In this document: positions 1-64,000 of the stretch, piece by piece | Position numbering within the stretch: position 1 is the first letter of the stretch | Layout of the letters: each line of letters begins with the position of its first letter | Assembly: GCF_026151205.1 (NCBI RefSeq) | Contig: NC_087082.1 | Coordinates: 2,694,001 to 2,758,000, forward strand | DNA from: Bolinopsis microptera | Taxonomy: Eukaryota > Ctenophora > Tentaculata > Lobata > Bolinopsidae | Length of the DNA stretch: 64,000 nucleotides | Reading direction: 5' to 3' | Notes under the pieces: model-generated | What the model was told of the DNA's origin: nothing | The model's input: only the letters and a program-made list of their open reading frames with translations | Database searches by the model: none | Made by a program: the position numbers and the translations under genes

Positions 1-2
1 AG

Positions 3-3000
3 TTTTTGCTCTCTATAAAACCAATGAGTTGTGAAAAACCCCAAAAAGGGATCAAACCTTCTGCATATAAAGCAAATATGCTGTCTTTTTGTGCCAAAAG
101 AAGTTTTGATGAGTTAAAGTTATTTTTCACCCTAGCAAAAGATAAAGTCACTGAAACATCCACCAGAACTGAAGCGGTGAATTCAATCATGATGTGTGAT
201 GCCATTTGGTTTTATATCTTCAATGCTAAATGTGATGACGCAGTAATTTATGAAATGTTTGTGTCTGAAGTTTTGGATTTATTTTTCCTTCTAGCAAATT
301 ACATGGAGAGTTTTCCATCAAGGAGAAGAGAGATAATTGGACACATTGTTGAGAAAGACTTCATTGTGAACCTGAAGAATGGCCAAGAAAAGGTATCAAA
401 GGGACTCAGATTTGCCAAGCTTGCAGTTACTTTAGAACCAGCTGTCCTGAAGAATGTTATGCCCTTATTGAGCAGTTTGGTCAAGATTGGTGATCCTGAT
501 CTTGCTAGTGGGCTTTATGAGATGCTGTTGAAGGTTGGCAATGTTAGTGACCTTAGTAATTGGCATGATCTTACTCAGATTCCAACTATTGAAGAACTAT
601 TTGGAGACCCTCTTGAAAAAGTATCATATTTGAGACCTGTGTTATTGTCCTCCGGATATGAAAACAGTGATGATTACTTGAATGTATACTACAGACTGTT
701 AAGAGCAGAGTGCTTTTCTGCTATACAAAAAGGTATAGCAGATTTTAAAAGTGGTAAGCTTGATGCAAGAGACATGAACATCTATGATAAAGTGTCTGTG
801 AGAGACATTGATATGGAGTACTCTTCTGTCCTGATATCACTCCAGTTTTCTCTTGAAAAACCAGTACATAATTGGAAAAAGTCAAGGAAGCTAATGTTTG
901 GTAATCTTTTATGCATCACCATCAAGGGAGACTTCTCAGATCCTATTTGGCTTACAGTAGCAGACAGAGATGAAACTATACTTCAAAAATACAATGTGAT
1001 AGGAGCACAACTTATTTCATTTGATGGTTCTGATACTGATGCAGCCAATAAAATAAGAAACCTGATGTTGCATTCTGGTAAAATGATAATGGCAGAAAGT
1101 CCTACTTATTTCCAATCATTTAAGCATGTTTTGACAAGTCTTAAAAACTCTGAAATAAGTAAATTTTGTATTGTTGACGAGATAGTTCATGGCAGTTATT
1201 ACAAATCTTTAAATTTCCACTCTCTGATTAATCCGTACTTGAGCAATGTAGGTTACGAAGAGCTGGAAGAAAACCAAAAGAAGGCTTTTTTACATGCATT
1301 ACAGAGCACATTAGGGATAATACAAGGCCCTCCAGGAACTGGAAAAACACTTGTTGGTGCAAAACTTGCACAAATGTTCCTTTGTTTACGAGATGGTGGA
1401 AAATTAAATAATCTCTTAGAAGTTAATAGTCGTTATGCTGGCTCTTCTGTTGATTCTTCTATTGATTATTCTACTGATTCTTCTACTGATTCTTCTACTG
1501 AATATGATGAGCTTAAAAGATCAGAATTGTTAGAAGAGAACCCACCCATTTTGATACTGACATACAAAAATCATGCTCTGGATGAATTCTTGAAACACTG
1601 CACTGAATTCTGTAACAAAGAATATATTACCCGGATTGGAAGTCAATCAAAAGAAGACATACTTAAAGATTGCTTACTCCACAATAAGATGAAAAGCTGG
1701 AAAATGAGAAGAGTGCCAACAGGTTCTGTGATTTCAGAGATCAAGGATTTATTTTTTGAACTTTCTTCTTTATTGTCTGAGCTAGAAATAACGAAAGTCT
1801 TCACAATTGAAAGTTTTATTAGCCGTTTGAATCTCGAACAACTCAAAGATTTTATAGACAATGCTATAAAGACTCCCTGGGAATATCCCCCTCAATCAGT
1901 GAATGTGAATGCAAAAGCAACACAGGCAATGCTGTCATATTTTACCGATTGGAAGGAAGAAGATGACTTCAAAGAGATTATTTTGCAATTAGTTTCTCAA
2001 CCATTTTTATACTCCAATCAAACTCTGGACATGGAGGAAAGGACAGAAATAATTATTGCTCAAAAAGTTAAGGATGCTTACGAAAATCACTGGCTACCCA
2101 ATAAGCAACTGTTAAAATCTTTGACTCAACTCCAGCAAAGTGGTGCTGCATTTTTTAATACATGCCAGATCGATAGCAGCGAAGATGAGGACGACTTTGA
2201 TGACCTTGAAGATGATACTTTTGGGGAAGATGATCTTGACGAAGATTACATTAATGAGCAGTTAATTATGAGATTTTCTGGTTTTGATGAAGATGAAACT
2301 AGATATTTTAGATCTACTAAGGATATCAAGTCAGCCAAGATGACTAAATTAGAAGCACGAATTAGGAGCAAGAGAAATATGGCTCAAGATATAAACAACA
2401 CAAGCATATTTTGCTTATCAGACTTTCCACCAAGTTGTGCTGTAAGCCAAGCCATTCTTAAAAAGAATAATCTATGGACTCTTTCAGCCATTGACAAATA
2501 TAAATTTATGTATAGTTTTTTGCAGTCTGGCTGCAATGAGCTGATGGATAAGATGAATGATTTGTTAGAAGAGATCAATATATTGCAAAAACAAAAAGAA
2601 ATGATTGACCACAAAAATAAATTGCAAGTTCTGAAGACTCAAAAAATTGTTGGAGCAACAATCATTGGAGCTTCTATCCAATTATCAATGATTAAAAAGT
2701 TGGCACCGAAAGTTATCCTCGTAGAAGAAGCTGCAGAGGTTTTAGAGTCATGTTTAGTTGCTGTTTTGAGCAAAAGCGTCCAAAAGCTAGTTCTCATTGG
2801 TGACCATAAGCAATTGAAGCCAAAGGTTGATACATACCATCTTAGGAGGGAATATAACTTTCACATTTCTATGATGGAGAGGCTGATAAAAATAGGATAT
2901 CCGTACGAAAAGTTACTGAGACAGGGACGTATGAGACCAGAGTTCTCTTGTATGCTGAAAGACATTTACCCAGAATACCAGGATTTCCCAGGGCTAGAGG

Positions 3001-5522
3001 CAGAAAGAAAGATTATAACGTGCTTACCTCATTCCATGTTTTTCTGGTCGCATCAGTTTCCTGAAAACAAAGATCGTTCAGTTAAAAACTTGGGCGAAGC
3101 CAACATGGTTGTAGCACTGGCTTTATTCTTCGTTGCCAGTGGCGTGAAGGAGGCTGATTTGACCATACTTTGTGCTTACATGGGACAAGTTCAACTTGTA
3201 AGGAAGCTTTATCGTGAGATGACCCTTTTGGAGCCACCCCGAGATATAACAAAGCAAACCACGGAAAAACAACTCATCGACATACGAACAATTGATGAGT
3301 ATCAAGGTGATGAAAATAATTTTGTGATTGTTTCATTGACTAGATCGAACCTCCATGGGAAGATCGGGTTCCTCGAAGAAATCGAGCGGCGTTGTGTAGC
3401 ACAATCTAGAGCAAAGTGTGGATTGTATTTCGTAGGAAATGGTAAGATGTTCACAAAAAGCAAAACATGGAAACCAATCATGGATACTATGGATGGGCAG
3501 AACCTCATCAGTAATAGGCTTCCTGTTACATGTTATAGGCATCCTGATAAAATTTATAATGTTTATCAGAAAGACGATATAGCTAAGAAGGAAACTGTGG
3601 ATAATTCCCAGTTGATGTACTTTGTTCACAATAAAAACAACTGGTGTAAGGTTATCTGCAATTCCTCCTTTCCCTGTGAAATTGAAGCTCATCGTTGCAA
3701 GAAACTGTGCACTCCACGACATGATGATACAAAGTGTAAAACCCCGGTTAAATTCACCTTTCTAGTTTGTCAACACACAACTTCAAAGCTTTGTTATGTA
3801 AGTGAAGAAGATATGAAGTGTGAAACCAAGATGTTGGTCAAGTTACCTGATTGCGGACACGAAAGAGATGTTGAGTGTCATACTTGGTCCTTTAAAAAGA
3901 ATCTAATCATCTGTACTGAGATTTGTTCTAAGTCCTACGACTGTCCATTTCAGCATAAATGCTCGAAGGTTTGTGGAAGATATCATCAGCATTTTGAAGG
4001 GGATTGCCCCGAACAAATCGAGTTTAAATTTCCCAAATGCAACCACACTGCTCATATTAAAAAGGTGTGTGGCAAACCTGTGCCAGATATAAAATGCAAG
4101 TTCCAGCTCAAATACAAGAGCATCCAGTGTGGTCATGAACAGATCCGAAAATGCTCAGAAGAAGAGGAATGTAAACTTACATGCAACAAACTAAGACCTG
4201 ATTGTGGTCATCCATGTACAAACATATGCAGTAAACCTTGCCTTGAAGTAGACTGCAAAATTTGCACAGAGCAGTATCAAAAGTCTATTGATGCTGCCAA
4301 AAAACTTGCTGAGGAGCAGTTGAAAATATGCAAACTGAATGAAGCTGATCCAGACTTCTTTGAACTGTTGCCTCTTTCCTCTGATGCAATGGTAAGTTTA
4401 GCTGGTGTAAAAGAAAAATGTGATTTGTTCTTAAGTCTGTATTCTACTTCGAAAGTTAAGGACATAATTGGTGTGTGGAAAATGAAATGTCCTCACAACA
4501 CATCCTCCTTTTGGGAATATGCTTCTAAATCTAATGGTATAGTGAAAGAGGACTTGTACAAATTGACTTCAGGTTTTCTCGACACTACCACCATTCAAAG
4601 TAAGGAGGATATGTTTGCCCACCTGATTGTACAGTCGTCAATTAACTGTTTTGAGTTTGTGAAATATGCAGGGAGTAGAATGGCATCACTTCGGGGAAAC
4701 GAATATACTTTGGTTGTTACAGAAGTGTTGCTAGGCGATAGTGTAGATAATGAAAAGTTGACAAAAGATAAGGTGAAAAGATCTAGAGATGCAGTGACTC
4801 GATTCCTAAAAAAGGAGAAAAAAGATTCAGTGATAACAAAAAGCACAAATGCACCATCAATTTACTCAGTGTACGAGAACAGTCAGATACACTTGAAGTA
4901 CATTGTACATTTTGTAACAGAAAAACTGGTTGCAAACAAAGAACTGATTTTGCAGGATGCTTTGAAAAATCTACCAGAAGGTGAAACAGTAATGAGCCTA
5001 TCTGGCATTGACCTACGTGATGTAAGTAATCCATTGATAGAAATGGTCCAAAAAGCAATTTCATTGTATAGAGGGCATTATTCACTACGAGATTCCTATG
5101 CAAAATCAAGGCAACCTCTCAAAGAAATCAAAGAAGTTGGTTTAGTTGTAAATCACCAGGCCAATCAAGCATACGAGAAAAAGCTTAAAGAATTGAAAGA
5201 AAAGCGAAAAGGAGGACACAAACTCGTGGAAGTATTTGCATATCATGCCACTAAGCCTGAGAATATTGATAGCATCATCAGAGCCAATCTTGATCCTGGG
5301 AGAGCTGGAAGTGCACATGGAACAGCACACGGTAATGGCTGCTACTTTTCAGAACATCCCGAGTTTAGTTTCAATTATGGGCAAGCAACTATGCTTATCT
5401 TTAAACTCATTCTCATCGAAGGTCAGTATAAGAAAGTACAGCCAGATGGAAAGGGATTTTGTCAGCAACTTGTGTTAAATGATGCATCATTGTTCAAACC
5501 CCAGTTTGTATTGCGTTTTTAG
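3..5522 (+). CDS. ZNFX1-like helicase / NFX1 zinc finger / PARP fusion protein, copy 1 (5' partial)
   Basis: The coding frame is open from base 3 (1839 codons in the window), so the 5' end lies off the left edge. By alignment with copy 3 about 70 residues of this exon plus upstream exons are missing. Order of domains seen: N-terminal helical region (to about residue 420); SF1 helicase with Walker A GPPGTGKT (about residue 442), motif II VEEAAE (about 907), motif III IGDHKQLKP, motif V-like DEYQGDE and motif VI QSRAK; Cys/His-rich NFX1-type zinc fingers (about 1217-1423); a linker; and a C-terminal PARP fold (about 1741-1839) with YHATK, HGTAHGNGCYFSEHPEF and a final LVLND...FVL strand. Vertebrate ZNFX1 (known) has the helicase and NFX1 fingers but no PARP domain, so this is a fusion. 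At the place of the PARP1 catalytic Glu this copy has Gln (hand alignment). It probably acts in cytoplasmic RNA surveillance or antiviral defence (inference). The whole visible part is one exon. Confidence 0.93.
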   Translation, partial: FLLSIKPMSCEKPQKGIKPSAYKANMLSFCAKRSFDELKLFFTLAKDKVTETSTRTEAVNSIMMCDAIWFYIFNAKCDDAVIYEMFVSEVLDLFFLLANYMESFPSRRREIIGHIVEKDFIVNLKNGQEKVSKGLRFAKLAVTLEPAVLKNVMPLLSSLVKIGDPDLASGLYEMLLKVGNVSDLSNWHDLTQIPTIEELFGDPLEKVSYLRPVLLSSGYENSDDYLNVYYRLLRAECFSAIQKGIADFKSGKLDARDMNIYDKVSVRDIDMEYSSVLISLQFSLEKPVHNWKKSRKLMFGNLLCITIKGDFSDPIWLTVADRDETILQKYNVIGAQLISFDGSDTDAANKIRNLMLHSGKMIMAESPTYFQSFKHVLTSLKNSEISKFCIVDEIVHGSYYKSLNFHSLINPYLSNVGYEELEENQKKAFLHALQSTLGIIQGPPGTGKTLVGAKLAQMFLCLRDGGKLNNLLEVNSRYAGSSVDSSIDYSTDSSTDSSTEYDELKRSELLEENPPILILTYKNHALDEFLKHCTEFCNKEYITRIGSQSKEDILKDCLLHNKMKSWKMRRVPTGSVISEIKDLFFELSSLLSELEITKVFTIESFISRLNLEQLKDFIDNAIKTPWEYPPQSVNVNAKATQAMLSYFTDWKEEDDFKEIILQLVSQPFLYSNQTLDMEERTEIIIAQKVKDAYENHWLPNKQLLKSLTQLQQSGAAFFNTCQIDSSEDEDDFDDLEDDTFGEDDLDEDYINEQLIMRFSGFDEDETRYFRSTKDIKSAKMTKLEARIRSKRNMAQDINNTSIFCLSDFPPSCAVSQAILKKNNLWTLSAIDKYKFMYSFLQSGCNELMDKMNDLLEEINILQKQKEMIDHKNKLQVLKTQKIVGATIIGASIQLSMIKKLAPKVILVEEAAEVLESCLVAVLSKSVQKLVLIGDHKQLKPKVDTYHLRREYNFHISMMERLIKIGYPYEKLLRQGRMRPEFSCMLKDIYPEYQDFPGLEAERKIITCLPHSMFFWSHQFPENKDRSVKNLGEANMVVALALFFVASGVKEADLTILCAYMGQVQLVRKLYREMTLLEPPRDITKQTTEKQLIDIRTIDEYQGDENNFVIVSLTRSNLHGKIGFLEEIERRCVAQSRAKCGLYFVGNGKMFTKSKTWKPIMDTMDGQNLISNRLPVTCYRHPDKIYNVYQKDDIAKKETVDNSQLMYFVHNKNNWCKVICNSSFPCEIEAHRCKKLCTPRHDDTKCKTPVKFTFLVCQHTTSKLCYVSEEDMKCETKMLVKLPDCGHERDVECHTWSFKKNLIICTEICSKSYDCPFQHKCSKVCGRYHQHFEGDCPEQIEFKFPKCNHTAHIKKVCGKPVPDIKCKFQLKYKSIQCGHEQIRKCSEEEECKLTCNKLRPDCGHPCTNICSKPCLEVDCKICTEQYQKSIDAAKKLAEEQLKICKLNEADPDFFELLPLSSDAMVSLAGVKEKCDLFLSLYSTSKVKDIIGVWKMKCPHNTSSFWEYASKSNGIVKEDLYKLTSGFLDTTTIQSKEDMFAHLIVQSSINCFEFVKYAGSRMASLRGNEYTLVVTEVLLGDSVDNEKLTKDKVKRSRDAVTRFLKKEKKDSVITKSTNAPSIYSVYENSQIHLKYIVHFVTEKLVANKELILQDALKNLPEGETVMSLSGIDLRDVSNPLIEMVQKAISLYRGHYSLRDSYAKSRQPLKEIKEVGLVVNHQANQAYEKKLKELKEKRKGGHKLVEVFAYHATKPENIDSIIRANLDPGRAGSAHGTAHGNGCYFSEHPEFSFNYGQATMLIFKLILIEGQYKKVQPDGKGFCQQLVLNDASLFKPQFVLRF

Positions 5523-6266
5523 TGATTAGTGATTTGAACAACAGTTTACACTTTACAACATTGTTTCATGTTTGGTACGTCCAGAATTTCTGGAAATTGA
5601 GGAAATGATTAAATTAAAATTGGTATTATTCCCATCAAAACTGGTTGAGGCATGGATTTTTTCGTTTGCTTAATTTCGTTTTTAATCGGCCCATTGGCAT
5701 TCATTTAGATAAATTATCTTGTTTAAATAATTTTTCAGTTTTTTTGAAAAGCTGTACAAAATTTTATTATATGTTGGTATGACGAATTATTATTATATGT
5801 TGGAAATTTGTATCATGTATTTAATATATTCTGATAACAATCTAAATCCTGATTTTCTTAAAGATCATATTAAATAATTAAATTCAAGATGAATTCCATT
5901 TAAATTATTATATTAGTAATTAATCATCTTCATGCTGTCAGCTGTATTCAGAGATAACTGTTTAATAGTCTTGACTACTGATAAGGAGATGGCATACCTA
6001 GTAAATATTCCCTCATGAAATTCTAGCTCTTTTTTTGGTTTGCTTGGTTTCCTTTTGAAGAAAACATAAAAAACGACATATATTCTTATCGCCACTCACA
6101 GCAGTAGTCTTGATCCAAAATTTCAACTCTTTTGTAACCAAAAATTAGCAGTAAATATGTGGTTTACTGTACCAATGTCCAATATGAACAACTGCTGATC
6201 AATTTTATCTACAAATCGTGTTACCGTAACAATTTTTACTTGATTAGCATGCATTTTTTTAGATAT

Positions 6267-6268
<2 letters not shown>
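5523..6268. other. Intergenic, 3' flank of copy 1
   Basis: AT-rich sequence after the stop codon of copy 1. I see no convincing open frame and no clear consensus AATAAA directly downstream; weak ATTAAA-like hexamers occur. It ends at the poly-G terminus of a transposon. Confidence 0.6.
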
Positions 6269-6317
<49 letters not shown>

Positions 6318-8861
6318 CAACCTCATTTTACCTCATGAGGCCAGCCAAAAAAGGCAAAATTGGGATGAGGTAAAATGAGGTAAAATGAGGTAAATAAATC
6401 TAGTTTTCTAAGCCTTTTTTTAGAGACAAAAAAGGTTTATTCGAAGTCATTATACTATAATTCGAGGCTGTGCATGGTCTCCCATGATATTTAATGGTTT
6501 ATTAGGGGTGATGTGGTCCCTGGGAAGGGGCATTCCCAGTTTAACCTACTTACTCTCAAAACTTGGGGTAAATAAAACTTCGCATTATAATTATTATTTA
6601 TGAAAAGAAAATTGAACATTTCAATTTCCATGATCCATTAGGAAATTGTTAATAGCACTTGCTAAGTTTTGTAAAGGAATTAGCAATAACTTTAGTGTCA
6701 CTTTGGCAGTTGCCAATTTATGGGGATATTTCCGCATTGCATGACATGGACCATTTAAATAATATCTTAGTTTGATATTGCGATTATCGAGTCACTCTGA
6801 AACAAATTGTGTCTAACTAGACCAAATGTAAACAACAGTTGTGCATGGAACTGGATTGGATATCTACATGAATTTAGTCGAAATTGCATAGTGAAAGGTC
6901 ATTTCATAATAAATTACTCATATAAACTCATACTTCATACTATTCTAAGTTCTTATGTACATGTTCAATGTTTCGCTGTAGAATAAAGGGCGGTTCAGAA
7001 AACCACCTTTCGTTGAAATAATTAGATATCACCTCTAATTATATTAGTTGCTCTATAGGGTCGGGAACAACCAAAAAAATTTTTGTGTCTCTAAGGTTTC
7101 GTATAATACTGACTTGGGCCACGCCCATATTTTTCACCAATTTTTAACAGGTAAAATTCTCTAAATCGTCAATTTAGTCACGAAGGAGTATGGAAGGAGT
7201 TCTAAATGTGTGCTCCTCTAATAGAAACAGTAGGAAATGGTTAACTTTAGTCGAGGTTTCAGGTCTCTACAATGTCGGGAAGTTCCTGCAGGAATTTGCG
7301 CATTGCGCTGAAGCGCAAGATTCACAGCACCAAAAGCGAAGGTCGTAGAGACATGAGACCTTGACTAAAGTTAACCATTTCATACCATTTCTATAAGAGT
7401 ATGCCACTTTCAGAGTCCTGAACACACTCCTACAGCTCTTAATCGTCAATTATATGAATTTTACCTGTTAAAATATATCATCTTTAACTGATATCAATTT
7501 AGTTTAACACTGTTAATTTTTTTTAAAAACATAATACTTCACACCAAACTAACGCACAATATGATAGTATAAAAAAGGAAGGTTTTCCTTGGATTCCAAA
7601 TTCAACTTTGATTATATCCTGGCACTGATTATCATTTCTCGATTGTTCTCCATTTTCCAATGCAGTCAGCAAGTTCCAATTAAGGTAGACTAGGTTTTCG
7701 AATCTTCATATTATGTTCAGAAGCAGGCCAGAAGGGGTTGTTACCAGAGGAATATCTTCTTGGAACAAGGGAATTAATGAGGTCTTCATTTATAACTCGT
7801 CAGTGACAGTCCGGACAGGATGAGCATTGACGAGATCCACTGATTACTTCATAGCTCGTCATTGATAGGATCAGTATTAAATGAGGTCGAATGATTACTT
7901 CATAGCTCGTCACTAACTGTATCAGCATAACATGACTAACAACTAACGAGGTCCAGTGATCTCTTGCTGATACGTCAAGACAAGACCAGTAAATAGCTAA
8001 AAATATCGAAAAAAATGAGCTTAGAAATTACAGAGTACAAATGCCTTCTTCACAACTAACTCTTCGGCCTCATCTTTTTAAATCACTCATTCCCTCTGAA
8101 ACAAGATAATGCTTAGGACTAGGAGGAACTTAGTTAAATTCTTTTATGATTCAGTAAGAGGAAAATTCCTTAGTAAGCTAACATTCTTTTGTAGGATGTT
8201 ACCACTTATCATATCTGTTATCCAGCATAATCCCACAACTAGACCCTCTTATTCTTGAGTCTTGACAATGACAGTAGCAATGTACACTATTTTGATGCTC
8301 GGTCCAGGTCTCCAAGAAAACCTTCCTTTTTATATTCTCATATTGTGTGTTAATTTGGTGTGAAGTATTATTTTCTTTTTTAAAAGTAACAGTGTTAAAC
8401 TAAAATGATATCAGTAAAAGATGATATATTTTAACAGGTAAAAATCATATAATTGACGATTAAGAGATATGGGAGTGTGTTCAGGACTCTGAAAGTGGCA
8501 TACTCTTATAGTAATGGTATGAAATGGTTAACTTTAGTCAAGGTCTCATGTCTCTACGACCTTCGCTTTTGGCGCTGTGAATCTTGCGCTTCAGCGCAAT
8601 GCGCAAATTCCTGCAGGAACTTCCCGACATTGTAAAGACCTGAAACCTCGACTAAAGTTAACCATTTCTTACTGTTTATATTAGAGGAACACACATTTAG
8701 AACTCCTTCCATACTCCTTCGTGACTAAATTGACGATTTAGAGAATTTTACCTGTTAAAATTTTTGCCGAGATTTACCTCATTTTACCTCATGAGGCCAG
8801 CCAAAAAAGGCAAAATTGGGATGAGGTAAAATGAGGTAAAATGAGGTTGACCCCCCCCCCC
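6269..8861. mobile_element. Non-autonomous inverted-repeat element with poly-G/poly-C ends, 6-bp TSD ATATTT
   Basis: The left end is a run of 48 G followed by TCAACCTCATTTTACCTC; the right end is the reverse complement, GAGGTTGACC, ending in 11 C. The same 6-bp ATATTT lies directly outside both ends (6263-6268 and 8862-8867), as expected of a target-site duplication. Each terminus also carries one copy of an approximately 90-bp unit that is itself a hairpin (CCTCATTTTACCTCATGAGG ... GATGAGGTAAAATGAGG), present in the same orientation at both ends. No transposase frame is visible. The superfamily is not determined; IS3EU, Dada and Polinton are known to make about 6-bp duplications. The architecture matches the element at 40664-42750. 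Confidence 0.8.
7135..8770. repeat. Long inverted repeat (fold-back) inside the 6269-8861 element
   Basis: Arms of about 450 bp at roughly 7135-7590 and 8310-8770 are inverted copies with high identity. Both outer ends carry TTTTAACAGGTAAAATTC or its complement, and the inner ends carry the ACCTTCC/GGAAGGTTTTC stretch. About 720 bp of unrelated sequence lies between the arms. It looks like a second fold-back element inserted in, or carried by, the poly-G element. Identical 60-codon open frames read from the two arms are a by-product of the symmetry. Confidence 0.75.
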
Positions 8862-9084
8862 ATATTTAGATATTCCAATTTTACAACATTTAATGATACA
8901 TGTTTTTTTAATAACAACGTTTTATATAATTTTGTTTAAATTGCTTCGTTTGTCATAAATTCACACCTAAATTCAAAACACGTTACAGAAATAGGTGAAC
9001 TGTGAAGCACTTTAGGAAATATTATATTATTGTACCATAACTCAATAACAGTATTGATACATAGATAATTTAAGGGATCATTAA

Positions 9085-9809
9085 GGGGGCAGGGGGGGGT
9101 CTTCATGGAAATTTTCTCAAAATCGACTTTTTCGTTGTTTCTGATAGATGGGAGTTATATCTATCAGATGCTTTTAATTCGATAGAAAAATATTGTTCCT
9201 AGCCGAAATTATCGCCGGTAAAAGGTCAGTGCTTGTGTGTAATTGTATTGCGCGAGCGATTTTTGATCGCGTGTCCTGAAAATCGAGTCTAAAAATCTAT
9301 CTTCTCCTACATTTTTTGAGCAATCACCCTCAAACTTTCAGGATATGTTCTAGTGATCATTTAGAAGAGATTATCCGGGCAAAATTTTGAGATAGGCTTT
9401 TAAACATTTTTTATTCGATTTTAAAAATCTTGGACCTCGAAAAATCGTCAAAAAACCAGGTCCAAGATTTTCAAAATCGAATAAAAAATGTTTAAAAGCC
9501 TATCTCAAAATTTTGCCCGGACAATCTCTTCTAAATGATCACTAGAACATATCCTGAAAGTTTGAGGGTGATTGCTCAAAAAATGTAGGAGGAGATAGAT
9601 TTTTAGACTCGATTTTCAGGGCACGCGATCAAAAATCGCTCGCGCAATACAATTACACACAAGCGCTGACCTTCTACCGGCGATAATTTCTGATAGGAGC
9701 AATATTTTTCTATCGGATTAAAAGCATCTGATAGATATCACTCCCATCTATCAGAAACAACTAAAAAGTCGATTTTGAGAAAATTTCCATGAAGACCCCC
9801 CCTGCCCCC
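9085..9809. mobile_element. 725-bp near-perfect palindromic fold-back MITE with TTAA target site
   Basis: The left end GGGGGCAGGGG...TCTTCATGGAAATTTTC is mirrored at the right by GAAAATTTCCATGAAGA...CCCCTGCCCCC. The two halves, about 9085-9445 and 9455-9809, are almost perfect inverted copies around a centre near 9450. TTAA flanks both sides (9081-9084 and 9810-9813), the target site known for piggyBac and Kolobok transposons. No coding frame. It ends about 170 bp upstream of the first coding exon of helicase copy 2, so it may lie in that gene's promoter region (inference). Confidence 0.85.
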
Positions 9810-10295
9810 TTAACATGTTATTACGTAAGGTCATCTAGGGAGCAGGAGATTTGGAAAAGCTGTAATTTCCAAAAAATAGTCGTGATTTAACTGAAGTTAT
9901 AATATATAATCGTGAAAAATCTCTAACAAACTAACACAAAATATTATCTATGTCAGTATGTTATATAGCTCAAATGGATGGCTGATTCACTTGTTAACGA
10001 TGATTCTATCTCGGACGACCGACCATCAAGACCTCGAAGACGACCAAGATTAAAACCCCATGATATCCCACATTCCAATCCACAGGTGAATAATCAATCT
10101 TCACCAAATATGTCTTTAAGTCCACTCTTCAAAGGACCTAATATCTCTCTATTTGGAGACGGATGATATCATATTACTTTCAGATATTATTATACATTTG
10201 AATAATGATGATACCTCTAAAGTTGTCTGATTAGAAAGGCACTGTGAATCATAATTTAATAGCATTCTCAAACTAAAACCACAATTTTATCTCAG

Positions 10296-11934
10296 AGAAA
10301 TTCTGCCGTCCGTGGCAAGTGGAATAAAACATCCCAACCACAGCCATCAAGCAGCTCCAGTTCTCAATCTAAACCAAATTATAGGGTACGTTCTTTATAA
10401 ATCAAGCTTGCTTCTGAAAAATATAAATTAAAAATGATTGAATGATTATGATTAATATATAAAATATTTTCATCTCGTGATTATATTGCTGTTAGAATAC
10501 CCTCGTTGTCCCGAAATTCTTATTAAATAATGTACGATTTCTGAAATGTTTTATTTTCAGCAGAGAAATGTTCGACCATCTCATAGCAGACCACATGTTG
10601 CAGAAACAGATAGTAATCTATCGTCATTAAATAAAGCAATAGAAGAACGAAACAGAACCAATGCATTAAACCGGAGATCAGCAGGCAGCAGCTCCAATAA
10701 GGTAACTGGATTATCTGTATTAAAAGACCTAACAAATCTCAATCAATTTTATAGACATTGGTAGATCATAAATTTTTAATAGGTTTTAGCACATGCCATG
10801 CTGGAGTCTAATAGCTCATGACTTCCGAATTTGAAGTCGTTAGGTTAAAGCTGAGATGAGTAATTATTAACAGAAGTCAATTGGTCGCCTTTTTGGGACA
10901 TCCTGTGCTTTAAGAGCTTGAAATTGTAAGAGCTTATCTTTTAATATTTTCTAGGGAAAGTCTCCAGCTGTTAAAACGAAAACTGATACAAGGCAAAGCT
11001 GTCCTTACTGTGCATTGAACCCCGAGGAAATGTCATGCTATTACTGTCAAAAGGTCAGTATTAAATTTATCTAGTATCATTATAACACCAAGCATTTTCA
11101 TATCACCCTGGAAAAAAACATTCCTAACCTCAGCCATCAAGCAGCTCCAGTTCTCAATCTAAACCACATAGGGTACGTGCTTTATAAATTACTATCAAGC
11201 TTGCTTCTGAATAATATAAATTTTTTTAAATTATTGAATGATTATGATTAATTTATAAAATATTTTCATCTCGTGATTATATTGCTGTTAAAATACCCTC
11301 CTTGTGCCGAAATTCTTATTAAATAATGTACGATTTCTGAAATGTTTTATTTTCAGCAGAGAAATGTTCAACCATCTCATAGCAGACCGCATATTGCGGA
11401 AACAGAAAGCAATCTATCATTAATCTATCATTATAATAATGATTATGATGATTCATTATTAGATAAAGCAATAGAAGAACATAACAGAACCAATACATTA
11501 AACCGAAGATTAGCAGGCAGAACCTCCAATAAGGTAACTGGATTATCTGTATTAAAAAACATATTTCCCAATCTCAATAAAATTTATATACATTGGTACT
11601 TTGGTAGATCATAGATTTCTGATAAGTTTTTAGCACATTGTGGAGTCTAATAGCTCATGACTTCCGAATTTGAAGTCGTTAGGTTAAAGCTGAGATGAGT
11701 CATTAATAATGACTTCTGTTAATAATGACTCATTATTAACAGAAGTCAATTGGTCGCCTTTTTGGGGACATTCCGCGATTAAACTTAAGTATAAAATTTT
11801 AAAAGCTCATCTTTCAATATTTTCAGGGAAAGTCTCCAGCTGTTAAAACGAATATTAATACAAGGCAGAGCTGTCCTTACTGTTACTTTCCATTGAATCC
11901 TGAGGAAATGTCATGCTATTACTGTATTCAAAAG
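10296..11934 (+). repeat. Tandem duplication of a three-exon cassette in helicase copy 2
   Basis: Exons at 10296-10385, 10561-10701 and 10955-11053 recur with flanking introns at 11134-11172, 11357-11533 and 11827-11934. Shared sequence includes the Ser-rich PSSSSSQSKP exon, the QRNV(R/Q)PSHSRPH exon and the GKSPAVKT exon. The GKSPAVKT exon carries two CxxC pairs, CPYC and CYYC, suggesting a small zinc ribbon (inference). In the second copy the first exon is shortened by a shifted acceptor, and the middle exon has gained an in-frame stretch rich in Asn, Tyr and Asp. All exons keep lengths divisible by three. Confidence 0.82.
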
Positions 11935-14088
11935 GTCAGTATCATATGTCATTTTATCTTATCATTATACATAACCATAACACCTACAATTTTCTTGTCA
12001 CCCTACCTCGTGCACCCTCACTGGTGCACGAGTTTCTGGGCCACCATGTTTTGAGGCGTGATGTAATTTAGGCAAAAATTTCCTAGATACTACATCGTAG
12101 AGCTTGTAGGGCCTGTCGTGATATCATGGATCGCTTAGGTTCCACCAGGATCTGGTAGTCCTCATAATTCTGCGGCCTTTATGTATCGTCATCTCGTACA
12201 ACTCTTTAAGAATCTTAGGGATTTGGCATGTGAAAATTTGCAGCCTTCCAGACATTGATTGGGTTAACGAGGTGTCGTACGTCACCTCAAGATCGGGTGA
12301 CAGGGGGCTGACCAGGCCAGAACCCAATTGATTGGGTCTGAGGTCACGTGATTATGAGCCTGAGGTCACGTGACTATGACGTCACCAGACCTTGTTCTCC
12401 GTTTCCCGCTCATTGGACCAGGTGAGCTTGCATGCTTGTGAATGTGGGTGTAAGTACAGCTGTACTGTAGTTTATACCTAATTAACCCCTATAGAAACCG
12501 AAAATTTACAGATTCATCATAACAATATTACGACGCATAAATAAATTTACTGTCCGGAAATTACTTTAATATAGAATGGGAGTGAGTATTACAAACCTCG
12601 GGTCAGTTAACGAGTAATAAAAGTTTCCGAGGACCGTGAATCAGTAGAATAAGCATCAGTGCTTGACGACTGTTACTTAGAACCGTGATAGCCCAATTAC
12701 CGGACACTACGGAGAACACTACGACGGAGGTGGAATTTTCATAAAAGGGTGGACAGCACAGTCATGAGTCATGTGTCCTATACCCAGTTCAATGGCCAAA
12801 ACAGCTACTGAAGTTATAAGAACTGTACGATTCCCTAAATCCTGAAATTCTATAGTATAATTTGTCCAGTGGTAGATTTTACAGTGTAGAGGGTGTACAA
12901 GATGGGGCACCTGATGAGGACCGACCTGACCGCTCCCGATTATCCGATAAGGGAGTGCAGACTACGAAGACGACGAGTAATGATAATATTGCATGGGTTC
13001 ACGTACAATTAAGAAGGCAGATTTACATTTGCATTGGCCTTTAAGTTTACATCATTTGAGAACTTAATCCAAGATGTTACAGTGGTAATCAATGATCAAT
13101 CCTGCCGTGACATTTTCTCGTAATTATAGAATAGTTTTTGCTAAGATAAATGGGATGATTGGCTACATCTGTCCTTCAGTCTGAGATATTAGTTATATAA
13201 TGATCCGATGTGCCTACAGCCTGCAGCTGTACACTGTACAGGTACAATCGTTCAATACACACAGCATCACTATGCTCTCTTAGACAGTTTTGTCGGCCAT
13301 TTGCTCTATCTGCAAAGCTAAGAACTAAGTTGACAATAATCTATCTTCACTCTTAAATTTATTTATGTTCAAAACACTTGACAATAAATTTGCTCGCCGT
13401 TTCTGCACGAAAATACTACCGTAATCTGTACTTTTGCACAGCGTTTTTTGCACGAAAATGCTCATCCATACTTTGGCAGAGCATTTTTGCGCGAAAATGC
13501 TCATCCGTGTTTTGGCAGAGCGTTTTTGCTCGAACATGCTCATCCCTACTTTGGCAGAGCGTTTTTGGACGGATTAGCATTCTTAGTGCCCTGTTCTTTG
13601 CACGAAACATGCTAATGTCCAACTCTGGGGGAGGCCTTTTTAGGGTAATAGAGAATAGCACTTATAGCAATGAGTGCCAGTATATATCTACTGCAGTAAA
13701 CCCCTAAACCCTAAAGCTCTAAAGCTGCAGTAATTTGTCAGGTTTTGCGTTAAATCGGAATTTTTTTAAATTTATTGTTCACAATTTACATGTTTACCAC
13801 AATTCTGGGGAAGGAAATGGCTTTGGTAAATCGGGTTTTCGGTAAATTTAGGCGTGGTAAATCAGGATTTTACTGTATCTAGGATAAGTTGGACTAGGCT
13901 TGAGTTTCGTGCATTTATTTTTAAATTAAAGGTCATGGTTGCTATGATACAAACTCCGATTTTGATCAGTTGTTTTGCGTCTGAATCCTTGAAAGATTAA
14001 CCACAATTCTTGTTAGATTGTTAATATTTCGAACAGGTTTTGAAAAGACTCGATTTAAAAAAAAGTTTATTAATCATTTTTATTTCAG
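11935..14088 (+). other. Large intron of helicase copy 2 with dispersed repeats
   Basis: Non-coding between GTCAGT at 11935 and a TATTTCAG acceptor ending at 14088. It contains two CACGTGA-type sites near 12345-12370 with a TGACGTCA-like site, a minisatellite at about 13425-13580, and the sequence GTGCTTGACGACTGTTAC near 12658, which recurs near 20529. I see no credible exon. Confidence 0.55.
13425..13580. repeat. Minisatellite, about 39-40 bp unit, about four copies
   Basis: The unit contains TTTGGCAGAGCGTTTTTG followed by CGAAAATGCTCATCC and recurs with a spacing of about 39-40 bp. Open frames on both strands here come from the repeat period and are not genes. Confidence 0.75.
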
Positions 14089-17000
14089 CAGTTTACTTGT
14101 CCTGTGAGACAAAGTAAAATTCAAGATGGATGGAGGCTAGGCACAGTGAAAGGTCAATCGCAAGATGCAGTATACATCAAACCAGTGATGGAACTTCCAC
14201 AAGGGTTAATAGCTGATAAGGATGTGCATGTTTGGAAAGATCAGATTTCTGGAATTAGTAATATTTTTCCTGTAATGAAAGGTGACAAGATAGAGTTTTT
14301 GCTCTCCGACAAACCGCAAAAGAAAGGCAACAAGCTATCAGCATATAGAGCAAACATAGTGTCCTTTTGTGGACGAAGAAGTCTCATTGAGTTAAGCCAA
14401 TTTTTCGTCCTTGCAAAAAATAATGTTGGCGAAACTTCTACTAGAACTGAAACCATGAATTCAATTATGACCTGTGATGCTCTGTGGTTTTACATTTTCA
14501 ATGCAAAATGTCGTGATAATGAAGAATATCAGGCATTCGTATCAAAAGTTTTGGATTTCGCCTTCTTTTTGATCGAGCACATGGACAGTTTTCCTTCCAG
14601 AAAAAAGGAAATATTTAATCTTATTTTAGACAGAGATTTCATTGGTCAGCTTAAAGACGAACAAGATAAGCATTCAAACAAACTAAGATTGGCCATGTTT
14701 GCAGTAAATACAGACATAGGCTTGTTCAAGAAAGTGATGCCGATTCTAAGCAGTGTGGTCCAAGAAAGCGAATCAGATGTTGCCAATGCACTTTACAAGA
14801 TGCTTATGAAATTTGGAAACATCTGTGATCTTAACAACTGGCACGACCTTCCTCAGATTCCCACAATCGAAGAATTGTTTGGAGACCCTTTGGAAAGAGT
14901 AAAAGTTTTGAAACCCGTCTTGTTAACGTCTGGGTATCAAAATGCTGATGATTACTTGACTGTATACTACAGATTACTACGAACGGAATGTTTTTCTGCT
15001 ATACAGGAGGAATAACTGCCTATAAGCAAGAAATTTGAATCGTAGGGATATGAGCATATTCAAGAATGTTTCTGTGGCACATCTTGAGCTGGAGCATGCG
15101 AAAATCTTAATATTTCTTAAATTTTCCTTGGACCAACGAGTTGCAAATTGGAAGAAGTCGAAAAAGCTCATGTCTGGTAACCTTTTGTGTGTTACTGTTG
15201 AGGGCGATTTTTCAGATCCTATATGGCTCACCGTTGCTGATCGAGATGAGGTTCTTCTAGAAAAGCATAGCGTTATTGGAGTAGAATTGATATCATTCCA
15301 CAGCTCAGATGCTGATACTGCTGATAATGTTAAGAAGTTGCTGTTTAATTCTGGCAAAATGATCATGGCAGAAAGCCCTACATATTTTCAATCTTTTAAA
15401 CATGTGTTGAATAGTCTTCAGTACTCAGAAATTGGCAACTTTCCTCTTGCCGATGAGATTATTCATGGTAGTTTCAAACAGTATGAAGGTTGTCGTAATT
15501 TGATTTCACCATACTTGAAAGATGTGGAATATGAAAAATTGGAAGAAAACCAACGAAATGCTTTTGTCCATGCTTTAGCTAGTACTTTGGGTATCATTCA
15601 AGGACCTCCTGGTACAGGAAAGACCTTAGTTGGTGCAAAACTTGCCAAAATATTACTTTGTTTGCAGAAAGATAACAAACTCAACAACTTACTTAACCAG
15701 GGACAGACTCCTTTGAACTATGCTGATGAAAATCATGAGGGAAATAGTGCCTCAAAAAATGAGGATAACCCACGGGCATACTCATACTTACGTACAAAAA
15801 TCATGCACTTGATGAGTTCCTACTGCACTGCATAAAATTTTGCGATAAAGGAGATGTTACTAGAATAGGAGGGTCAATCAAAAGAAGAAGATCTGAAAGA
15901 CTGCTTGCTGCATAACAAGATGAAAAATTCGGGAGGAATTTCAAGTAGACAAATCATGAATGAAATTGACGTCTTATTCGCCAAACTTTCAAATCTGTAT
16001 TCTAAACTTGGAGACTTGCAAATGTTTACTTTTGAAAGTTTTGTCAGAAGTATGACAGATCAACAGTTTACCGATTTTGTGGACAAAGCAATTAAGAAAA
16101 CATGGAAGTTTCCCCCCAAGTCATTGAAAGTCGATACCGTACTCGTCAAGAAGCTACATCGTTTCTTCACTATATTGAAAGAAGACCCTAACTGGAAACA
16201 GCAATTTTTACAAATAATGTACCGCTCATGTAGCCAACACCAGGAAAGTGAAGCCGACAAAATGATAGGTATGATATCTCTTAAGGTCCGGGATGCTTAT
16301 GAAAATCACTGGTTGCCAAACAAACACAACTTAAGTCAATTGCAACAAAAAGGAAGTTTCCTTTTAAATGCACATATAAAAGATAATAATATTAATGATG
16401 ATGTTATTGTTGATGAAATAGAGGATGGTGTGCTTGGAGAGGATGACGAATTGGATAGAGATTACATAAACGAGCAACATGCTACTAGGGCGTCAGCTTT
16501 TGATGAAGATTTTAAAAGTAAGTTTAAACCCAAAGACTTAAAATCGGAACGATTGGTAAAACTCGAAGCATCTATATCAAAGACAAATGCTAAAAATGCT
16601 AAAAATAAGAAGAACAAAAACGTCTTTTGCTTATCAGATTTCCCATCACATTGTGCTTTAAGCAAAAGTATTTCAACGAAAGATATCTTGTGGAGTCTCT
16701 CAGAAGTCGAGAAGTATACTTTCATATACAGTTCTTTGCATTCGGGAAATGACAATTTGATAGATGATATGAATGAACTGTTTGAACAAATCAACATGAA
16801 GCAGAAGCAGAAAGAGATGATTACTCTTACTAATAAGGTAGAAGTTTTAAGAACCCAAAAAATCGTTGGTGCAACTATAGTAGGAGCATCTTGTCAGTTG
16901 TCATTGATTAACAAATTGGCACCAAAAGTTGTCCTCGTAGAAGAAGCTGCAGAAGTTTTAGAGTCATGTTTGGTTGCTGTTTTGAGCAAGAGTGTCCAAA

Positions 17001-17854
17001 AGTTAATCCTTATCGGAGATCATAGGCAACTAAAGCCACAAGTTGATACATATCACCTTAGGAGGGAACATAACTTTCACATTTCTATGATGGAGAGGCT
17101 GATAAAGATAGGATTTCCGTACGAAAAGTTACTGAGTCAAGGCCGCATGAGACCAGAATTCTCGTGCATGTTGAAAGATATATACCCAAAATACCGAGAC
17201 TTCCCTGATCTAGATAAGAAGAATGAGAAGATTGAATGTCTGCCTAACTCCATGTATTTCTGGTCACATAAGTTCCCTGAAAACAAAGACTGTTCAGTGA
17301 AAAACTTGAGAGAAGCCAACATGGTTGTAGCACTTGCTATGTTCTTTATTACAAGTGGTGTAGATGAGGCTGATGTGACCATACTTTGTGCTTACCTAGG
17401 ACAAGTTCAGCATGTTCGGAAACTATATCGTGAGATGAATCCCCCACCTTCTAAACAAGATACTACAAAGAAGCCTATTGACATATGTACAATTGACGGA
17501 TACCAGGGAGACGAAAATAAATTTGTCATTGTTTCGTTGACTAGGTCCAACGAAAATAATCAAATTGGATTTTTGAAAGAAATTGAGCGCCGTTGTGTAG
17601 CACAATCAAGAGCAAAATGTGGCATGTACTTTGTCGGAAATGCTACCATGTTCAGAAAAAGTAAAACATGGAAAATAATTATGGATACTATGGATAGTCA
17701 AAGTCTCGTTGGTGAAATGCTTCCTCTCATCTGCTACAGGCATCCTGATATCATATATCATGTTGTTCAGAGGGATGATCTGACTAAAAAGGTTGTAAGC
17801 GATAATTCCCAGTTGATGTATTATGTTCAGAATAATAACAAATGGTGTAAGGAT

Positions 17855-19620
17855 ATCTGCAATTCCTCCTTTCCCTGTGGAATTGAAGCTCATCGCTGCA
17901 AGAAACTCTGCACTCCACGACATGATGATACAAAGTGTAAAACTAAAGTCGATTTCAAATTTTTAGATTGTCATCATACTACTCAAAAGGAGTGTTACAT
18001 TGAGGAAAAAGATATGAAGTGCAAAACCAAGAGACTCGTAGAGCTGCCTAATTGCAGACACCAAAAAGTGGTAGAATGTCATACTTGGATTTTCAAAGAG
18101 AATGAAATCATGTGTACTGAAACCTGCTCAAAGTCATATGACTGTAAATATCAGCATAAATGTGAAAAAATGTGCGTAAGAGCTCATGAGCATTATGCAG
18201 AGCATTGTCCAGAAAAGGTAGAGTTTGTGATTCGAGAATGTGGCCACAAAGCAAATATTAAGAAGGTGTGTGGTAAACCCGAACCAGCGATAACATGTAA
18301 ATCTATCTGCAATTACTCCTTTCGCTGTGGAATTGAAGCTCATCGTTGCAAGAAACTGTGCACTCCACGACATATACATGACGATGCAAATTGTAAAACC
18401 AAAGTCGATTTCAAATGTGCAGCTTTTCGTCATACTACTCAAAAGGAATGTTACATTGAGGAAAAAGATATGAAGTGCAAAACCAAGATACTGGTAACGT
18501 TTTCTAAGACGTGCAAACACCAAAAAGAGGTAGAATGTCATACTTTTAATTTCAAAAAGAAAGAAATCATGTGTACTGAAACCTGCTCAAAGTCATATGA
18601 CTGTAAATATCAACATAAATGTAAGAAAATATGCCGAAGAGCTCATGAGCATAATGCAGAGCATTGTCCAGAAAAGGTAGAGTTTGTGATTCGAGAATGT
18701 GGCCACAAAGCACATATTAAGAAGGTGTGTGGTGAACCTGAACCAGTGATGAAATGTAAATTGATCTGCAATTCCTCTTTTCCCTGTGGAATTGAAGCTC
18801 ATCGTTGCAAGAAACTCTGCACTCCACGACATGACGATACAAAGTGTAAAACCAAAGTCGATTTCAAATGTGTAGCTTTTCATCATACTACTCAAAAGGA
18901 ATGTTACATTGAGGAAAAAGATATGAAGTGCAAAACCAAGATATGGGTAAGGTTTCCTGAGTGTAAACACATAAAAGAGGTAGAATGCTGTGTTTTGACT
19001 TTTCAACGGGAAACTATCATTTGTATGGAGACCTGCTCAGAGTTATATAAATGTCCAAATAAGCACAAGTGTGAGAAGATTTGTGGAAGCGCTCATGAGC
19101 ATAATGCAGAGCATTGTCCAGAAAAGGTAGAGTTTGTGATTCAAGAATGTGGCCACAAAGCACATATTAAGAAGGTGTGTGGTAAACCTGAACCAGCGAT
19201 AACATGTAAATCTATCTGCAATTCCTCCTTTTCCTGTGGAACTGAAGCTCATCGTTGCAAGAAACTGTGCACTCCACGACATATACATGAAGATACAAAT
19301 TGTAAAACCAAAGTCGATTTCAAATGTTTAGCTTGTCTTCGTACTACTCAAAAGGAATGTTACATATTGGACAAAGATATGAAGTGCAAAACCAAGAGAC
19401 AGGTAAAGTTTTCTACGTGTAAACACACAAAACTGGTAGAATGCTATGTTTGGACTTTAGAACAGGAAACTATGTTTTGTATGGAGACCTGCTCAGAGTT
19501 ATATAAATGTCCAAATAGACACACGTGTGGAAAGATTTGTGGAAGAGCTCATGAGCATTTTGCGGAAGATTGTCCGACACAAGTGGAATTCGAATTTCCT
19601 AAATGCACAGCTCATATTAG
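17855..19620 (+). repeat. Fourfold tandem duplication of an NFX1 zinc-finger module (about 450 bp) in helicase copy 2
   Basis: The sequence encoding ICN(S/Y)SF.CG.EAHRCKKLCTPRH starts at about 17855, 18305, 18764 and 19214, a spacing of about 450-459 bp or 150-153 residues. Each module continues through TTQKECYI, CKTK, ETCS and HIKKVCG-like Cys/His blocks. Copies 1 and 3 have one such module. The copies are very alike at the DNA level, so the expansion is recent and within one exon. It may have arisen by unequal recombination. Confidence 0.9.
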
Positions 19621-19960
19621 GAAAGTATGTGGCCAACCGAAAGTAGAATGTGAAACGAACTTCGAGTACGAGAGTACCAAATGTGGACATCTTCAAAACC
19701 GGAATTGCTCAGAGGTAGAGAAATGTATTCATGTATGCAACAAGGAAAGGCCTGACTGTGGTCACCCGTGTGCAAACCTATGTAGTAAACCATGCCTTGA
19801 AATAGACTGCAGGATTTGTTCAGAGAAGTCTAAAGAATCCCTTTTTTCTGTTCTGCTAAAAAGGTTGCGGAGGAAAAGTTGAAAATATGTAGATTTAGCA
19901 AAGCTGAACCTGACTTTTTCAAGCTTCTGCATATGTCTACCAGCACAATGGTTGACTTAA

Positions 19961-22234
19961 CGATTTTATTTACGATTTTAACAGTGTTGAGACAATTATC
20001 AGTGTAAAAGTTTGAGAAAGAAAGCATGCTGTATTCTCTGCTCACTTATTTCATTGAGTATCAACGATAAGGCTGTTGTGTTTCTTATTATGTTAACAAC
20101 ATTATATATTTATAATTAACTCGATTCACTGGTTGTTTTCAGTTACTGAATAGTGATATTCACGACTTGCTATTTTTTTTTTTTGAAATGTAATAGCGAT
20201 GATAATATTGCGATAAGCAATTTTTTTGTATCCGTTTAGTTCTAGATATAACTAATTTTTGAACAAGTTATAAATTTAAGAATTTGGTCACATTTTTGGA
20301 CCTAACTGATTTTTTTCCCTACTCTTGCCGAAGGCAAAAAGATCGTAGGGAATAAGTAATCAGGTTTGGATATATGAGGTGGCCCGACGGTCCTACGTTG
20401 ACGACAAAAGTCTGCTCCTTCGCAATATAGACCACTCTCCTATAATTATGTGTATAAAAGGAGTATATTTTGCGCGCGCGACGCCTGTTATGTGTTAATT
20501 AATTACAGGCATAGCAACCAGTTTTTGGTGCTTGACGACTGTTACACAGGTTTCCATCGGGTTACAATTCACTCTTATTCATTAATATAGCATATTAGTC
20601 ATCATAGCGGATCAATCATCAATGTAAGTGTTATTTTGGTGAAACAAGCTTGATAAATTACAGAGTGATAAAATTCAGCAAGTCGAAACAAATTAAATTA
20701 TGATATCAGCTGATAAACTCGTTGCTGATTACTTAATATATATTACTTATAACAGTTGATCGACACTTCATGGTAAAATTTAAAAAGCGAAAACATAGTT
20801 GACAAAAGATGTTACTTTACATTTAGATTCAAGGAGCAACTAAGATCAAGATTGCGGTATGCTTTTAAAGAATCCTATATAAAATCAAAGGCTCGATAGT
20901 CGATGGTGCTGTAGATGTAAGCATCAAAAGCATTAGTTTATGTTATGTTATTCCTCAGGAATGAATAGTACAAACCCTTTTAAGATTCCTTTATTGCATA
21001 ATTGATTTTTATTTTGCCTGAGGGGCTTTCCATAAATTATTTTTTTAAATAATTGGTCCTTTTATTGATGTTTCATATTTCACGGCAGTTTCCTTTTCAG
21101 AGTTTGAGTTTATATTTAGAAACTAACCATACTATCTTTTAGATTTATGTCACTTATGATGGCTCCGGCTGAAAGTACTATGACTCATTTTATCTAGAAG
21201 ATTGTAGTTTCATTGCTTCTGAAGTAGCTATCAGTTCGCCGGTCAATGTTGGGTATAATACTCTTGTTAGTTTATGTTATATACAAATAATAACTAAGAT
21301 GAGACAGAATAGTTGATTACAGTCAATAAAGTTGGCATACGATGCAATAATATGACGTGACATGATACTCATCGTTAACACGAAACAAAACCGTGCAAAA
21401 ATGAAATGATCTACAACCAAACCACATACAGATCGACGGCGACACTTCAGATGCGCGCAGAATTTTACAAGTTCTGCACGCCTAATATAATATAAACGAT
21501 TATCGCGTGCGCCAAACACCACTGTGGGATACAATAAGGGGTCGTTCACATATTACGTAATCATTTTTTGGAACAGTTTTACCCCCCCCCCCCCCCCCCC
21601 CTCCGTAATCAGTTTTACACAAAGCTATTGTGTCGAAATTACACTAGCGTAATCATTCGGAAACCCCCCCCCCCCTCAGCTGATTACGTAATATGTGAAC
21701 GACCCCTAAAGTAGAACAATTACATTGTAGGCAGTAGGGAAATTTGATCGTGCGTGGTGTTACCGCGGCGGAATTCTTGTTGTAATTTTATTCACATAGA
21801 TCTTCAGTGTTTTTACAGTATAATCATGACAAATTCACAAATCGTTAATATTCTGACAAAATTTTGTTTTAATGTAAAATCTATTGTATATCTATACTGG
21901 ATAATTGTGTCATTTAATTAAGAATAATTTACTTTTTATATCATATAATTATAGACAGACTATGAATTATTCTTTTACTGTTAAATTCTTATTCTGATCC
22001 ATGCATTAGTGTTTTACTGTTTTATTGATTTAATAGAACTCTGCAACATAATCAAAAATACAATCAGTAAACCTTATCTCTGATTTAAATATTAAACATG
22101 TTATTGATCGCTTTCAATTTCATTAATAACGAAGCTCTAATTATGTGTATCTTAGTGCATGGTTATAATGGCATCTAGCTAAAGTGGATGGAGTCTGACC
22201 TTGACTTATTTATTGAAGACTTCTGTCCACCCAG
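19961..22234. other. Intergenic or 5' region of the MIF4G gene
   Basis: AT-rich sequence after homology to copy 1 ends. It holds the dispersed GTGCTTGACGACTGTTAC repeat near 20529 and a TAA-flanked MITE at 21538-21706. Just after the MITE, a stretch with GATCGTGCGTGGTGTTACC near 21750 recurs inverted near 45420. No gene is seen. The sequence where the missing PARP domain of copy 2 should lie is unrelated. Confidence 0.5.
21538..21706. mobile_element. MITE, TIR GGGGTCGTTCACATATTACG, TSD TAA (PIF/Harbinger-like)
   Basis: 169 bp with terminal inverted repeats GGGGTCGTTCACATATTACG / CGTAATATGTGAACGACCCC, flanked by TAA on both sides (21535-21537 and 21707-21709). The 3-bp TAA duplication is typical of PIF/Harbinger (known). 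Two long poly-C tracts lie inside. A longer relative lies at 38531-39013, and a remnant of the end (TTACGTAATATGTGAACAA) near 57902. Confidence 0.82.
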
Positions 22235-22246
22235 GACAAACAGGGC

Positions 22247-24674
22247 ATGGACATAAAACTTGCTGCTTCTCGACTCTATGATGACGAGGTGATTGTTGAG
22301 AATTCTCTAATAAACCGGGGGATTTTCCCCAAAAATTACCATTTTGTCAACTTCATTGCCTGGTTGTACCTAAATCTTTTATGGGATCACAAATTTCGGC
22401 TGTTTTAGAATATTGAGTTAGGCCTTAAAATATAAAATGCTGACATTTATAACTTTCGCAGAATTTCTGTCACAGTTGTTAAAGTAAATCAATCTAACAC
22501 TTTACATCTAACATCTAGACAACATTAATTTATTAACTTAATTAAATAAACAATATTAACATTAAATTATTAATCATTTACTTCTATGGTAGAAGGCCAA
22601 CAGAAACACAGAAACCTCTACTGAACTGAAAACACTGCGTGGTAACATCATGGCTATTCTCAATAAGATAACACCAGACAACTTCAAAGTGCTGAGTGTA
22701 GAGATGTTAGAACTGAATATAGATAACAAGGAGAAAGTTGGAATTGCAGTGGAGATGATATTTGAGAAAGCTGTGTTGGAGCCCATATACCATCAGACTT
22801 ATGGTAACCTTTGTAAGGTAACTTTCTGTCAGACCATTAGAGATTTGACAGTATCGGTACCTTTCCTGTACCCACTAAATTGTCAGTTTACAGCGTAGAT
22901 TTCCTGATAGCTTTACTTAACACTGATGCAAACTTTGCACTATTCAATGTACTTTCTGATCAGGTAATGGGCGCGATGAAGACCCCAGAGGAACAAACCA
23001 CCAAATTGTCTCCCTTTAGCAAGGCACTTCTCAGAAAATGCCAAATCGAGTTTTTCAGGGTGGATAATCATGAATATAAACTTAACAAGCAGATGGGAGA
23101 ACTACACTTGCAAGGTTAGTTTCTAACCCATTTTAACGAAGTTATTTTTTCCTTTTCACCCTTTTGAAAAAAGGCAATAGTGAAAGGTTACGAATGGAGG
23201 TTTTTGCAGTAAAACGTGGATTTTGGAGAACGAGATAGGTGGGTTTAAATATGTCGTGTGTCCTTCCTTCCTTCCTTCCGTTCGTTACCATGCAACGAAA
23301 AAGTTGGGCGCGCGCGAGGATTGCTTGCGGAGATGTGATGTATAGATAGCCTGTGATCTATGAATGCGCGGCGCGACTGTGTTTTAATGTATATGATGCA
23401 TGTAATGTATAATATTACTATTAGGTAATACGCCCAATTTGTACGTGGCACGCGTAGTGTATTGATGTGTACACGAGTATAGTTTAAATTTGCTGATAAT
23501 TTCTTGAATTACAGATACAAGTTAAGTTCTACGGCAATTGAACTGAATTTCAAGTGTTTCCCGTATTTGATGCATAATTTATCAATATTATTATCATGAA
23601 GATTGAAGTGAGCTGATTGGAGCTTATACTTAAATTTATAGTAAATGTTAAATGGAAATCTAGCGTCCGCCAAAACGAAACAACGGGCGCAATTCTTGTT
23701 ATAATTGATTAGATCTAAGTAAGATTGTTATACTGATTATTATTTAAACAATTAAAATATTGCCGATATTAATTAATTATGTTAATTAATAAATTAATAT
23801 TATATTAATTAATTATCATTTTCAATTGCCTCCCTCAGCTGACCTAGTAGAAAATGAAAAGCAGAATCAAGGAGAAAAAGAGGACTCATTGTACAAGCGA
23901 AGTAAATTGAAGAAAAGGATGCTGGGTACGATCCAGTTTATCGGGGTACTCTTTAATATGGACTTGCTCTCAACAAAGATCATCACCCAAGTACGTCTCT
24001 TTGTTGTGAAACTTTTCATTATATTACTGCTGCCAGGTTTGTTTTGAGCATATTTTTTTTCGATTTGATTGCTGAATCCTCTGATGTCCCCATTAATTCT
24101 AACATACAATAATCATAAACATTTCATTTAGTGTTGTTTAAGTTATCTTCTGACGAAGAAGAAAGAAGGAAAACTTGGCGACGAAGTAGTCGAATGTATC
24201 TCTAAACTGTTCTCGACTGTCGGTCTCAAGCTTGAAAATGAGTGTGATGTTGAGTTTGAGAAAGGTTTCCGCGATTTCCGCGATTTGGGATCAGGTATGT
24301 GTGTTTGTGAGGCCTCGTAAAATGAAGATTTGTAAAAGTTTCATCTTTGTATCATTAATCGAACAAGGTTTATAAGATCACAGCATTTCATATTTTTATG
24401 TTAGTCCTTATCATTATAATATATTTCGTTCCTTGCTTTCTAATATCCGCTACTTCTAGATCCAACCTACGGGTCTCGAATCCGGTTCATGATACAAGAC
24501 ACAGTGGAACTTCGTCACAACAACTGGATACCTCGTCGCATTGAAGCTATGCCTCAGACAATCGAGGATATTCACAATGAATATGCGAGGGAGAAGAAGG
24601 AGAAGGAGGTGGAGGCGGAGGCCGCTACCAGATGGTGGAAATCTCAGAAGAAAAGGGAGAAAAACAGATATTGA
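22247..24674 (+). CDS. MIF4G-domain protein, eIF4G/DAP5-like (about 315 aa)
   Basis: Six exons join in consistent phase: 22247-22288, 22593-22817, 22964-23114, 23839-23990, 24132-24294 and 24460-24674 (stop). The protein reads MAILNKITPDNFKVLSVEML, then EMIFEKAVLEPIYHQTY, LLRKCQIEFF, MLGTIQFIGVLFNMDLL, CISKLFSTVGLKL and IRFMIQDTVELRHNNWIPRR. This is the MIF4G HEAT-repeat domain of eIF4G-family factors, which binds eIF4A and eIF3 (known). QDTVELR and the following W-P-R resemble DAP5 (EIF4G2). It stops right after MIF4G with a charged tail and has no MA3 or W2 domain or eIF4E-binding motif. The first exon is the least certain: an acceptor at 22233-22234 means coding exons could lie upstream. 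It could be a truncated eIF4G copy or a specialised regulator of translation. It lies between helicase copies 2 and 3 in the same direction. Confidence 0.85.
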
Positions 24675-24968
24675 TTTCGCATGAGTCAGAAGTCAGGCTG
24701 GTATACCCGAAATATTCAACCTATTGTATACTATTCATGTACGACAAACTTTGAAAGAGGTGATTTTAGAATATTCTTGTTTGAATTTAAGTTGGTATAA
24801 ATTAGAGGTTCGAGATTACAGTTCACTTCAATTTGTCCACTATCAATGAGAGGAAGCTTCAATTCCAGCCGTCCAGTTTGGTGCATTATGCTTCAAGTTA
24901 TGAGTTCTAAATTGTGATCTTGGTTAGCGAATGTGCTCCGTCCTAGAGCGTTATTGGGTTTTTTAACT

Positions 24969-24974
24969 AATAAA
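24969..24974 (+). terminator. Candidate polyadenylation signal AATAAA of the MIF4G gene
   Basis: Consensus AATAAA about 295 bp after the stop codon of the MIF4G gene, the first one on this strand that I noticed. Confidence 0.4.
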
Positions 24975-26238
24975 CTTATTTTTATGTCTAACTTATTTTG
25001 GATAGATGCAGATATTTATTAATGCGATAATATTATTTAATATCATGTTGAATTACGATTTACCATTGGTTGATGATGCGTGAAGAAGTTAATAAATTGC
25101 AATTACTAGTACGTGCTAAAACAAACTGGTAGAACTTCCTCCGTGTTACCCACATAAATTAAATAGACTTAAGTTCTGGTATGGTGGGAGATGACATTAC
25201 CGAAATTTACCGGGTAGTTAAAATTACATAATATTTCAAATCGCTGAACAAATCGCGGTGAATATGACATTAGTCTGTACTCTTAAAACATGTAATTTGA
25301 GGATACAATATGTGACTATCGGGAAAAGTTAATCGAATACGTACCTATACCTGTTATATCGAATCAATCGAAGACATTTATATCTTTATATCAATAGTTA
25401 CTGTTGTGAAATTTTTACAGTCAATCCTAAATTTTTGGAATTTGTTAAAGGGTTTGGTTTTTCTTGTTTACGTTTTAATATTTAATTATGGAACGTAACT
25501 GTTTAAAATAACATTAGTTTGCTCCTTGTGAGTTTATCGATATAATAGCAATGATATTAGATTATTCATTGTTATTTAAATTATTCAATGCAAAGGTAAA
25601 AACAGCAGTTGGTAAACAGACTTTATAGAATTATAGCTAACAGACTACTGCACGTGCTACTAACGGACTACTGCACGTGCTACTAACGGACTACTGCACG
25701 TGCTGCTACAGGGCACGTGACCATTAGATAGAAAGTGCTTGTCAGAGTGTGTGGTGTACATAGTGACCCTGACCGTGCGGAGGGTTAGGAGCACCACGGA
25801 GTGTACTTTCTAGCATTAGTAAGTTAGTACAACAGCTCAACAGTGCAAACCAATGAAGCATGCAAACCCAAGGGATCATATCTAACGGAATTGTCCACCA
25901 GTCGGAACTGTTAGCGAACGGACTGTAAAGTCTGTCAGTAGTCCTGAATTCTTATATTTCCATGATTACGATTTTGTATTTTCTTCGTGACTCGTGAAAT
26001 TCAGATCTATAAAAATTACAATAAAATATGAACCTATATCACAAAAATATGTTGGTACTTATTTATCAAAACGTAGTATTTAATTTTACCTCGCTACGTT
26101 TTGAACATTTAATCGTAATACAATGTTCCTATGATTAAAGTTTAAAAGGAGGAAAAGTTTATTTTACAAGTTATGCTTTTAGTATAGGTATTAAACATGT
26201 GGGCATTGTTATGGTAAAATAGTGTGAACTGGTAATGA
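24975..26238. other. Intergenic; putative promoter and 5' UTR of helicase copy 3
   Basis: AT-rich, without a credible coding exon. A short tandem array at 25637-25706 is followed by a less AT-rich stretch (about 25700-25930) that may be the promoter or a non-coding first exon of helicase copy 3 (inference only). Confidence 0.35.
25637..25706. repeat. Short tandem repeat, about 22-bp unit, three copies, with CACGTG core
   Basis: The phrase ACTACTGCACGTGCTACTAA occurs three times in tandem with small changes. Each copy has an E-box CACGTG, so three E-boxes lie about 500 bp upstream of the first coding exon of helicase copy 3. Confidence 0.7.
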
Positions 26239-29200
26239 ATGGATCCGGACTCTGACCAAATCGAGGACTTTCGTCCGCCAAGAGTACCTCGGAATCACGG
26301 AAAAAATACAGTCAGATCTTCTTTTGATGAGGTGATTTTTAGAATTCTGTCGTCAATTCTGTTTATGGAATAATTTATATTTATATAAATACTATCAAAT
26401 TTTATACTCGAAGCTATGGCAGATTCTGAGTGTTGCCATGCAACACAACCAGTTAAATTCTTATTTTGATATTAAAACACGGTATCAAAGTTTCCCACAT
26501 CTCGTACCAGGATTGTTATAAACAGCTCAATTTGTTTACACAGCAAAGGAAAGACAATGACTCAAGACGTGGAACAACAGGTGGTACAAGAAGTGGTATA
26601 AGAGGTGCTACGAGTGCAGTTTCCAGGGAGACAAATGTGCCCTCGTCTAGGTTAATTGATTAGTATGGTATTGATATAGTTTAACACAGGACTAATAAGA
26701 AGGTTCATCGAATGTGCGTCTGGCCAATTCAAATTCACTTATTTTGGCCAGAAAATAATATTATATCATTCGTCCTTTATGTACAATCCCTCCTAACGGC
26801 TGATATTTCATTTTCAGTAGACTGTCGAGTGGTAAGCAGAAGCATTCGCCTGGACCTAGTAGCACATCATACGCACAGTCAAAAATGAAGGTGGAGAAGC
26901 TCTCATCTTCACTTTCAGGGCTTCGTTTAAGAGACAGAATTCCCATGGTATGTATTTCGAAACTCCTTATTTTAAAGCTGAAGGATTAGAAAATATCTAT
27001 GAAGTATCGCCGTAATTGCCGCTCAGAAGGATTGCTTAATGTATAAGACATATTAGAATATATTTACAGTTACACGGGTAACCCCTCCCCCACTTCCCCC
27101 TTCAAAATTCATTCCCCAGGAGTGTTCTCCATCACGATCTTCAACAGAGATTGACACATCAGAACATAGTCTGAACTCATATTCTGGAGATAACACAGCG
27201 GATATTGTGAGTAATTTAACAGTTATAATGTCTCTTCAAATTTCATAGAAGATTCCTCAACATTTCAACTCCAATACCGAATGGTTAAGTATAATTTTAT
27301 CGTCCTTCTGCAGGTGAATCGGCCAATAAAGTTAGGATCCGGTCGCGGCTCGACTTTCTATTCGAAATGCTTATCTAATATAATGTTTTGCAATTTCAGA
27401 TATTTAGCTGCGATCCGCCTCCATATCTTCGAAGCAAAGTGAAACAAGGCTGGACACACGGAACTTTAAATGGGGCACGTCTTGAGATCTCTCTCTATGT
27501 GAAGCCCATCTTCCCCCTTCCCAAAATATATAACGCCAGAAAAGATGTGTATATTAAAAACGTTATTGTCCCAGGGTTCAACCACTTGTTAGAGCCCCTG
27601 GAGGGTGACAAGATAGAATTTAAACTGCATCCTCCCAAGTTCCAAAAACCCATCGAGAACAAGCCATCCGCCAAAAGTGCCTGTATTCTCTCTTACTGTG
27701 CTCCAAGATCGTTTATCGAATTACAATCATACTTTAGTGACACCTTAGAGAAAATAGAGAATTCCTCAACCAAGACAGAATTTATCACCTCCCTGATGTC
27801 ATCTGAGGCTATTTGGTTTTACTTCTTCAATGTAACGTGTGATGACGATCATTACTTTGAGAGGTATATTCGAAGTTTGCTGAACTTCATTTTCTCTTTA
27901 TCTGACCACATGGAAAGTTTTCCATCACGGCGAAAGGAGATTTTTGGCCTTATGCTAGAGAAAAACTTTATTGGTTCTGTAAGGGATAAGACCGTTCGGC
28001 AATCATATGAGTACATGTTTATTGAGTTGGCTGTGACCATGGAACCATTGTTTCTAAAAGATGTCATACCCTGGATTAGCAGAATTATGGAGGGTCCTCA
28101 AACTCCCTTTACGGGTATTTTATACAAGATCCTAATGAAACTTGCCGATATTGTTGACCTCAGTAATTGGAAAGAGCTTACCCAGATTCCATCCATCAAA
28201 GAGATTTTAGGTGATCCACTTGAACGAGTAAGTTATCTGAGGCCCATCCTACTTAAATCAGGATACATAGATGGAGATGATTACCTCAACGTGTATTATA
28301 GGCTCTTGAGGGCAGAATGCTTTTCTGCTGTTCAGAAAGGGATCGTTGATTTCAGAAGAGGAAAATTGGATCCTCGTGATATGGATATCTATGACAAAGT
28401 ATCTGTTGTAGACATTGACATTGATCATACGACTATTTTGTTGTCACTCAAATTCACTTCTAAAAGACCTGTGAATGATTGGAGCAAGTCTAAAAAGTTG
28501 ATGTTTGGAAATCTCCTCTGTCTGTCAATCAAAGGTGATTTCTCTGATCCTATCTGGCTGACGGTATCTGAAAGGGATGGAGGGATCCTCCAAAAGTTTA
28601 ATGTCATCGGAACAGAACTAATTTCATTTCACTGCTCGGATATAAATAGCGCTGAGATAATTCGAAAAATGCTCTTACATTCCGGTACAATGGTGATGGC
28701 AGAGAGCCCTACGTACTTCAAATCATTCCAGCATGTGCTTTCTAGTCTGAAGGTTTGTCAGATGGAAGACTTTAACCTTTACAATGAAATAGTACACGGA
28801 GATTACACTGGTCAAAAGCTAACGGAAGTGTTCACGAATTCATTATGTGATTCAAGTGACTTAGCTGGAATTCTCAAAATAATCAATTATCATGAAATGG
28901 AAGAGCATCAGCGGAATGCATTTTGGCATGCTACGAAAAGTCGATTGGGGATTATACAAGGCCCTCCAGGAACAGGAAAGACATATGTCGGAGTCAAGCT
29001 CGTGCATTTATTTCTTGAATTGCAGAAAAATCGTATACCCCATAAAGTTGTTCATCAGAATCGATCTAAAACGGAGTCAGGCGACACTAATCCCATTGAA
29101 TCTGACTCAAAACGTTCACTAACTGATAGTGACGACGAATCTGAGTTAAGCGAGAATGATTCTACGTCAAAACGTTTACTAACTGATAGTGACGACGAAT

Positions 29201-32200
29201 CTGACTTAAGCGAGAATGATTCTACATCAAAGAGTCCACCAAATAATTCTAAGTTACAAGAATTACATAATCCGCCTATCCTTGTGTTAACTTACAAAAA
29301 CCATGCACTTGATGAATTTTTGAAGCACTGTATTACATTTTGCGATGATAAAAATGACATTACTAGACTGGGAAGTCAATCTAAAGAGGAATCGTTGAAA
29401 GATTGCCAGCTTCACGTGCAAATGAAAAATGTTGACAGATTTTCTAAAATATCTACAAGAGGAATCATAGAAGAGACTGAGTCGTTGTTCGGAAAGCTTT
29501 CTATTTTATTGAGAAAACTTCAACAACAAAAAGTGTTCAACTTCACGACATTTATAACTTGCTTGTCAGCTAGCCAACTGTCGATGTTTGCTAGCAATGC
29601 TCTCAAAGTACCTTGGAGATGGAGGCCACAATGGCGTAATATACCAAATAATAACACATTGTTACGAAATTTCGCCGGATGGGAAAGAAATGATAATGAA
29701 GATCTAAAGATTCGGTTGCTCTCTCACGTCAGTGCTCTGCAAACTAGAACACCAGATCATAAACAGAAACCGTTCAATATGATGCAAAGAGTCATAAGTT
29801 GCAAGTTGCTCGATGCTTTCAGTTTTATCTGGTTACCAGATAAAGAAAATGTTAAAAAACTCACTAGACTTCAAAAAATGGGTGCTGCTTTCTTTAATGT
29901 AACATCTAAAACTGACGAATATGGACAAGATTGTTCTGCTGACGTTGCAGATATTGACATCATTGATGATCTTGACGAAGATTACGTGAATGAACAGCTA
30001 AGTCTTAGACGCTCAGCTTTTGACGAGGATGGCTACAAGCAAAATCGATCTCAAGAAAACAAATCTCAAAGACTTAACCGGCTTTCTAGAAAAATGAAAG
30101 AAAGAATGAGTTTTGTTGACAAAAAAGACTACACCTCGTCTGATTTTCCTGAAAGTTGCCAAAAAGATGAAGGCCTATTGGCCAAAGCTGATGTCTGGAA
30201 TTTATCTGAGATAGAAAAGTATGCCTTCATCTATAGTACACTGCATCTTAGCTTCGATGACATCTCAGAGGAAATGAATTTTATCCTCGAACAGATTGAT
30301 ATTCAGCAGAGAAAAAAACAATCGACTGACGAGCAGAATAAACTCATGTTTTTGAAAAATCAAAAAATTGTTGGAGCAACGATAGTTGGAGCCTCTGTCC
30401 ATCTCTCCTTAATACAGAAACTTGCTCCTAAGATTGTGATAGTGGAAGAAGCCGCCGAAGTGCTTGAACCTTGTTTAGTTGCTGTTCTTACGAAAAGTGT
30501 TGAAAAACTTATATTGATCGGAGACCACAAACAGTTAAAACCTCAAGTCGATACATACCATCTACGCAAAGAATACAATTTCCATATTTCAATGATGGAA
30601 CGTCTAGTTGGTTTAGGATTTCCTTATAAAAAGCTGGTAAGGCAAGGAAGAATGCGACCAGAATTTTCTTGTATGCTGAAAGACATTTATCCTGACTACG
30701 ATGACTTCGAAGGACTGTCAGATAAAAACGAAGTTATCGAATGTTTATCGTGCAGCATGTTTTTTTGGTCTCACGATTATCCTGAAGTAAAAGACAGGTC
30801 TGCTCGAAATCCAGGGGAAGCAAATATGGTGCTTGCTTTGGCTTTATTCTTTATTGCAAGTGGTATCCCTGAAGATGGTATAACTATACTCTGTGCATAT
30901 CTAGGACAAGTTCAGCTGGTCAGGAAAATGTATCGTGATTTGAATCCGATATCGACTCCAAGTGGAACCTCAGACAAAAAGCAAATTAATATCAGGACTA
31001 TTGATGAGTACCAAGGTGACGAAAATAGGTTTGTGATAATTTCCCTTACCAGATCGAATAACGAGCAGAACATCGGATTTCTTAAAGAAGTGGAAAGAAG
31101 ATGCGTGGCTCAGTCAAGAGCCAGATGCGGTATGTACTTCATTGGCAATGTGGGTATGTTCAAACGGAACAAAACCTGGGAATTCATCACAAACAAGATG
31201 GAAGCTTTGAAATTGATAGATAGCAAACTACCGATTTGCTGTTTCAGACATCCAAGCTATACGCGAAACGTCGTTCAAAGTCAAGATATTATGGTACAGA
31301 GAAACATTACTGACAACAACCAACTGATGTATTATGTCCAGACAAAAGATAATTGGTGCAAAGCAGTTTGTGATGTATTGTTCGAATGTTTAATAGAAGA
31401 CCATCGCTGTAAGAAGCTGTGTACACCTAGACATGATGACAGCAAATGTTTGACAGAAGTGAGCTTCACGTTTACTACATGTAAGCACGAAACGATGAAA
31501 AAGTGCCATATCAAAGATGAAGATATGAAATGCTCGGTTAAACTTACTAAAAAACTTGACTGTGGTCACAATAAAAGCGCATCTTGTCATCAGTGGTTGT
31601 ATGAAAAAGATGATATCAAATGCTACGAGACGTGTTCAGAATCCTACCAATGCATTTCTAAACATGCGTGTAATGAGATTTGTCATAGGGATCACAGCCA
31701 CTTCTCAGATAAATGCACAGCACCAGTGGAGTTCAAGTATCCTGTATGCAATCATGTTGTCCTTAACTACCAAACAGAATGTAATGACCCGAAGCCTCCT
31801 AAAGATGACCCAAAATGTAAATTTCGTCTCAAATATGAAAGCGAAAACTGTGGTCATAAACAGAGTCGCCTCTGTTCAGAATTTGAAAAATGCACTAGAC
31901 AGTGTGACAGAAATCGTCCTGACTGTGGCCATCGCTGTGCGAAAAAATGTTTCGAACCATGCATTGGAGGAAATAAAAATTGTAAATTGTGTGAGCTAGA
32001 ACACAAGAAAATCTTAGTTGCCGCTAAGGCAGCTGCTAAGATGCAATTACAGATATGCATAGAGGAAGCTTCAGACCCAGATCTCTTTTCTTTGACAAAT
32101 ATTACTGATAACACAGATGAGTTTTCAAGTGTAACAGAAAAATGTCAAGTGTTTTTCAGTTTGTATTCAAAATCGAGGGTAAAAAATATTGTGAGAGTTT

Positions 32201-33225
32201 GGAAAGTGAAATGTCCCTCCAACAATGTCAACTTCTGGGAATTTGCCAGTTATGCATTTGGTCCCCTTAAAGAGGAACTGTACAATCTTAAGCAAGGATA
32301 CTTGGACTGCTCATCTATGTTGAATAGTGGAGACCTCTTTAAACAATTTCAACATCCTAATCCAGGATATGATCCAGGATATGAGTTTACAAAGTATGCA
32401 TCCAGAAGTTTCACGTCTGATCGTAAAGAAAATAACAACCAATTTACGGTATTTATCTCAGATATCATGCTTGGAGATCGGTTAAACAAAGCAGATATAA
32501 TTAAAAACGGAGCTAAAAAGAATGGGTCCACTGCTGCACAACTGAAAGACCGCAAGAAGAACTCTGTTATTGAGACTAAGCCACATGGACCAGCATCGTA
32601 TTATGTTTACAATAGTGACCAAATTTTACCAACATACATTGTGCACTTGAGCTGTAAGAAGAAGATTGCCGGCAAAGGCCCATTAAAGGATTTAGCAGAT
32701 GGGGAACACAAATACGATTTATCATCCTTCAATCTTAGGGATCACAGTAATCCTATGTGTGATGAAATCCAAAGAGCCACTTCCCTTTACAAGGGAGACC
32801 GTTCAAAACGACCACCATACACGCAGGCCAATATGCCACCCATCAAATCTATTGGGGTTGTTGTTAATCGTAAATGCGAAAGAGAGTATGAGCAGAAGAA
32901 GGAAGAATTTAAAGACTCTAAACAAACGATTGTCGAAGTTTTTGCCTATCATGCCACAAAGCCTGAAAATGTTGCTAGTATCATCAAAAACAACCTTGAT
33001 CCTGGTAGAACACCCGTTCATGGAGCTGCATATGGTAAAGGTTGCTACTTTTCCGAACATCCCGAGTTTAGCTATGAGTATGGAAAAGAAACCATGTTTA
33101 TTTTCAAACTCCTCCTTATTGAAAATCAGTACAAGACGGTTGAACCCAACGAAAAGGGCTTCTGTCGGGAACTTGTACTGAACGATACATCACTGTTTAA
33201 ACCTCAGTATGTTTTGTACTTTTAG
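26239..33225 (+). CDS. ZNFX1-like helicase / NFX1 zinc finger / PARP fusion protein, copy 3 (complete)
   Basis: Five exons: 26239-26331, 26544-26650, 26818-26947, 27120-27206 and 27400-33225, giving about 2080 residues. All junctions are GT-AG and in phase. The start MDPDSDQIEDFRPPR is chosen because it resembles the acidic and Arg/Pro-rich start of copy 2. The first four exons encode a disordered Ser/Arg-rich leader (139 residues). In the large exon, counted from its start: Walker A GPPGTGKT at about 522, VEEAAE at about 1013, IGDHKQLKP, DEYQGDE, QSRARCG; NFX1-type fingers at about 1319-1530; PARP domain at about 1843-1941 with YHATK, HGAAYGKGCYFSEHPEF and RELVLND. An acidic tandem repeat sits between Walker A and the next helicase motif (29106-29229). 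The PARP His-Tyr-Glu positions look complete here, unlike copy 1. Likely an RNA helicase with ADP-ribosyltransferase activity in RNA surveillance or defence (inference). Confidence 0.93.
29106..29229 (+). repeat. In-frame tandem repeat (about 60 bp, two copies) encoding an acidic Ser/Asp/Glu segment
   Basis: SKR(S/L)LTDSDDESELSEND-like sequence is repeated twice in the helicase domain of copy 3, just after Walker A. Copy 1 has an unrelated Ser/Thr/Asp repeat (STDSSTDSSTEY) at the same place (about 1443-1503), and copy 2 another low-complexity stretch. The insertion site is conserved but its content is not. Confidence 0.85.
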
Positions 33226-33964
33226 CAACATCGTGATTAAAGCCTCCTACTCTCCTGTAGGACAATGCTACGATAGACAGTGAATGTAAAACTCTGATAA
33301 AATATTGTTGTTTAAAATAAGCACAGTATGCAATAATATTTCCATGTTATTATTTAGCGTTTTTATAAATCAATAAATATTGTATGCGAATTTAAAAGAT
33401 TTTCATAAGTTTTAATGATTTACCTTATTGATTACGTCATCATATTAAGATATTATTATGATGTGTTTTATGTTTCTTTTAGAAACGTGAAAATTTTCAC
33501 TGTGTGATTGATTTTTTGAGTACTCTGATTGGTTTAATCGAATCTCTAAAGAGATGCTCGATATAAAATATTTGAGTAACTGACACTACACTTTGAATTT
33601 AAACATTATATATTGTGATTTCTGTAGACTGTTTTATTTTTTATCATCAAAAAATGTTTGAAATACATAATTATTTTACTCTGTTTTCATGTTCATTGTT
33701 ACAATTTGATTAGTTCGTTCTGATAATGTTTCACTGCTTACCGAGTTACTTGAAATTTAAATATCAATATTACTGTGCTTTATGTTTTTAAAAATACCAT
33801 ATTATTATTTAAAAAGGTTTCGACTAAAAAATATTACAACAGAATCAATTAACGGTAATTAATTAATTTACCAATGAACGATAATTAATTAATTGACCAA
33901 TTAACGGTAATAAATTAACCAATTATCAGTGATTAATTAATTAATTAGCGGTAATTCTCCTCAG
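33226..33964. other. 3' flank of copy 3 and AT-rich intergenic sequence
   Basis: Contains AATAAA at 33372-33377, a candidate polyadenylation signal for helicase copy 3. At about 33845-33955 there is an AT-rich tandem repeat with the unit ATTAACGGTAATTAATTAAT, ending in a CTCCTCAG splice-acceptor-like site. Confidence 0.5.
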
Positions 33965-34362
33965 GATGCACTGATATGTCTAAAGATGACGCAATACCAC
34001 TTGGTGGAATAATTGGAATAGCTGTTGCCGGCGTTGGTCTCCTTATTGTTGCTGCTGTCATCCTCTACCTCGTCTGCAACAAGTATGCTAAAAAACAAAA
34101 AGAAAGCAGAAAGGAAGAAGTGGTTTACGCAGAAGTGGGAGATTACAGCGACAACACCGGAGCTAAGGAGTCCTCGCATTATGCAAAAGTAGAATTCAAG
34201 AAGTCGGACAAGTTCAAGAAGCAGAAAAAGAAGGCGAAAGAAGTTGAGAAAGAAAAGACGGTTCCGGTGTACGCAGAAATCAATTTCCCACCCCAGCCCC
34301 CTTCCCAACCTGATTCTCCGGAGCCGAGATACGCTAACATCAATATTCAGTCTTCCGTCTGA
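33965..34362 (+). CDS. Transmembrane exon with ITIM-like tyrosine tail (terminal exon of a receptor, or a small membrane protein)
   Basis: From ATG 33976 the frame gives 128 residues: a short outside segment, a hydrophobic helix (GGIIGIAVAGVGLLIVAAVI and following, about residues 10-33), a basic stop-transfer segment (NKYAKKQKESRK), and a charged tail. The tail has four tyrosines in the frame YAxV/I: VVYAEV, SHYAKV, VYAEI and RYANI. The first two fit the ITIM consensus (S/I/V/L)xYxx(I/V/L); the last is also a YxN Grb2-type site (known motifs). A splice acceptor (CTCCTCAG) precedes the frame, and reading from it gives (G)CTDMSK in phase 1, the phase used by extracellular modules. So it is probably the last exon of a receptor whose ectodomain exons I cannot find. 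Translation from the local ATG is the alternative. Function not known. Confidence 0.7.
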
Positions 34363-37300
34363 GGAATCATTGATATCCAAATTCAATATTTACTACTCGA
34401 AGAGACTGGCAAGGATTATAAGAATGTTCTGTTGTGATTTTTGTAATGACCACTAATATGCATCGAGAAAGTGGACCCATGTGCTTTATTTCATCGATTT
34501 TATCTTCTATATGACATTCTCTAATGTGGGAGTAAGTGGAAGGTTGCAAATGAATGAATTGGTTCGACATCGACTTAATAATTCATGGATATTATTGTTA
34601 TCTTTTCTGATAGAAATTGAATATTGAGGAGGTGGTCGATTATCATAATATAACGGTTACTCACTGAGTCATATAATAGACCCTTATAGATTATCAAAAA
34701 TTAACATATTTAGTGGTTGGTAAATGTTTGTAGAGTAGTTGTGAGTTTGTGTAGGGTTTTGGGTTGCAATAGATTTTTTACTTCATAATGTTGGTATAGG
34801 GTTAAAGGTGCATGATGCTTTTATTTTTTACCCACTAAAACATAAAATGTGTTTTAACATTAAGAGATTAAAGAAAATTTCTGAATCCATAGATGGTGTA
34901 GCTGGTAACTTTCCCTTTTTCTGATCCATCTTTAAAATATGAAAATGTTGGCATACTCTTGATTTTGAATGTACAATAACTTATACTTTTCGAGAAGCAA
35001 AAAGGCAAGTTGTGACTTAAGTAATTTAAGCAAGAATAATTTTGTTGGCCAATCTTTACATGCTGCAATTTCAAACAAACCTTTCTATCCAGAAATTTAA
35101 AACAAATTTGACTTACAACTTATTTCATAATTAGGCAACTTGCGGATAAAAAACTAGAGAATCGTGCGGCTTTATTAATTTTCAACTGTTTTTTATTGAT
35201 TTTATTATACAAGCGGGAAGTTTTTATTTCTAAAATTTAAAATTTTATACATCAAATGCCCATACTACTATTATCCTAAATTATAGTATCAGCCTACTGT
35301 ACTAAATTATCATAACATTGACATTGATGATAATTATAATAGTCTTTATAATGAGCTAATTGGTAATTAGACGAGAAGCCGGTTAAGATGGTTGTTAAAT
35401 TTGTGAGTAAGAACACAAGGTTGAGGTTCCAGGTTATTTTTGACCCTGAATAAGAGTTGAGCAGTAATTGCAACAATTAGAGTTTTAATTCTTCAACAGT
35501 TTGACTCTCTTTCGCATGACCCTCTTTAACGGATAATTTCTGTTTATGAATCTACAAATATAAGATCTGTGTCTTGATTCTATGTCTTGACCTTTCTTTG
35601 GGGTTTGTAACCTAGACATGCCGATTATTATTCCTGAATGCGATAATTCATTACAATTTTATATGGATTATGGTCTGTGTTTTTCCCTAACTTTATTAAT
35701 ATCTTTACAAAAGAGACCTTAAAACGATATTTTGATGTTTTAAAATAGTTTTACATTATAAGTCAAATTTAGAAAACGTTTAACTTTTAAATAACAACGA
35801 TATCAACCAAAACTTTAAATTAGGGGGAAATTTGGTTAATATTTATTGCGTGTCAGCATTTTCTTACACCACTAATAATTCCATATGGAAAGATGGCTGT
35901 TTATTAATTAAGGTGTAGTCACGAGTCGTGACTAACGACAGTTTTAATTTGCAATTAAACTATTAACTGCATGAGGCATGGTTGAGATTTTGATAAGTTC
36001 ATATTATTATATTCTATTGTTGTTAACGTTGAATTTATTCCCTCTAAATATATCCCTTCCATTTTGTATAATTTCAATTATGTTTTTTTCTGTCTACATT
36101 CTACAAATTAAGATTCCAGAAAGAACGGCTCCCAGGCATGTAAGGGTATGAAGTTACAATTAATAACAGTTAAGCAGTAAGTTCAATGATAATTGTTCAA
36201 TAAGAATTGTACTACTTACTCTAGTTGACTATCCCTAATTTAAAATGAAAAGATGACGCAGAATACCCGATCTTTCAAATTAATCTATCAGTCATAACAA
36301 TAATAAATCATCTCATTTATCAATTATTGGGATGTAACTCTTATATTGTCAGCATGATTTAATTGTGTCGCTTGATCATGGAAGATGACTCAAACCAACA
36401 TACTTGCTATAGCTGTACGAGTGTTTACATTATAATAGTTATATCTGCTTCACTTATAATAGGCAAGTACAATGACTCAACATGTAGGTCTATTTCACGG
36501 GTAGTTAACACCTATTGCTATTGAAAAGACTAGAAAAGACTTATTTTTCTAAAAGCATTGACTCCTAAGAATTCCCCGAATATCGAATCATGATATGAAA
36601 ACATATATCGCAATATCATAATAATATTATGATAACAGTCCAGATATTTGGGTGCTAGGTTTACATTGTTAATCCTTACAACGTTTAGTCTACATATTCC
36701 ACAGTCTACTCTACACCCTGTATACCTTTGTTTCGCAATTTGCCCATTCTCTGGTTTGAAGTTGAACATCTAACTATCTACGCTCTCTTTCAACCAAGTT
36801 TATGTTTCTGTAGGTATGTACACTGCGTGTATAATTAACTTAGTTCATATATCCTACCTAGTAGAGCTTGTCTTTTGTCTACTGTGTGAGTAGTTGCTGT
36901 GTGAGTAACTGTAGTTGTGTACTATTCTGGGTTGAAATAACAGTGCTTTCAGTTTTTTTACACCTATGACTTCTTCTTAGCACTTAGAGGGATTAATGAT
37001 TATTGTATAAGGAAGACAGTTTATTTTTCTCAGAATCATGGGTGATAGGTATACTGTTCGGATTTATTGCAAAAGATTTCTCTTCAACCTAATTACAATG
37101 TACACAGACTAATATCATGTAATCACAGACTGGCTGACATAATGTGCTAAATGTAGACGATAGAGTCGTGAGATAATATCTGAAGAGTCAATCTTTTGGC
37201 CGATCTCTAGCCGATCTATTCTTGGAAAAAATTCAATTTCGAATTTCAAACCGAATTCGCAGAAAAATGTTGAAATATAAATAAGTAACAAACTTATTCG

Positions 37301-38530
37301 TCATTCACGCGGCTAAGTAAGGTTTGAAATCTTACAGCGGTGAGCGCTGCATTTGCAACATCACCTTGTTTAGGGGGGGGGGGGGGGGGGGGGGGGCACC
37401 TTGTTAGTTATTTAGATAATTACATGTTAACGTACTCGACTCATAACTTGTCAGAAAATAAAACACATTAAGATATTTTATAATACTATCTAATGTCCAG
37501 CAGAGTTTTCAAAAACTCATATATTAATAAGCCCTTATAAGTATTTTCTGAATCATACCCACTTTTGATCCGTCTTTAAAAACATTTGCAGGATGAAGAT
37601 AAAATGAAAAGATAACTATAGTTAGCGGGTCCCGTACACTGTTCTAGTTCTGGCTCGCTGCCAACTGATCACGTGCCTAAAACTGATCACGTGTCTGAAA
37701 CCACCGAAGCGTTCCTTTGTCCTGGGCTAGCAGTGAGTCATGAAATGTATGTCAATTTGCAGTGCAGTAGCTGTCCGTCAGCCGTCAGGTATTTATCAAG
37801 CCGCCAGCCAGCACCTGCAATTCTATTGTTCGTTACAATTCCGCGAGCCTAGCTAATTACGTGTACACACTTTAGACGGCTGAGTACTCAGAGGTGTGTA
37901 ATATGATTATGTGTATTCTCTACGCGTCCTCTTATTCGTGTCTATTATACATGGTTAATCGCAGCTCTCGAGTGTCAATATTATATTATGCTTTGTGTAA
38001 TTGTGTTGTAGGTTTGCTTAGTTGCTTAGTTGCTGTAATAGCAAACGTACAATGTGACGAGCGTTTTATTAGCACTTTGTTGTTACTAGCATAATGTTAG
38101 AATGTTTTGTTTCATCCAAACAATAAGTTTATAATTGAATAAAGCGATTAAAATTTATCTAAGCCTTTGACTAAGTTATTGACATTCTTAAAGGTCGGAT
38201 TTCATGTTTTCTGCTGAACTCAATTATTTCGCTCCACCACGTCCTTATTGTTTTGGGTCGAGAAACTTTATACATCTGGTACAGGTGCTATCATATTTCT
38301 AATGCGCCCTTTCTATTTTGATACAGCACCGCTTTCTCATGTCGTACTGTTGAAGTTCGAATCAATGAAAGTGTACAATGTACGTGCATTTAGTTGCTAC
38401 TAGTTCTGAGATTGTTGCCCTGTTAACTAGCTATTCGTGTAAACATTATTCAATGATGTCAAACACACATTACACTGGAGCACTAAACAACGCTGTACAC
38501 GCACAGTAACTTTGTTTTTTTCGCACGTAA
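34363..38530. other. AT-rich region without recognised genes
   Basis: Over 4 kb with only short, unconvincing open frames. Notable are a 24-base poly-G at 37373-37396 between direct repeats and two ATCACGTG sites near 37660-37695. I see no coding exon. Confidence 0.5.
37362..37405. repeat. Poly-G tract flanked by direct repeat CACCTTGTT
   Basis: CACCTTGTT at 37362-37370, a TTA-like spacer, 24 G at 37373-37396, then CACCTTGTT again at 37397-37405. It looks like a homopolymer insertion with a 9-bp target duplication, or a collapsed or degenerate transposon end. Confidence 0.7.
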
Positions 38531-39013
38531 GGGGTCGTTCACATATTACGTACCTTATCAGCAGAGGGGGGTTCCAAATGCTTACGGTTGATTACGGGGG
38601 TGGGGGGTAGTTTGGTTGTTGATTTCGTAATCAAAATTTTATTTTTTACCCTCTAGAATAATAACAATTTGACAATATTTTAATTCAAATTCCACTCAAT
38701 TTCACTCTGATAGTGATAAAATTTAGAAATTGATCGGATATCCGACTATAACTTAAATAGTTTGAAAGGTGCTTGGCCGGATAAAAGAACAATGATTTCG
38801 GCTCATTATTATCAGGGTAGCATCAAACGTAAAGAAAAGTGTTTCCAGGGACAAAATTCAAAAGGGGGGGGGGGGGGGGGGTCAGGCCATGATTACGTAA
38901 TATTACTGTCAGGGGGGGGGGGGGGTTGGGTCTTGATTACGGTTGATTACGGAGGGGGGAGGGGGGTAAAAATTGCTAAAATATTGATTACGTAATAATA
39001 TGTGAACGACCCC
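38531..39013. mobile_element. MITE of the GGGGTCGTTCACATATTACG family, TSD TAA
   Basis: 483 bp with the same terminal inverted repeat as 21538-21706 and TAA on both sides (38528-38530 and 39014-39016). Near both ends, GATTACGG motifs sit beside G-runs, so the subterminal part is built of repeated copies of the TIR core. Confidence 0.82.
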
Positions 39014-39129
39014 TAACAGAAGTGTTTGTGGACTTTGACCTAATTTGACCTTTTAGAAGGTGTACAGAAATAGAATAAAGCGACAAAGGCTCCAGCACAG
39101 CTCTTATTTTACAATAATGAACTTTATTT

Positions 39130-39260
39130 CGTGGGCTCGTGTCTTCGCCTGCAATGATTCACGTACTGTAGTGCGTCACGTACTGTAGTGCAACAAACCT
39201 CAAAGATCGACACTGTCGCACTTCAGTGGGCTACAGTGCGTGTCGCACTACAGTTCCTTT
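39130..39260. repeat. Dispersed repeat with palindromic GTACTGTAGTGC / GTCGCACTACAG units
   Basis: CACGTACTGTAGTGCG occurs twice in tandem and is followed by inverted forms (TGTCGCACTTCAG, TGTCGCACTACAG). A related stretch lies at about 55265-55395, where the unit is TAGTTCGACA. Function unknown. Confidence 0.5.
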
Positions 39261-39453
39261 ACCGAGTGCAATCACTTTTTAAACATGTTAAACTCAATAA
39301 TAACTCTTTAAAATTTCCCGTTCTAAATAAATTAGATTAATCGAAATCGATAATTTGTTAAGTTGCTGTTTTTTGTTGTTGTTGCATGGTAGCTAGCTTG
39401 TTTGCCAACAATCTTAAACCTTTTTAGTGAGGAAAGTATACCATGTTAATTAC

Positions 39454-42400
39454 ATGATAACACGCCACCACAATGTATTGATAGCACTACTACTACTACT
39501 CCTGACGACCACCCATGTCATGGCAACATCACTGAAGGTGCATATTGTTACCTACAATACCGGTAATACCCGACCCAGAGAGAGTATAGCGCCCCTCCTT
39601 GGTCTGGGACTCGATCCTGATATCATATCTCTTGGGTGAGTTGGGGGGTTGGTGTGATTTGGGTATTGGGTATTTGATAAGCTAAACATATTTTTTATTA
39701 GGTTCCCAGCTGCCGGACTCACCACGACTTAATTGCACTTACAACAATTAATATAATATAATTGTTCAATTCGAATGTACTGCGCAGTGCAACCCAGTAG
39801 TTCAACATATTACAAGCAATTGTTAACAAATCTATTACCATGGCCCGCGCTCAGCCTGTCATTCCGCCGAATCTCTGTTTATGAACATAATAACCTGAGG
39901 TCCCCAGGTAACAAATCTATCGCGTACCGTCGACAATTTGAATTTGTTAATATATTGAGTAAGTATTGTTTATAGTTTAACCATTTATATGCAGGCCGCA
40001 TTTCTTGTTCATTAGGTTCCCAGCTGCTGCCGAATCTAAGACAACATTTCACTGAAAACCTAATACACTAAACTCCATTTTGCTGGTACTTGATCTGAAA
40101 ATCAACACAATGACACCAATTCTTTAATAAGTTTTAAATACGTAAACCTGTAACCTGTCAACCGTCAATAACAGCAACTCTTGAAGTTGAAAGTAAGTTT
40201 CCCTAACACGACGACATGATAGAGGAATAATGTATTAAAATGTTCTAAACTTCAGATTCCAAGAGCTAGGTGACACAGATGATTGGGAGAATGAAGCAGA
40301 CAGGATTCTCAGCAAGCAGGGATACTACAGGGTTAGTAGATAATTCAGTATCTTTAACTTCACATAATATGTAATTATTATATAAGTATTATAACACACT
40401 AAGTTAGATTATATTCTGTTAACTATCAAAGTATTGATTTGAAACATTGATTAACATTGTACATGTAATTAATCATTCTAGATACAATTTCATACTCGTG
40501 ATTTCACTACATCGCAATGATATTCAAAAGACCCTAGTTTTTGAATGTCATTGGATTTCGTGCATATTTCGAATACAATATAATTTATAAACATACCGGC
40601 TTTTTTCTTTAAACTTTCCAAGACATGTGATCGCAATTATAGTCATCACTTTATAAGTATAATGGGGGGGGGGGGGGGGGGGGTGTCACGTCCGTCTATG
40701 TCCGCTTGTCTCATAGAATCCAAAAAGGACAGGACATAGGCGGACGTAGGCGGACATAGACGGACATAGGCGGACATAGGCGGACATAAGCGGACATAGA
40801 CGGACATAGGCGGACATAGGCGGACATAGGCGGACATTAATGGACACCTAAATTGCTAAATAAAATGTTCAATTTTTGCTGTTATAGGGGGATCATGTTT
40901 TTTGTCCGTTCGGTACCCTATATTTTCAAAACGGATAAAAAATAGAGCGGACAAAAACGGACAAAAATGGACAAAAACGGACAAATATGGAAATAACATT
41001 TAGATGCTTCCTCCTCCTACTCTTCCTCCTCCTCCCCATGGGTCTTCCTGATCTTCCTCAGTCCTCTTCCTCCTCCCCTCCTCAGTCCTCCTCCTACTCC
41101 TCCTCCTCGTCCTCAGTCCTCCTCATCAGTCCTCAACAGTCCTCCTCCTCCCCAGTCCTCCTCCTTCTCCTGGGTCCTCCTCCTGGGTCCTCCTCCTGGG
41201 TCCTCCTCCTGGGTCCTCCTCCTCCTCTTCATCCTCCTCCTCTTCCTCCTTAGTCCTCAGTCCTCCTGAGTCCTCCTCATCATCCTTCTCCTCAGTCCTC
41301 CATCCTCCTCCTCAGTTTTCCCCCAGTCCCCCTCCTCCTCCTCCTATTCAGTCCTCCTCCTCCTCCTCCTCCTCAGTCCTCCTCAGTCCTCCTCAGTCCT
41401 CCTCCTCCTCCTCCTGAGTCCTCCTCCTCCTCCTCCTCCTCTTCCCTCTCAGTCATCCTCCTCAGCCATCCTCCTCAGTCCTCCTCAGTCCTCCTCATCA
41501 GTCCTCCTCCTCCTGGGTCCTCCTCCTCCTCTTCATCCTCCTCCTCTTCCTCCTCGGTCCTCAGTCCTCCTCCTCCTGGGTCCTCCTCCTCATCCTTCTC
41601 ATCAGTCCTCCTCCTCCCCAGTCCTCTCCCAGTCCCCCTCCTTCTCCCTCCTCCTATTCAGTCCTCCTCCTCCTCCTCCTCCTCAGTTCTCCTCAGTCCT
41701 CCTTCTCATTTCTCCTAAGTCCTCCTCCTGAGTCCTCCTCCTCTTCCTCCTGAGTCCTCCTCCTCCCTCTCAGTCATCCTCCTCAGTCATCCTCCTCAGC
41801 CATCCTCCCCAGCCATCCTCCTCAGCCATCCTCAGTACTCCTCAGTCTTCCTCCTTCTCAGTCATCGTCAGTCCTCCTCCTCAGTCCTCCTCAGTCCTCC
41901 TCCTCCTCCTGGGTCCTCCTGGGTCTTCCTGATCCTCCCCAGTCCTCTTCCTCCTCCCCTCCTCAGTCCTCCTCCTACTCCTCAGTCCTCCTCCTACTCA
42001 TCCTCCTCGTCCTCAGTCCTCCTCATCAGTCCTCAACAGTTCTCCTCCTCCCCAGTCCTCCTCCTCCTTCTTGGGCCTTTTCCTGGGTCCTCCTACTGGG
42101 TCCTCCTCCTCCTGGGTCCTCCTCCTCCTGGGTCCTCCTTCTCCTCCTCAGTCCTTCTCCTCCTCCTCAGTCCTCTTCCTCCTCTTCCTCCTCCTCCTCC
42201 CTCTCAGTCATCCTCCTCAGTCCTCCTCCTTCTCAGTCCTCCTCCTTCTCAGTCCTCCTGAGTCCTCCTCCTGAGTCCTCCTCCTCCTCAGTCATCCTCC
42301 TCAGTTCTCCTCCTTCTCCTCCTAGGTCCTCCTTCTGGGTCCTCCTCCTCCTCCTCCTGGGTCTTCCTGATCCTTCTCCTCCCTCTCAGTCATCCTCCTC

Positions 42401-45400
42401 AGTCATCCTCCTCAGTCATCCTCCTCAGTCATCCTCCTCAGTCATCCTCCTCAGCCATCCTCCTCGGCCATCCTCCTCAGTACTCTTCAGTCCTCAAAAT
42501 GTTTGTCCGCTAATGTCCACCAATGTCCGCTAATGTCCACCAATGTCCGTCCAAGTCCGCCAATGTCCGTCCGGGTCCGCCAATGTCCGTCCGAGTCCGC
42601 CAATGTCCGTCCGAGTCCGCCAATGTCCGTCCGAGTCCGCCAATGTCCGTCCGTGTCCGCCAATGTCCCAAAAACACGTCCGTTGTCTCATAGAATCCAA
42701 AAAGGACAGGACATAGGCGGACATAGACGGACATGACACCCCCCCCCCCCTATAATATATCAAGTTTACACCGAAATATCTGGTAACATGAGCTCACCTG
42801 GAGGATGTGTACAGAGAAGAGAACTGGAGAAGACAGTTCCACCTTCACATCTAGCCTCAAGTTCGCCTCGTTGTCTTATCCCAGGTGGTCTACACTTGAC
42901 GGGGACTATTGAACCGTAGTTGATAGGATAGTGTAGTTTACTGTCAGGGACCATGTCGGTGAGGGAGGTGCCAAAACCTGTGCAGTCTGAGAAATACAAT
43001 GGGTTAATGAAGCGGCCTGTCTTACATAATGAGATCAGTTATATCAGAAGTTATGTTCCGCTGATAACCTTACGTCTTGTATCATATTAATATAGTGCTA
43101 GCTTGGCAATTTATAAGATGATTTATGGTATCGACGGGAAATTGTAAAAATGCAGCTGCATTATATATATAATATCTCTCTATATAACTGATGTTTCAGT
43201 ATACAATTAACAAACCAATCGAAGTGCCACCTTCACAAAAATTCTCTGTTATCTCCGGGTTGAAAGTGTTGCCACTCAGGCACTCAAAGAGTTTCTCAGA
43301 CTCAGACTCAGACTCAGACTCAGACTCAGACACAGACTCAGACACAGACTCAGACGGAGACTCAGACGCAGACTCAGACTCAGACTCAGACTCAGACTCA
43401 GACTCAGACACAGACACAGACACAGACTCAGACACAGACTCAGACTCAGACACAGACACAGACTCAGACACAGACGCAGACTCAGGCCCAGACAGGCATG
43501 TTAGAGTCAGTGTTCCTCCAACAACTGTGTAGGGTGGGGAGGAGTGTTTTAGTTGGGGGTGAAACTTGTCCAGTCTGCAACCTTCCTGCACTGAGACAAT
43601 AATAGTTAGCTCTGGTATTAGTTTTTAGACTATCTAGACTCAATAATAAGCGATTTTTCTGTAGATAGAGTGCATTCAATGATCATTGTCTTAATGTTGA
43701 TGGATTATCTAAGCTTAAAATTGTACCTGTAATCACATCTTCGCCCCAGTTAGTGCAGCTCAAGACATCATCCTCACACGTATACCATTTAGTCCAATAA
43801 AACCCCCAACCTGCACTGCATTCAGTGACTGTATTCCATTTTTTGGGTGTCAGACACCAGCGCCCTGTCACGTAGTACAGTAAACTTCCTGAGGTCTCGT
43901 GAAGATAGGCTCGCTTTCCTGGGTATTGAAAAGCGGTTCAGAATATTTAATTTACATTTCAAATACGGCAGCAATAGTTGCTAAACTATGATTCATTACA
44001 TTATTTACTAACTCTTCAATTAACTTAAATTGAAAGCAATCTCATTAAGCATTTAAAAAACTGATACTTTCTCACCACAACAGTTTTCTTTCCTCGGAAC
44101 GTAGAGTCCATTAAAACCTTCATTTAACGAACTTCCTTCTACTATCAATAATTCGTAATCTGGTAACGGAAATATTAACAGCACTGAAACTCTAAATATT
44201 TCATTAACAACTTTATATTTGTTCAATTTTTAATCATTAACTTCATTGGGACTTTGGGACCTAGTTCAAACTTCAAAGCATCTTACCATAGAGTCCACTT
44301 GCTTCACTGGGAGCTGGACTAGGTGTTTTACTGGGAGCTGGACTGACTATTCCACTGACTTGTCCGCGGTGCAGGTACCAAAAGATAAATAACGACAACG
44401 GTAATTTGAACATCGGACGATATCTAAAAAGTTTAACTTAATTAATTTTGTATAAAGAAAAGTGAAAAATTAAGATTGTTTCCTCCTGCCACTATGATCA
44501 GTTAATTAGATACGTTTAAGCATATTTTAAGGTCCATGCTCCAAATTCAAGGGGTAAAGATTTGGAATGAGGGTTGGTTGATGGACGTCATAATGTGTCA
44601 ACATACGTTTTAGACTAGAATATAGAGAAAGGAAAATACTGCGGAACTGTATGAGAACTGAGATGTTTTACACAGATTCACAGAATATGGTTTTTAATTT
44701 TGCGAAGATGGTAAATTCTCTATACAAGGGTTACAGGTTTACAAGGTTTACAAAGATAGATCTATATATTCAGTATAATAACCTTAGATCGGCGTTGCTA
44801 AAAAATAAATCGAAAGTCCGAAATCCAAATAGGAGAGAAAACCATTACCAAAATGTCGTGGTGTCACTCTAAAGCCAGAGGCGAGTGCAAATCATGTATA
44901 TGGATATATATCATGTTTATGGATCCGTGCTATTTTACTGACACCACGGCATCAACTTTAACGCGACGTTCCGCAAAAACCGTAAAAGATTTACAACGGA
45001 AACTTTTTTGACTGGGTCAAATGCTTTAATGCTTTAAAAATCAGCATGAAAAAATAAACAATTGGCCAAGGAATAAGAATTTTAGTGCCCAAAATTTTGA
45101 CTCCCAAGTGGTTTCAAAAACGCGAATTAGATAGGTAATAATTATTTAAGTCTCTCGAGTCTTGACACCATTTTAGGGTTAGACGGGTTCCTCGGTTCCT
45201 GCTAGTCATGTCTAAACGCTACCTACCCTAATTAGTAATGAATAATGATTGGTTCGTTACTAGACCCACGTACTATTTATGAGCTCTCGATGTTACAATT
45301 GGTTCTCCTGCGACTGCTTTCAATGATAATAATAAATAAGTTACAATTAATGCTTCATCGGCTATCAGTTCGATGAATAATTTTATGATAGGTCTCAAAC

Positions 45401-48400
45401 AAGAATTTCGCTGCGATAACACCACGCACGATCAATTTTCCCTACAATGTATTACCAGTAATCATTTCAAGTGAAACATGTGGCGCACCGGATAATCATA
45501 TTTTATTTTAGGCGAGCAGATTAACTTGATAAAAAGTGCAAAATATTTACATACTATAATATTTTCCATAAATGAGTAGGATCCGTGCATGGTAAAAATT
45601 GACGATTTATTTGATCAATGTAGTACCGCGCACCACAAATAAATCAATCCAGAGAATCGTGGAAAATAACTTTGCAAAAACTGAACAGTATCGAACGTTA
45701 TATAAAATAAAATGTTTTTGAGACTTATTTAGACTAAAAATATGCTTTCCAGGATTTTAGAAAAACATTTTGAAAAGAAATGTTCGGTTAAATATTCGGC
45801 CAATTTCGTCGAAACCTAACCAGAACTGGAACCGGATACTAAATCCAGATATCCGACCGGGACGGGATTCAGCCGGATATCTGGTCGGTTCCTAATAGAG
45901 ATCACAATTCACCCCAGAAAAATGTTGCCCAAATAACTGCGTTCTTACAGCTTTACAGGGGGTGGAATACTGTACTATTTTCTGTCATGAGCCTCGCGCA
46001 CTGCCAACTCCTCTCGGTGGTTTACAAATCCACAACTGATCCACTGGATGTCATTCTGGGTGTTATATAAATCCCTACTGCTGACACCTCGCCTTTGTTA
46101 TAGTCTAGCTCCTAGTATAGCCTTTGTTATCTCCACTCCAGGTCTTTGTTGTAGTCTAGTTTACTACTTACTTACTTATGACTGGGTTATGGGACGCTCT
46201 CAGCTCTGGTGAAGGTTGAAGATTCTAATATTAAATATCTAAGTGTAATTCTATTTTCATAGGGAATACTGTACTATTATCTGTCATGAGCCTTAACAGA
46301 TGCTCACGTTGTTTTAGTCTAGTTCATTAATTATTTAGGAGTTAGGAGTCCACACGCACGTCGCACAACTGAGGCCTTATCTCCTATTTGCACTGAGTTC
46401 TCCCTATATAATATTGTGTTTATAATAATAGCACGCTGGTACAGCTTACAATGCTATTGTTGGGAGAGTGAGACTACTATAATAGGAGCTTATAGGGCTC
46501 TTTCCTCTTGCTCAATCACTTACTCAGGTTAATCACTTGATCGGATTAAACACTTAATGCCTCAACTTGACATAGGTGTGATATTCCATAGATGATTCAT
46601 AAAATGAATAAAAATGATTAAATTGTTGAAAACCAACTTCCTCATAATAATATAGGGAATTTATATTTTCTCCTCTTTTACATTATAATGATTAAATAAG
46701 AATTACAAGTATAATAAAACTGAGATCTTGTTTCAGATAAATTAGGTATATGGACACAGTGAAGATATTACAAAATATATTATCAAAATAAGTGCTTCAA
46801 CAATCAACCTACTACATTTTGTAATGGGTATCCTGAAAGAAAAACTTTTGTTGAAGAGAATATAAGAAATTATTATTATTTAACCCTCACAGTCCATTGA
46901 TATTTCAGTTGTAAAATATCAAAACCACCCATCATACAGGCCAATTTCGTTCAAGTTTTTTATTGAAATGCCTCGTTCAAGTTTTCACTGAGCAACATAA
47001 TCCAGATGTGATGATGGGTCCGGGACTCTACGGCGTAAGACTCTAACCCTAACCCTAACCCTAACCCGCCGTAGAGTCTTACGCCGTAGAGTCCGAACCC
47101 CGTGATGATCCGTTATCACTTCTCCATAAACCGTATGATCGGATCCTTTTATTGCATATTTCTGTGATACATCCGCCGTGTATCTGTGTATCTTGATTCA
47201 CGATGTTGTTTTTTATCATAGTTATCATGTTTGTATGATCATTATGGTATAAAGAAAGGGAAAGGAAGCAGTTCTAACGAGCTCTTCTCAAACACAAGAA
47301 TATATCTTGTGAACTTGGCTAGTATATATGAAACATTTGATATGGAGTTGTAGAGGGAGTTATGTGCCTCGCCGGGCTAAAGTAGTGGATGACCTTGCTG
47401 TACGGCAAGTTAAACAAGGATCTGAAACTACTAGGCTCCGTACAGACTCAACTCTGCACCCGTGTCAATATGTTCATTATATGCAAGCCTCTTGATTTAT
47501 AAGAGCTTGTTTCTACTTATCTAATGTTTTATTTGATATCTGAGTTAGGTAAACGAACTTTCTCGTCTCATTTCATGCTCTTTATTGATTGACGATCTAT
47601 CATCCAGAATCATGTCATGCAATCACTGTGGTAAGTGCTGATGAAGAAATATGGCAACGGGGGAGGCGTTATGTGAGTTGTGAGGCCCGGGGTGGGGGTG
47701 GGAGGGGTAAGATCTATGGGTTAATCCCGATTTACCGCACCCATATTTTCCAAATTTGAGCCACCTGATGACTCAACGTACTCAGTGACAAATGTTATGA
47801 GATTATGTTACTGAGAATGGTGAGTTTTGTATGAACCAGCTGGAAAGGTGTAGCTCAGCAGTACTTTTGTAATAACCTGAGTCTCACAATACAACACCTG
47901 TAATTTCCATTTAACTTGTGTGTGACGTGTCTTACCTAAACAAGCACCTGCCACGTCAGGTGGCTCCCACGTGTTCCCTGTCTGACAAAGGAACTTTCTG
48001 TCCCCAAGATCAGACACGAAACTGTTATCTCTTCTCCCACTTTCGCTCCGTTAGTAACAGAGGTCCTCACTTCGGTGGCTTTGTGCACATCCGGAACAAA
48101 ACACCCTTCATAAACTGTTGAAAAGGGGTTAGATGGTTTGGTGGAAGGAATTTCGATAGAAATGAGAAAAAGAGAAAAACAGTTACAGCTACAGATCCGC
48201 CATATTTTCAAACTTTAAGATGAATAGGAAACGATTAATACACTTACTATTGATAGGCGTATTGAATGTAGATTTCAGGGGGTCGTTCTTGAAAGAATTG
48301 GTGTAGAAGAATCCCAAACCATTTGAGCACCCTTTGATGGTGTTATAGTAAGCACTGGTGAAGCACCAGTGGGTTGGTGTGTAATAGAACAGTGTCTTGG

Positions 48401-51400
48401 TGGTGTAGTGAAGATAGGCTCGTGTATCTGATGGTAGGAGGGGTTAGTTTGTTAAATGTGTACACAGCTAAGTTGTGGTATTCAGAATAGACTATCTGAC
48501 CACAAGTTACAAATGTGGGATCTGATTATAAACGTTTACAAAGATCATCGGGAAATGAGTTCGTGCGTGGTGCAGGGATGGTCCTTTCGAAAGAAACTTC
48601 AACTGGGCTGTATTCTTAAAGAATGAAGCCTTTTCGTCAGAGCATAATGTTGGAAACTGTTTGAAGAACTCGGAAATACTTACTGCATACGACTGTGTCT
48701 CTTGGGACGAACATCCCGACATATTCACTTCCTAAACTGGAACCAGTACCTTTCTCCACTATTAGTATCTCGTATTCTGAAAGTGATAACTAATAATATT
48801 TCGGTCATAGAACAGACAAGGCAGGTCGGTCGGGCGCCGGTCAGTCAGGTTCTATTTGAAAGAAATCTTAGATAATTAAATTATTATCTATTTATAAACT
48901 TAATTATTAAATAAATCGTGTTCTTTTTTTTTATTTTAGATATTTCGTACTCACCAACAAAGGCAGATTTTATCTGAGTTATCGTTGAGAACAAGAACAG
49001 CACAGCCAAAATCATTGATCTAGATCAGAGCGTCATTACAATGTACAATCTTTCAATATTACATTATTTTAACAGAAAATCAGATTTAAATATAATGGTT
49101 TAATTGAGAAATCTCAATTCACGGATTCAGTGATTGTATAATAAAGCTTTTATTTTTAAATCGAGATATTAGTGCCTATATTTCCTTTTCATGAGTCGAT
49201 ATTTAGTCACTAGTTAGGACAATAAATACGATTCATTAGTAAGCAATTTAAAGCACCAACACTACATGACAATGATTTAATTTACAGTACAAACTCTAAT
49301 TTACACAAAGCCCAAAATATGAAAATAAAAATCCGTTATATTTCTTATCTCGCCTATTATTCAATGTATACTGCACTTACCTTAATTAAAGTGTCAAGAT
49401 CTAATAAAAACGAGGCGGCGAATAGCAACCAATCCAGTTCATTAATAATAAAATATTCTCTAATAGAAATCTAGTTTAATTTATAATTATGTGCCGGAGA
49501 AAAGTACCTGTCGCTCAAACGACATTAATAAGTGTACTTAAAAGTATATCAGTAGTCAATTCCAAACACAAGTTTTAAAAACTAAACTATAAAATGGTTT
49601 CAGATAAAGCTGGTGACGATGTCGATAATGCAGATAGCCGTGTTCGCCAAGAAACAGCACCTTCCCTTCATTTCTCATATTCAAACAGAGTACACAAAAA
49701 CTGGCTTCGGAGGAACCTACGGCAATAAGGTTACTATTTTACATTATAAAGAAATAAAATTGAGGGCGAAATATTTACATCTATCGAGTAAAACTGAGTC
49801 ATTTAGACTTTGCTGTTGAGATTGCGGTATAAGGAGTGAAAGAAGTTTCTGAGCAGAAACTCAGAACCTACAACTTTCCAAGTCTGACAAAGTTTGCGGA
49901 TCTTTAATCCAACAAGTTACAGCACCACTTTGATCACGATTCACGTATTTAATATTTATGATCTGACCTAGCCAACTGTCCGTCAAATTGTTGTATTCGT
50001 TACTAGGTAACTGCCAAATTAAATTAATACGATAACTTTGTAATAGCTTAATTAAGCTTGATAGGCCCTCCTTTCTTCTCTGAACCGTTTGGAATCTGAC
50101 GTATTTAACTCAGCACAATAGTTAACAGAGTTAATAATAATATCAATAAGCACATGGAGAAACAGCACTGACATGATTCCCTTACAATGCAGTCCTAACT
50201 TTAATATAATACTTTTAATTATAGCAGGCTTCTGGAGAACTTGATAGTAATTGTAACGAGACGAAGGAGTTATATATTATATAAGTATACTAATTTATTA
50301 GGCCTCCACGGCACCAGCAGTATCTCTAAGAAGGCTTACAATTATTATATAGATCATGGAATAAACAGTAAACCTCATAGAGCTTATTAAAAATAGAGCT
50401 TATTAAAAATCGTGGCCAGCTGTTGCATGTTTTACATATCCTCCATAGTTTAACGGAACCATAACGGCATGATATCCAGTAATTAGCCAGATGGCCAGTG
50501 CAGTAACCGTGGTTGACTGATCGCCCCACCCCTGCCCGCAGAATTGGCCCTGGTGATCAGTGATCACGTACATCAACAGTTCTTATTTTATGCTGAATTA
50601 TCAATAGCAGGTGGTTTGACACACCAAATGGAATGAAAATAAAGGTCAGAATGACCATTGATCCCACAAAAACTTGTATGTTCAAACGTCAATGTGTGAG
50701 GGTAACTACGAGATTCGAGAACCATGTTCGCGTTGTTATGTAATAACTTTATAACAATGGCTTTACTCGAGCAAGTTCAGAAACAAAACCATTGGACTGC
50801 CAATTGCCATGATTGGAGAGTTTTCGGTACTAGACATCAACATCAACGTCACATCCTATTTGTACAAAGCCGCTTGTTGTAGAGCTTTTATAGAAGTTGG
50901 ATGTTCGTTCGAGTACAAAGCTAATTCCAGCGCAACAATAGTCAGAGTTTAGCGAGGCAATAACAACGTCGCTGGGGAAATAACAAGGAACAACGTATGC
51001 TGGACAGCTGTCTAAGCTACAAGTGTGGCATAACTTATTCAGGGTTGATTAGACAAACGACAGTCTGAAATCTTAATGAATATATAGCGTCTTCTGTATA
51101 TAGTTGTTAAGAGTATTATCATATAGGCGTTATAATATATAATTATAACAGAGCTAAAATAAATAAAAGAAAGCCATCTATTTACTGCGACTTTGTCCTG
51201 AGACCTGAGTCTGTCCATTAATATAAAAATATAGTCATTAAGTTCGTTAGTCTAAACCACAGCTGAAGTCTAGTAAACAACGAGGGATCCAGCCTGTTCG
51301 TCCATCATAACCCAGTTATAAGCTTCATGTAACTGCACAAAAACGTATATTTAAATTCGAATGATTGGAACATATTGTTTACAAAATATTTCCTTTTTTC

Positions 51401-54400
51401 AGGGAGGGACAAGCGTGAGGTTCAGATTGTACGACAAGACGGTTGCCATGGTAAACACCCACCTCTCAGCACACATGGACCAGGTTCACATCAGAGATGA
51501 GGAATACTGGAACATCATGAGTGAACAGGTAAAATAAACACGTGGTGCAAACATAACCACGTGGTGCAAACATAAACACGTGGTGCAAACATAAACACGT
51601 GGTGCAAACATAAACACGTGGTTTGATAAAAACACGTGGTGCAAACATAAATGCAATTAAAAATCAGCTCATTTTTTTCATAACTGACGGCGTACGAATT
51701 TAAAAAAGATAAAGACTTCAAAATGTTCTTCACTGAGAACCAACAGGCTTGGCGACGGAACATTTTACTGATTATAAATCATCAAGCGTGCCCATCACTT
51801 TAACGTGACCCACTTTTACTGCTAAATAGCTAAAAATAGAACATTTTAAATGCCACCTGGTCAGTTGTCAAGAAAAAAAACAAATGGTTTTACCTGCTTC
51901 AACAGCTCAGATAATTATGACAAAACATTTGTTGTTTTTTTATAGAACCCGTCCCCAATCTCGTATTGAAAAAAAAAACACTTTAAAAGACCAAATATAT
52001 TTAAATTGAACAACTGCTAAAACGCGCCTCATGGAAAACTGAAATGTAACGTTCTCCGCTCACCGCTGCCTAGAGCAACACCTAGTAATAAGCTAATGAC
52101 ATGTTACTAATTACTATACTTCTGACAAAAGTACTCTCATTAAAGCTACATACGTATTAGGCTGACCAGGAAATCTCTATATTGTGGCAACTATCACATT
52201 ATTTTGGTTTTGGTTTGTAGAGCTGTACACGCCACGTATGTCCAGATTCATTATAATAGATAATAGATATAATGGAAGACTTCAATGTTATATTATGCTA
52301 CGGAAACACAGGTCGGTCTAAAAATCTCCAAAGAAGACAAAGATAAGACAGTAATATATAAATTTAAGATCTTCAACCTGTAGAAATCTATTGAAAAACA
52401 AAGCTGTGAATTTCAGGCTACAAAACAAGTCAAATTACAGTTTTAGAAGGTTTTCTATGAGACTTAGCAGAAAATATGTTCTTTTGGTTTTGGTTTTGGT
52501 TTTGGTTTTGGTTTTTGGAGCTGTACACGCCACGTATGCCCAGATTCATTATAATAAATAGTAGGACTTCTAGGCAATGAGCTTGGTTGTGGGACACACT
52601 CAACTAGGGAAGCTGAGAGGCCTCAAAACAAATCTCATTATATAGAGATATCAACAGAGTGTGAGCCACTGCCTGACCAACCTGTGGTTAGAGTTTGCCA
52701 GGCTCTATGAGAGTGGCAGAGAGTGTCTTCTGAGTTGATGAGATTCAGAGTATCCTTTGTCCGTGATGCTGGTAACAAACTCTTGTTGTGATTTAGTCAC
52801 GTGTTAAAGATGCCACATGGGGAAAAAAATGGAACAAAGATGTGGATAAATAATTATCTTTGCACTGCAGTTGTTCCGAGTAATATGCACTGTTAATCAT
52901 TTAATCATCATGAGAGTCATGAGGGTCTAAAATGGAAACTATCACATTAAACTAAGCAAGGCTTGATGACTGATGTTGTGAGCACTAATAAGTATACGGA
53001 GATATATTTGATGTTGTTACATGGAACATAATAGAACGCAATATTTTAATAAAGCGCTCAACCAGGATTACCCAGGTGGTTTTTGTTGGATTAACCACCT
53101 AACCATTGACCAGGTGGTTTTTGTTGGCGTATTAATCACATTTAACGTCTTGTCAGGCTTGTAAATCATGGAGGAACAACAAAATGACATACATGTCCAT
53201 TTAGCACTGACTGGTTTCATTAGAGTCTAAAGTAACTTCATAAACTCTAGTATTTATATATAAATATTATATTGTATATAACAAGAAATAAACACCAAAT
53301 AAATTACTGGCCCTGTTACACCGAACAAGTTATTAACTAAAGTCTAAAACAGCATTCTGGATTAGCAAACGTGTCGTTTGCTTATTCCCCCTCTCAGTAT
53401 TACACTAATTGCATACGTTGCTCTTTTCTTACTCTCTTATCTTAGTGCTTATCTCTGTTGATTGTAACGTGCAGCTACAGTGGTTTGTGTATCACCGTGT
53501 TACACGACCATGACCATCCCGCCCAGCGAGTATGGTGAAAAGGAGATCAACATGTTAAGGGGTGACTCAGTTGAACTTCTCAGCAAGGCTATGTACGAGA
53601 TGGAGATCACAGCAATGAAGCAACTATCCCCTTCGTGCGTGAAGAAGATGACTAAGAACACTGCGTGTGACTTGTTGCACGATGCGTTAAGATATTTGGA
53701 GGAGTTCACTGGTGTCGTATCCACGGACTACAAGATGGCCTCAAACTCAGTTAAACATCTTATGTTCGAGACACAGGAGACCATCATTAAGCTGCAGTCA
53801 GAACTACTAGCCTGCAAAAATGAACAGTTGGAATCGTTGCAGACGTCAGTTAAATCGTCAGTCGGAGAGTCTGTCAAGGCTGAATTCCAATCCTTCAGCT
53901 CGGTATTACAGGCGAATTGTCCAGAATCTCAGAAGCCTGTCAGTTCTGAAATGATCAAGAAAGCTGTGAAAACTGTGGTACAGGAGGAAGACCGAAACAA
54001 AAATCTGATGATTTTTGGTTTATCGGAGCAGGACAATGAGGAGCTCAGCACCGTGGTCAGTGAAGTGTTCTCAGCAATCGGAGAGAAACCCAGAATCGAA
54101 GCTAGTAGAGTCGGAAAGCTCAAACCTGGCAAGGCTGTGAGACCAGTTAAAGTGACTGCGGCAAGTGCAACAATTGTTAATCAGATTCTCGCTAAATCGA
54201 GAAACCTGCGAGCAACGGAAAAGTTTAAAACTGTTTTTATCAGCCCAGATCGATCTCCAGAACAGAGAGCCAAGCAAAGAGAACTCGTCAGGGACATGAA
54301 AAAACTGGTAACTGAGCAGCCTGATAAGCTACACTTTATCAGAAACGGTGCTATAAAGAGTACTGATAAGACTAATAAGACTGCAGAATGAGCTTGTGTG

Positions 54401-57400
54401 TTTTTAATAATTGATTATTATTAGTGTATTCAAGTTTTTGTTGTGTGGAGGATGTTTTAACTCACTCTTGTGTGCCCAGTCTTGCACTGTCAGTATTTCT
54501 CGACACTTTGAGCACACAAAACTGTCAGTTTTCGCGACATTTGTCAGATTTCGTTTTCAGTTCTGTCAATTTCAAGCGCTACTAGCTCTACTACTAGTAG
54601 TCTACTTCAGCTCACATTAAAGGGAGTTTTCGTCGTGCGTGTAGCGCCTTTCAAGTTTAACTTGGACGGATAGGATTTATAAAACTTCTGATTATAATAT
54701 TTATACTATATTGTATTTTGTATCTATGTATTTTAGTAAATGGTCATTAGAACCACCGGCACCGTCCGGGCCCAAACAAACAAACAGAGACAAAGCGGGA
54801 TAAAGCCACCCCTTTCCGTGCTTCTTAATTGTACAAGCTTTGTTTAATAATGTCAGAATACACAGACTAATACATTATTATACGAGGCAGACCTCCTGAT
54901 CCTGTCAGGACAGATCATGTGATCACCCAATCAGTGACGATTGATTACAATCTGATTGAGTTAGGAATGGGCTCCGGCTATACCTAGAGATCTAGAGTTC
55001 AGCAATACATAAAGTACATAATACATTACCCACTGAAGCACTGTACTAAACACTAAAGGGATATTGCGTGAAACGACTATATGGTAAACCACGCATCTTC
55101 ATAGCTGACTTTCAGCCTTGGTAAAATGTGTATTTGTTGGCTGACTTACCTATGTGGTCAGATGAATCTAATATCATTGATCACACAGTCTTCTAGTGGT
55201 AAGATAATAACCAAAACTCCAAGCTTTCCCATTTTCTAAATCCAGGGTGCATATCATACGGTACACCTACTTTAGTTTAACACGCACTCTAGTTCGATAC
55301 GTACTGTAGTTCGACAAACCCTAAAGTTCGACTTTGTCAAACTACAGTGCGCTACCTGGACTTTAGTTCGACACGTTCTCAAGTTCGACAAAAGAACTTC
55401 GACTGGATGAGAAAGATATTCATAAAGAAAAATTTAGTAATTCAAAATATCTTTCGATTTAGTTTTTTATCGAACAATTTTGAGTCGCATATCAAATTTG
55501 ATAACGTTCCGTGAGCCAGAAGTTACGGTAATATTATAAAGGACATGAATATTCTCTGAATTATAGTAGAGATATATTTATTATATATAATATATAATAA
55601 GATTGTTATATAGCACAAGACCAGGTCTGTTTGAGGGATGTCTGTTAGTAGTTTTTATTGAGTCAGGGTATATTCTCAAAAAAAACTTGTGCCCTTCTTT
55701 GCCTAATACTCTAATAGAGCCAGAAATACAAACAAACAAGTTTTAGTGAGCAGTCATCAACAACGCTCGAATAAAAGACGTGCATTAAACGATATAATAG
55801 TCTATGCTTTGATATTGGACGAAGTGGCTCCGCAATATGATATCAGGTCAACTAAACATATGAGGCTAGACTCAATAAAATTATTCGTATTACATGATAC
55901 CATATCCCTTACAAACGCTCGATAAAAGACCTGATGGATATCATGCTTTGTTTAGAAAATATTATTTAAAATTTTACTCGTCACCACCGTAGTCACTAGT
56001 AGTGGAATATCAATGATCTCATGATCTGTTAGAGTTTAGACTGAGCAAAGAGAACGGTCCTGAGACTTGATATAAGAGATTTTCTAGAAATGAGCTCATT
56101 AAAAATCAGCCATTTCAAAACCAACCGTAGCCACCGTACTACGTTATCACTTATGAGCACATAGACTGTAAAGTGTAATATATGTTAAAATGCTAATTAT
56201 GTCTAAAAGCTACTTACCCTAATGAGTAATGAATAATTATTGGTTGGTTACTAGACCCACGTTGTTGTTACAATTGGTTCTCCTGCAACTGCTTTCAATG
56301 ATAATAAGTTTAAAATGCTTCATCGGCTCAAATTTATGGTAGGACCCAAAAAATGAGTAACTATGAGACAGTAACAGTAATGACGTATGTTGTTTTACGG
56401 AGATAAGAAAAATTTAATTTTATGAAATTAAATTTTATGAAATCAAACTTCAGTGCTGCACGCCGCCGGTTTTTTTTTTCAAAACGGCGGCGGTGTGGTT
56501 AAAATCTGCGGCGGCGTAATCGGCGTGAGGTCACGTGATTTTGCAGATTACATTTTCCTCTAGAATAATGCCAATAATTAACAGTTTTAAATTTTGACAC
56601 GAGGCTCGTAATATCTAGTACCTTACAAGACATATTTATAACGTACGAAATGTGGCGGTTTTCCGAAAATTTCGCCATATTTTCGGACCGCCAAAATTTC
56701 GGTCGTCGTAATAGAATCCGTCGCATTATCTTTTAGCTTATTTCAATGACTGTGCCTTCACTGCTTTATTTTGTTTTTAAAAAGTAATATCAAGTAAAAT
56801 AAATAAATAAATTCTGGCATCTTGGGACAAATTATTACCACACCAATGACGAATTGAATGTCAAGCAATACAGTTTAAATTTGCATTAAAATACATGTAT
56901 GTGCTAACATGAAAGTCTTACAGTCTTAATACAGACTAAGTTTGAACATGATTTTACCGAATTTCAGAAATTTCCTTACTGCTTACTGTCACAAAAAATG
57001 ATGAAAAATACCCTTATTTTCTGTGACGTCCGAAATTTGACGGTTTTTGTTCAATTTCGCCATATTTTCGGACCGCCAAAATTTCGGTCGTCGCAAATTA
57101 AGCCGCCATAAATATGTCTTGTAAGGTAGTATATAGTATAAACAGGTTCACGCCGTGTACGCCATTTGAAAACGGCGGCGTGGCCGGAAAATCATCGGCG
57201 GCGGCGTGCAGCACTGTGAAATACACAACGAGGATCACGACAGCACCAAATTGTAACAAACAACTTGTTACAGGATTTCGACGACCCTCTGTCAGAGCAT
57301 TTGTACGACCACGACTACCTCTTCTGGTCTGGAGATCTCAATTACAGAATACAGCTCGGAAATGACGAGGTTAGTACAGAGAAGGTCTCTATATTTAACA

Positions 57401-60400
57401 ATTAGGGCTATTGTCTAGTATTTAGCCACACAATCATCTTGATTACCCTAATCACCACAAAACGGTTTTGAACCATCAAGTAATCAAGGTCCTAGTCATC
57501 ATGGCTATGTAACAACTTGGATCATTTGCATTGAGATTAAATTCATCTCCATAACACTAAGTACCATATTGTGTCACAAATGAGCAGCTTGTTACATCAA
57601 TCTACCAAGCACTTGTTTTCTTTCTTTCTTCTTGAGAGGGGTTTTTGTTTACCACACTCTTTGCTTGCAATGCTCATGAATAAAGAATTAGTTTGTCATT
57701 AGTCCCACCATCCCCCCCCCCCCCCCCCCATTTGCATGACGTTTAGCTAGTAGCTAGTAGCTCGTAGTCACCATTCTGTATATCCTCACTCCTTGTCTGA
57801 ATAAATCTTGTGATCGAAGACATAAATGTGGAGGTACTGAGCCTGATGAGTCTTATATACAGTAGCTATGGGCAAAGTGGGGATCTAAACTTTTTAAGTG
57901 GCTTACGTAATATGTGAACAATCCCAAAGTAACGAGTTTAATCTTTATGAACTTAATTCCAGGTTCGTGCAGCAATAACAAACGGCAAACATTTAGACTT
58001 GATGGAACACGATCAGTTGCGTCAAGAGAAGCTTGCTGGTCATGCTTTTATTGGATTTCATGAAGCTGACATCACCTTCAAACCTACTTACAAATTTGAC
58101 CCAGGTTTGTTCCTAAAAATATATGGAACGTAAATTCATGATGTTTATCGAAAGCAATAGCTCAATGTTTCATCTCATTTTCTGATTATAAGATAACTGC
58201 CGAAGTAAGCGAGTAGCACTAAACAACTAACGATATTATAATAGTAAGCACTGATTCCTCCCAGAAACCGATATATACGACACCAGTGAGAAGAATCGAG
58301 TGCCGGCATGGTGTGACCGTGTGCTGTGGAGAATCAAAGCAGAGCGCGCGGAAATAGCGCATGCGCTAAACTGGGACGGTGAGGGGGACTCCAGTGATTC
58401 TAGCTTATCTAGCTGGACTTTTTCTGGTACGTAAAATCGGGTTTAATTGAACGAAGAATTTAGATGTTTATAATCTTTGTCTTAAATTTGATCCTTCGAA
58501 CAGCTGTTGAGCAATGAAACGCAAACATAATCTTAGCAAAATGAATATATTTCTTTTATCTTCAGCATTTAATCAGTCACATAATCTGAGAATATCAATG
58601 GTTAGTTTGAAAATGTCAAAAATTCTCATCAAAAATGTAGTAAAGTCTCAAAAAATTAATTAATTAATTTAGCATCTCGTCAAAATGGAATAGTTTAAAA
58701 TCGGAACAAAATTAATGGCATATACTATAATAATGTGGAGTCTGCAGTAGTTCATTAAATCAAAAAGACGCAATTCAAAAATTGATAGACTGCATATATA
58801 AACAAAAAATGGACGATATAAAAATAAAATTCGGGACACCATGAAAAATTAGCTTCCAGAAACGGAATTCACATTGTTCAGGCCAAACGGATAAAGTGTC
58901 TTCAATTTGTTAATATAAAACTGTTCTGACTTTCTAATATTATCTGGGGATGTAGAACACAAAATATCAAAATGGAAACTTTCATTGAAATCAGATCTCT
59001 CCCTCAAATTATGAACTGAAAAAAGATGTGCCCCTAAAACATTCTCGTCATCAAAATCTCTGTGGCTCTCAACATTCCCCTTACTACTCGCCTCTAAAAT
59101 CTCATAATATTTACTGCGATGACCATTCACACGTTGGCTGAGGCTGGTGACTGTTTTTCCCACGTATACGTTATTAACAGTACAAAGTTTGCACGTCGCG
59201 CCGTACACAATGTTGCGTGTCTTACAGTTACCACCTTGAGTTCTGACTGAGTGTCCATTATTGGAGACCATGGAATTGCCACTATAATCTTTGTCGTATT
59301 CTGAAGTAGTATTATAAAGTTATAACTTATTATGTTTGCTAGCTGAATTTTGTTATAAGAACTTATGAAATGAAATAAAATGAAATAATGTGCATATATC
59401 CCGCCCATATGGATAGCAGCAGGCACAAGTGCTAGCTACTAACCATGTCAGAGCGGCTCTAAAGGGTGAGTGAAAAAGACTAGCATTAAAAATGAATGTG
59501 ACAATATCGAAAATAATTTAAATTACCCTAAGATCTTGTGCTCAAAACAATTAATACCGCTTCTGATATAATGACGGTTTTTAATGTTATATCCTACACT
59601 CTGTTCTAAATCCGGATAGAACTAATTTCGTCCTCTCCGTAGATTTCTCAGGCTTATCAGATGCTAGCGGAGCGAGTGGGAGCGATTTGTCTGATCACTG
59701 TGAAGTTGACGGCGGATGTACCTCGAAACAGTATCTCGAGGTAACTAAGCCTGAAAAGAAGAAGAAGAAGAAAAAGAAGAAGAAGAAACAGTCGGGAACG
59801 AGAGATGATAATGCGCATTCTGATCGATCCAATTGGGAGGCGATGCGAAAAAGAACAATAAGTCTCATGAAGAAAACAGCCGTATATGCGGCTTCAACAG
59901 GTTTGACATTTTACAATGCTATATGACATCATGACAACTGCAGTATAAGTAGCTGTATCAACAGCAACAAAATGTGTATCAGATTTCATTATCACGTTAA
60001 ATATTAGTTTTAAAACCTCTCATACATGAAGTTAACATGTTACTTACCTCTGTTTTCTAGGGAGTGCTATGTTACGCACGGCTACCGGCACGGCTCCTAT
60101 CAAGATACATAAAGCTGATGTCGCTGACCCGGAGAGATTCAAGGACTTGATGAACACACTCGAGCGAGAAAAGGTAGATATCACGTTGTTCTTTGATGTT
60201 TTCGGTCGCTGACAGCTATTTTGCCAGCAAACTGTATTCTACACAGCCTTTGTTTTGGCCAGCCTTCCGGCCTGGAGATTATAAAGCAATGAAAGGCATT
60301 AGTTTGGTCAAATCAAACGGAACATATGCTATCAGACTTTCAACTGACTATGGCAGGGTTAAAACAGTTTTAACGCTAGCAACGATCCCCTTTTACATAG

Positions 60401-61949
60401 TTCCACTAAAATGATAATTTAAGATTAAATATGTATACTGTATAGTGATAGGTAGATAAAGTAAAAAATGTAATAAAACGGTACTAAGTAAACGTAATCG
60501 ACACGTCATACAACGAACTGCCCCAAACTACAATTACTCCCGCGTAATTTCCCGCGTAATTCTAAGACTCCGATTTGCGCCGCCGCAAAGTTATTATAAA
60601 ACTAAATTCAACACGTGCGACAAATATCTCGCAACATAAGAAAAGGATGCCATAGGTCAAGCTATGTCATTAATATATTTCCACACCCAATACCAAACTT
60701 ATTCTTTAGCCCATGCCTCTTTACCACTGATAAGTATATTTTACTAAGACGATCCCGTCTAAAACCCAACTCAATTAAATCATCAGTAAACTTTAAAACC
60801 CTATCAGAAAAAGCAACAAGATTATTACAGATCCTAGAATATCTCACAACCTGTGAGATAAACATAGTTGTTTATGCCGCGCGCACGACCATTTTAATGA
60901 TGAAAGTGCAGCTTCCTGCATCGTTGAAGTATGTGATCGATAGCGCGCTTTTAAAAACTTCAACTTCTTCCGAGTTGTCACGTGAGTACCACGTGGGACA
61001 AAAGTTCGTAATTTGATAACCACGTTTAAGTACATATGCTGATGTAAACATGGGCATCACCTGATCGCCTAAATTTTGCATCCCCTGCTAAATTATAGAC
61101 ACAGAGCGAGCTTCGGTGCGACTCACAATTCGTCATTTGATAGAAGCGCACTAGTAAGTATTCTGATCAGACTTACTTAGTTATCATGAATAAGCTAGTA
61201 TTTAAACCACAGGAAGTCCAATCGCTATTATAACAACAATGTTGAGCAAAGCTAATGAATTGTAAATTTGAAATATCATCCCAGGTAGCTGAAGTTAAAG
61301 AAAAGTATGAGAACTGCGTGAGACCGCTTGTTTACAAATCCTACCCTGAATACAAACAATCGGACCATAAACCAGTATCTGCTCTTCTTGAGGTCAGTAG
61401 TTTCCAACAATGGTAACTCTTGTATTCAAAACTAAGATAAAATGATAAACGAGAGATTCGTATGTTCTTATTGTTAGAAGACACTTGAATTATGCATTTT
61501 TCAGGTGGGCGTTAATACGAATATGAAACCGTTGATCAGCTTTGGACAAGATAAATATGTATGGAAAAAAGGAGATAAGCTCGATGTTTTAATAGATGTT
61601 CGTTCAAGAGTGGTGAGTATTATGTAGTAGAAAGATTTTTTGTTGTTCAAAATGTCTGGGAACTTGGGAAGAAAGTTAATTTCTGTAAACTGATTTAACA
61701 AACAATAGCAAGTAATGACTATGTTTATCTCTTTTTCAGTGGAGTTTATCCTCCTGGGATTGGGTAGCGATAGTGGATCCTAACTGGACCGATCCTCACA
61801 AGCATTACATCACCTACCAATACATTACCAAGGACACTGCCAAGTTCGGCTGGGAGACCCACCCTGGGGTTGCTAAAACTCTAAACCTCGTCCTTAACTC
61901 ATCTAAAATGAGTGCTCCGATAGCAATCGCTGTTTTGGAATGCCTATGA
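39454..61949 (+). CDS. Inositol polyphosphate 5-phosphatase with SKICH domain (INPP5J/INPP5K-like)
   Basis: Twelve exons, all GT-AG and in phase, 568 aa: 39454-39635, 40256-40331, 49604-49729, 51403-51528, 57274-57369, 57963-58104, 58265-58426, 59643-59900, 60061-60173, 61285-61392, 61505-61612 and 61740-61949. Known 5-phosphatase signatures: TYNTGN near the start, [40 protein letters not shown] (about 187), [10 protein letters not shown] (262-271), SDHKPV (453-458), then a SKICH domain (about 464-568, [18 protein letters not shown]...SSWDWVAIV). The family removes the 5-phosphate from phosphoinositides or inositol phosphates. Two oddities: ATG 39454 gives a signal-peptide-like start (a Leu-rich core after MITRHH), with a second ATG 63 bases on that would give a cytosolic form; and about 185 residues lie between PAWCDR and SDHKPV, including 11 consecutive Lys (near 59756). 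Introns 2, 4, 7 and 9 hold other elements. Confidence 0.9.
40664..42750. mobile_element. Non-autonomous TIR element with poly-G/poly-C ends and minisatellite interior, 6-bp TSD TATAAT
   Basis: The left end is 20 G then TGTCACGTCCGTCTATGTCC. The right end is the complement, GGACATAGACGGACATGACA, then 12 C. TATAAT lies directly outside both ends (40658-40663 and 42751-42756). A 30-bp block with CTCATAGAATCCAAAAAGGA occurs near both ends in direct orientation. The interior is a GGCGGACATA array (about 40730-40840), a CCTCCTCAGT polypyrimidine minisatellite (about 41000-42490), and a CCGCCAATGTCCGTCCGAGT array (about 42500-42670). No transposase. It lies in intron 2 of the 5-phosphatase gene, directly 3' of the last visible exon of sushi gene A. 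Confidence 0.82.
41000..42490. repeat. Polypyrimidine CCTCCTCAGT minisatellite
   Basis: About 1.5 kb almost purely pyrimidine on the plus strand with CAG interruptions, built of CCTCCTCAGTC, TGGGTCCTCCTCC and CAGTCATCCTCCT units. Larger blocks are duplicated; for example the stretch with GGGTCTTCCTGATC occurs near 41040, 41930 and 42360. Long Ser/Pro/Leu open frames here are repeat artefacts. Confidence 0.85.
42798..44413 (-). CDS. Secreted or receptor-like sushi (CCP) protein, gene A (3' end not found)
   Basis: Minus strand. Exons 44413-44287, 44159-44076, 43918-43727, 43590-43231 and 42986-42798, every junction phase 1 with GT-AG. Start [15 protein letters not shown] is a signal peptide, followed by a PAPS repeat. 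Exons 2-3 encode an unrecognised domain ([10 protein letters not shown], then [14 protein letters not shown] and WCLTPKKW with several Cys and Trp) shared with gene B. Exon 4 is a sushi module ([30 protein letters not shown]) split by a Ser-Glu dipeptide insert of about 60 residues. Exon 5 is a complete sushi module ([20 protein letters not shown] ... VKCRPPG ... ARCEGG ... LLCTHPP). A donor GTGAGC follows, so more exons were expected, but a transposon begins at 42750. Nested in intron 2 of the 5-phosphatase gene. Role unknown. Confidence 0.8.
43290..43482. repeat. Hexanucleotide GACTCA repeat in a sushi exon
   Basis: About 30 imperfect copies of GACTCA/GACACA on the plus strand, encoding Ser-Glu/Ser-Val dipeptides on the minus strand inside exon 4 of sushi gene A. 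The exon length (360) keeps the frame. Confidence 0.9.
45205..45490. repeat. Dispersed repeat, second copy at about 56200-56340
   Basis: Both copies share CTACCTACCCTAAT/CTACTTACCCTAAT, AGTAATGAATAAT, GTTACTAGACCCACGT, GTTACAATTGGTTCTCCTGC and CTGCTTTCAATGATAATAA in the same order and orientation. Probably a degraded mobile element; type not recognised. Confidence 0.75.
47020..47094. repeat. Interstitial telomeric repeat inside a short inverted repeat
   Basis: About four copies of CCCTAA (47043-47068) are flanked by inverted copies of a 23-bp sequence: GGGACTCTACGGCGTAAGAC on the left and its complement GTCTTACGCCGTAGAGTCC on the right. TTAGGG is the usual metazoan telomere unit (known). Confidence 0.85.
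47936..49015 (-). CDS. Secreted or receptor-like sushi (CCP) protein, gene B, with a frameshift in the sushi exon
   Basis: Minus strand. Exons 49015-48955, 48776-48684, 48427-48248 and 48114-47936, with phase-1 GT-AG junctions. Start [20 protein letters not shown] is a signal peptide. Exons 2-3 carry the same unrecognised domain as gene A ([22 protein letters not shown], then [20 protein letters not shown]). Exon 4 begins a sushi module ([11 protein letters not shown] ... EEITVSC) but changes frame before the third Cys. In the next frame the expected [18 protein letters not shown] follows. The exon is 179 bases where 180 are needed to keep phase, so one base is missing near 48010-48020, beside a CCCC run. 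Either a pseudogene or a sequencing error. No further exons found downstream. Confidence 0.72.
49730..51402 (+). other. Intron 3 of the 5-phosphatase gene
   Basis: Starts with GTTACT and ends in a polypyrimidine tract plus TTTTTTCAG. No other feature recognised. Confidence 0.6.
51536..51652. repeat. Tandem repeat of about 18 bp with CACGTG core, about six copies
   Basis: Units of ACACGTGGTGCAAACATAA repeat directly after the donor of 5-phosphatase exon 4. One unit is degenerate (CACGTGGTTTGATAAAA). Each carries an E-box CACGTG. Confidence 0.85.
52205..52560. repeat. Two copies of a dispersed repeat with TTTTGG tract
   Basis: GAGCTGTACACGCCACGTAT followed by GTCCAGATTCATTATAAT occurs at about 52220 and again at about 52519, each preceded by a TTTTGG run (short in the first, six or more units at 52477-52518). 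Probably ends of a repeat family. Confidence 0.7.
53510..54391 (+). mobile_element. LINE-type ORF1 protein remnant (coiled coil plus RRM-like domain), no ORF2
   Basis: A 293-codon intact frame from ATG 53510. Residues about 80-140 look helical and charged (coiled coil); then [50 protein letters not shown] and HFIRNG follow. This order (acidic start, RRM-like strand, VFISPDR...EQR, LHFIRNG) is common in ORF1-type proteins of metazoan non-LTR retrotransposons (family knowledge). No reverse transcriptase follows, so it is an ORF1-only copy, in intron 4 of the 5-phosphatase gene. The function of such proteins is nucleic-acid binding for retrotransposition. Confidence 0.72.
54392..56450. other. 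Intron 4 of the 5-phosphatase gene, repeat-rich
   Basis: No exons seen. Contains a stretch of TAGTTCGACA palindromic units (about 55265-55395) related to 39130-39260, and the second copy (about 56200-56340) of the 45205 repeat. Confidence 0.5.
56451..57216. mobile_element. Inverted-repeat element with CAGTGCTGCACGCCGCCG ends
   Basis: 766 bp. The left end CAGTGCTGCACGCCGCCG matches the right end CGGCGGCGTGCAGCACTG as an 18-bp terminal inverted repeat. Subterminal AAAACGGCGGCG occurs near both ends. The segment CGCCATATTTTCGGACCGCC followed by AAAATTTCGGTCGTCG is present twice inside (about 56683 and 57058). CAG...CTG ends recall hAT elements, but I see no matching 8-bp duplication, so the class is open. 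It ends 57 bp before 5-phosphatase exon 5. Confidence 0.75.
58820..59275 (-). mobile_element. Penelope-like element GIY-YIG endonuclease fragment
   Basis: A 140-codon minus-strand frame (59271-58849) reads [15 protein letters not shown] then [22 protein letters not shown] and [17 protein letters not shown]. The Cys pairs, the YVGKT...R..GHR core and the late E of the catalytic domain match the GIY-YIG nuclease at the C-terminus of Penelope-like retroelements (family knowledge). The reverse transcriptase part is missing here, so it is a 5'-truncated copy in intron 7 of the 5-phosphatase gene. Confidence 0.8.
60655..60870 (-). mobile_element. Retroelement reverse-transcriptase C-terminal fragment (tentative)
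   Basis: A minus-strand frame (60865-60662) reads [32 protein letters not shown] and [16 protein letters not shown]. The pattern SQ.VR..R.C...FS.R......L...GF...L......RH resembles the C-terminal part of retroelement reverse transcriptases of animals (recalled pattern, not a search). It is short and isolated in intron 9, so a remnant at best. Confidence 0.45.
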
Positions 61950-63205
61950 GGAGGATTGCAGCGTAGACCATGATTTATTGATTTGGTTAAATTATTGGGG
62001 CTTCAATGTCAGAAGAATGACTTGGTATGAGAAGATTTACGGGACTTTTTCAGTGTTTACACTTTTTTGTTGTGCAATGATTGACATCCTCTATCAAACG
62101 CTTCGTACAAGTAAAAATTAAATGAACACCTGGGGGACCTTCTATAAAGTTAACAAAAACACTTGGGTTATTAATTTCAACTTCCGGGAGCTTTATTTAT
62201 CAACTGTTTATTTGAGTGCATATTTCTCTCATCGGCCATTCGAAATTTCGAAAGTCAGGACGATTTAAGATTTCAAAACTATATTGTGAGGATCAGCTCA
62301 AGTCGCTATTTCGATAAAGTAAGCACCCTGTACTATATTCTGCAGGAGATTCGAATACTGTGAATTAAGTTCCGAGATCCGATACATCCATAGATATATT
62401 AGCTTTTCTGTGTATCTAAAAACTGCTTATATATTTTTTTGGTGCAACTTTTAACACTGTTTAATTCTATGACAATGATGACTAAGGCTTTACAAAATTT
62501 TGGCTTCAATTTCATTCATTTATTTTTTAATTCCTTAGGGAAAGTTACCACTAGAACGATCGCTATACAATATCATTGTTGTGGCAACGTTCGGAGAATA
62601 TTTTATGCGCTTCTTTAAATTTTGAATTTTGCGAGCATTTTACTAACTGAAATGAGTAATTTGGGGATTTATTTTTCTATATATTTCCCAGGTTTCATAA
62701 TAGATAACGATGAATTGTTTTGCTGTATTCGTTCAGATATTTCGTTTTAAGGGAGTGCTGAACTTAAGTCTTCTTTTTTTATTGAATTATAAATGTATCA
62801 ATCTGCATATTTAGGAATTCGTAGGTTTGTGCAAATTTTTCCCTTTTCCTCAATACTCTAGTAGCAGAGAGGTGTTGTTGAGTGTGTGCTTTGCTTTATC
62901 GAGTTTTTGCTACTGAATCGAGTTAAATAGTTCCAGCTGTGGAAAATAGTTTCATATTAGGCGCATAAAAAAGAAAGTTTTTAAAGGGTTAGAGACTTAG
63001 ATTTGGGCTTGAAATGACCGCAATAATTATATGTTTATATAGGCACTATGAAGGTTTTGTAGGCTCAAAATTCTTACTTTTTGGAGAAAATTCAGAACAA
63101 ATGATTTTCACAGGGTGCAAGTTAAATATACTTCAGAAGCTAATATAACTAAAATCGAGTGTGCAGTTCGATTTCTACAATCTGTACAGACACAGAGTCC
63201 TTTGA
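61950..63205. other. 3' flank of the 5-phosphatase gene
   Basis: AT-rich with an ATTAAA-type hexamer near 62117 as a possible polyadenylation signal. No coding exon recognised. Confidence 0.5.
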
Positions 63206-63532
63206 AATGCTCTGGATGCTACCTTACCAAAGTATGGCACGTCTTATGACGACAATATCGACTGGCTAACAACGTACTCTCAACCAGATCTACGCGCTAG
63301 TGTTCTGTATAAAGGTCCTATATTAGCTATTACCGACCACAACATTAGTCGCATAACTTGCCCATCTAGCATTTTCTCAATAAGCATTTATAAGAAATCA
63401 GCAAAGCGTGTAATGATAGAACTACAAAGCTCAGGAAACGATGAAGAATGGCCAACTTTTCTGTTACATAATTTACCCGGGCTACGTAAATCAGCAAGAT
63501 CAGGCACTCAACAAGTCAACTACCGAGAATAA
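63206..63532 (+). other. Unrecognised open frame of about 108 codons without an early ATG
   Basis: Open from after a TGA to a TAA, with protein-like composition: DNIDWLTTYSQPDLRASVLY, ILAITDHNISRITC and FLLHNLPGLRKSARSG are parts of it. About 200 bp on (about 63690-63745) a degraded second version reads FPLHNLPGFRKSKRTADT then stop, so the C-terminal part exists twice. It could be an exon of a gene running off the right edge or a mobile-element fragment. I do not recognise the family. Confidence 0.35.
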
Positions 63533-64000
63533 CCTAAGGAATAAGTAAAACTAGACGGTTAGCACACTAGTCACTATCAACCATATAATGCCACATTTTT
63601 CACTGTCTTCTCACTGTCAAGATAGCACAAGCAGGTGCTGATAAGACATGGGCTCAATTACTTTAATTATTTTAACTTCAAACAAAAAGTTTCCACTCCA
63701 TAACTTACCAGGATTTCGTAAATCAAAAAGAACAGCCGACACGTAATAGCAACCTAACATATGCAGCTCAACTTTCACTATTATATCAGTGTCCCATCTA
63801 AATCACTTATCGTGCCATCCTGACAACACATATTTCACTGCCAACTAGCGCAAACCTATACTGATAAAACACCTACGACAGTATTATCAAGTAAAGAATT
63901 TGATATAAACGTTTAAGCTTTCAAATGTGTTTGCAGATCAGGGTCATCAGAATCAACTGATAAAATATAGACGAAATAACTATGACTATGAGTTCGATGA
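63533..64000. other. Right-edge sequence
   Basis: AT-rich; holds the degraded second version of the preceding open frame near 63690-63745. Nothing else recognised. Confidence 0.4.

What the first reader, a model, noticed from the sequence alone, without database searches (positions are those of the whole stretch)
3..33225. Tandem array of ZNFX1-type helicases fused to a C-terminal PARP domain
Copies 1 and 3 read continuously in one exon from SF1 helicase through NFX1 fingers into a PARP fold with the His, CYF and final beta-strand blocks. Vertebrate and nematode ZNFX1 (known) lack PARP. One polypeptide that could bind and unwind RNA and ADP-ribosylate targets would be a notable RNA-defence architecture, and it stands here in three tandem versions.
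Basis: partly seen in the sequence, partly recalled or inferred. Interest (0 to 1): 0.85.

Follow-up and report, generated by a model that had tools for sequence, protein, structure and literature searches.

The report
RNA helicase fused to ADP-ribosylation domains
In an unnamed animal-like genome the only detected ZNFX1-type antiviral RNA helicase genes end (where intact) in ADP-ribosyltransferase (PARP) domains instead of the RZ zinc finger known from human ZNFX1, which suggests that the same RNA sensor was wired to a different chemical output.

Summary
Mostly confirmed. Copies 1 (3-5522, 5' end just outside the window) and 3 (27379-33225) are each one open frame of 1922 and 1948 codons, from a ZNFX1-specific domain and SF1 helicase through a Cys-rich block into PARP; PF00644 exceeds its cut-off in both, and ZNFX1 is by far the best solved relative. 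Two corrections. Copy 2 is not a third version: it is frame-broken, carries four tandem Cys-rich units and stops before PARP. And the tail holds two ART domains: a degenerate ZAP/PARP12-like one, then a compact PARP12-like one. The terminal ART is the best conserved part between copies (72% identity, dN 0.15, dS 1.81). His and Tyr of the active site are kept; the third site is Glu in copy 3 and Gln in copy 1 and at four other loci of the genome. No profile names the fingers as NFX1-type. No other ZNFX1 gene was detected; RZ fingers sit elsewhere in the genome. Ten searches of open-access papers showed no report of this architecture; eukaryote proteomes could not be searched. Activity, antiviral role and transcript are untested.

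The parts
3..5522 (+). Copy 1: giant exon, ZNFX1 helicase to ART2 and stop; its 5' part (open frame from C11:2693754) lies outside the window
768..1100 (+). Copy 1 ZNFX1 domain PF25396
   Evidence: 53.6 bits
1263..3443 (+). Copy 1 SF1 helicase core (AAA_11, AAA_12); motifs GPPGTGKT, VEEAAEVLE, GDHKQLKP, QGRMRPEF, DEYQGDEN intact
3645..4283 (+). Copy 1 Cys/His-rich block at the position of the ZNFX1 fingers
   Evidence: no Pfam match
4404..4928 (+). Copy 1 degenerate ART1 (ZAP/PARP12-like, no His block recognisable)
   Evidence: (16.6 bits, below cut-off)
4944..5519 (+). Copy 1 terminal ART2: H1748, Y1781, third site Q1822 (codon 5466-5468)
14074..20004 (+). Copy 2: frame-broken ZNFX1 relic, no ART; segments 14074-15015, 15026-15835, about 15772-15888, 15869-19882, 19834-20004
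17846..19852 (+). Copy 2: four tandem Cys-rich units, the first three 450-459 bp each
20309..21792 (+). Dispersed repeat just beyond the truncated end of copy 2
   Evidence: 122 matches, the window itself and several pieces per copy included; 40 of 2800 candidates scored
26239..26331 (+). Copy 3 putative first coding exon (MDPDSDQIEDFRPP...), conserved upstream of copy 1 at L001:4515
   Evidence: GT donor by eye, no cDNA
26617..26985 (+). Two further upstream blocks conserved with copy 1 (26617-26673, 26849-26985), probable small exons
   Evidence: blastn
27379..33225 (+). Copy 3: giant exon (acceptor by eye before 27400), 1948-codon open frame
28375..28707 (+). Copy 3 ZNFX1 domain PF25396
   Evidence: 51.1 bits
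28900..31149 (+). Copy 3 SF1 helicase core, motifs intact
31357..32010 (+). Copy 3 Cys/His-rich block
   Evidence: no Pfam match
32128..32664 (+). Copy 3 degenerate ART1
   Evidence: 22.9 bits, below cut-off 26.7
32671..33222 (+). Copy 3 terminal ART2: H1858 (32950-32952), Y1890 (33046-33048), E1931 (33169-33171)

Best explanation
The locus encodes ZNFX1 proteins whose C-terminal effector is an ADP-ribosyltransferase pair. SHOWN: one constrained open frame joins the ZNFX1 domain, SF1 helicase, Cys-rich block, a degenerate ART1 and a compact PARP12-like ART2, in two gene copies. INFERRED: helicase and Cys-rich block bind and move on RNA (viral or aberrant), as reported for mammalian ZNFX1; ART1, with no recognisable His block, is a pseudoenzyme that scaffolds or reads ADP-ribose, as in ZAP; ART2 of copy 3 (His-Tyr-Glu) mono-ADP-ribosylates the protein itself, nearby RNP proteins or RNA ends once RNA is engaged, marking them for silencing or decay. 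Copy 1 and the relatives (His-Tyr-Gln) are weaker transferases or binding-only forms. The ART thus stands where human ZNFX1 carries the RZ finger.
For: Domains in order over Pfam cut-offs in both copies, PARP also on the isolated C-termini. Profile of five ART2 sequences: 47 of 47 PDB sequences at E<=0.01 are PARPs, tankyrases or ZAP, best PARP12, 51.4 bits, E 1.3e-12. ART1 profile: 8 of 10 hits at E<=1 are PARPs, best ZAP, whole-sequence E 3.4e-4, domain E 0.0036. Copy 1-copy 3: ART2 72% identity, dN 0.15, dS 1.81, whole frame 52%; codon position 2 beats position 3 in 15 of 15 windows from residue 1301 to 1912 of copy 3. Tail register with two canonical PARPs of the genome is gapless by eye: NEFIVYD and PEYVVYR against RELVLND. 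Contig C2 has the same Cys-rich+ART1+ART2 order in one 724-codon frame. Mammalian ZNFX1 as dsRNA sensor, and ZAP's PARP domain as needed for full antiviral action: passages of PMC8787094.
Against: No transcript, protein or activity seen. H-A-T replaces the usual H-G-T/S (recalled) in 5 of 6 ART2 sequences; the domain lacks a stretch between the Tyr block and the last strands that PARP12 has (recalled); the third site is Gln in 5 of 6 (copy 1, C2, C3, C9, C4). ART1 is under the Pfam cut-off, only 2 of 4 members match PARP at E<=1, and linker plus ART1 are the least conserved stretch measured (39%). AlphaFold models were poor (pLDDT 37.8 and 58.9), fold searches inconclusive. Profiles do not recognise the fingers. 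An antiviral role rests on the family, not on data here.
Confidence: 0.6

Rival explanations
1. ART2 is a non-catalytic ADP-ribose or NAD+ binding module (pseudo-PARP like ZAP), so the protein is an RNA sensor that reads rather than writes ADP-ribose.
For: Gln at the third site in 5 of 6 ART2 sequences and a shortened domain; ART1 lacks the His block and matches ZAP best.
Against: His, Tyr and the S-x-x-Y nicotinamide residues (roles recalled from PARP1) are kept in copies 1 and 3 (C2 has Thr for Ser), Glu is present in copy 3, and ART2 is the most constrained region.
Confidence: 0.3
2. Two neighbouring genes: a ZNFX1 gene and a PARP gene happen to share an open frame, but mature transcripts separate them.
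For: No cDNA here; the C9 and C4 loci carry ART2 without fingers or helicase in the frames seen.
Against: No stop, coding constraint continuous across the junction in two copies about 50% diverged; C2 and C3 keep ART1 with ART2, C2 also the Cys-rich block, in one frame; copy 2 retains the start of the linker.
Confidence: 0.05
3. Ordinary lineage-wide ZNFX1 variant that public protein databases already contain under automatic names, so only the writing-up is new.
For: Multi-copy, few-exon invertebrate ZNFX1 genes are known (Blasi 2022: title seen in a reference list; abstract recalled; paper not held); every ZNFX1 gene found in this genome is of this kind or derived from it.
Against: Nothing in the listings of ten full-text searches or the passages read points to the fusion (passages). 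Weak evidence: most subscription papers are not held.
Confidence: 0.4

Closest known systems
Human ZNFX1 (1918 aa; PDB 9q9z)
   Same: ZNFX1 domain, SF1 helicase with EEAA motif, Cys-rich region after the helicase; best solved relative, 290 and 275 bits
   Different: Human protein ends in a coiled coil and an RZ finger (passages of PMC11959080); here ART1+ART2, and the 3 RZ hits found in the genome lie on C5, C2 and C1
PARP12 / ZAP (PARP13)
   Same: ART2 is closest to PARP12, ART1 to ZAP and PARP12; RNA-binding zinc region joined to ART in antiviral proteins
   Different: Those use CCCH fingers and WWE, no helicase, one ART each (partly recalled; clade passages)
Fish Gig2 family
   Same: Interferon-stimulated proteins with a weak PARP-like part; some have two tandem units (passages of PMC3617106)
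   Different: No helicase mentioned in the passages; reported as not found in invertebrates; C-terminal domain unique
Other ART2 loci of this genome (C2, C3, C9, C4)
   Same: Same compact ART2; C2, C3 and C9 are 51-62% identical to copies 1 and 3; C4 seen in two frames
   Different: No helicase in the frames seen; C9 carries a LEM domain (59.3 bits)

Membership tests
ZNFX1 | ZNFX1 domain PF25396 over cut-off | tested here: met
   53.6 and 51.1 bits, cut-off 27
ZNFX1 | SF1 (UPF1-like) helicase core with intact motifs | tested here: met
   best PDB hit ZNFX1 290 bits, next UPF1 97 bits (copy 1)
ZNFX1 | NFX1-type zinc fingers | tested here: inconclusive
   Cys/His-rich block in place but no Pfam or PDB profile match
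ZNFX1 | C-terminal RZ finger (human form) | tested here: not met
   PF20173 rings in 3 places, on C5, C2 and C1, none here; so this is a ZNFX1-type helicase with another C-terminus, not the human architecture
ZNFX1 | N-terminal ARM fold | not tested
   Region present (P0001 about 1-250) but no fold test made
PARP / ARTD (ART2) | PF00644 over cut-off | tested here: met
   5 of 5 ART2 sequences match PF00644 at E<=0.01; isolated C-termini of both copies over cut-off
PARP / ARTD (ART2) | His and Tyr of the H-Y-E triad | tested here: met
   5 of 5; also C4 by eye
PARP / ARTD (ART2) | Third residue Glu (or Ile/Leu etc. in mono-transferases; recalled) | tested here: inconclusive
   Glu in copy 3; Gln in copy 1, C2, C3, C9 and C4; gapless register by eye, not reached by the HMMER alignments
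PARP / ARTD (ART2) | ART fold | tested here: inconclusive
   Model pLDDT 58.9; Foldseek first eight rows are PARP14/PARP10 but E 0.21-0.72; VIA Z at most 3.9, top row not a PARP
PARP / ARTD (ART1) | PF00644 over cut-off | tested here: not met
   20.9 and 22.9 bits in copy 3, 16.6 in copy 1, cut-off 26.7; profile hits ZAP at E 3.4e-4
PARP / ARTD | NAD+-dependent transferase activity | not testable with these tools
   needs an enzyme assay

The most novel reading that the evidence does not exclude
Effector swap: in this lineage the ancient ZNFX1 RNA sensor writes ADP-ribose (through a pseudo-ART/ART pair) where human ZNFX1 carries an RZ finger, a ubiquitin-transfer domain in RNF213, and the ART module has been spread to other carriers (Cys-rich only, LEM) as a family of nucleic-acid-guided transferases with an unusual Gln variant of the active site.
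Probability: 0.35. Interest if true: 0.8.

Novelty: new variant of a known kind. Interest (0 to 1): 0.62.

Why it matters
ZNFX1 and the ZAP/PARP12 group are both interferon-linked RNA-defence factors in vertebrates. A natural single-chain fusion would tie RNA sensing directly to ADP-ribosylation and offers a way to ask what ZNFX1's C-terminal effector does, by comparing RZ-ending and ART-ending forms.

Tried and rejected
Structure: AlphaFold of the 404-residue tail (2 sequences) gave pLDDT 37.8, of the 168-residue ART2 58.9; Foldseek had no match at E<=0.001 and VIA-align none at Z 5 or more. Not used as support.

Relatives elsewhere: scans of viral contigs and genome contigs with the ART2 alignment found none; no eukaryote collection was available, so spread among animals is unknown. 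Organism: no COX1 and no GFP family match (where the tool says nothing rang anywhere) in the assembly; not identified.

Profile comparison of ART2 with ART1 aligned only an end shared because I had cut one member too long; discarded. Rfam: nothing over gathering score in the window. NCBIfam: helicase and unrelated models, each under its cut-off. Literature: PMC8787094, the one paper with 'ZNFX1' and 'PARP domain', speaks of the two in separate proteins (passages).

Rejected: chance open frame (length, profiles, constraint); third PARP copy; zinc fingers as proven NFX1 type.

Full report
What was checked. The window is C11:2694001-2758000 of an unnamed 264.65 Mb eukaryote assembly, most likely an invertebrate animal by its genes (inference). 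Copies 1 and 3 are single frames that end with a stop after PARP. Copy 1 continues upstream to an open frame of 1922 codons. Small upstream exons, including a first exon with the start MD-DSD-IED-RPP, are conserved between copies 1 and 3 (boundaries by eye).

Domains. Pfam gives ZNFX1, AAA_11, AAA_12 and PARP over cut-off in both, and the C-termini alone still pass for PARP. Phmmer's best PDB match is human ZNFX1 for both, far ahead of UPF1 in the search with copy 1. The Cys/His-rich block follows the helicase as in ZNFX1, but neither Pfam nor a profile of seven such blocks against the PDB (0 matches at E<=1) names it.

Two ARTs. Between the Cys-rich block and the terminal PARP lies a domain with a sub-threshold PARP match to the C-terminal half of the model in copies 1 and 3; at E<=1, 2 of 4 such domains match PARP. 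A profile of the four finds ZAP, PARP12 and PARP4 as 8 of 10 hits at E<=1, the best over nearly the whole ZAP ART (residues 32-170 of 173; whole-sequence E 3.4e-4, domain E 0.0036). No His block is recognisable in it (by eye), and it is poorly conserved (39% with the linker). The terminal domain's profile finds only PARP-family chains, 47 of 47 at E<=0.01, PARP12 first. The HMMER alignments stop before the last strands, so the third active-site residue was placed by eye in a gapless register with two canonical PARPs of the same genome: Glu in copy 3, Gln in copy 1, C2, C3 and C9 and C4. The stretch between the Tyr block and the last strands is shorter than in PARP12 (PARP12 sequence recalled).

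Constraint. Copies 1 and 3 share 52% of residues; the terminal ART 72%, with dN 0.15 and dS 1.81; in every other region dS is saturated. From residue 1301 of copy 3 to 1912, codon position 2 is better conserved than position 3 in 15 of 15 windows and position 1 in 14 of 15, one tie. This argues that fingers, linker and both ARTs are translated as one protein; it does not prove the transcript.

Copy 2. It is closer to copy 1 (59-61%) than to copy 3 (43-46%) in its two main segments, has several frame changes, a fourfold Cys-rich array, a remnant of the linker at 19834-20004 and nothing of the ARTs. As copies 1 and 3 both have ARTs, loss in copy 2 is the simplest reading; an assembly fault is not excluded for the single frame changes. 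A dispersed repeat follows at about 20309-21792.

Genome context. PF25396 rings in three places, all in this cluster; searches with both proteins find no other ZNFX1-like helicase, only short or weak helicase matches. PF00644 rings in 18 places, among them both copies, C2, C3 and C9. The same ART2 also occurs at C4. C2 carries Cys-rich+ART1+ART2, C3 ART1+ART2, C9 LEM+ART2. RZ fingers occur at three other places. Absence in G000 is not proof, as the tool warns.

Literature. Ten full-text searches listed no paper that by title or abstract describes ZNFX1 joined to PARP; most listed papers were not opened. Passages seen: PMC9334734 (three ZNFX1 and 17 PARP genes in Aplysia; the PARP list is in a supplement I did not see, so overlap is not excluded), PMC2964712 and PMC4245714 (PARP evolution; words NFX1 and helicase absent from the main text), PMC9503650, PMC11959080 (human ZNFX1 domains), PMC3617106 (Gig2), PMC8195618 (Aplysia co-expression of ZNFX1 orthologues and PARP12 as separate transcripts), PMC8787094 (ZNFX1 as dsRNA sensor, ZAP's PARP domain), PMC12687431 (RZ finger as ubiquitin-transfer domain of RNF213). 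Blasi et al. 2022 on metazoan ZNFX1 is not held; its abstract, as recalled, reports multi-copy, few-exon genes in invertebrates.

Verdict. A real, constrained domain architecture for which I found no description; function inferred. The number of intact PARP-bearing copies in the window is two, not three.

Noticed in passing
L021-L025 (C18, C6, C1, C5, C13): A dispersed element, 97.8-99.8% identical over 1.5-1.7 kb in five fetched copies, carries a broken fragment of the C9-type terminal ART: probably recent gene-fragment capture by a mobile element.
   Followed up: partly
L004:373-1206 (C9, minus strand): LEM domain directly joined to the same compact ART2 in a 278-codon frame.
   Followed up: partly
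window 1443-1501 and 29107-29231: In-frame tandem repeats (12 bp and 60 bp) encode Ser/Asp-rich inserts at about the same place after helicase motif I in copies 1 and 3.
   Followed up: no
window 17854-19558: 450-456 bp Cys-rich unit repeated about 3.8 times in copy 2, 86% matches.
   Followed up: partly
window 41009-42485: About 1.5 kb of TCC-rich degenerate tandem repeat with strong GC skew.
   Followed up: no
window 58849-59319 (minus) and 53468-54391 (plus): GIY-YIG-like frame (20.5 bits, under cut-off 22.6) and an open frame without a Pfam family over cut-off, both perhaps retroelement parts.
   Followed up: no
window 6269-6316: Run of 48 G.
   Followed up: no
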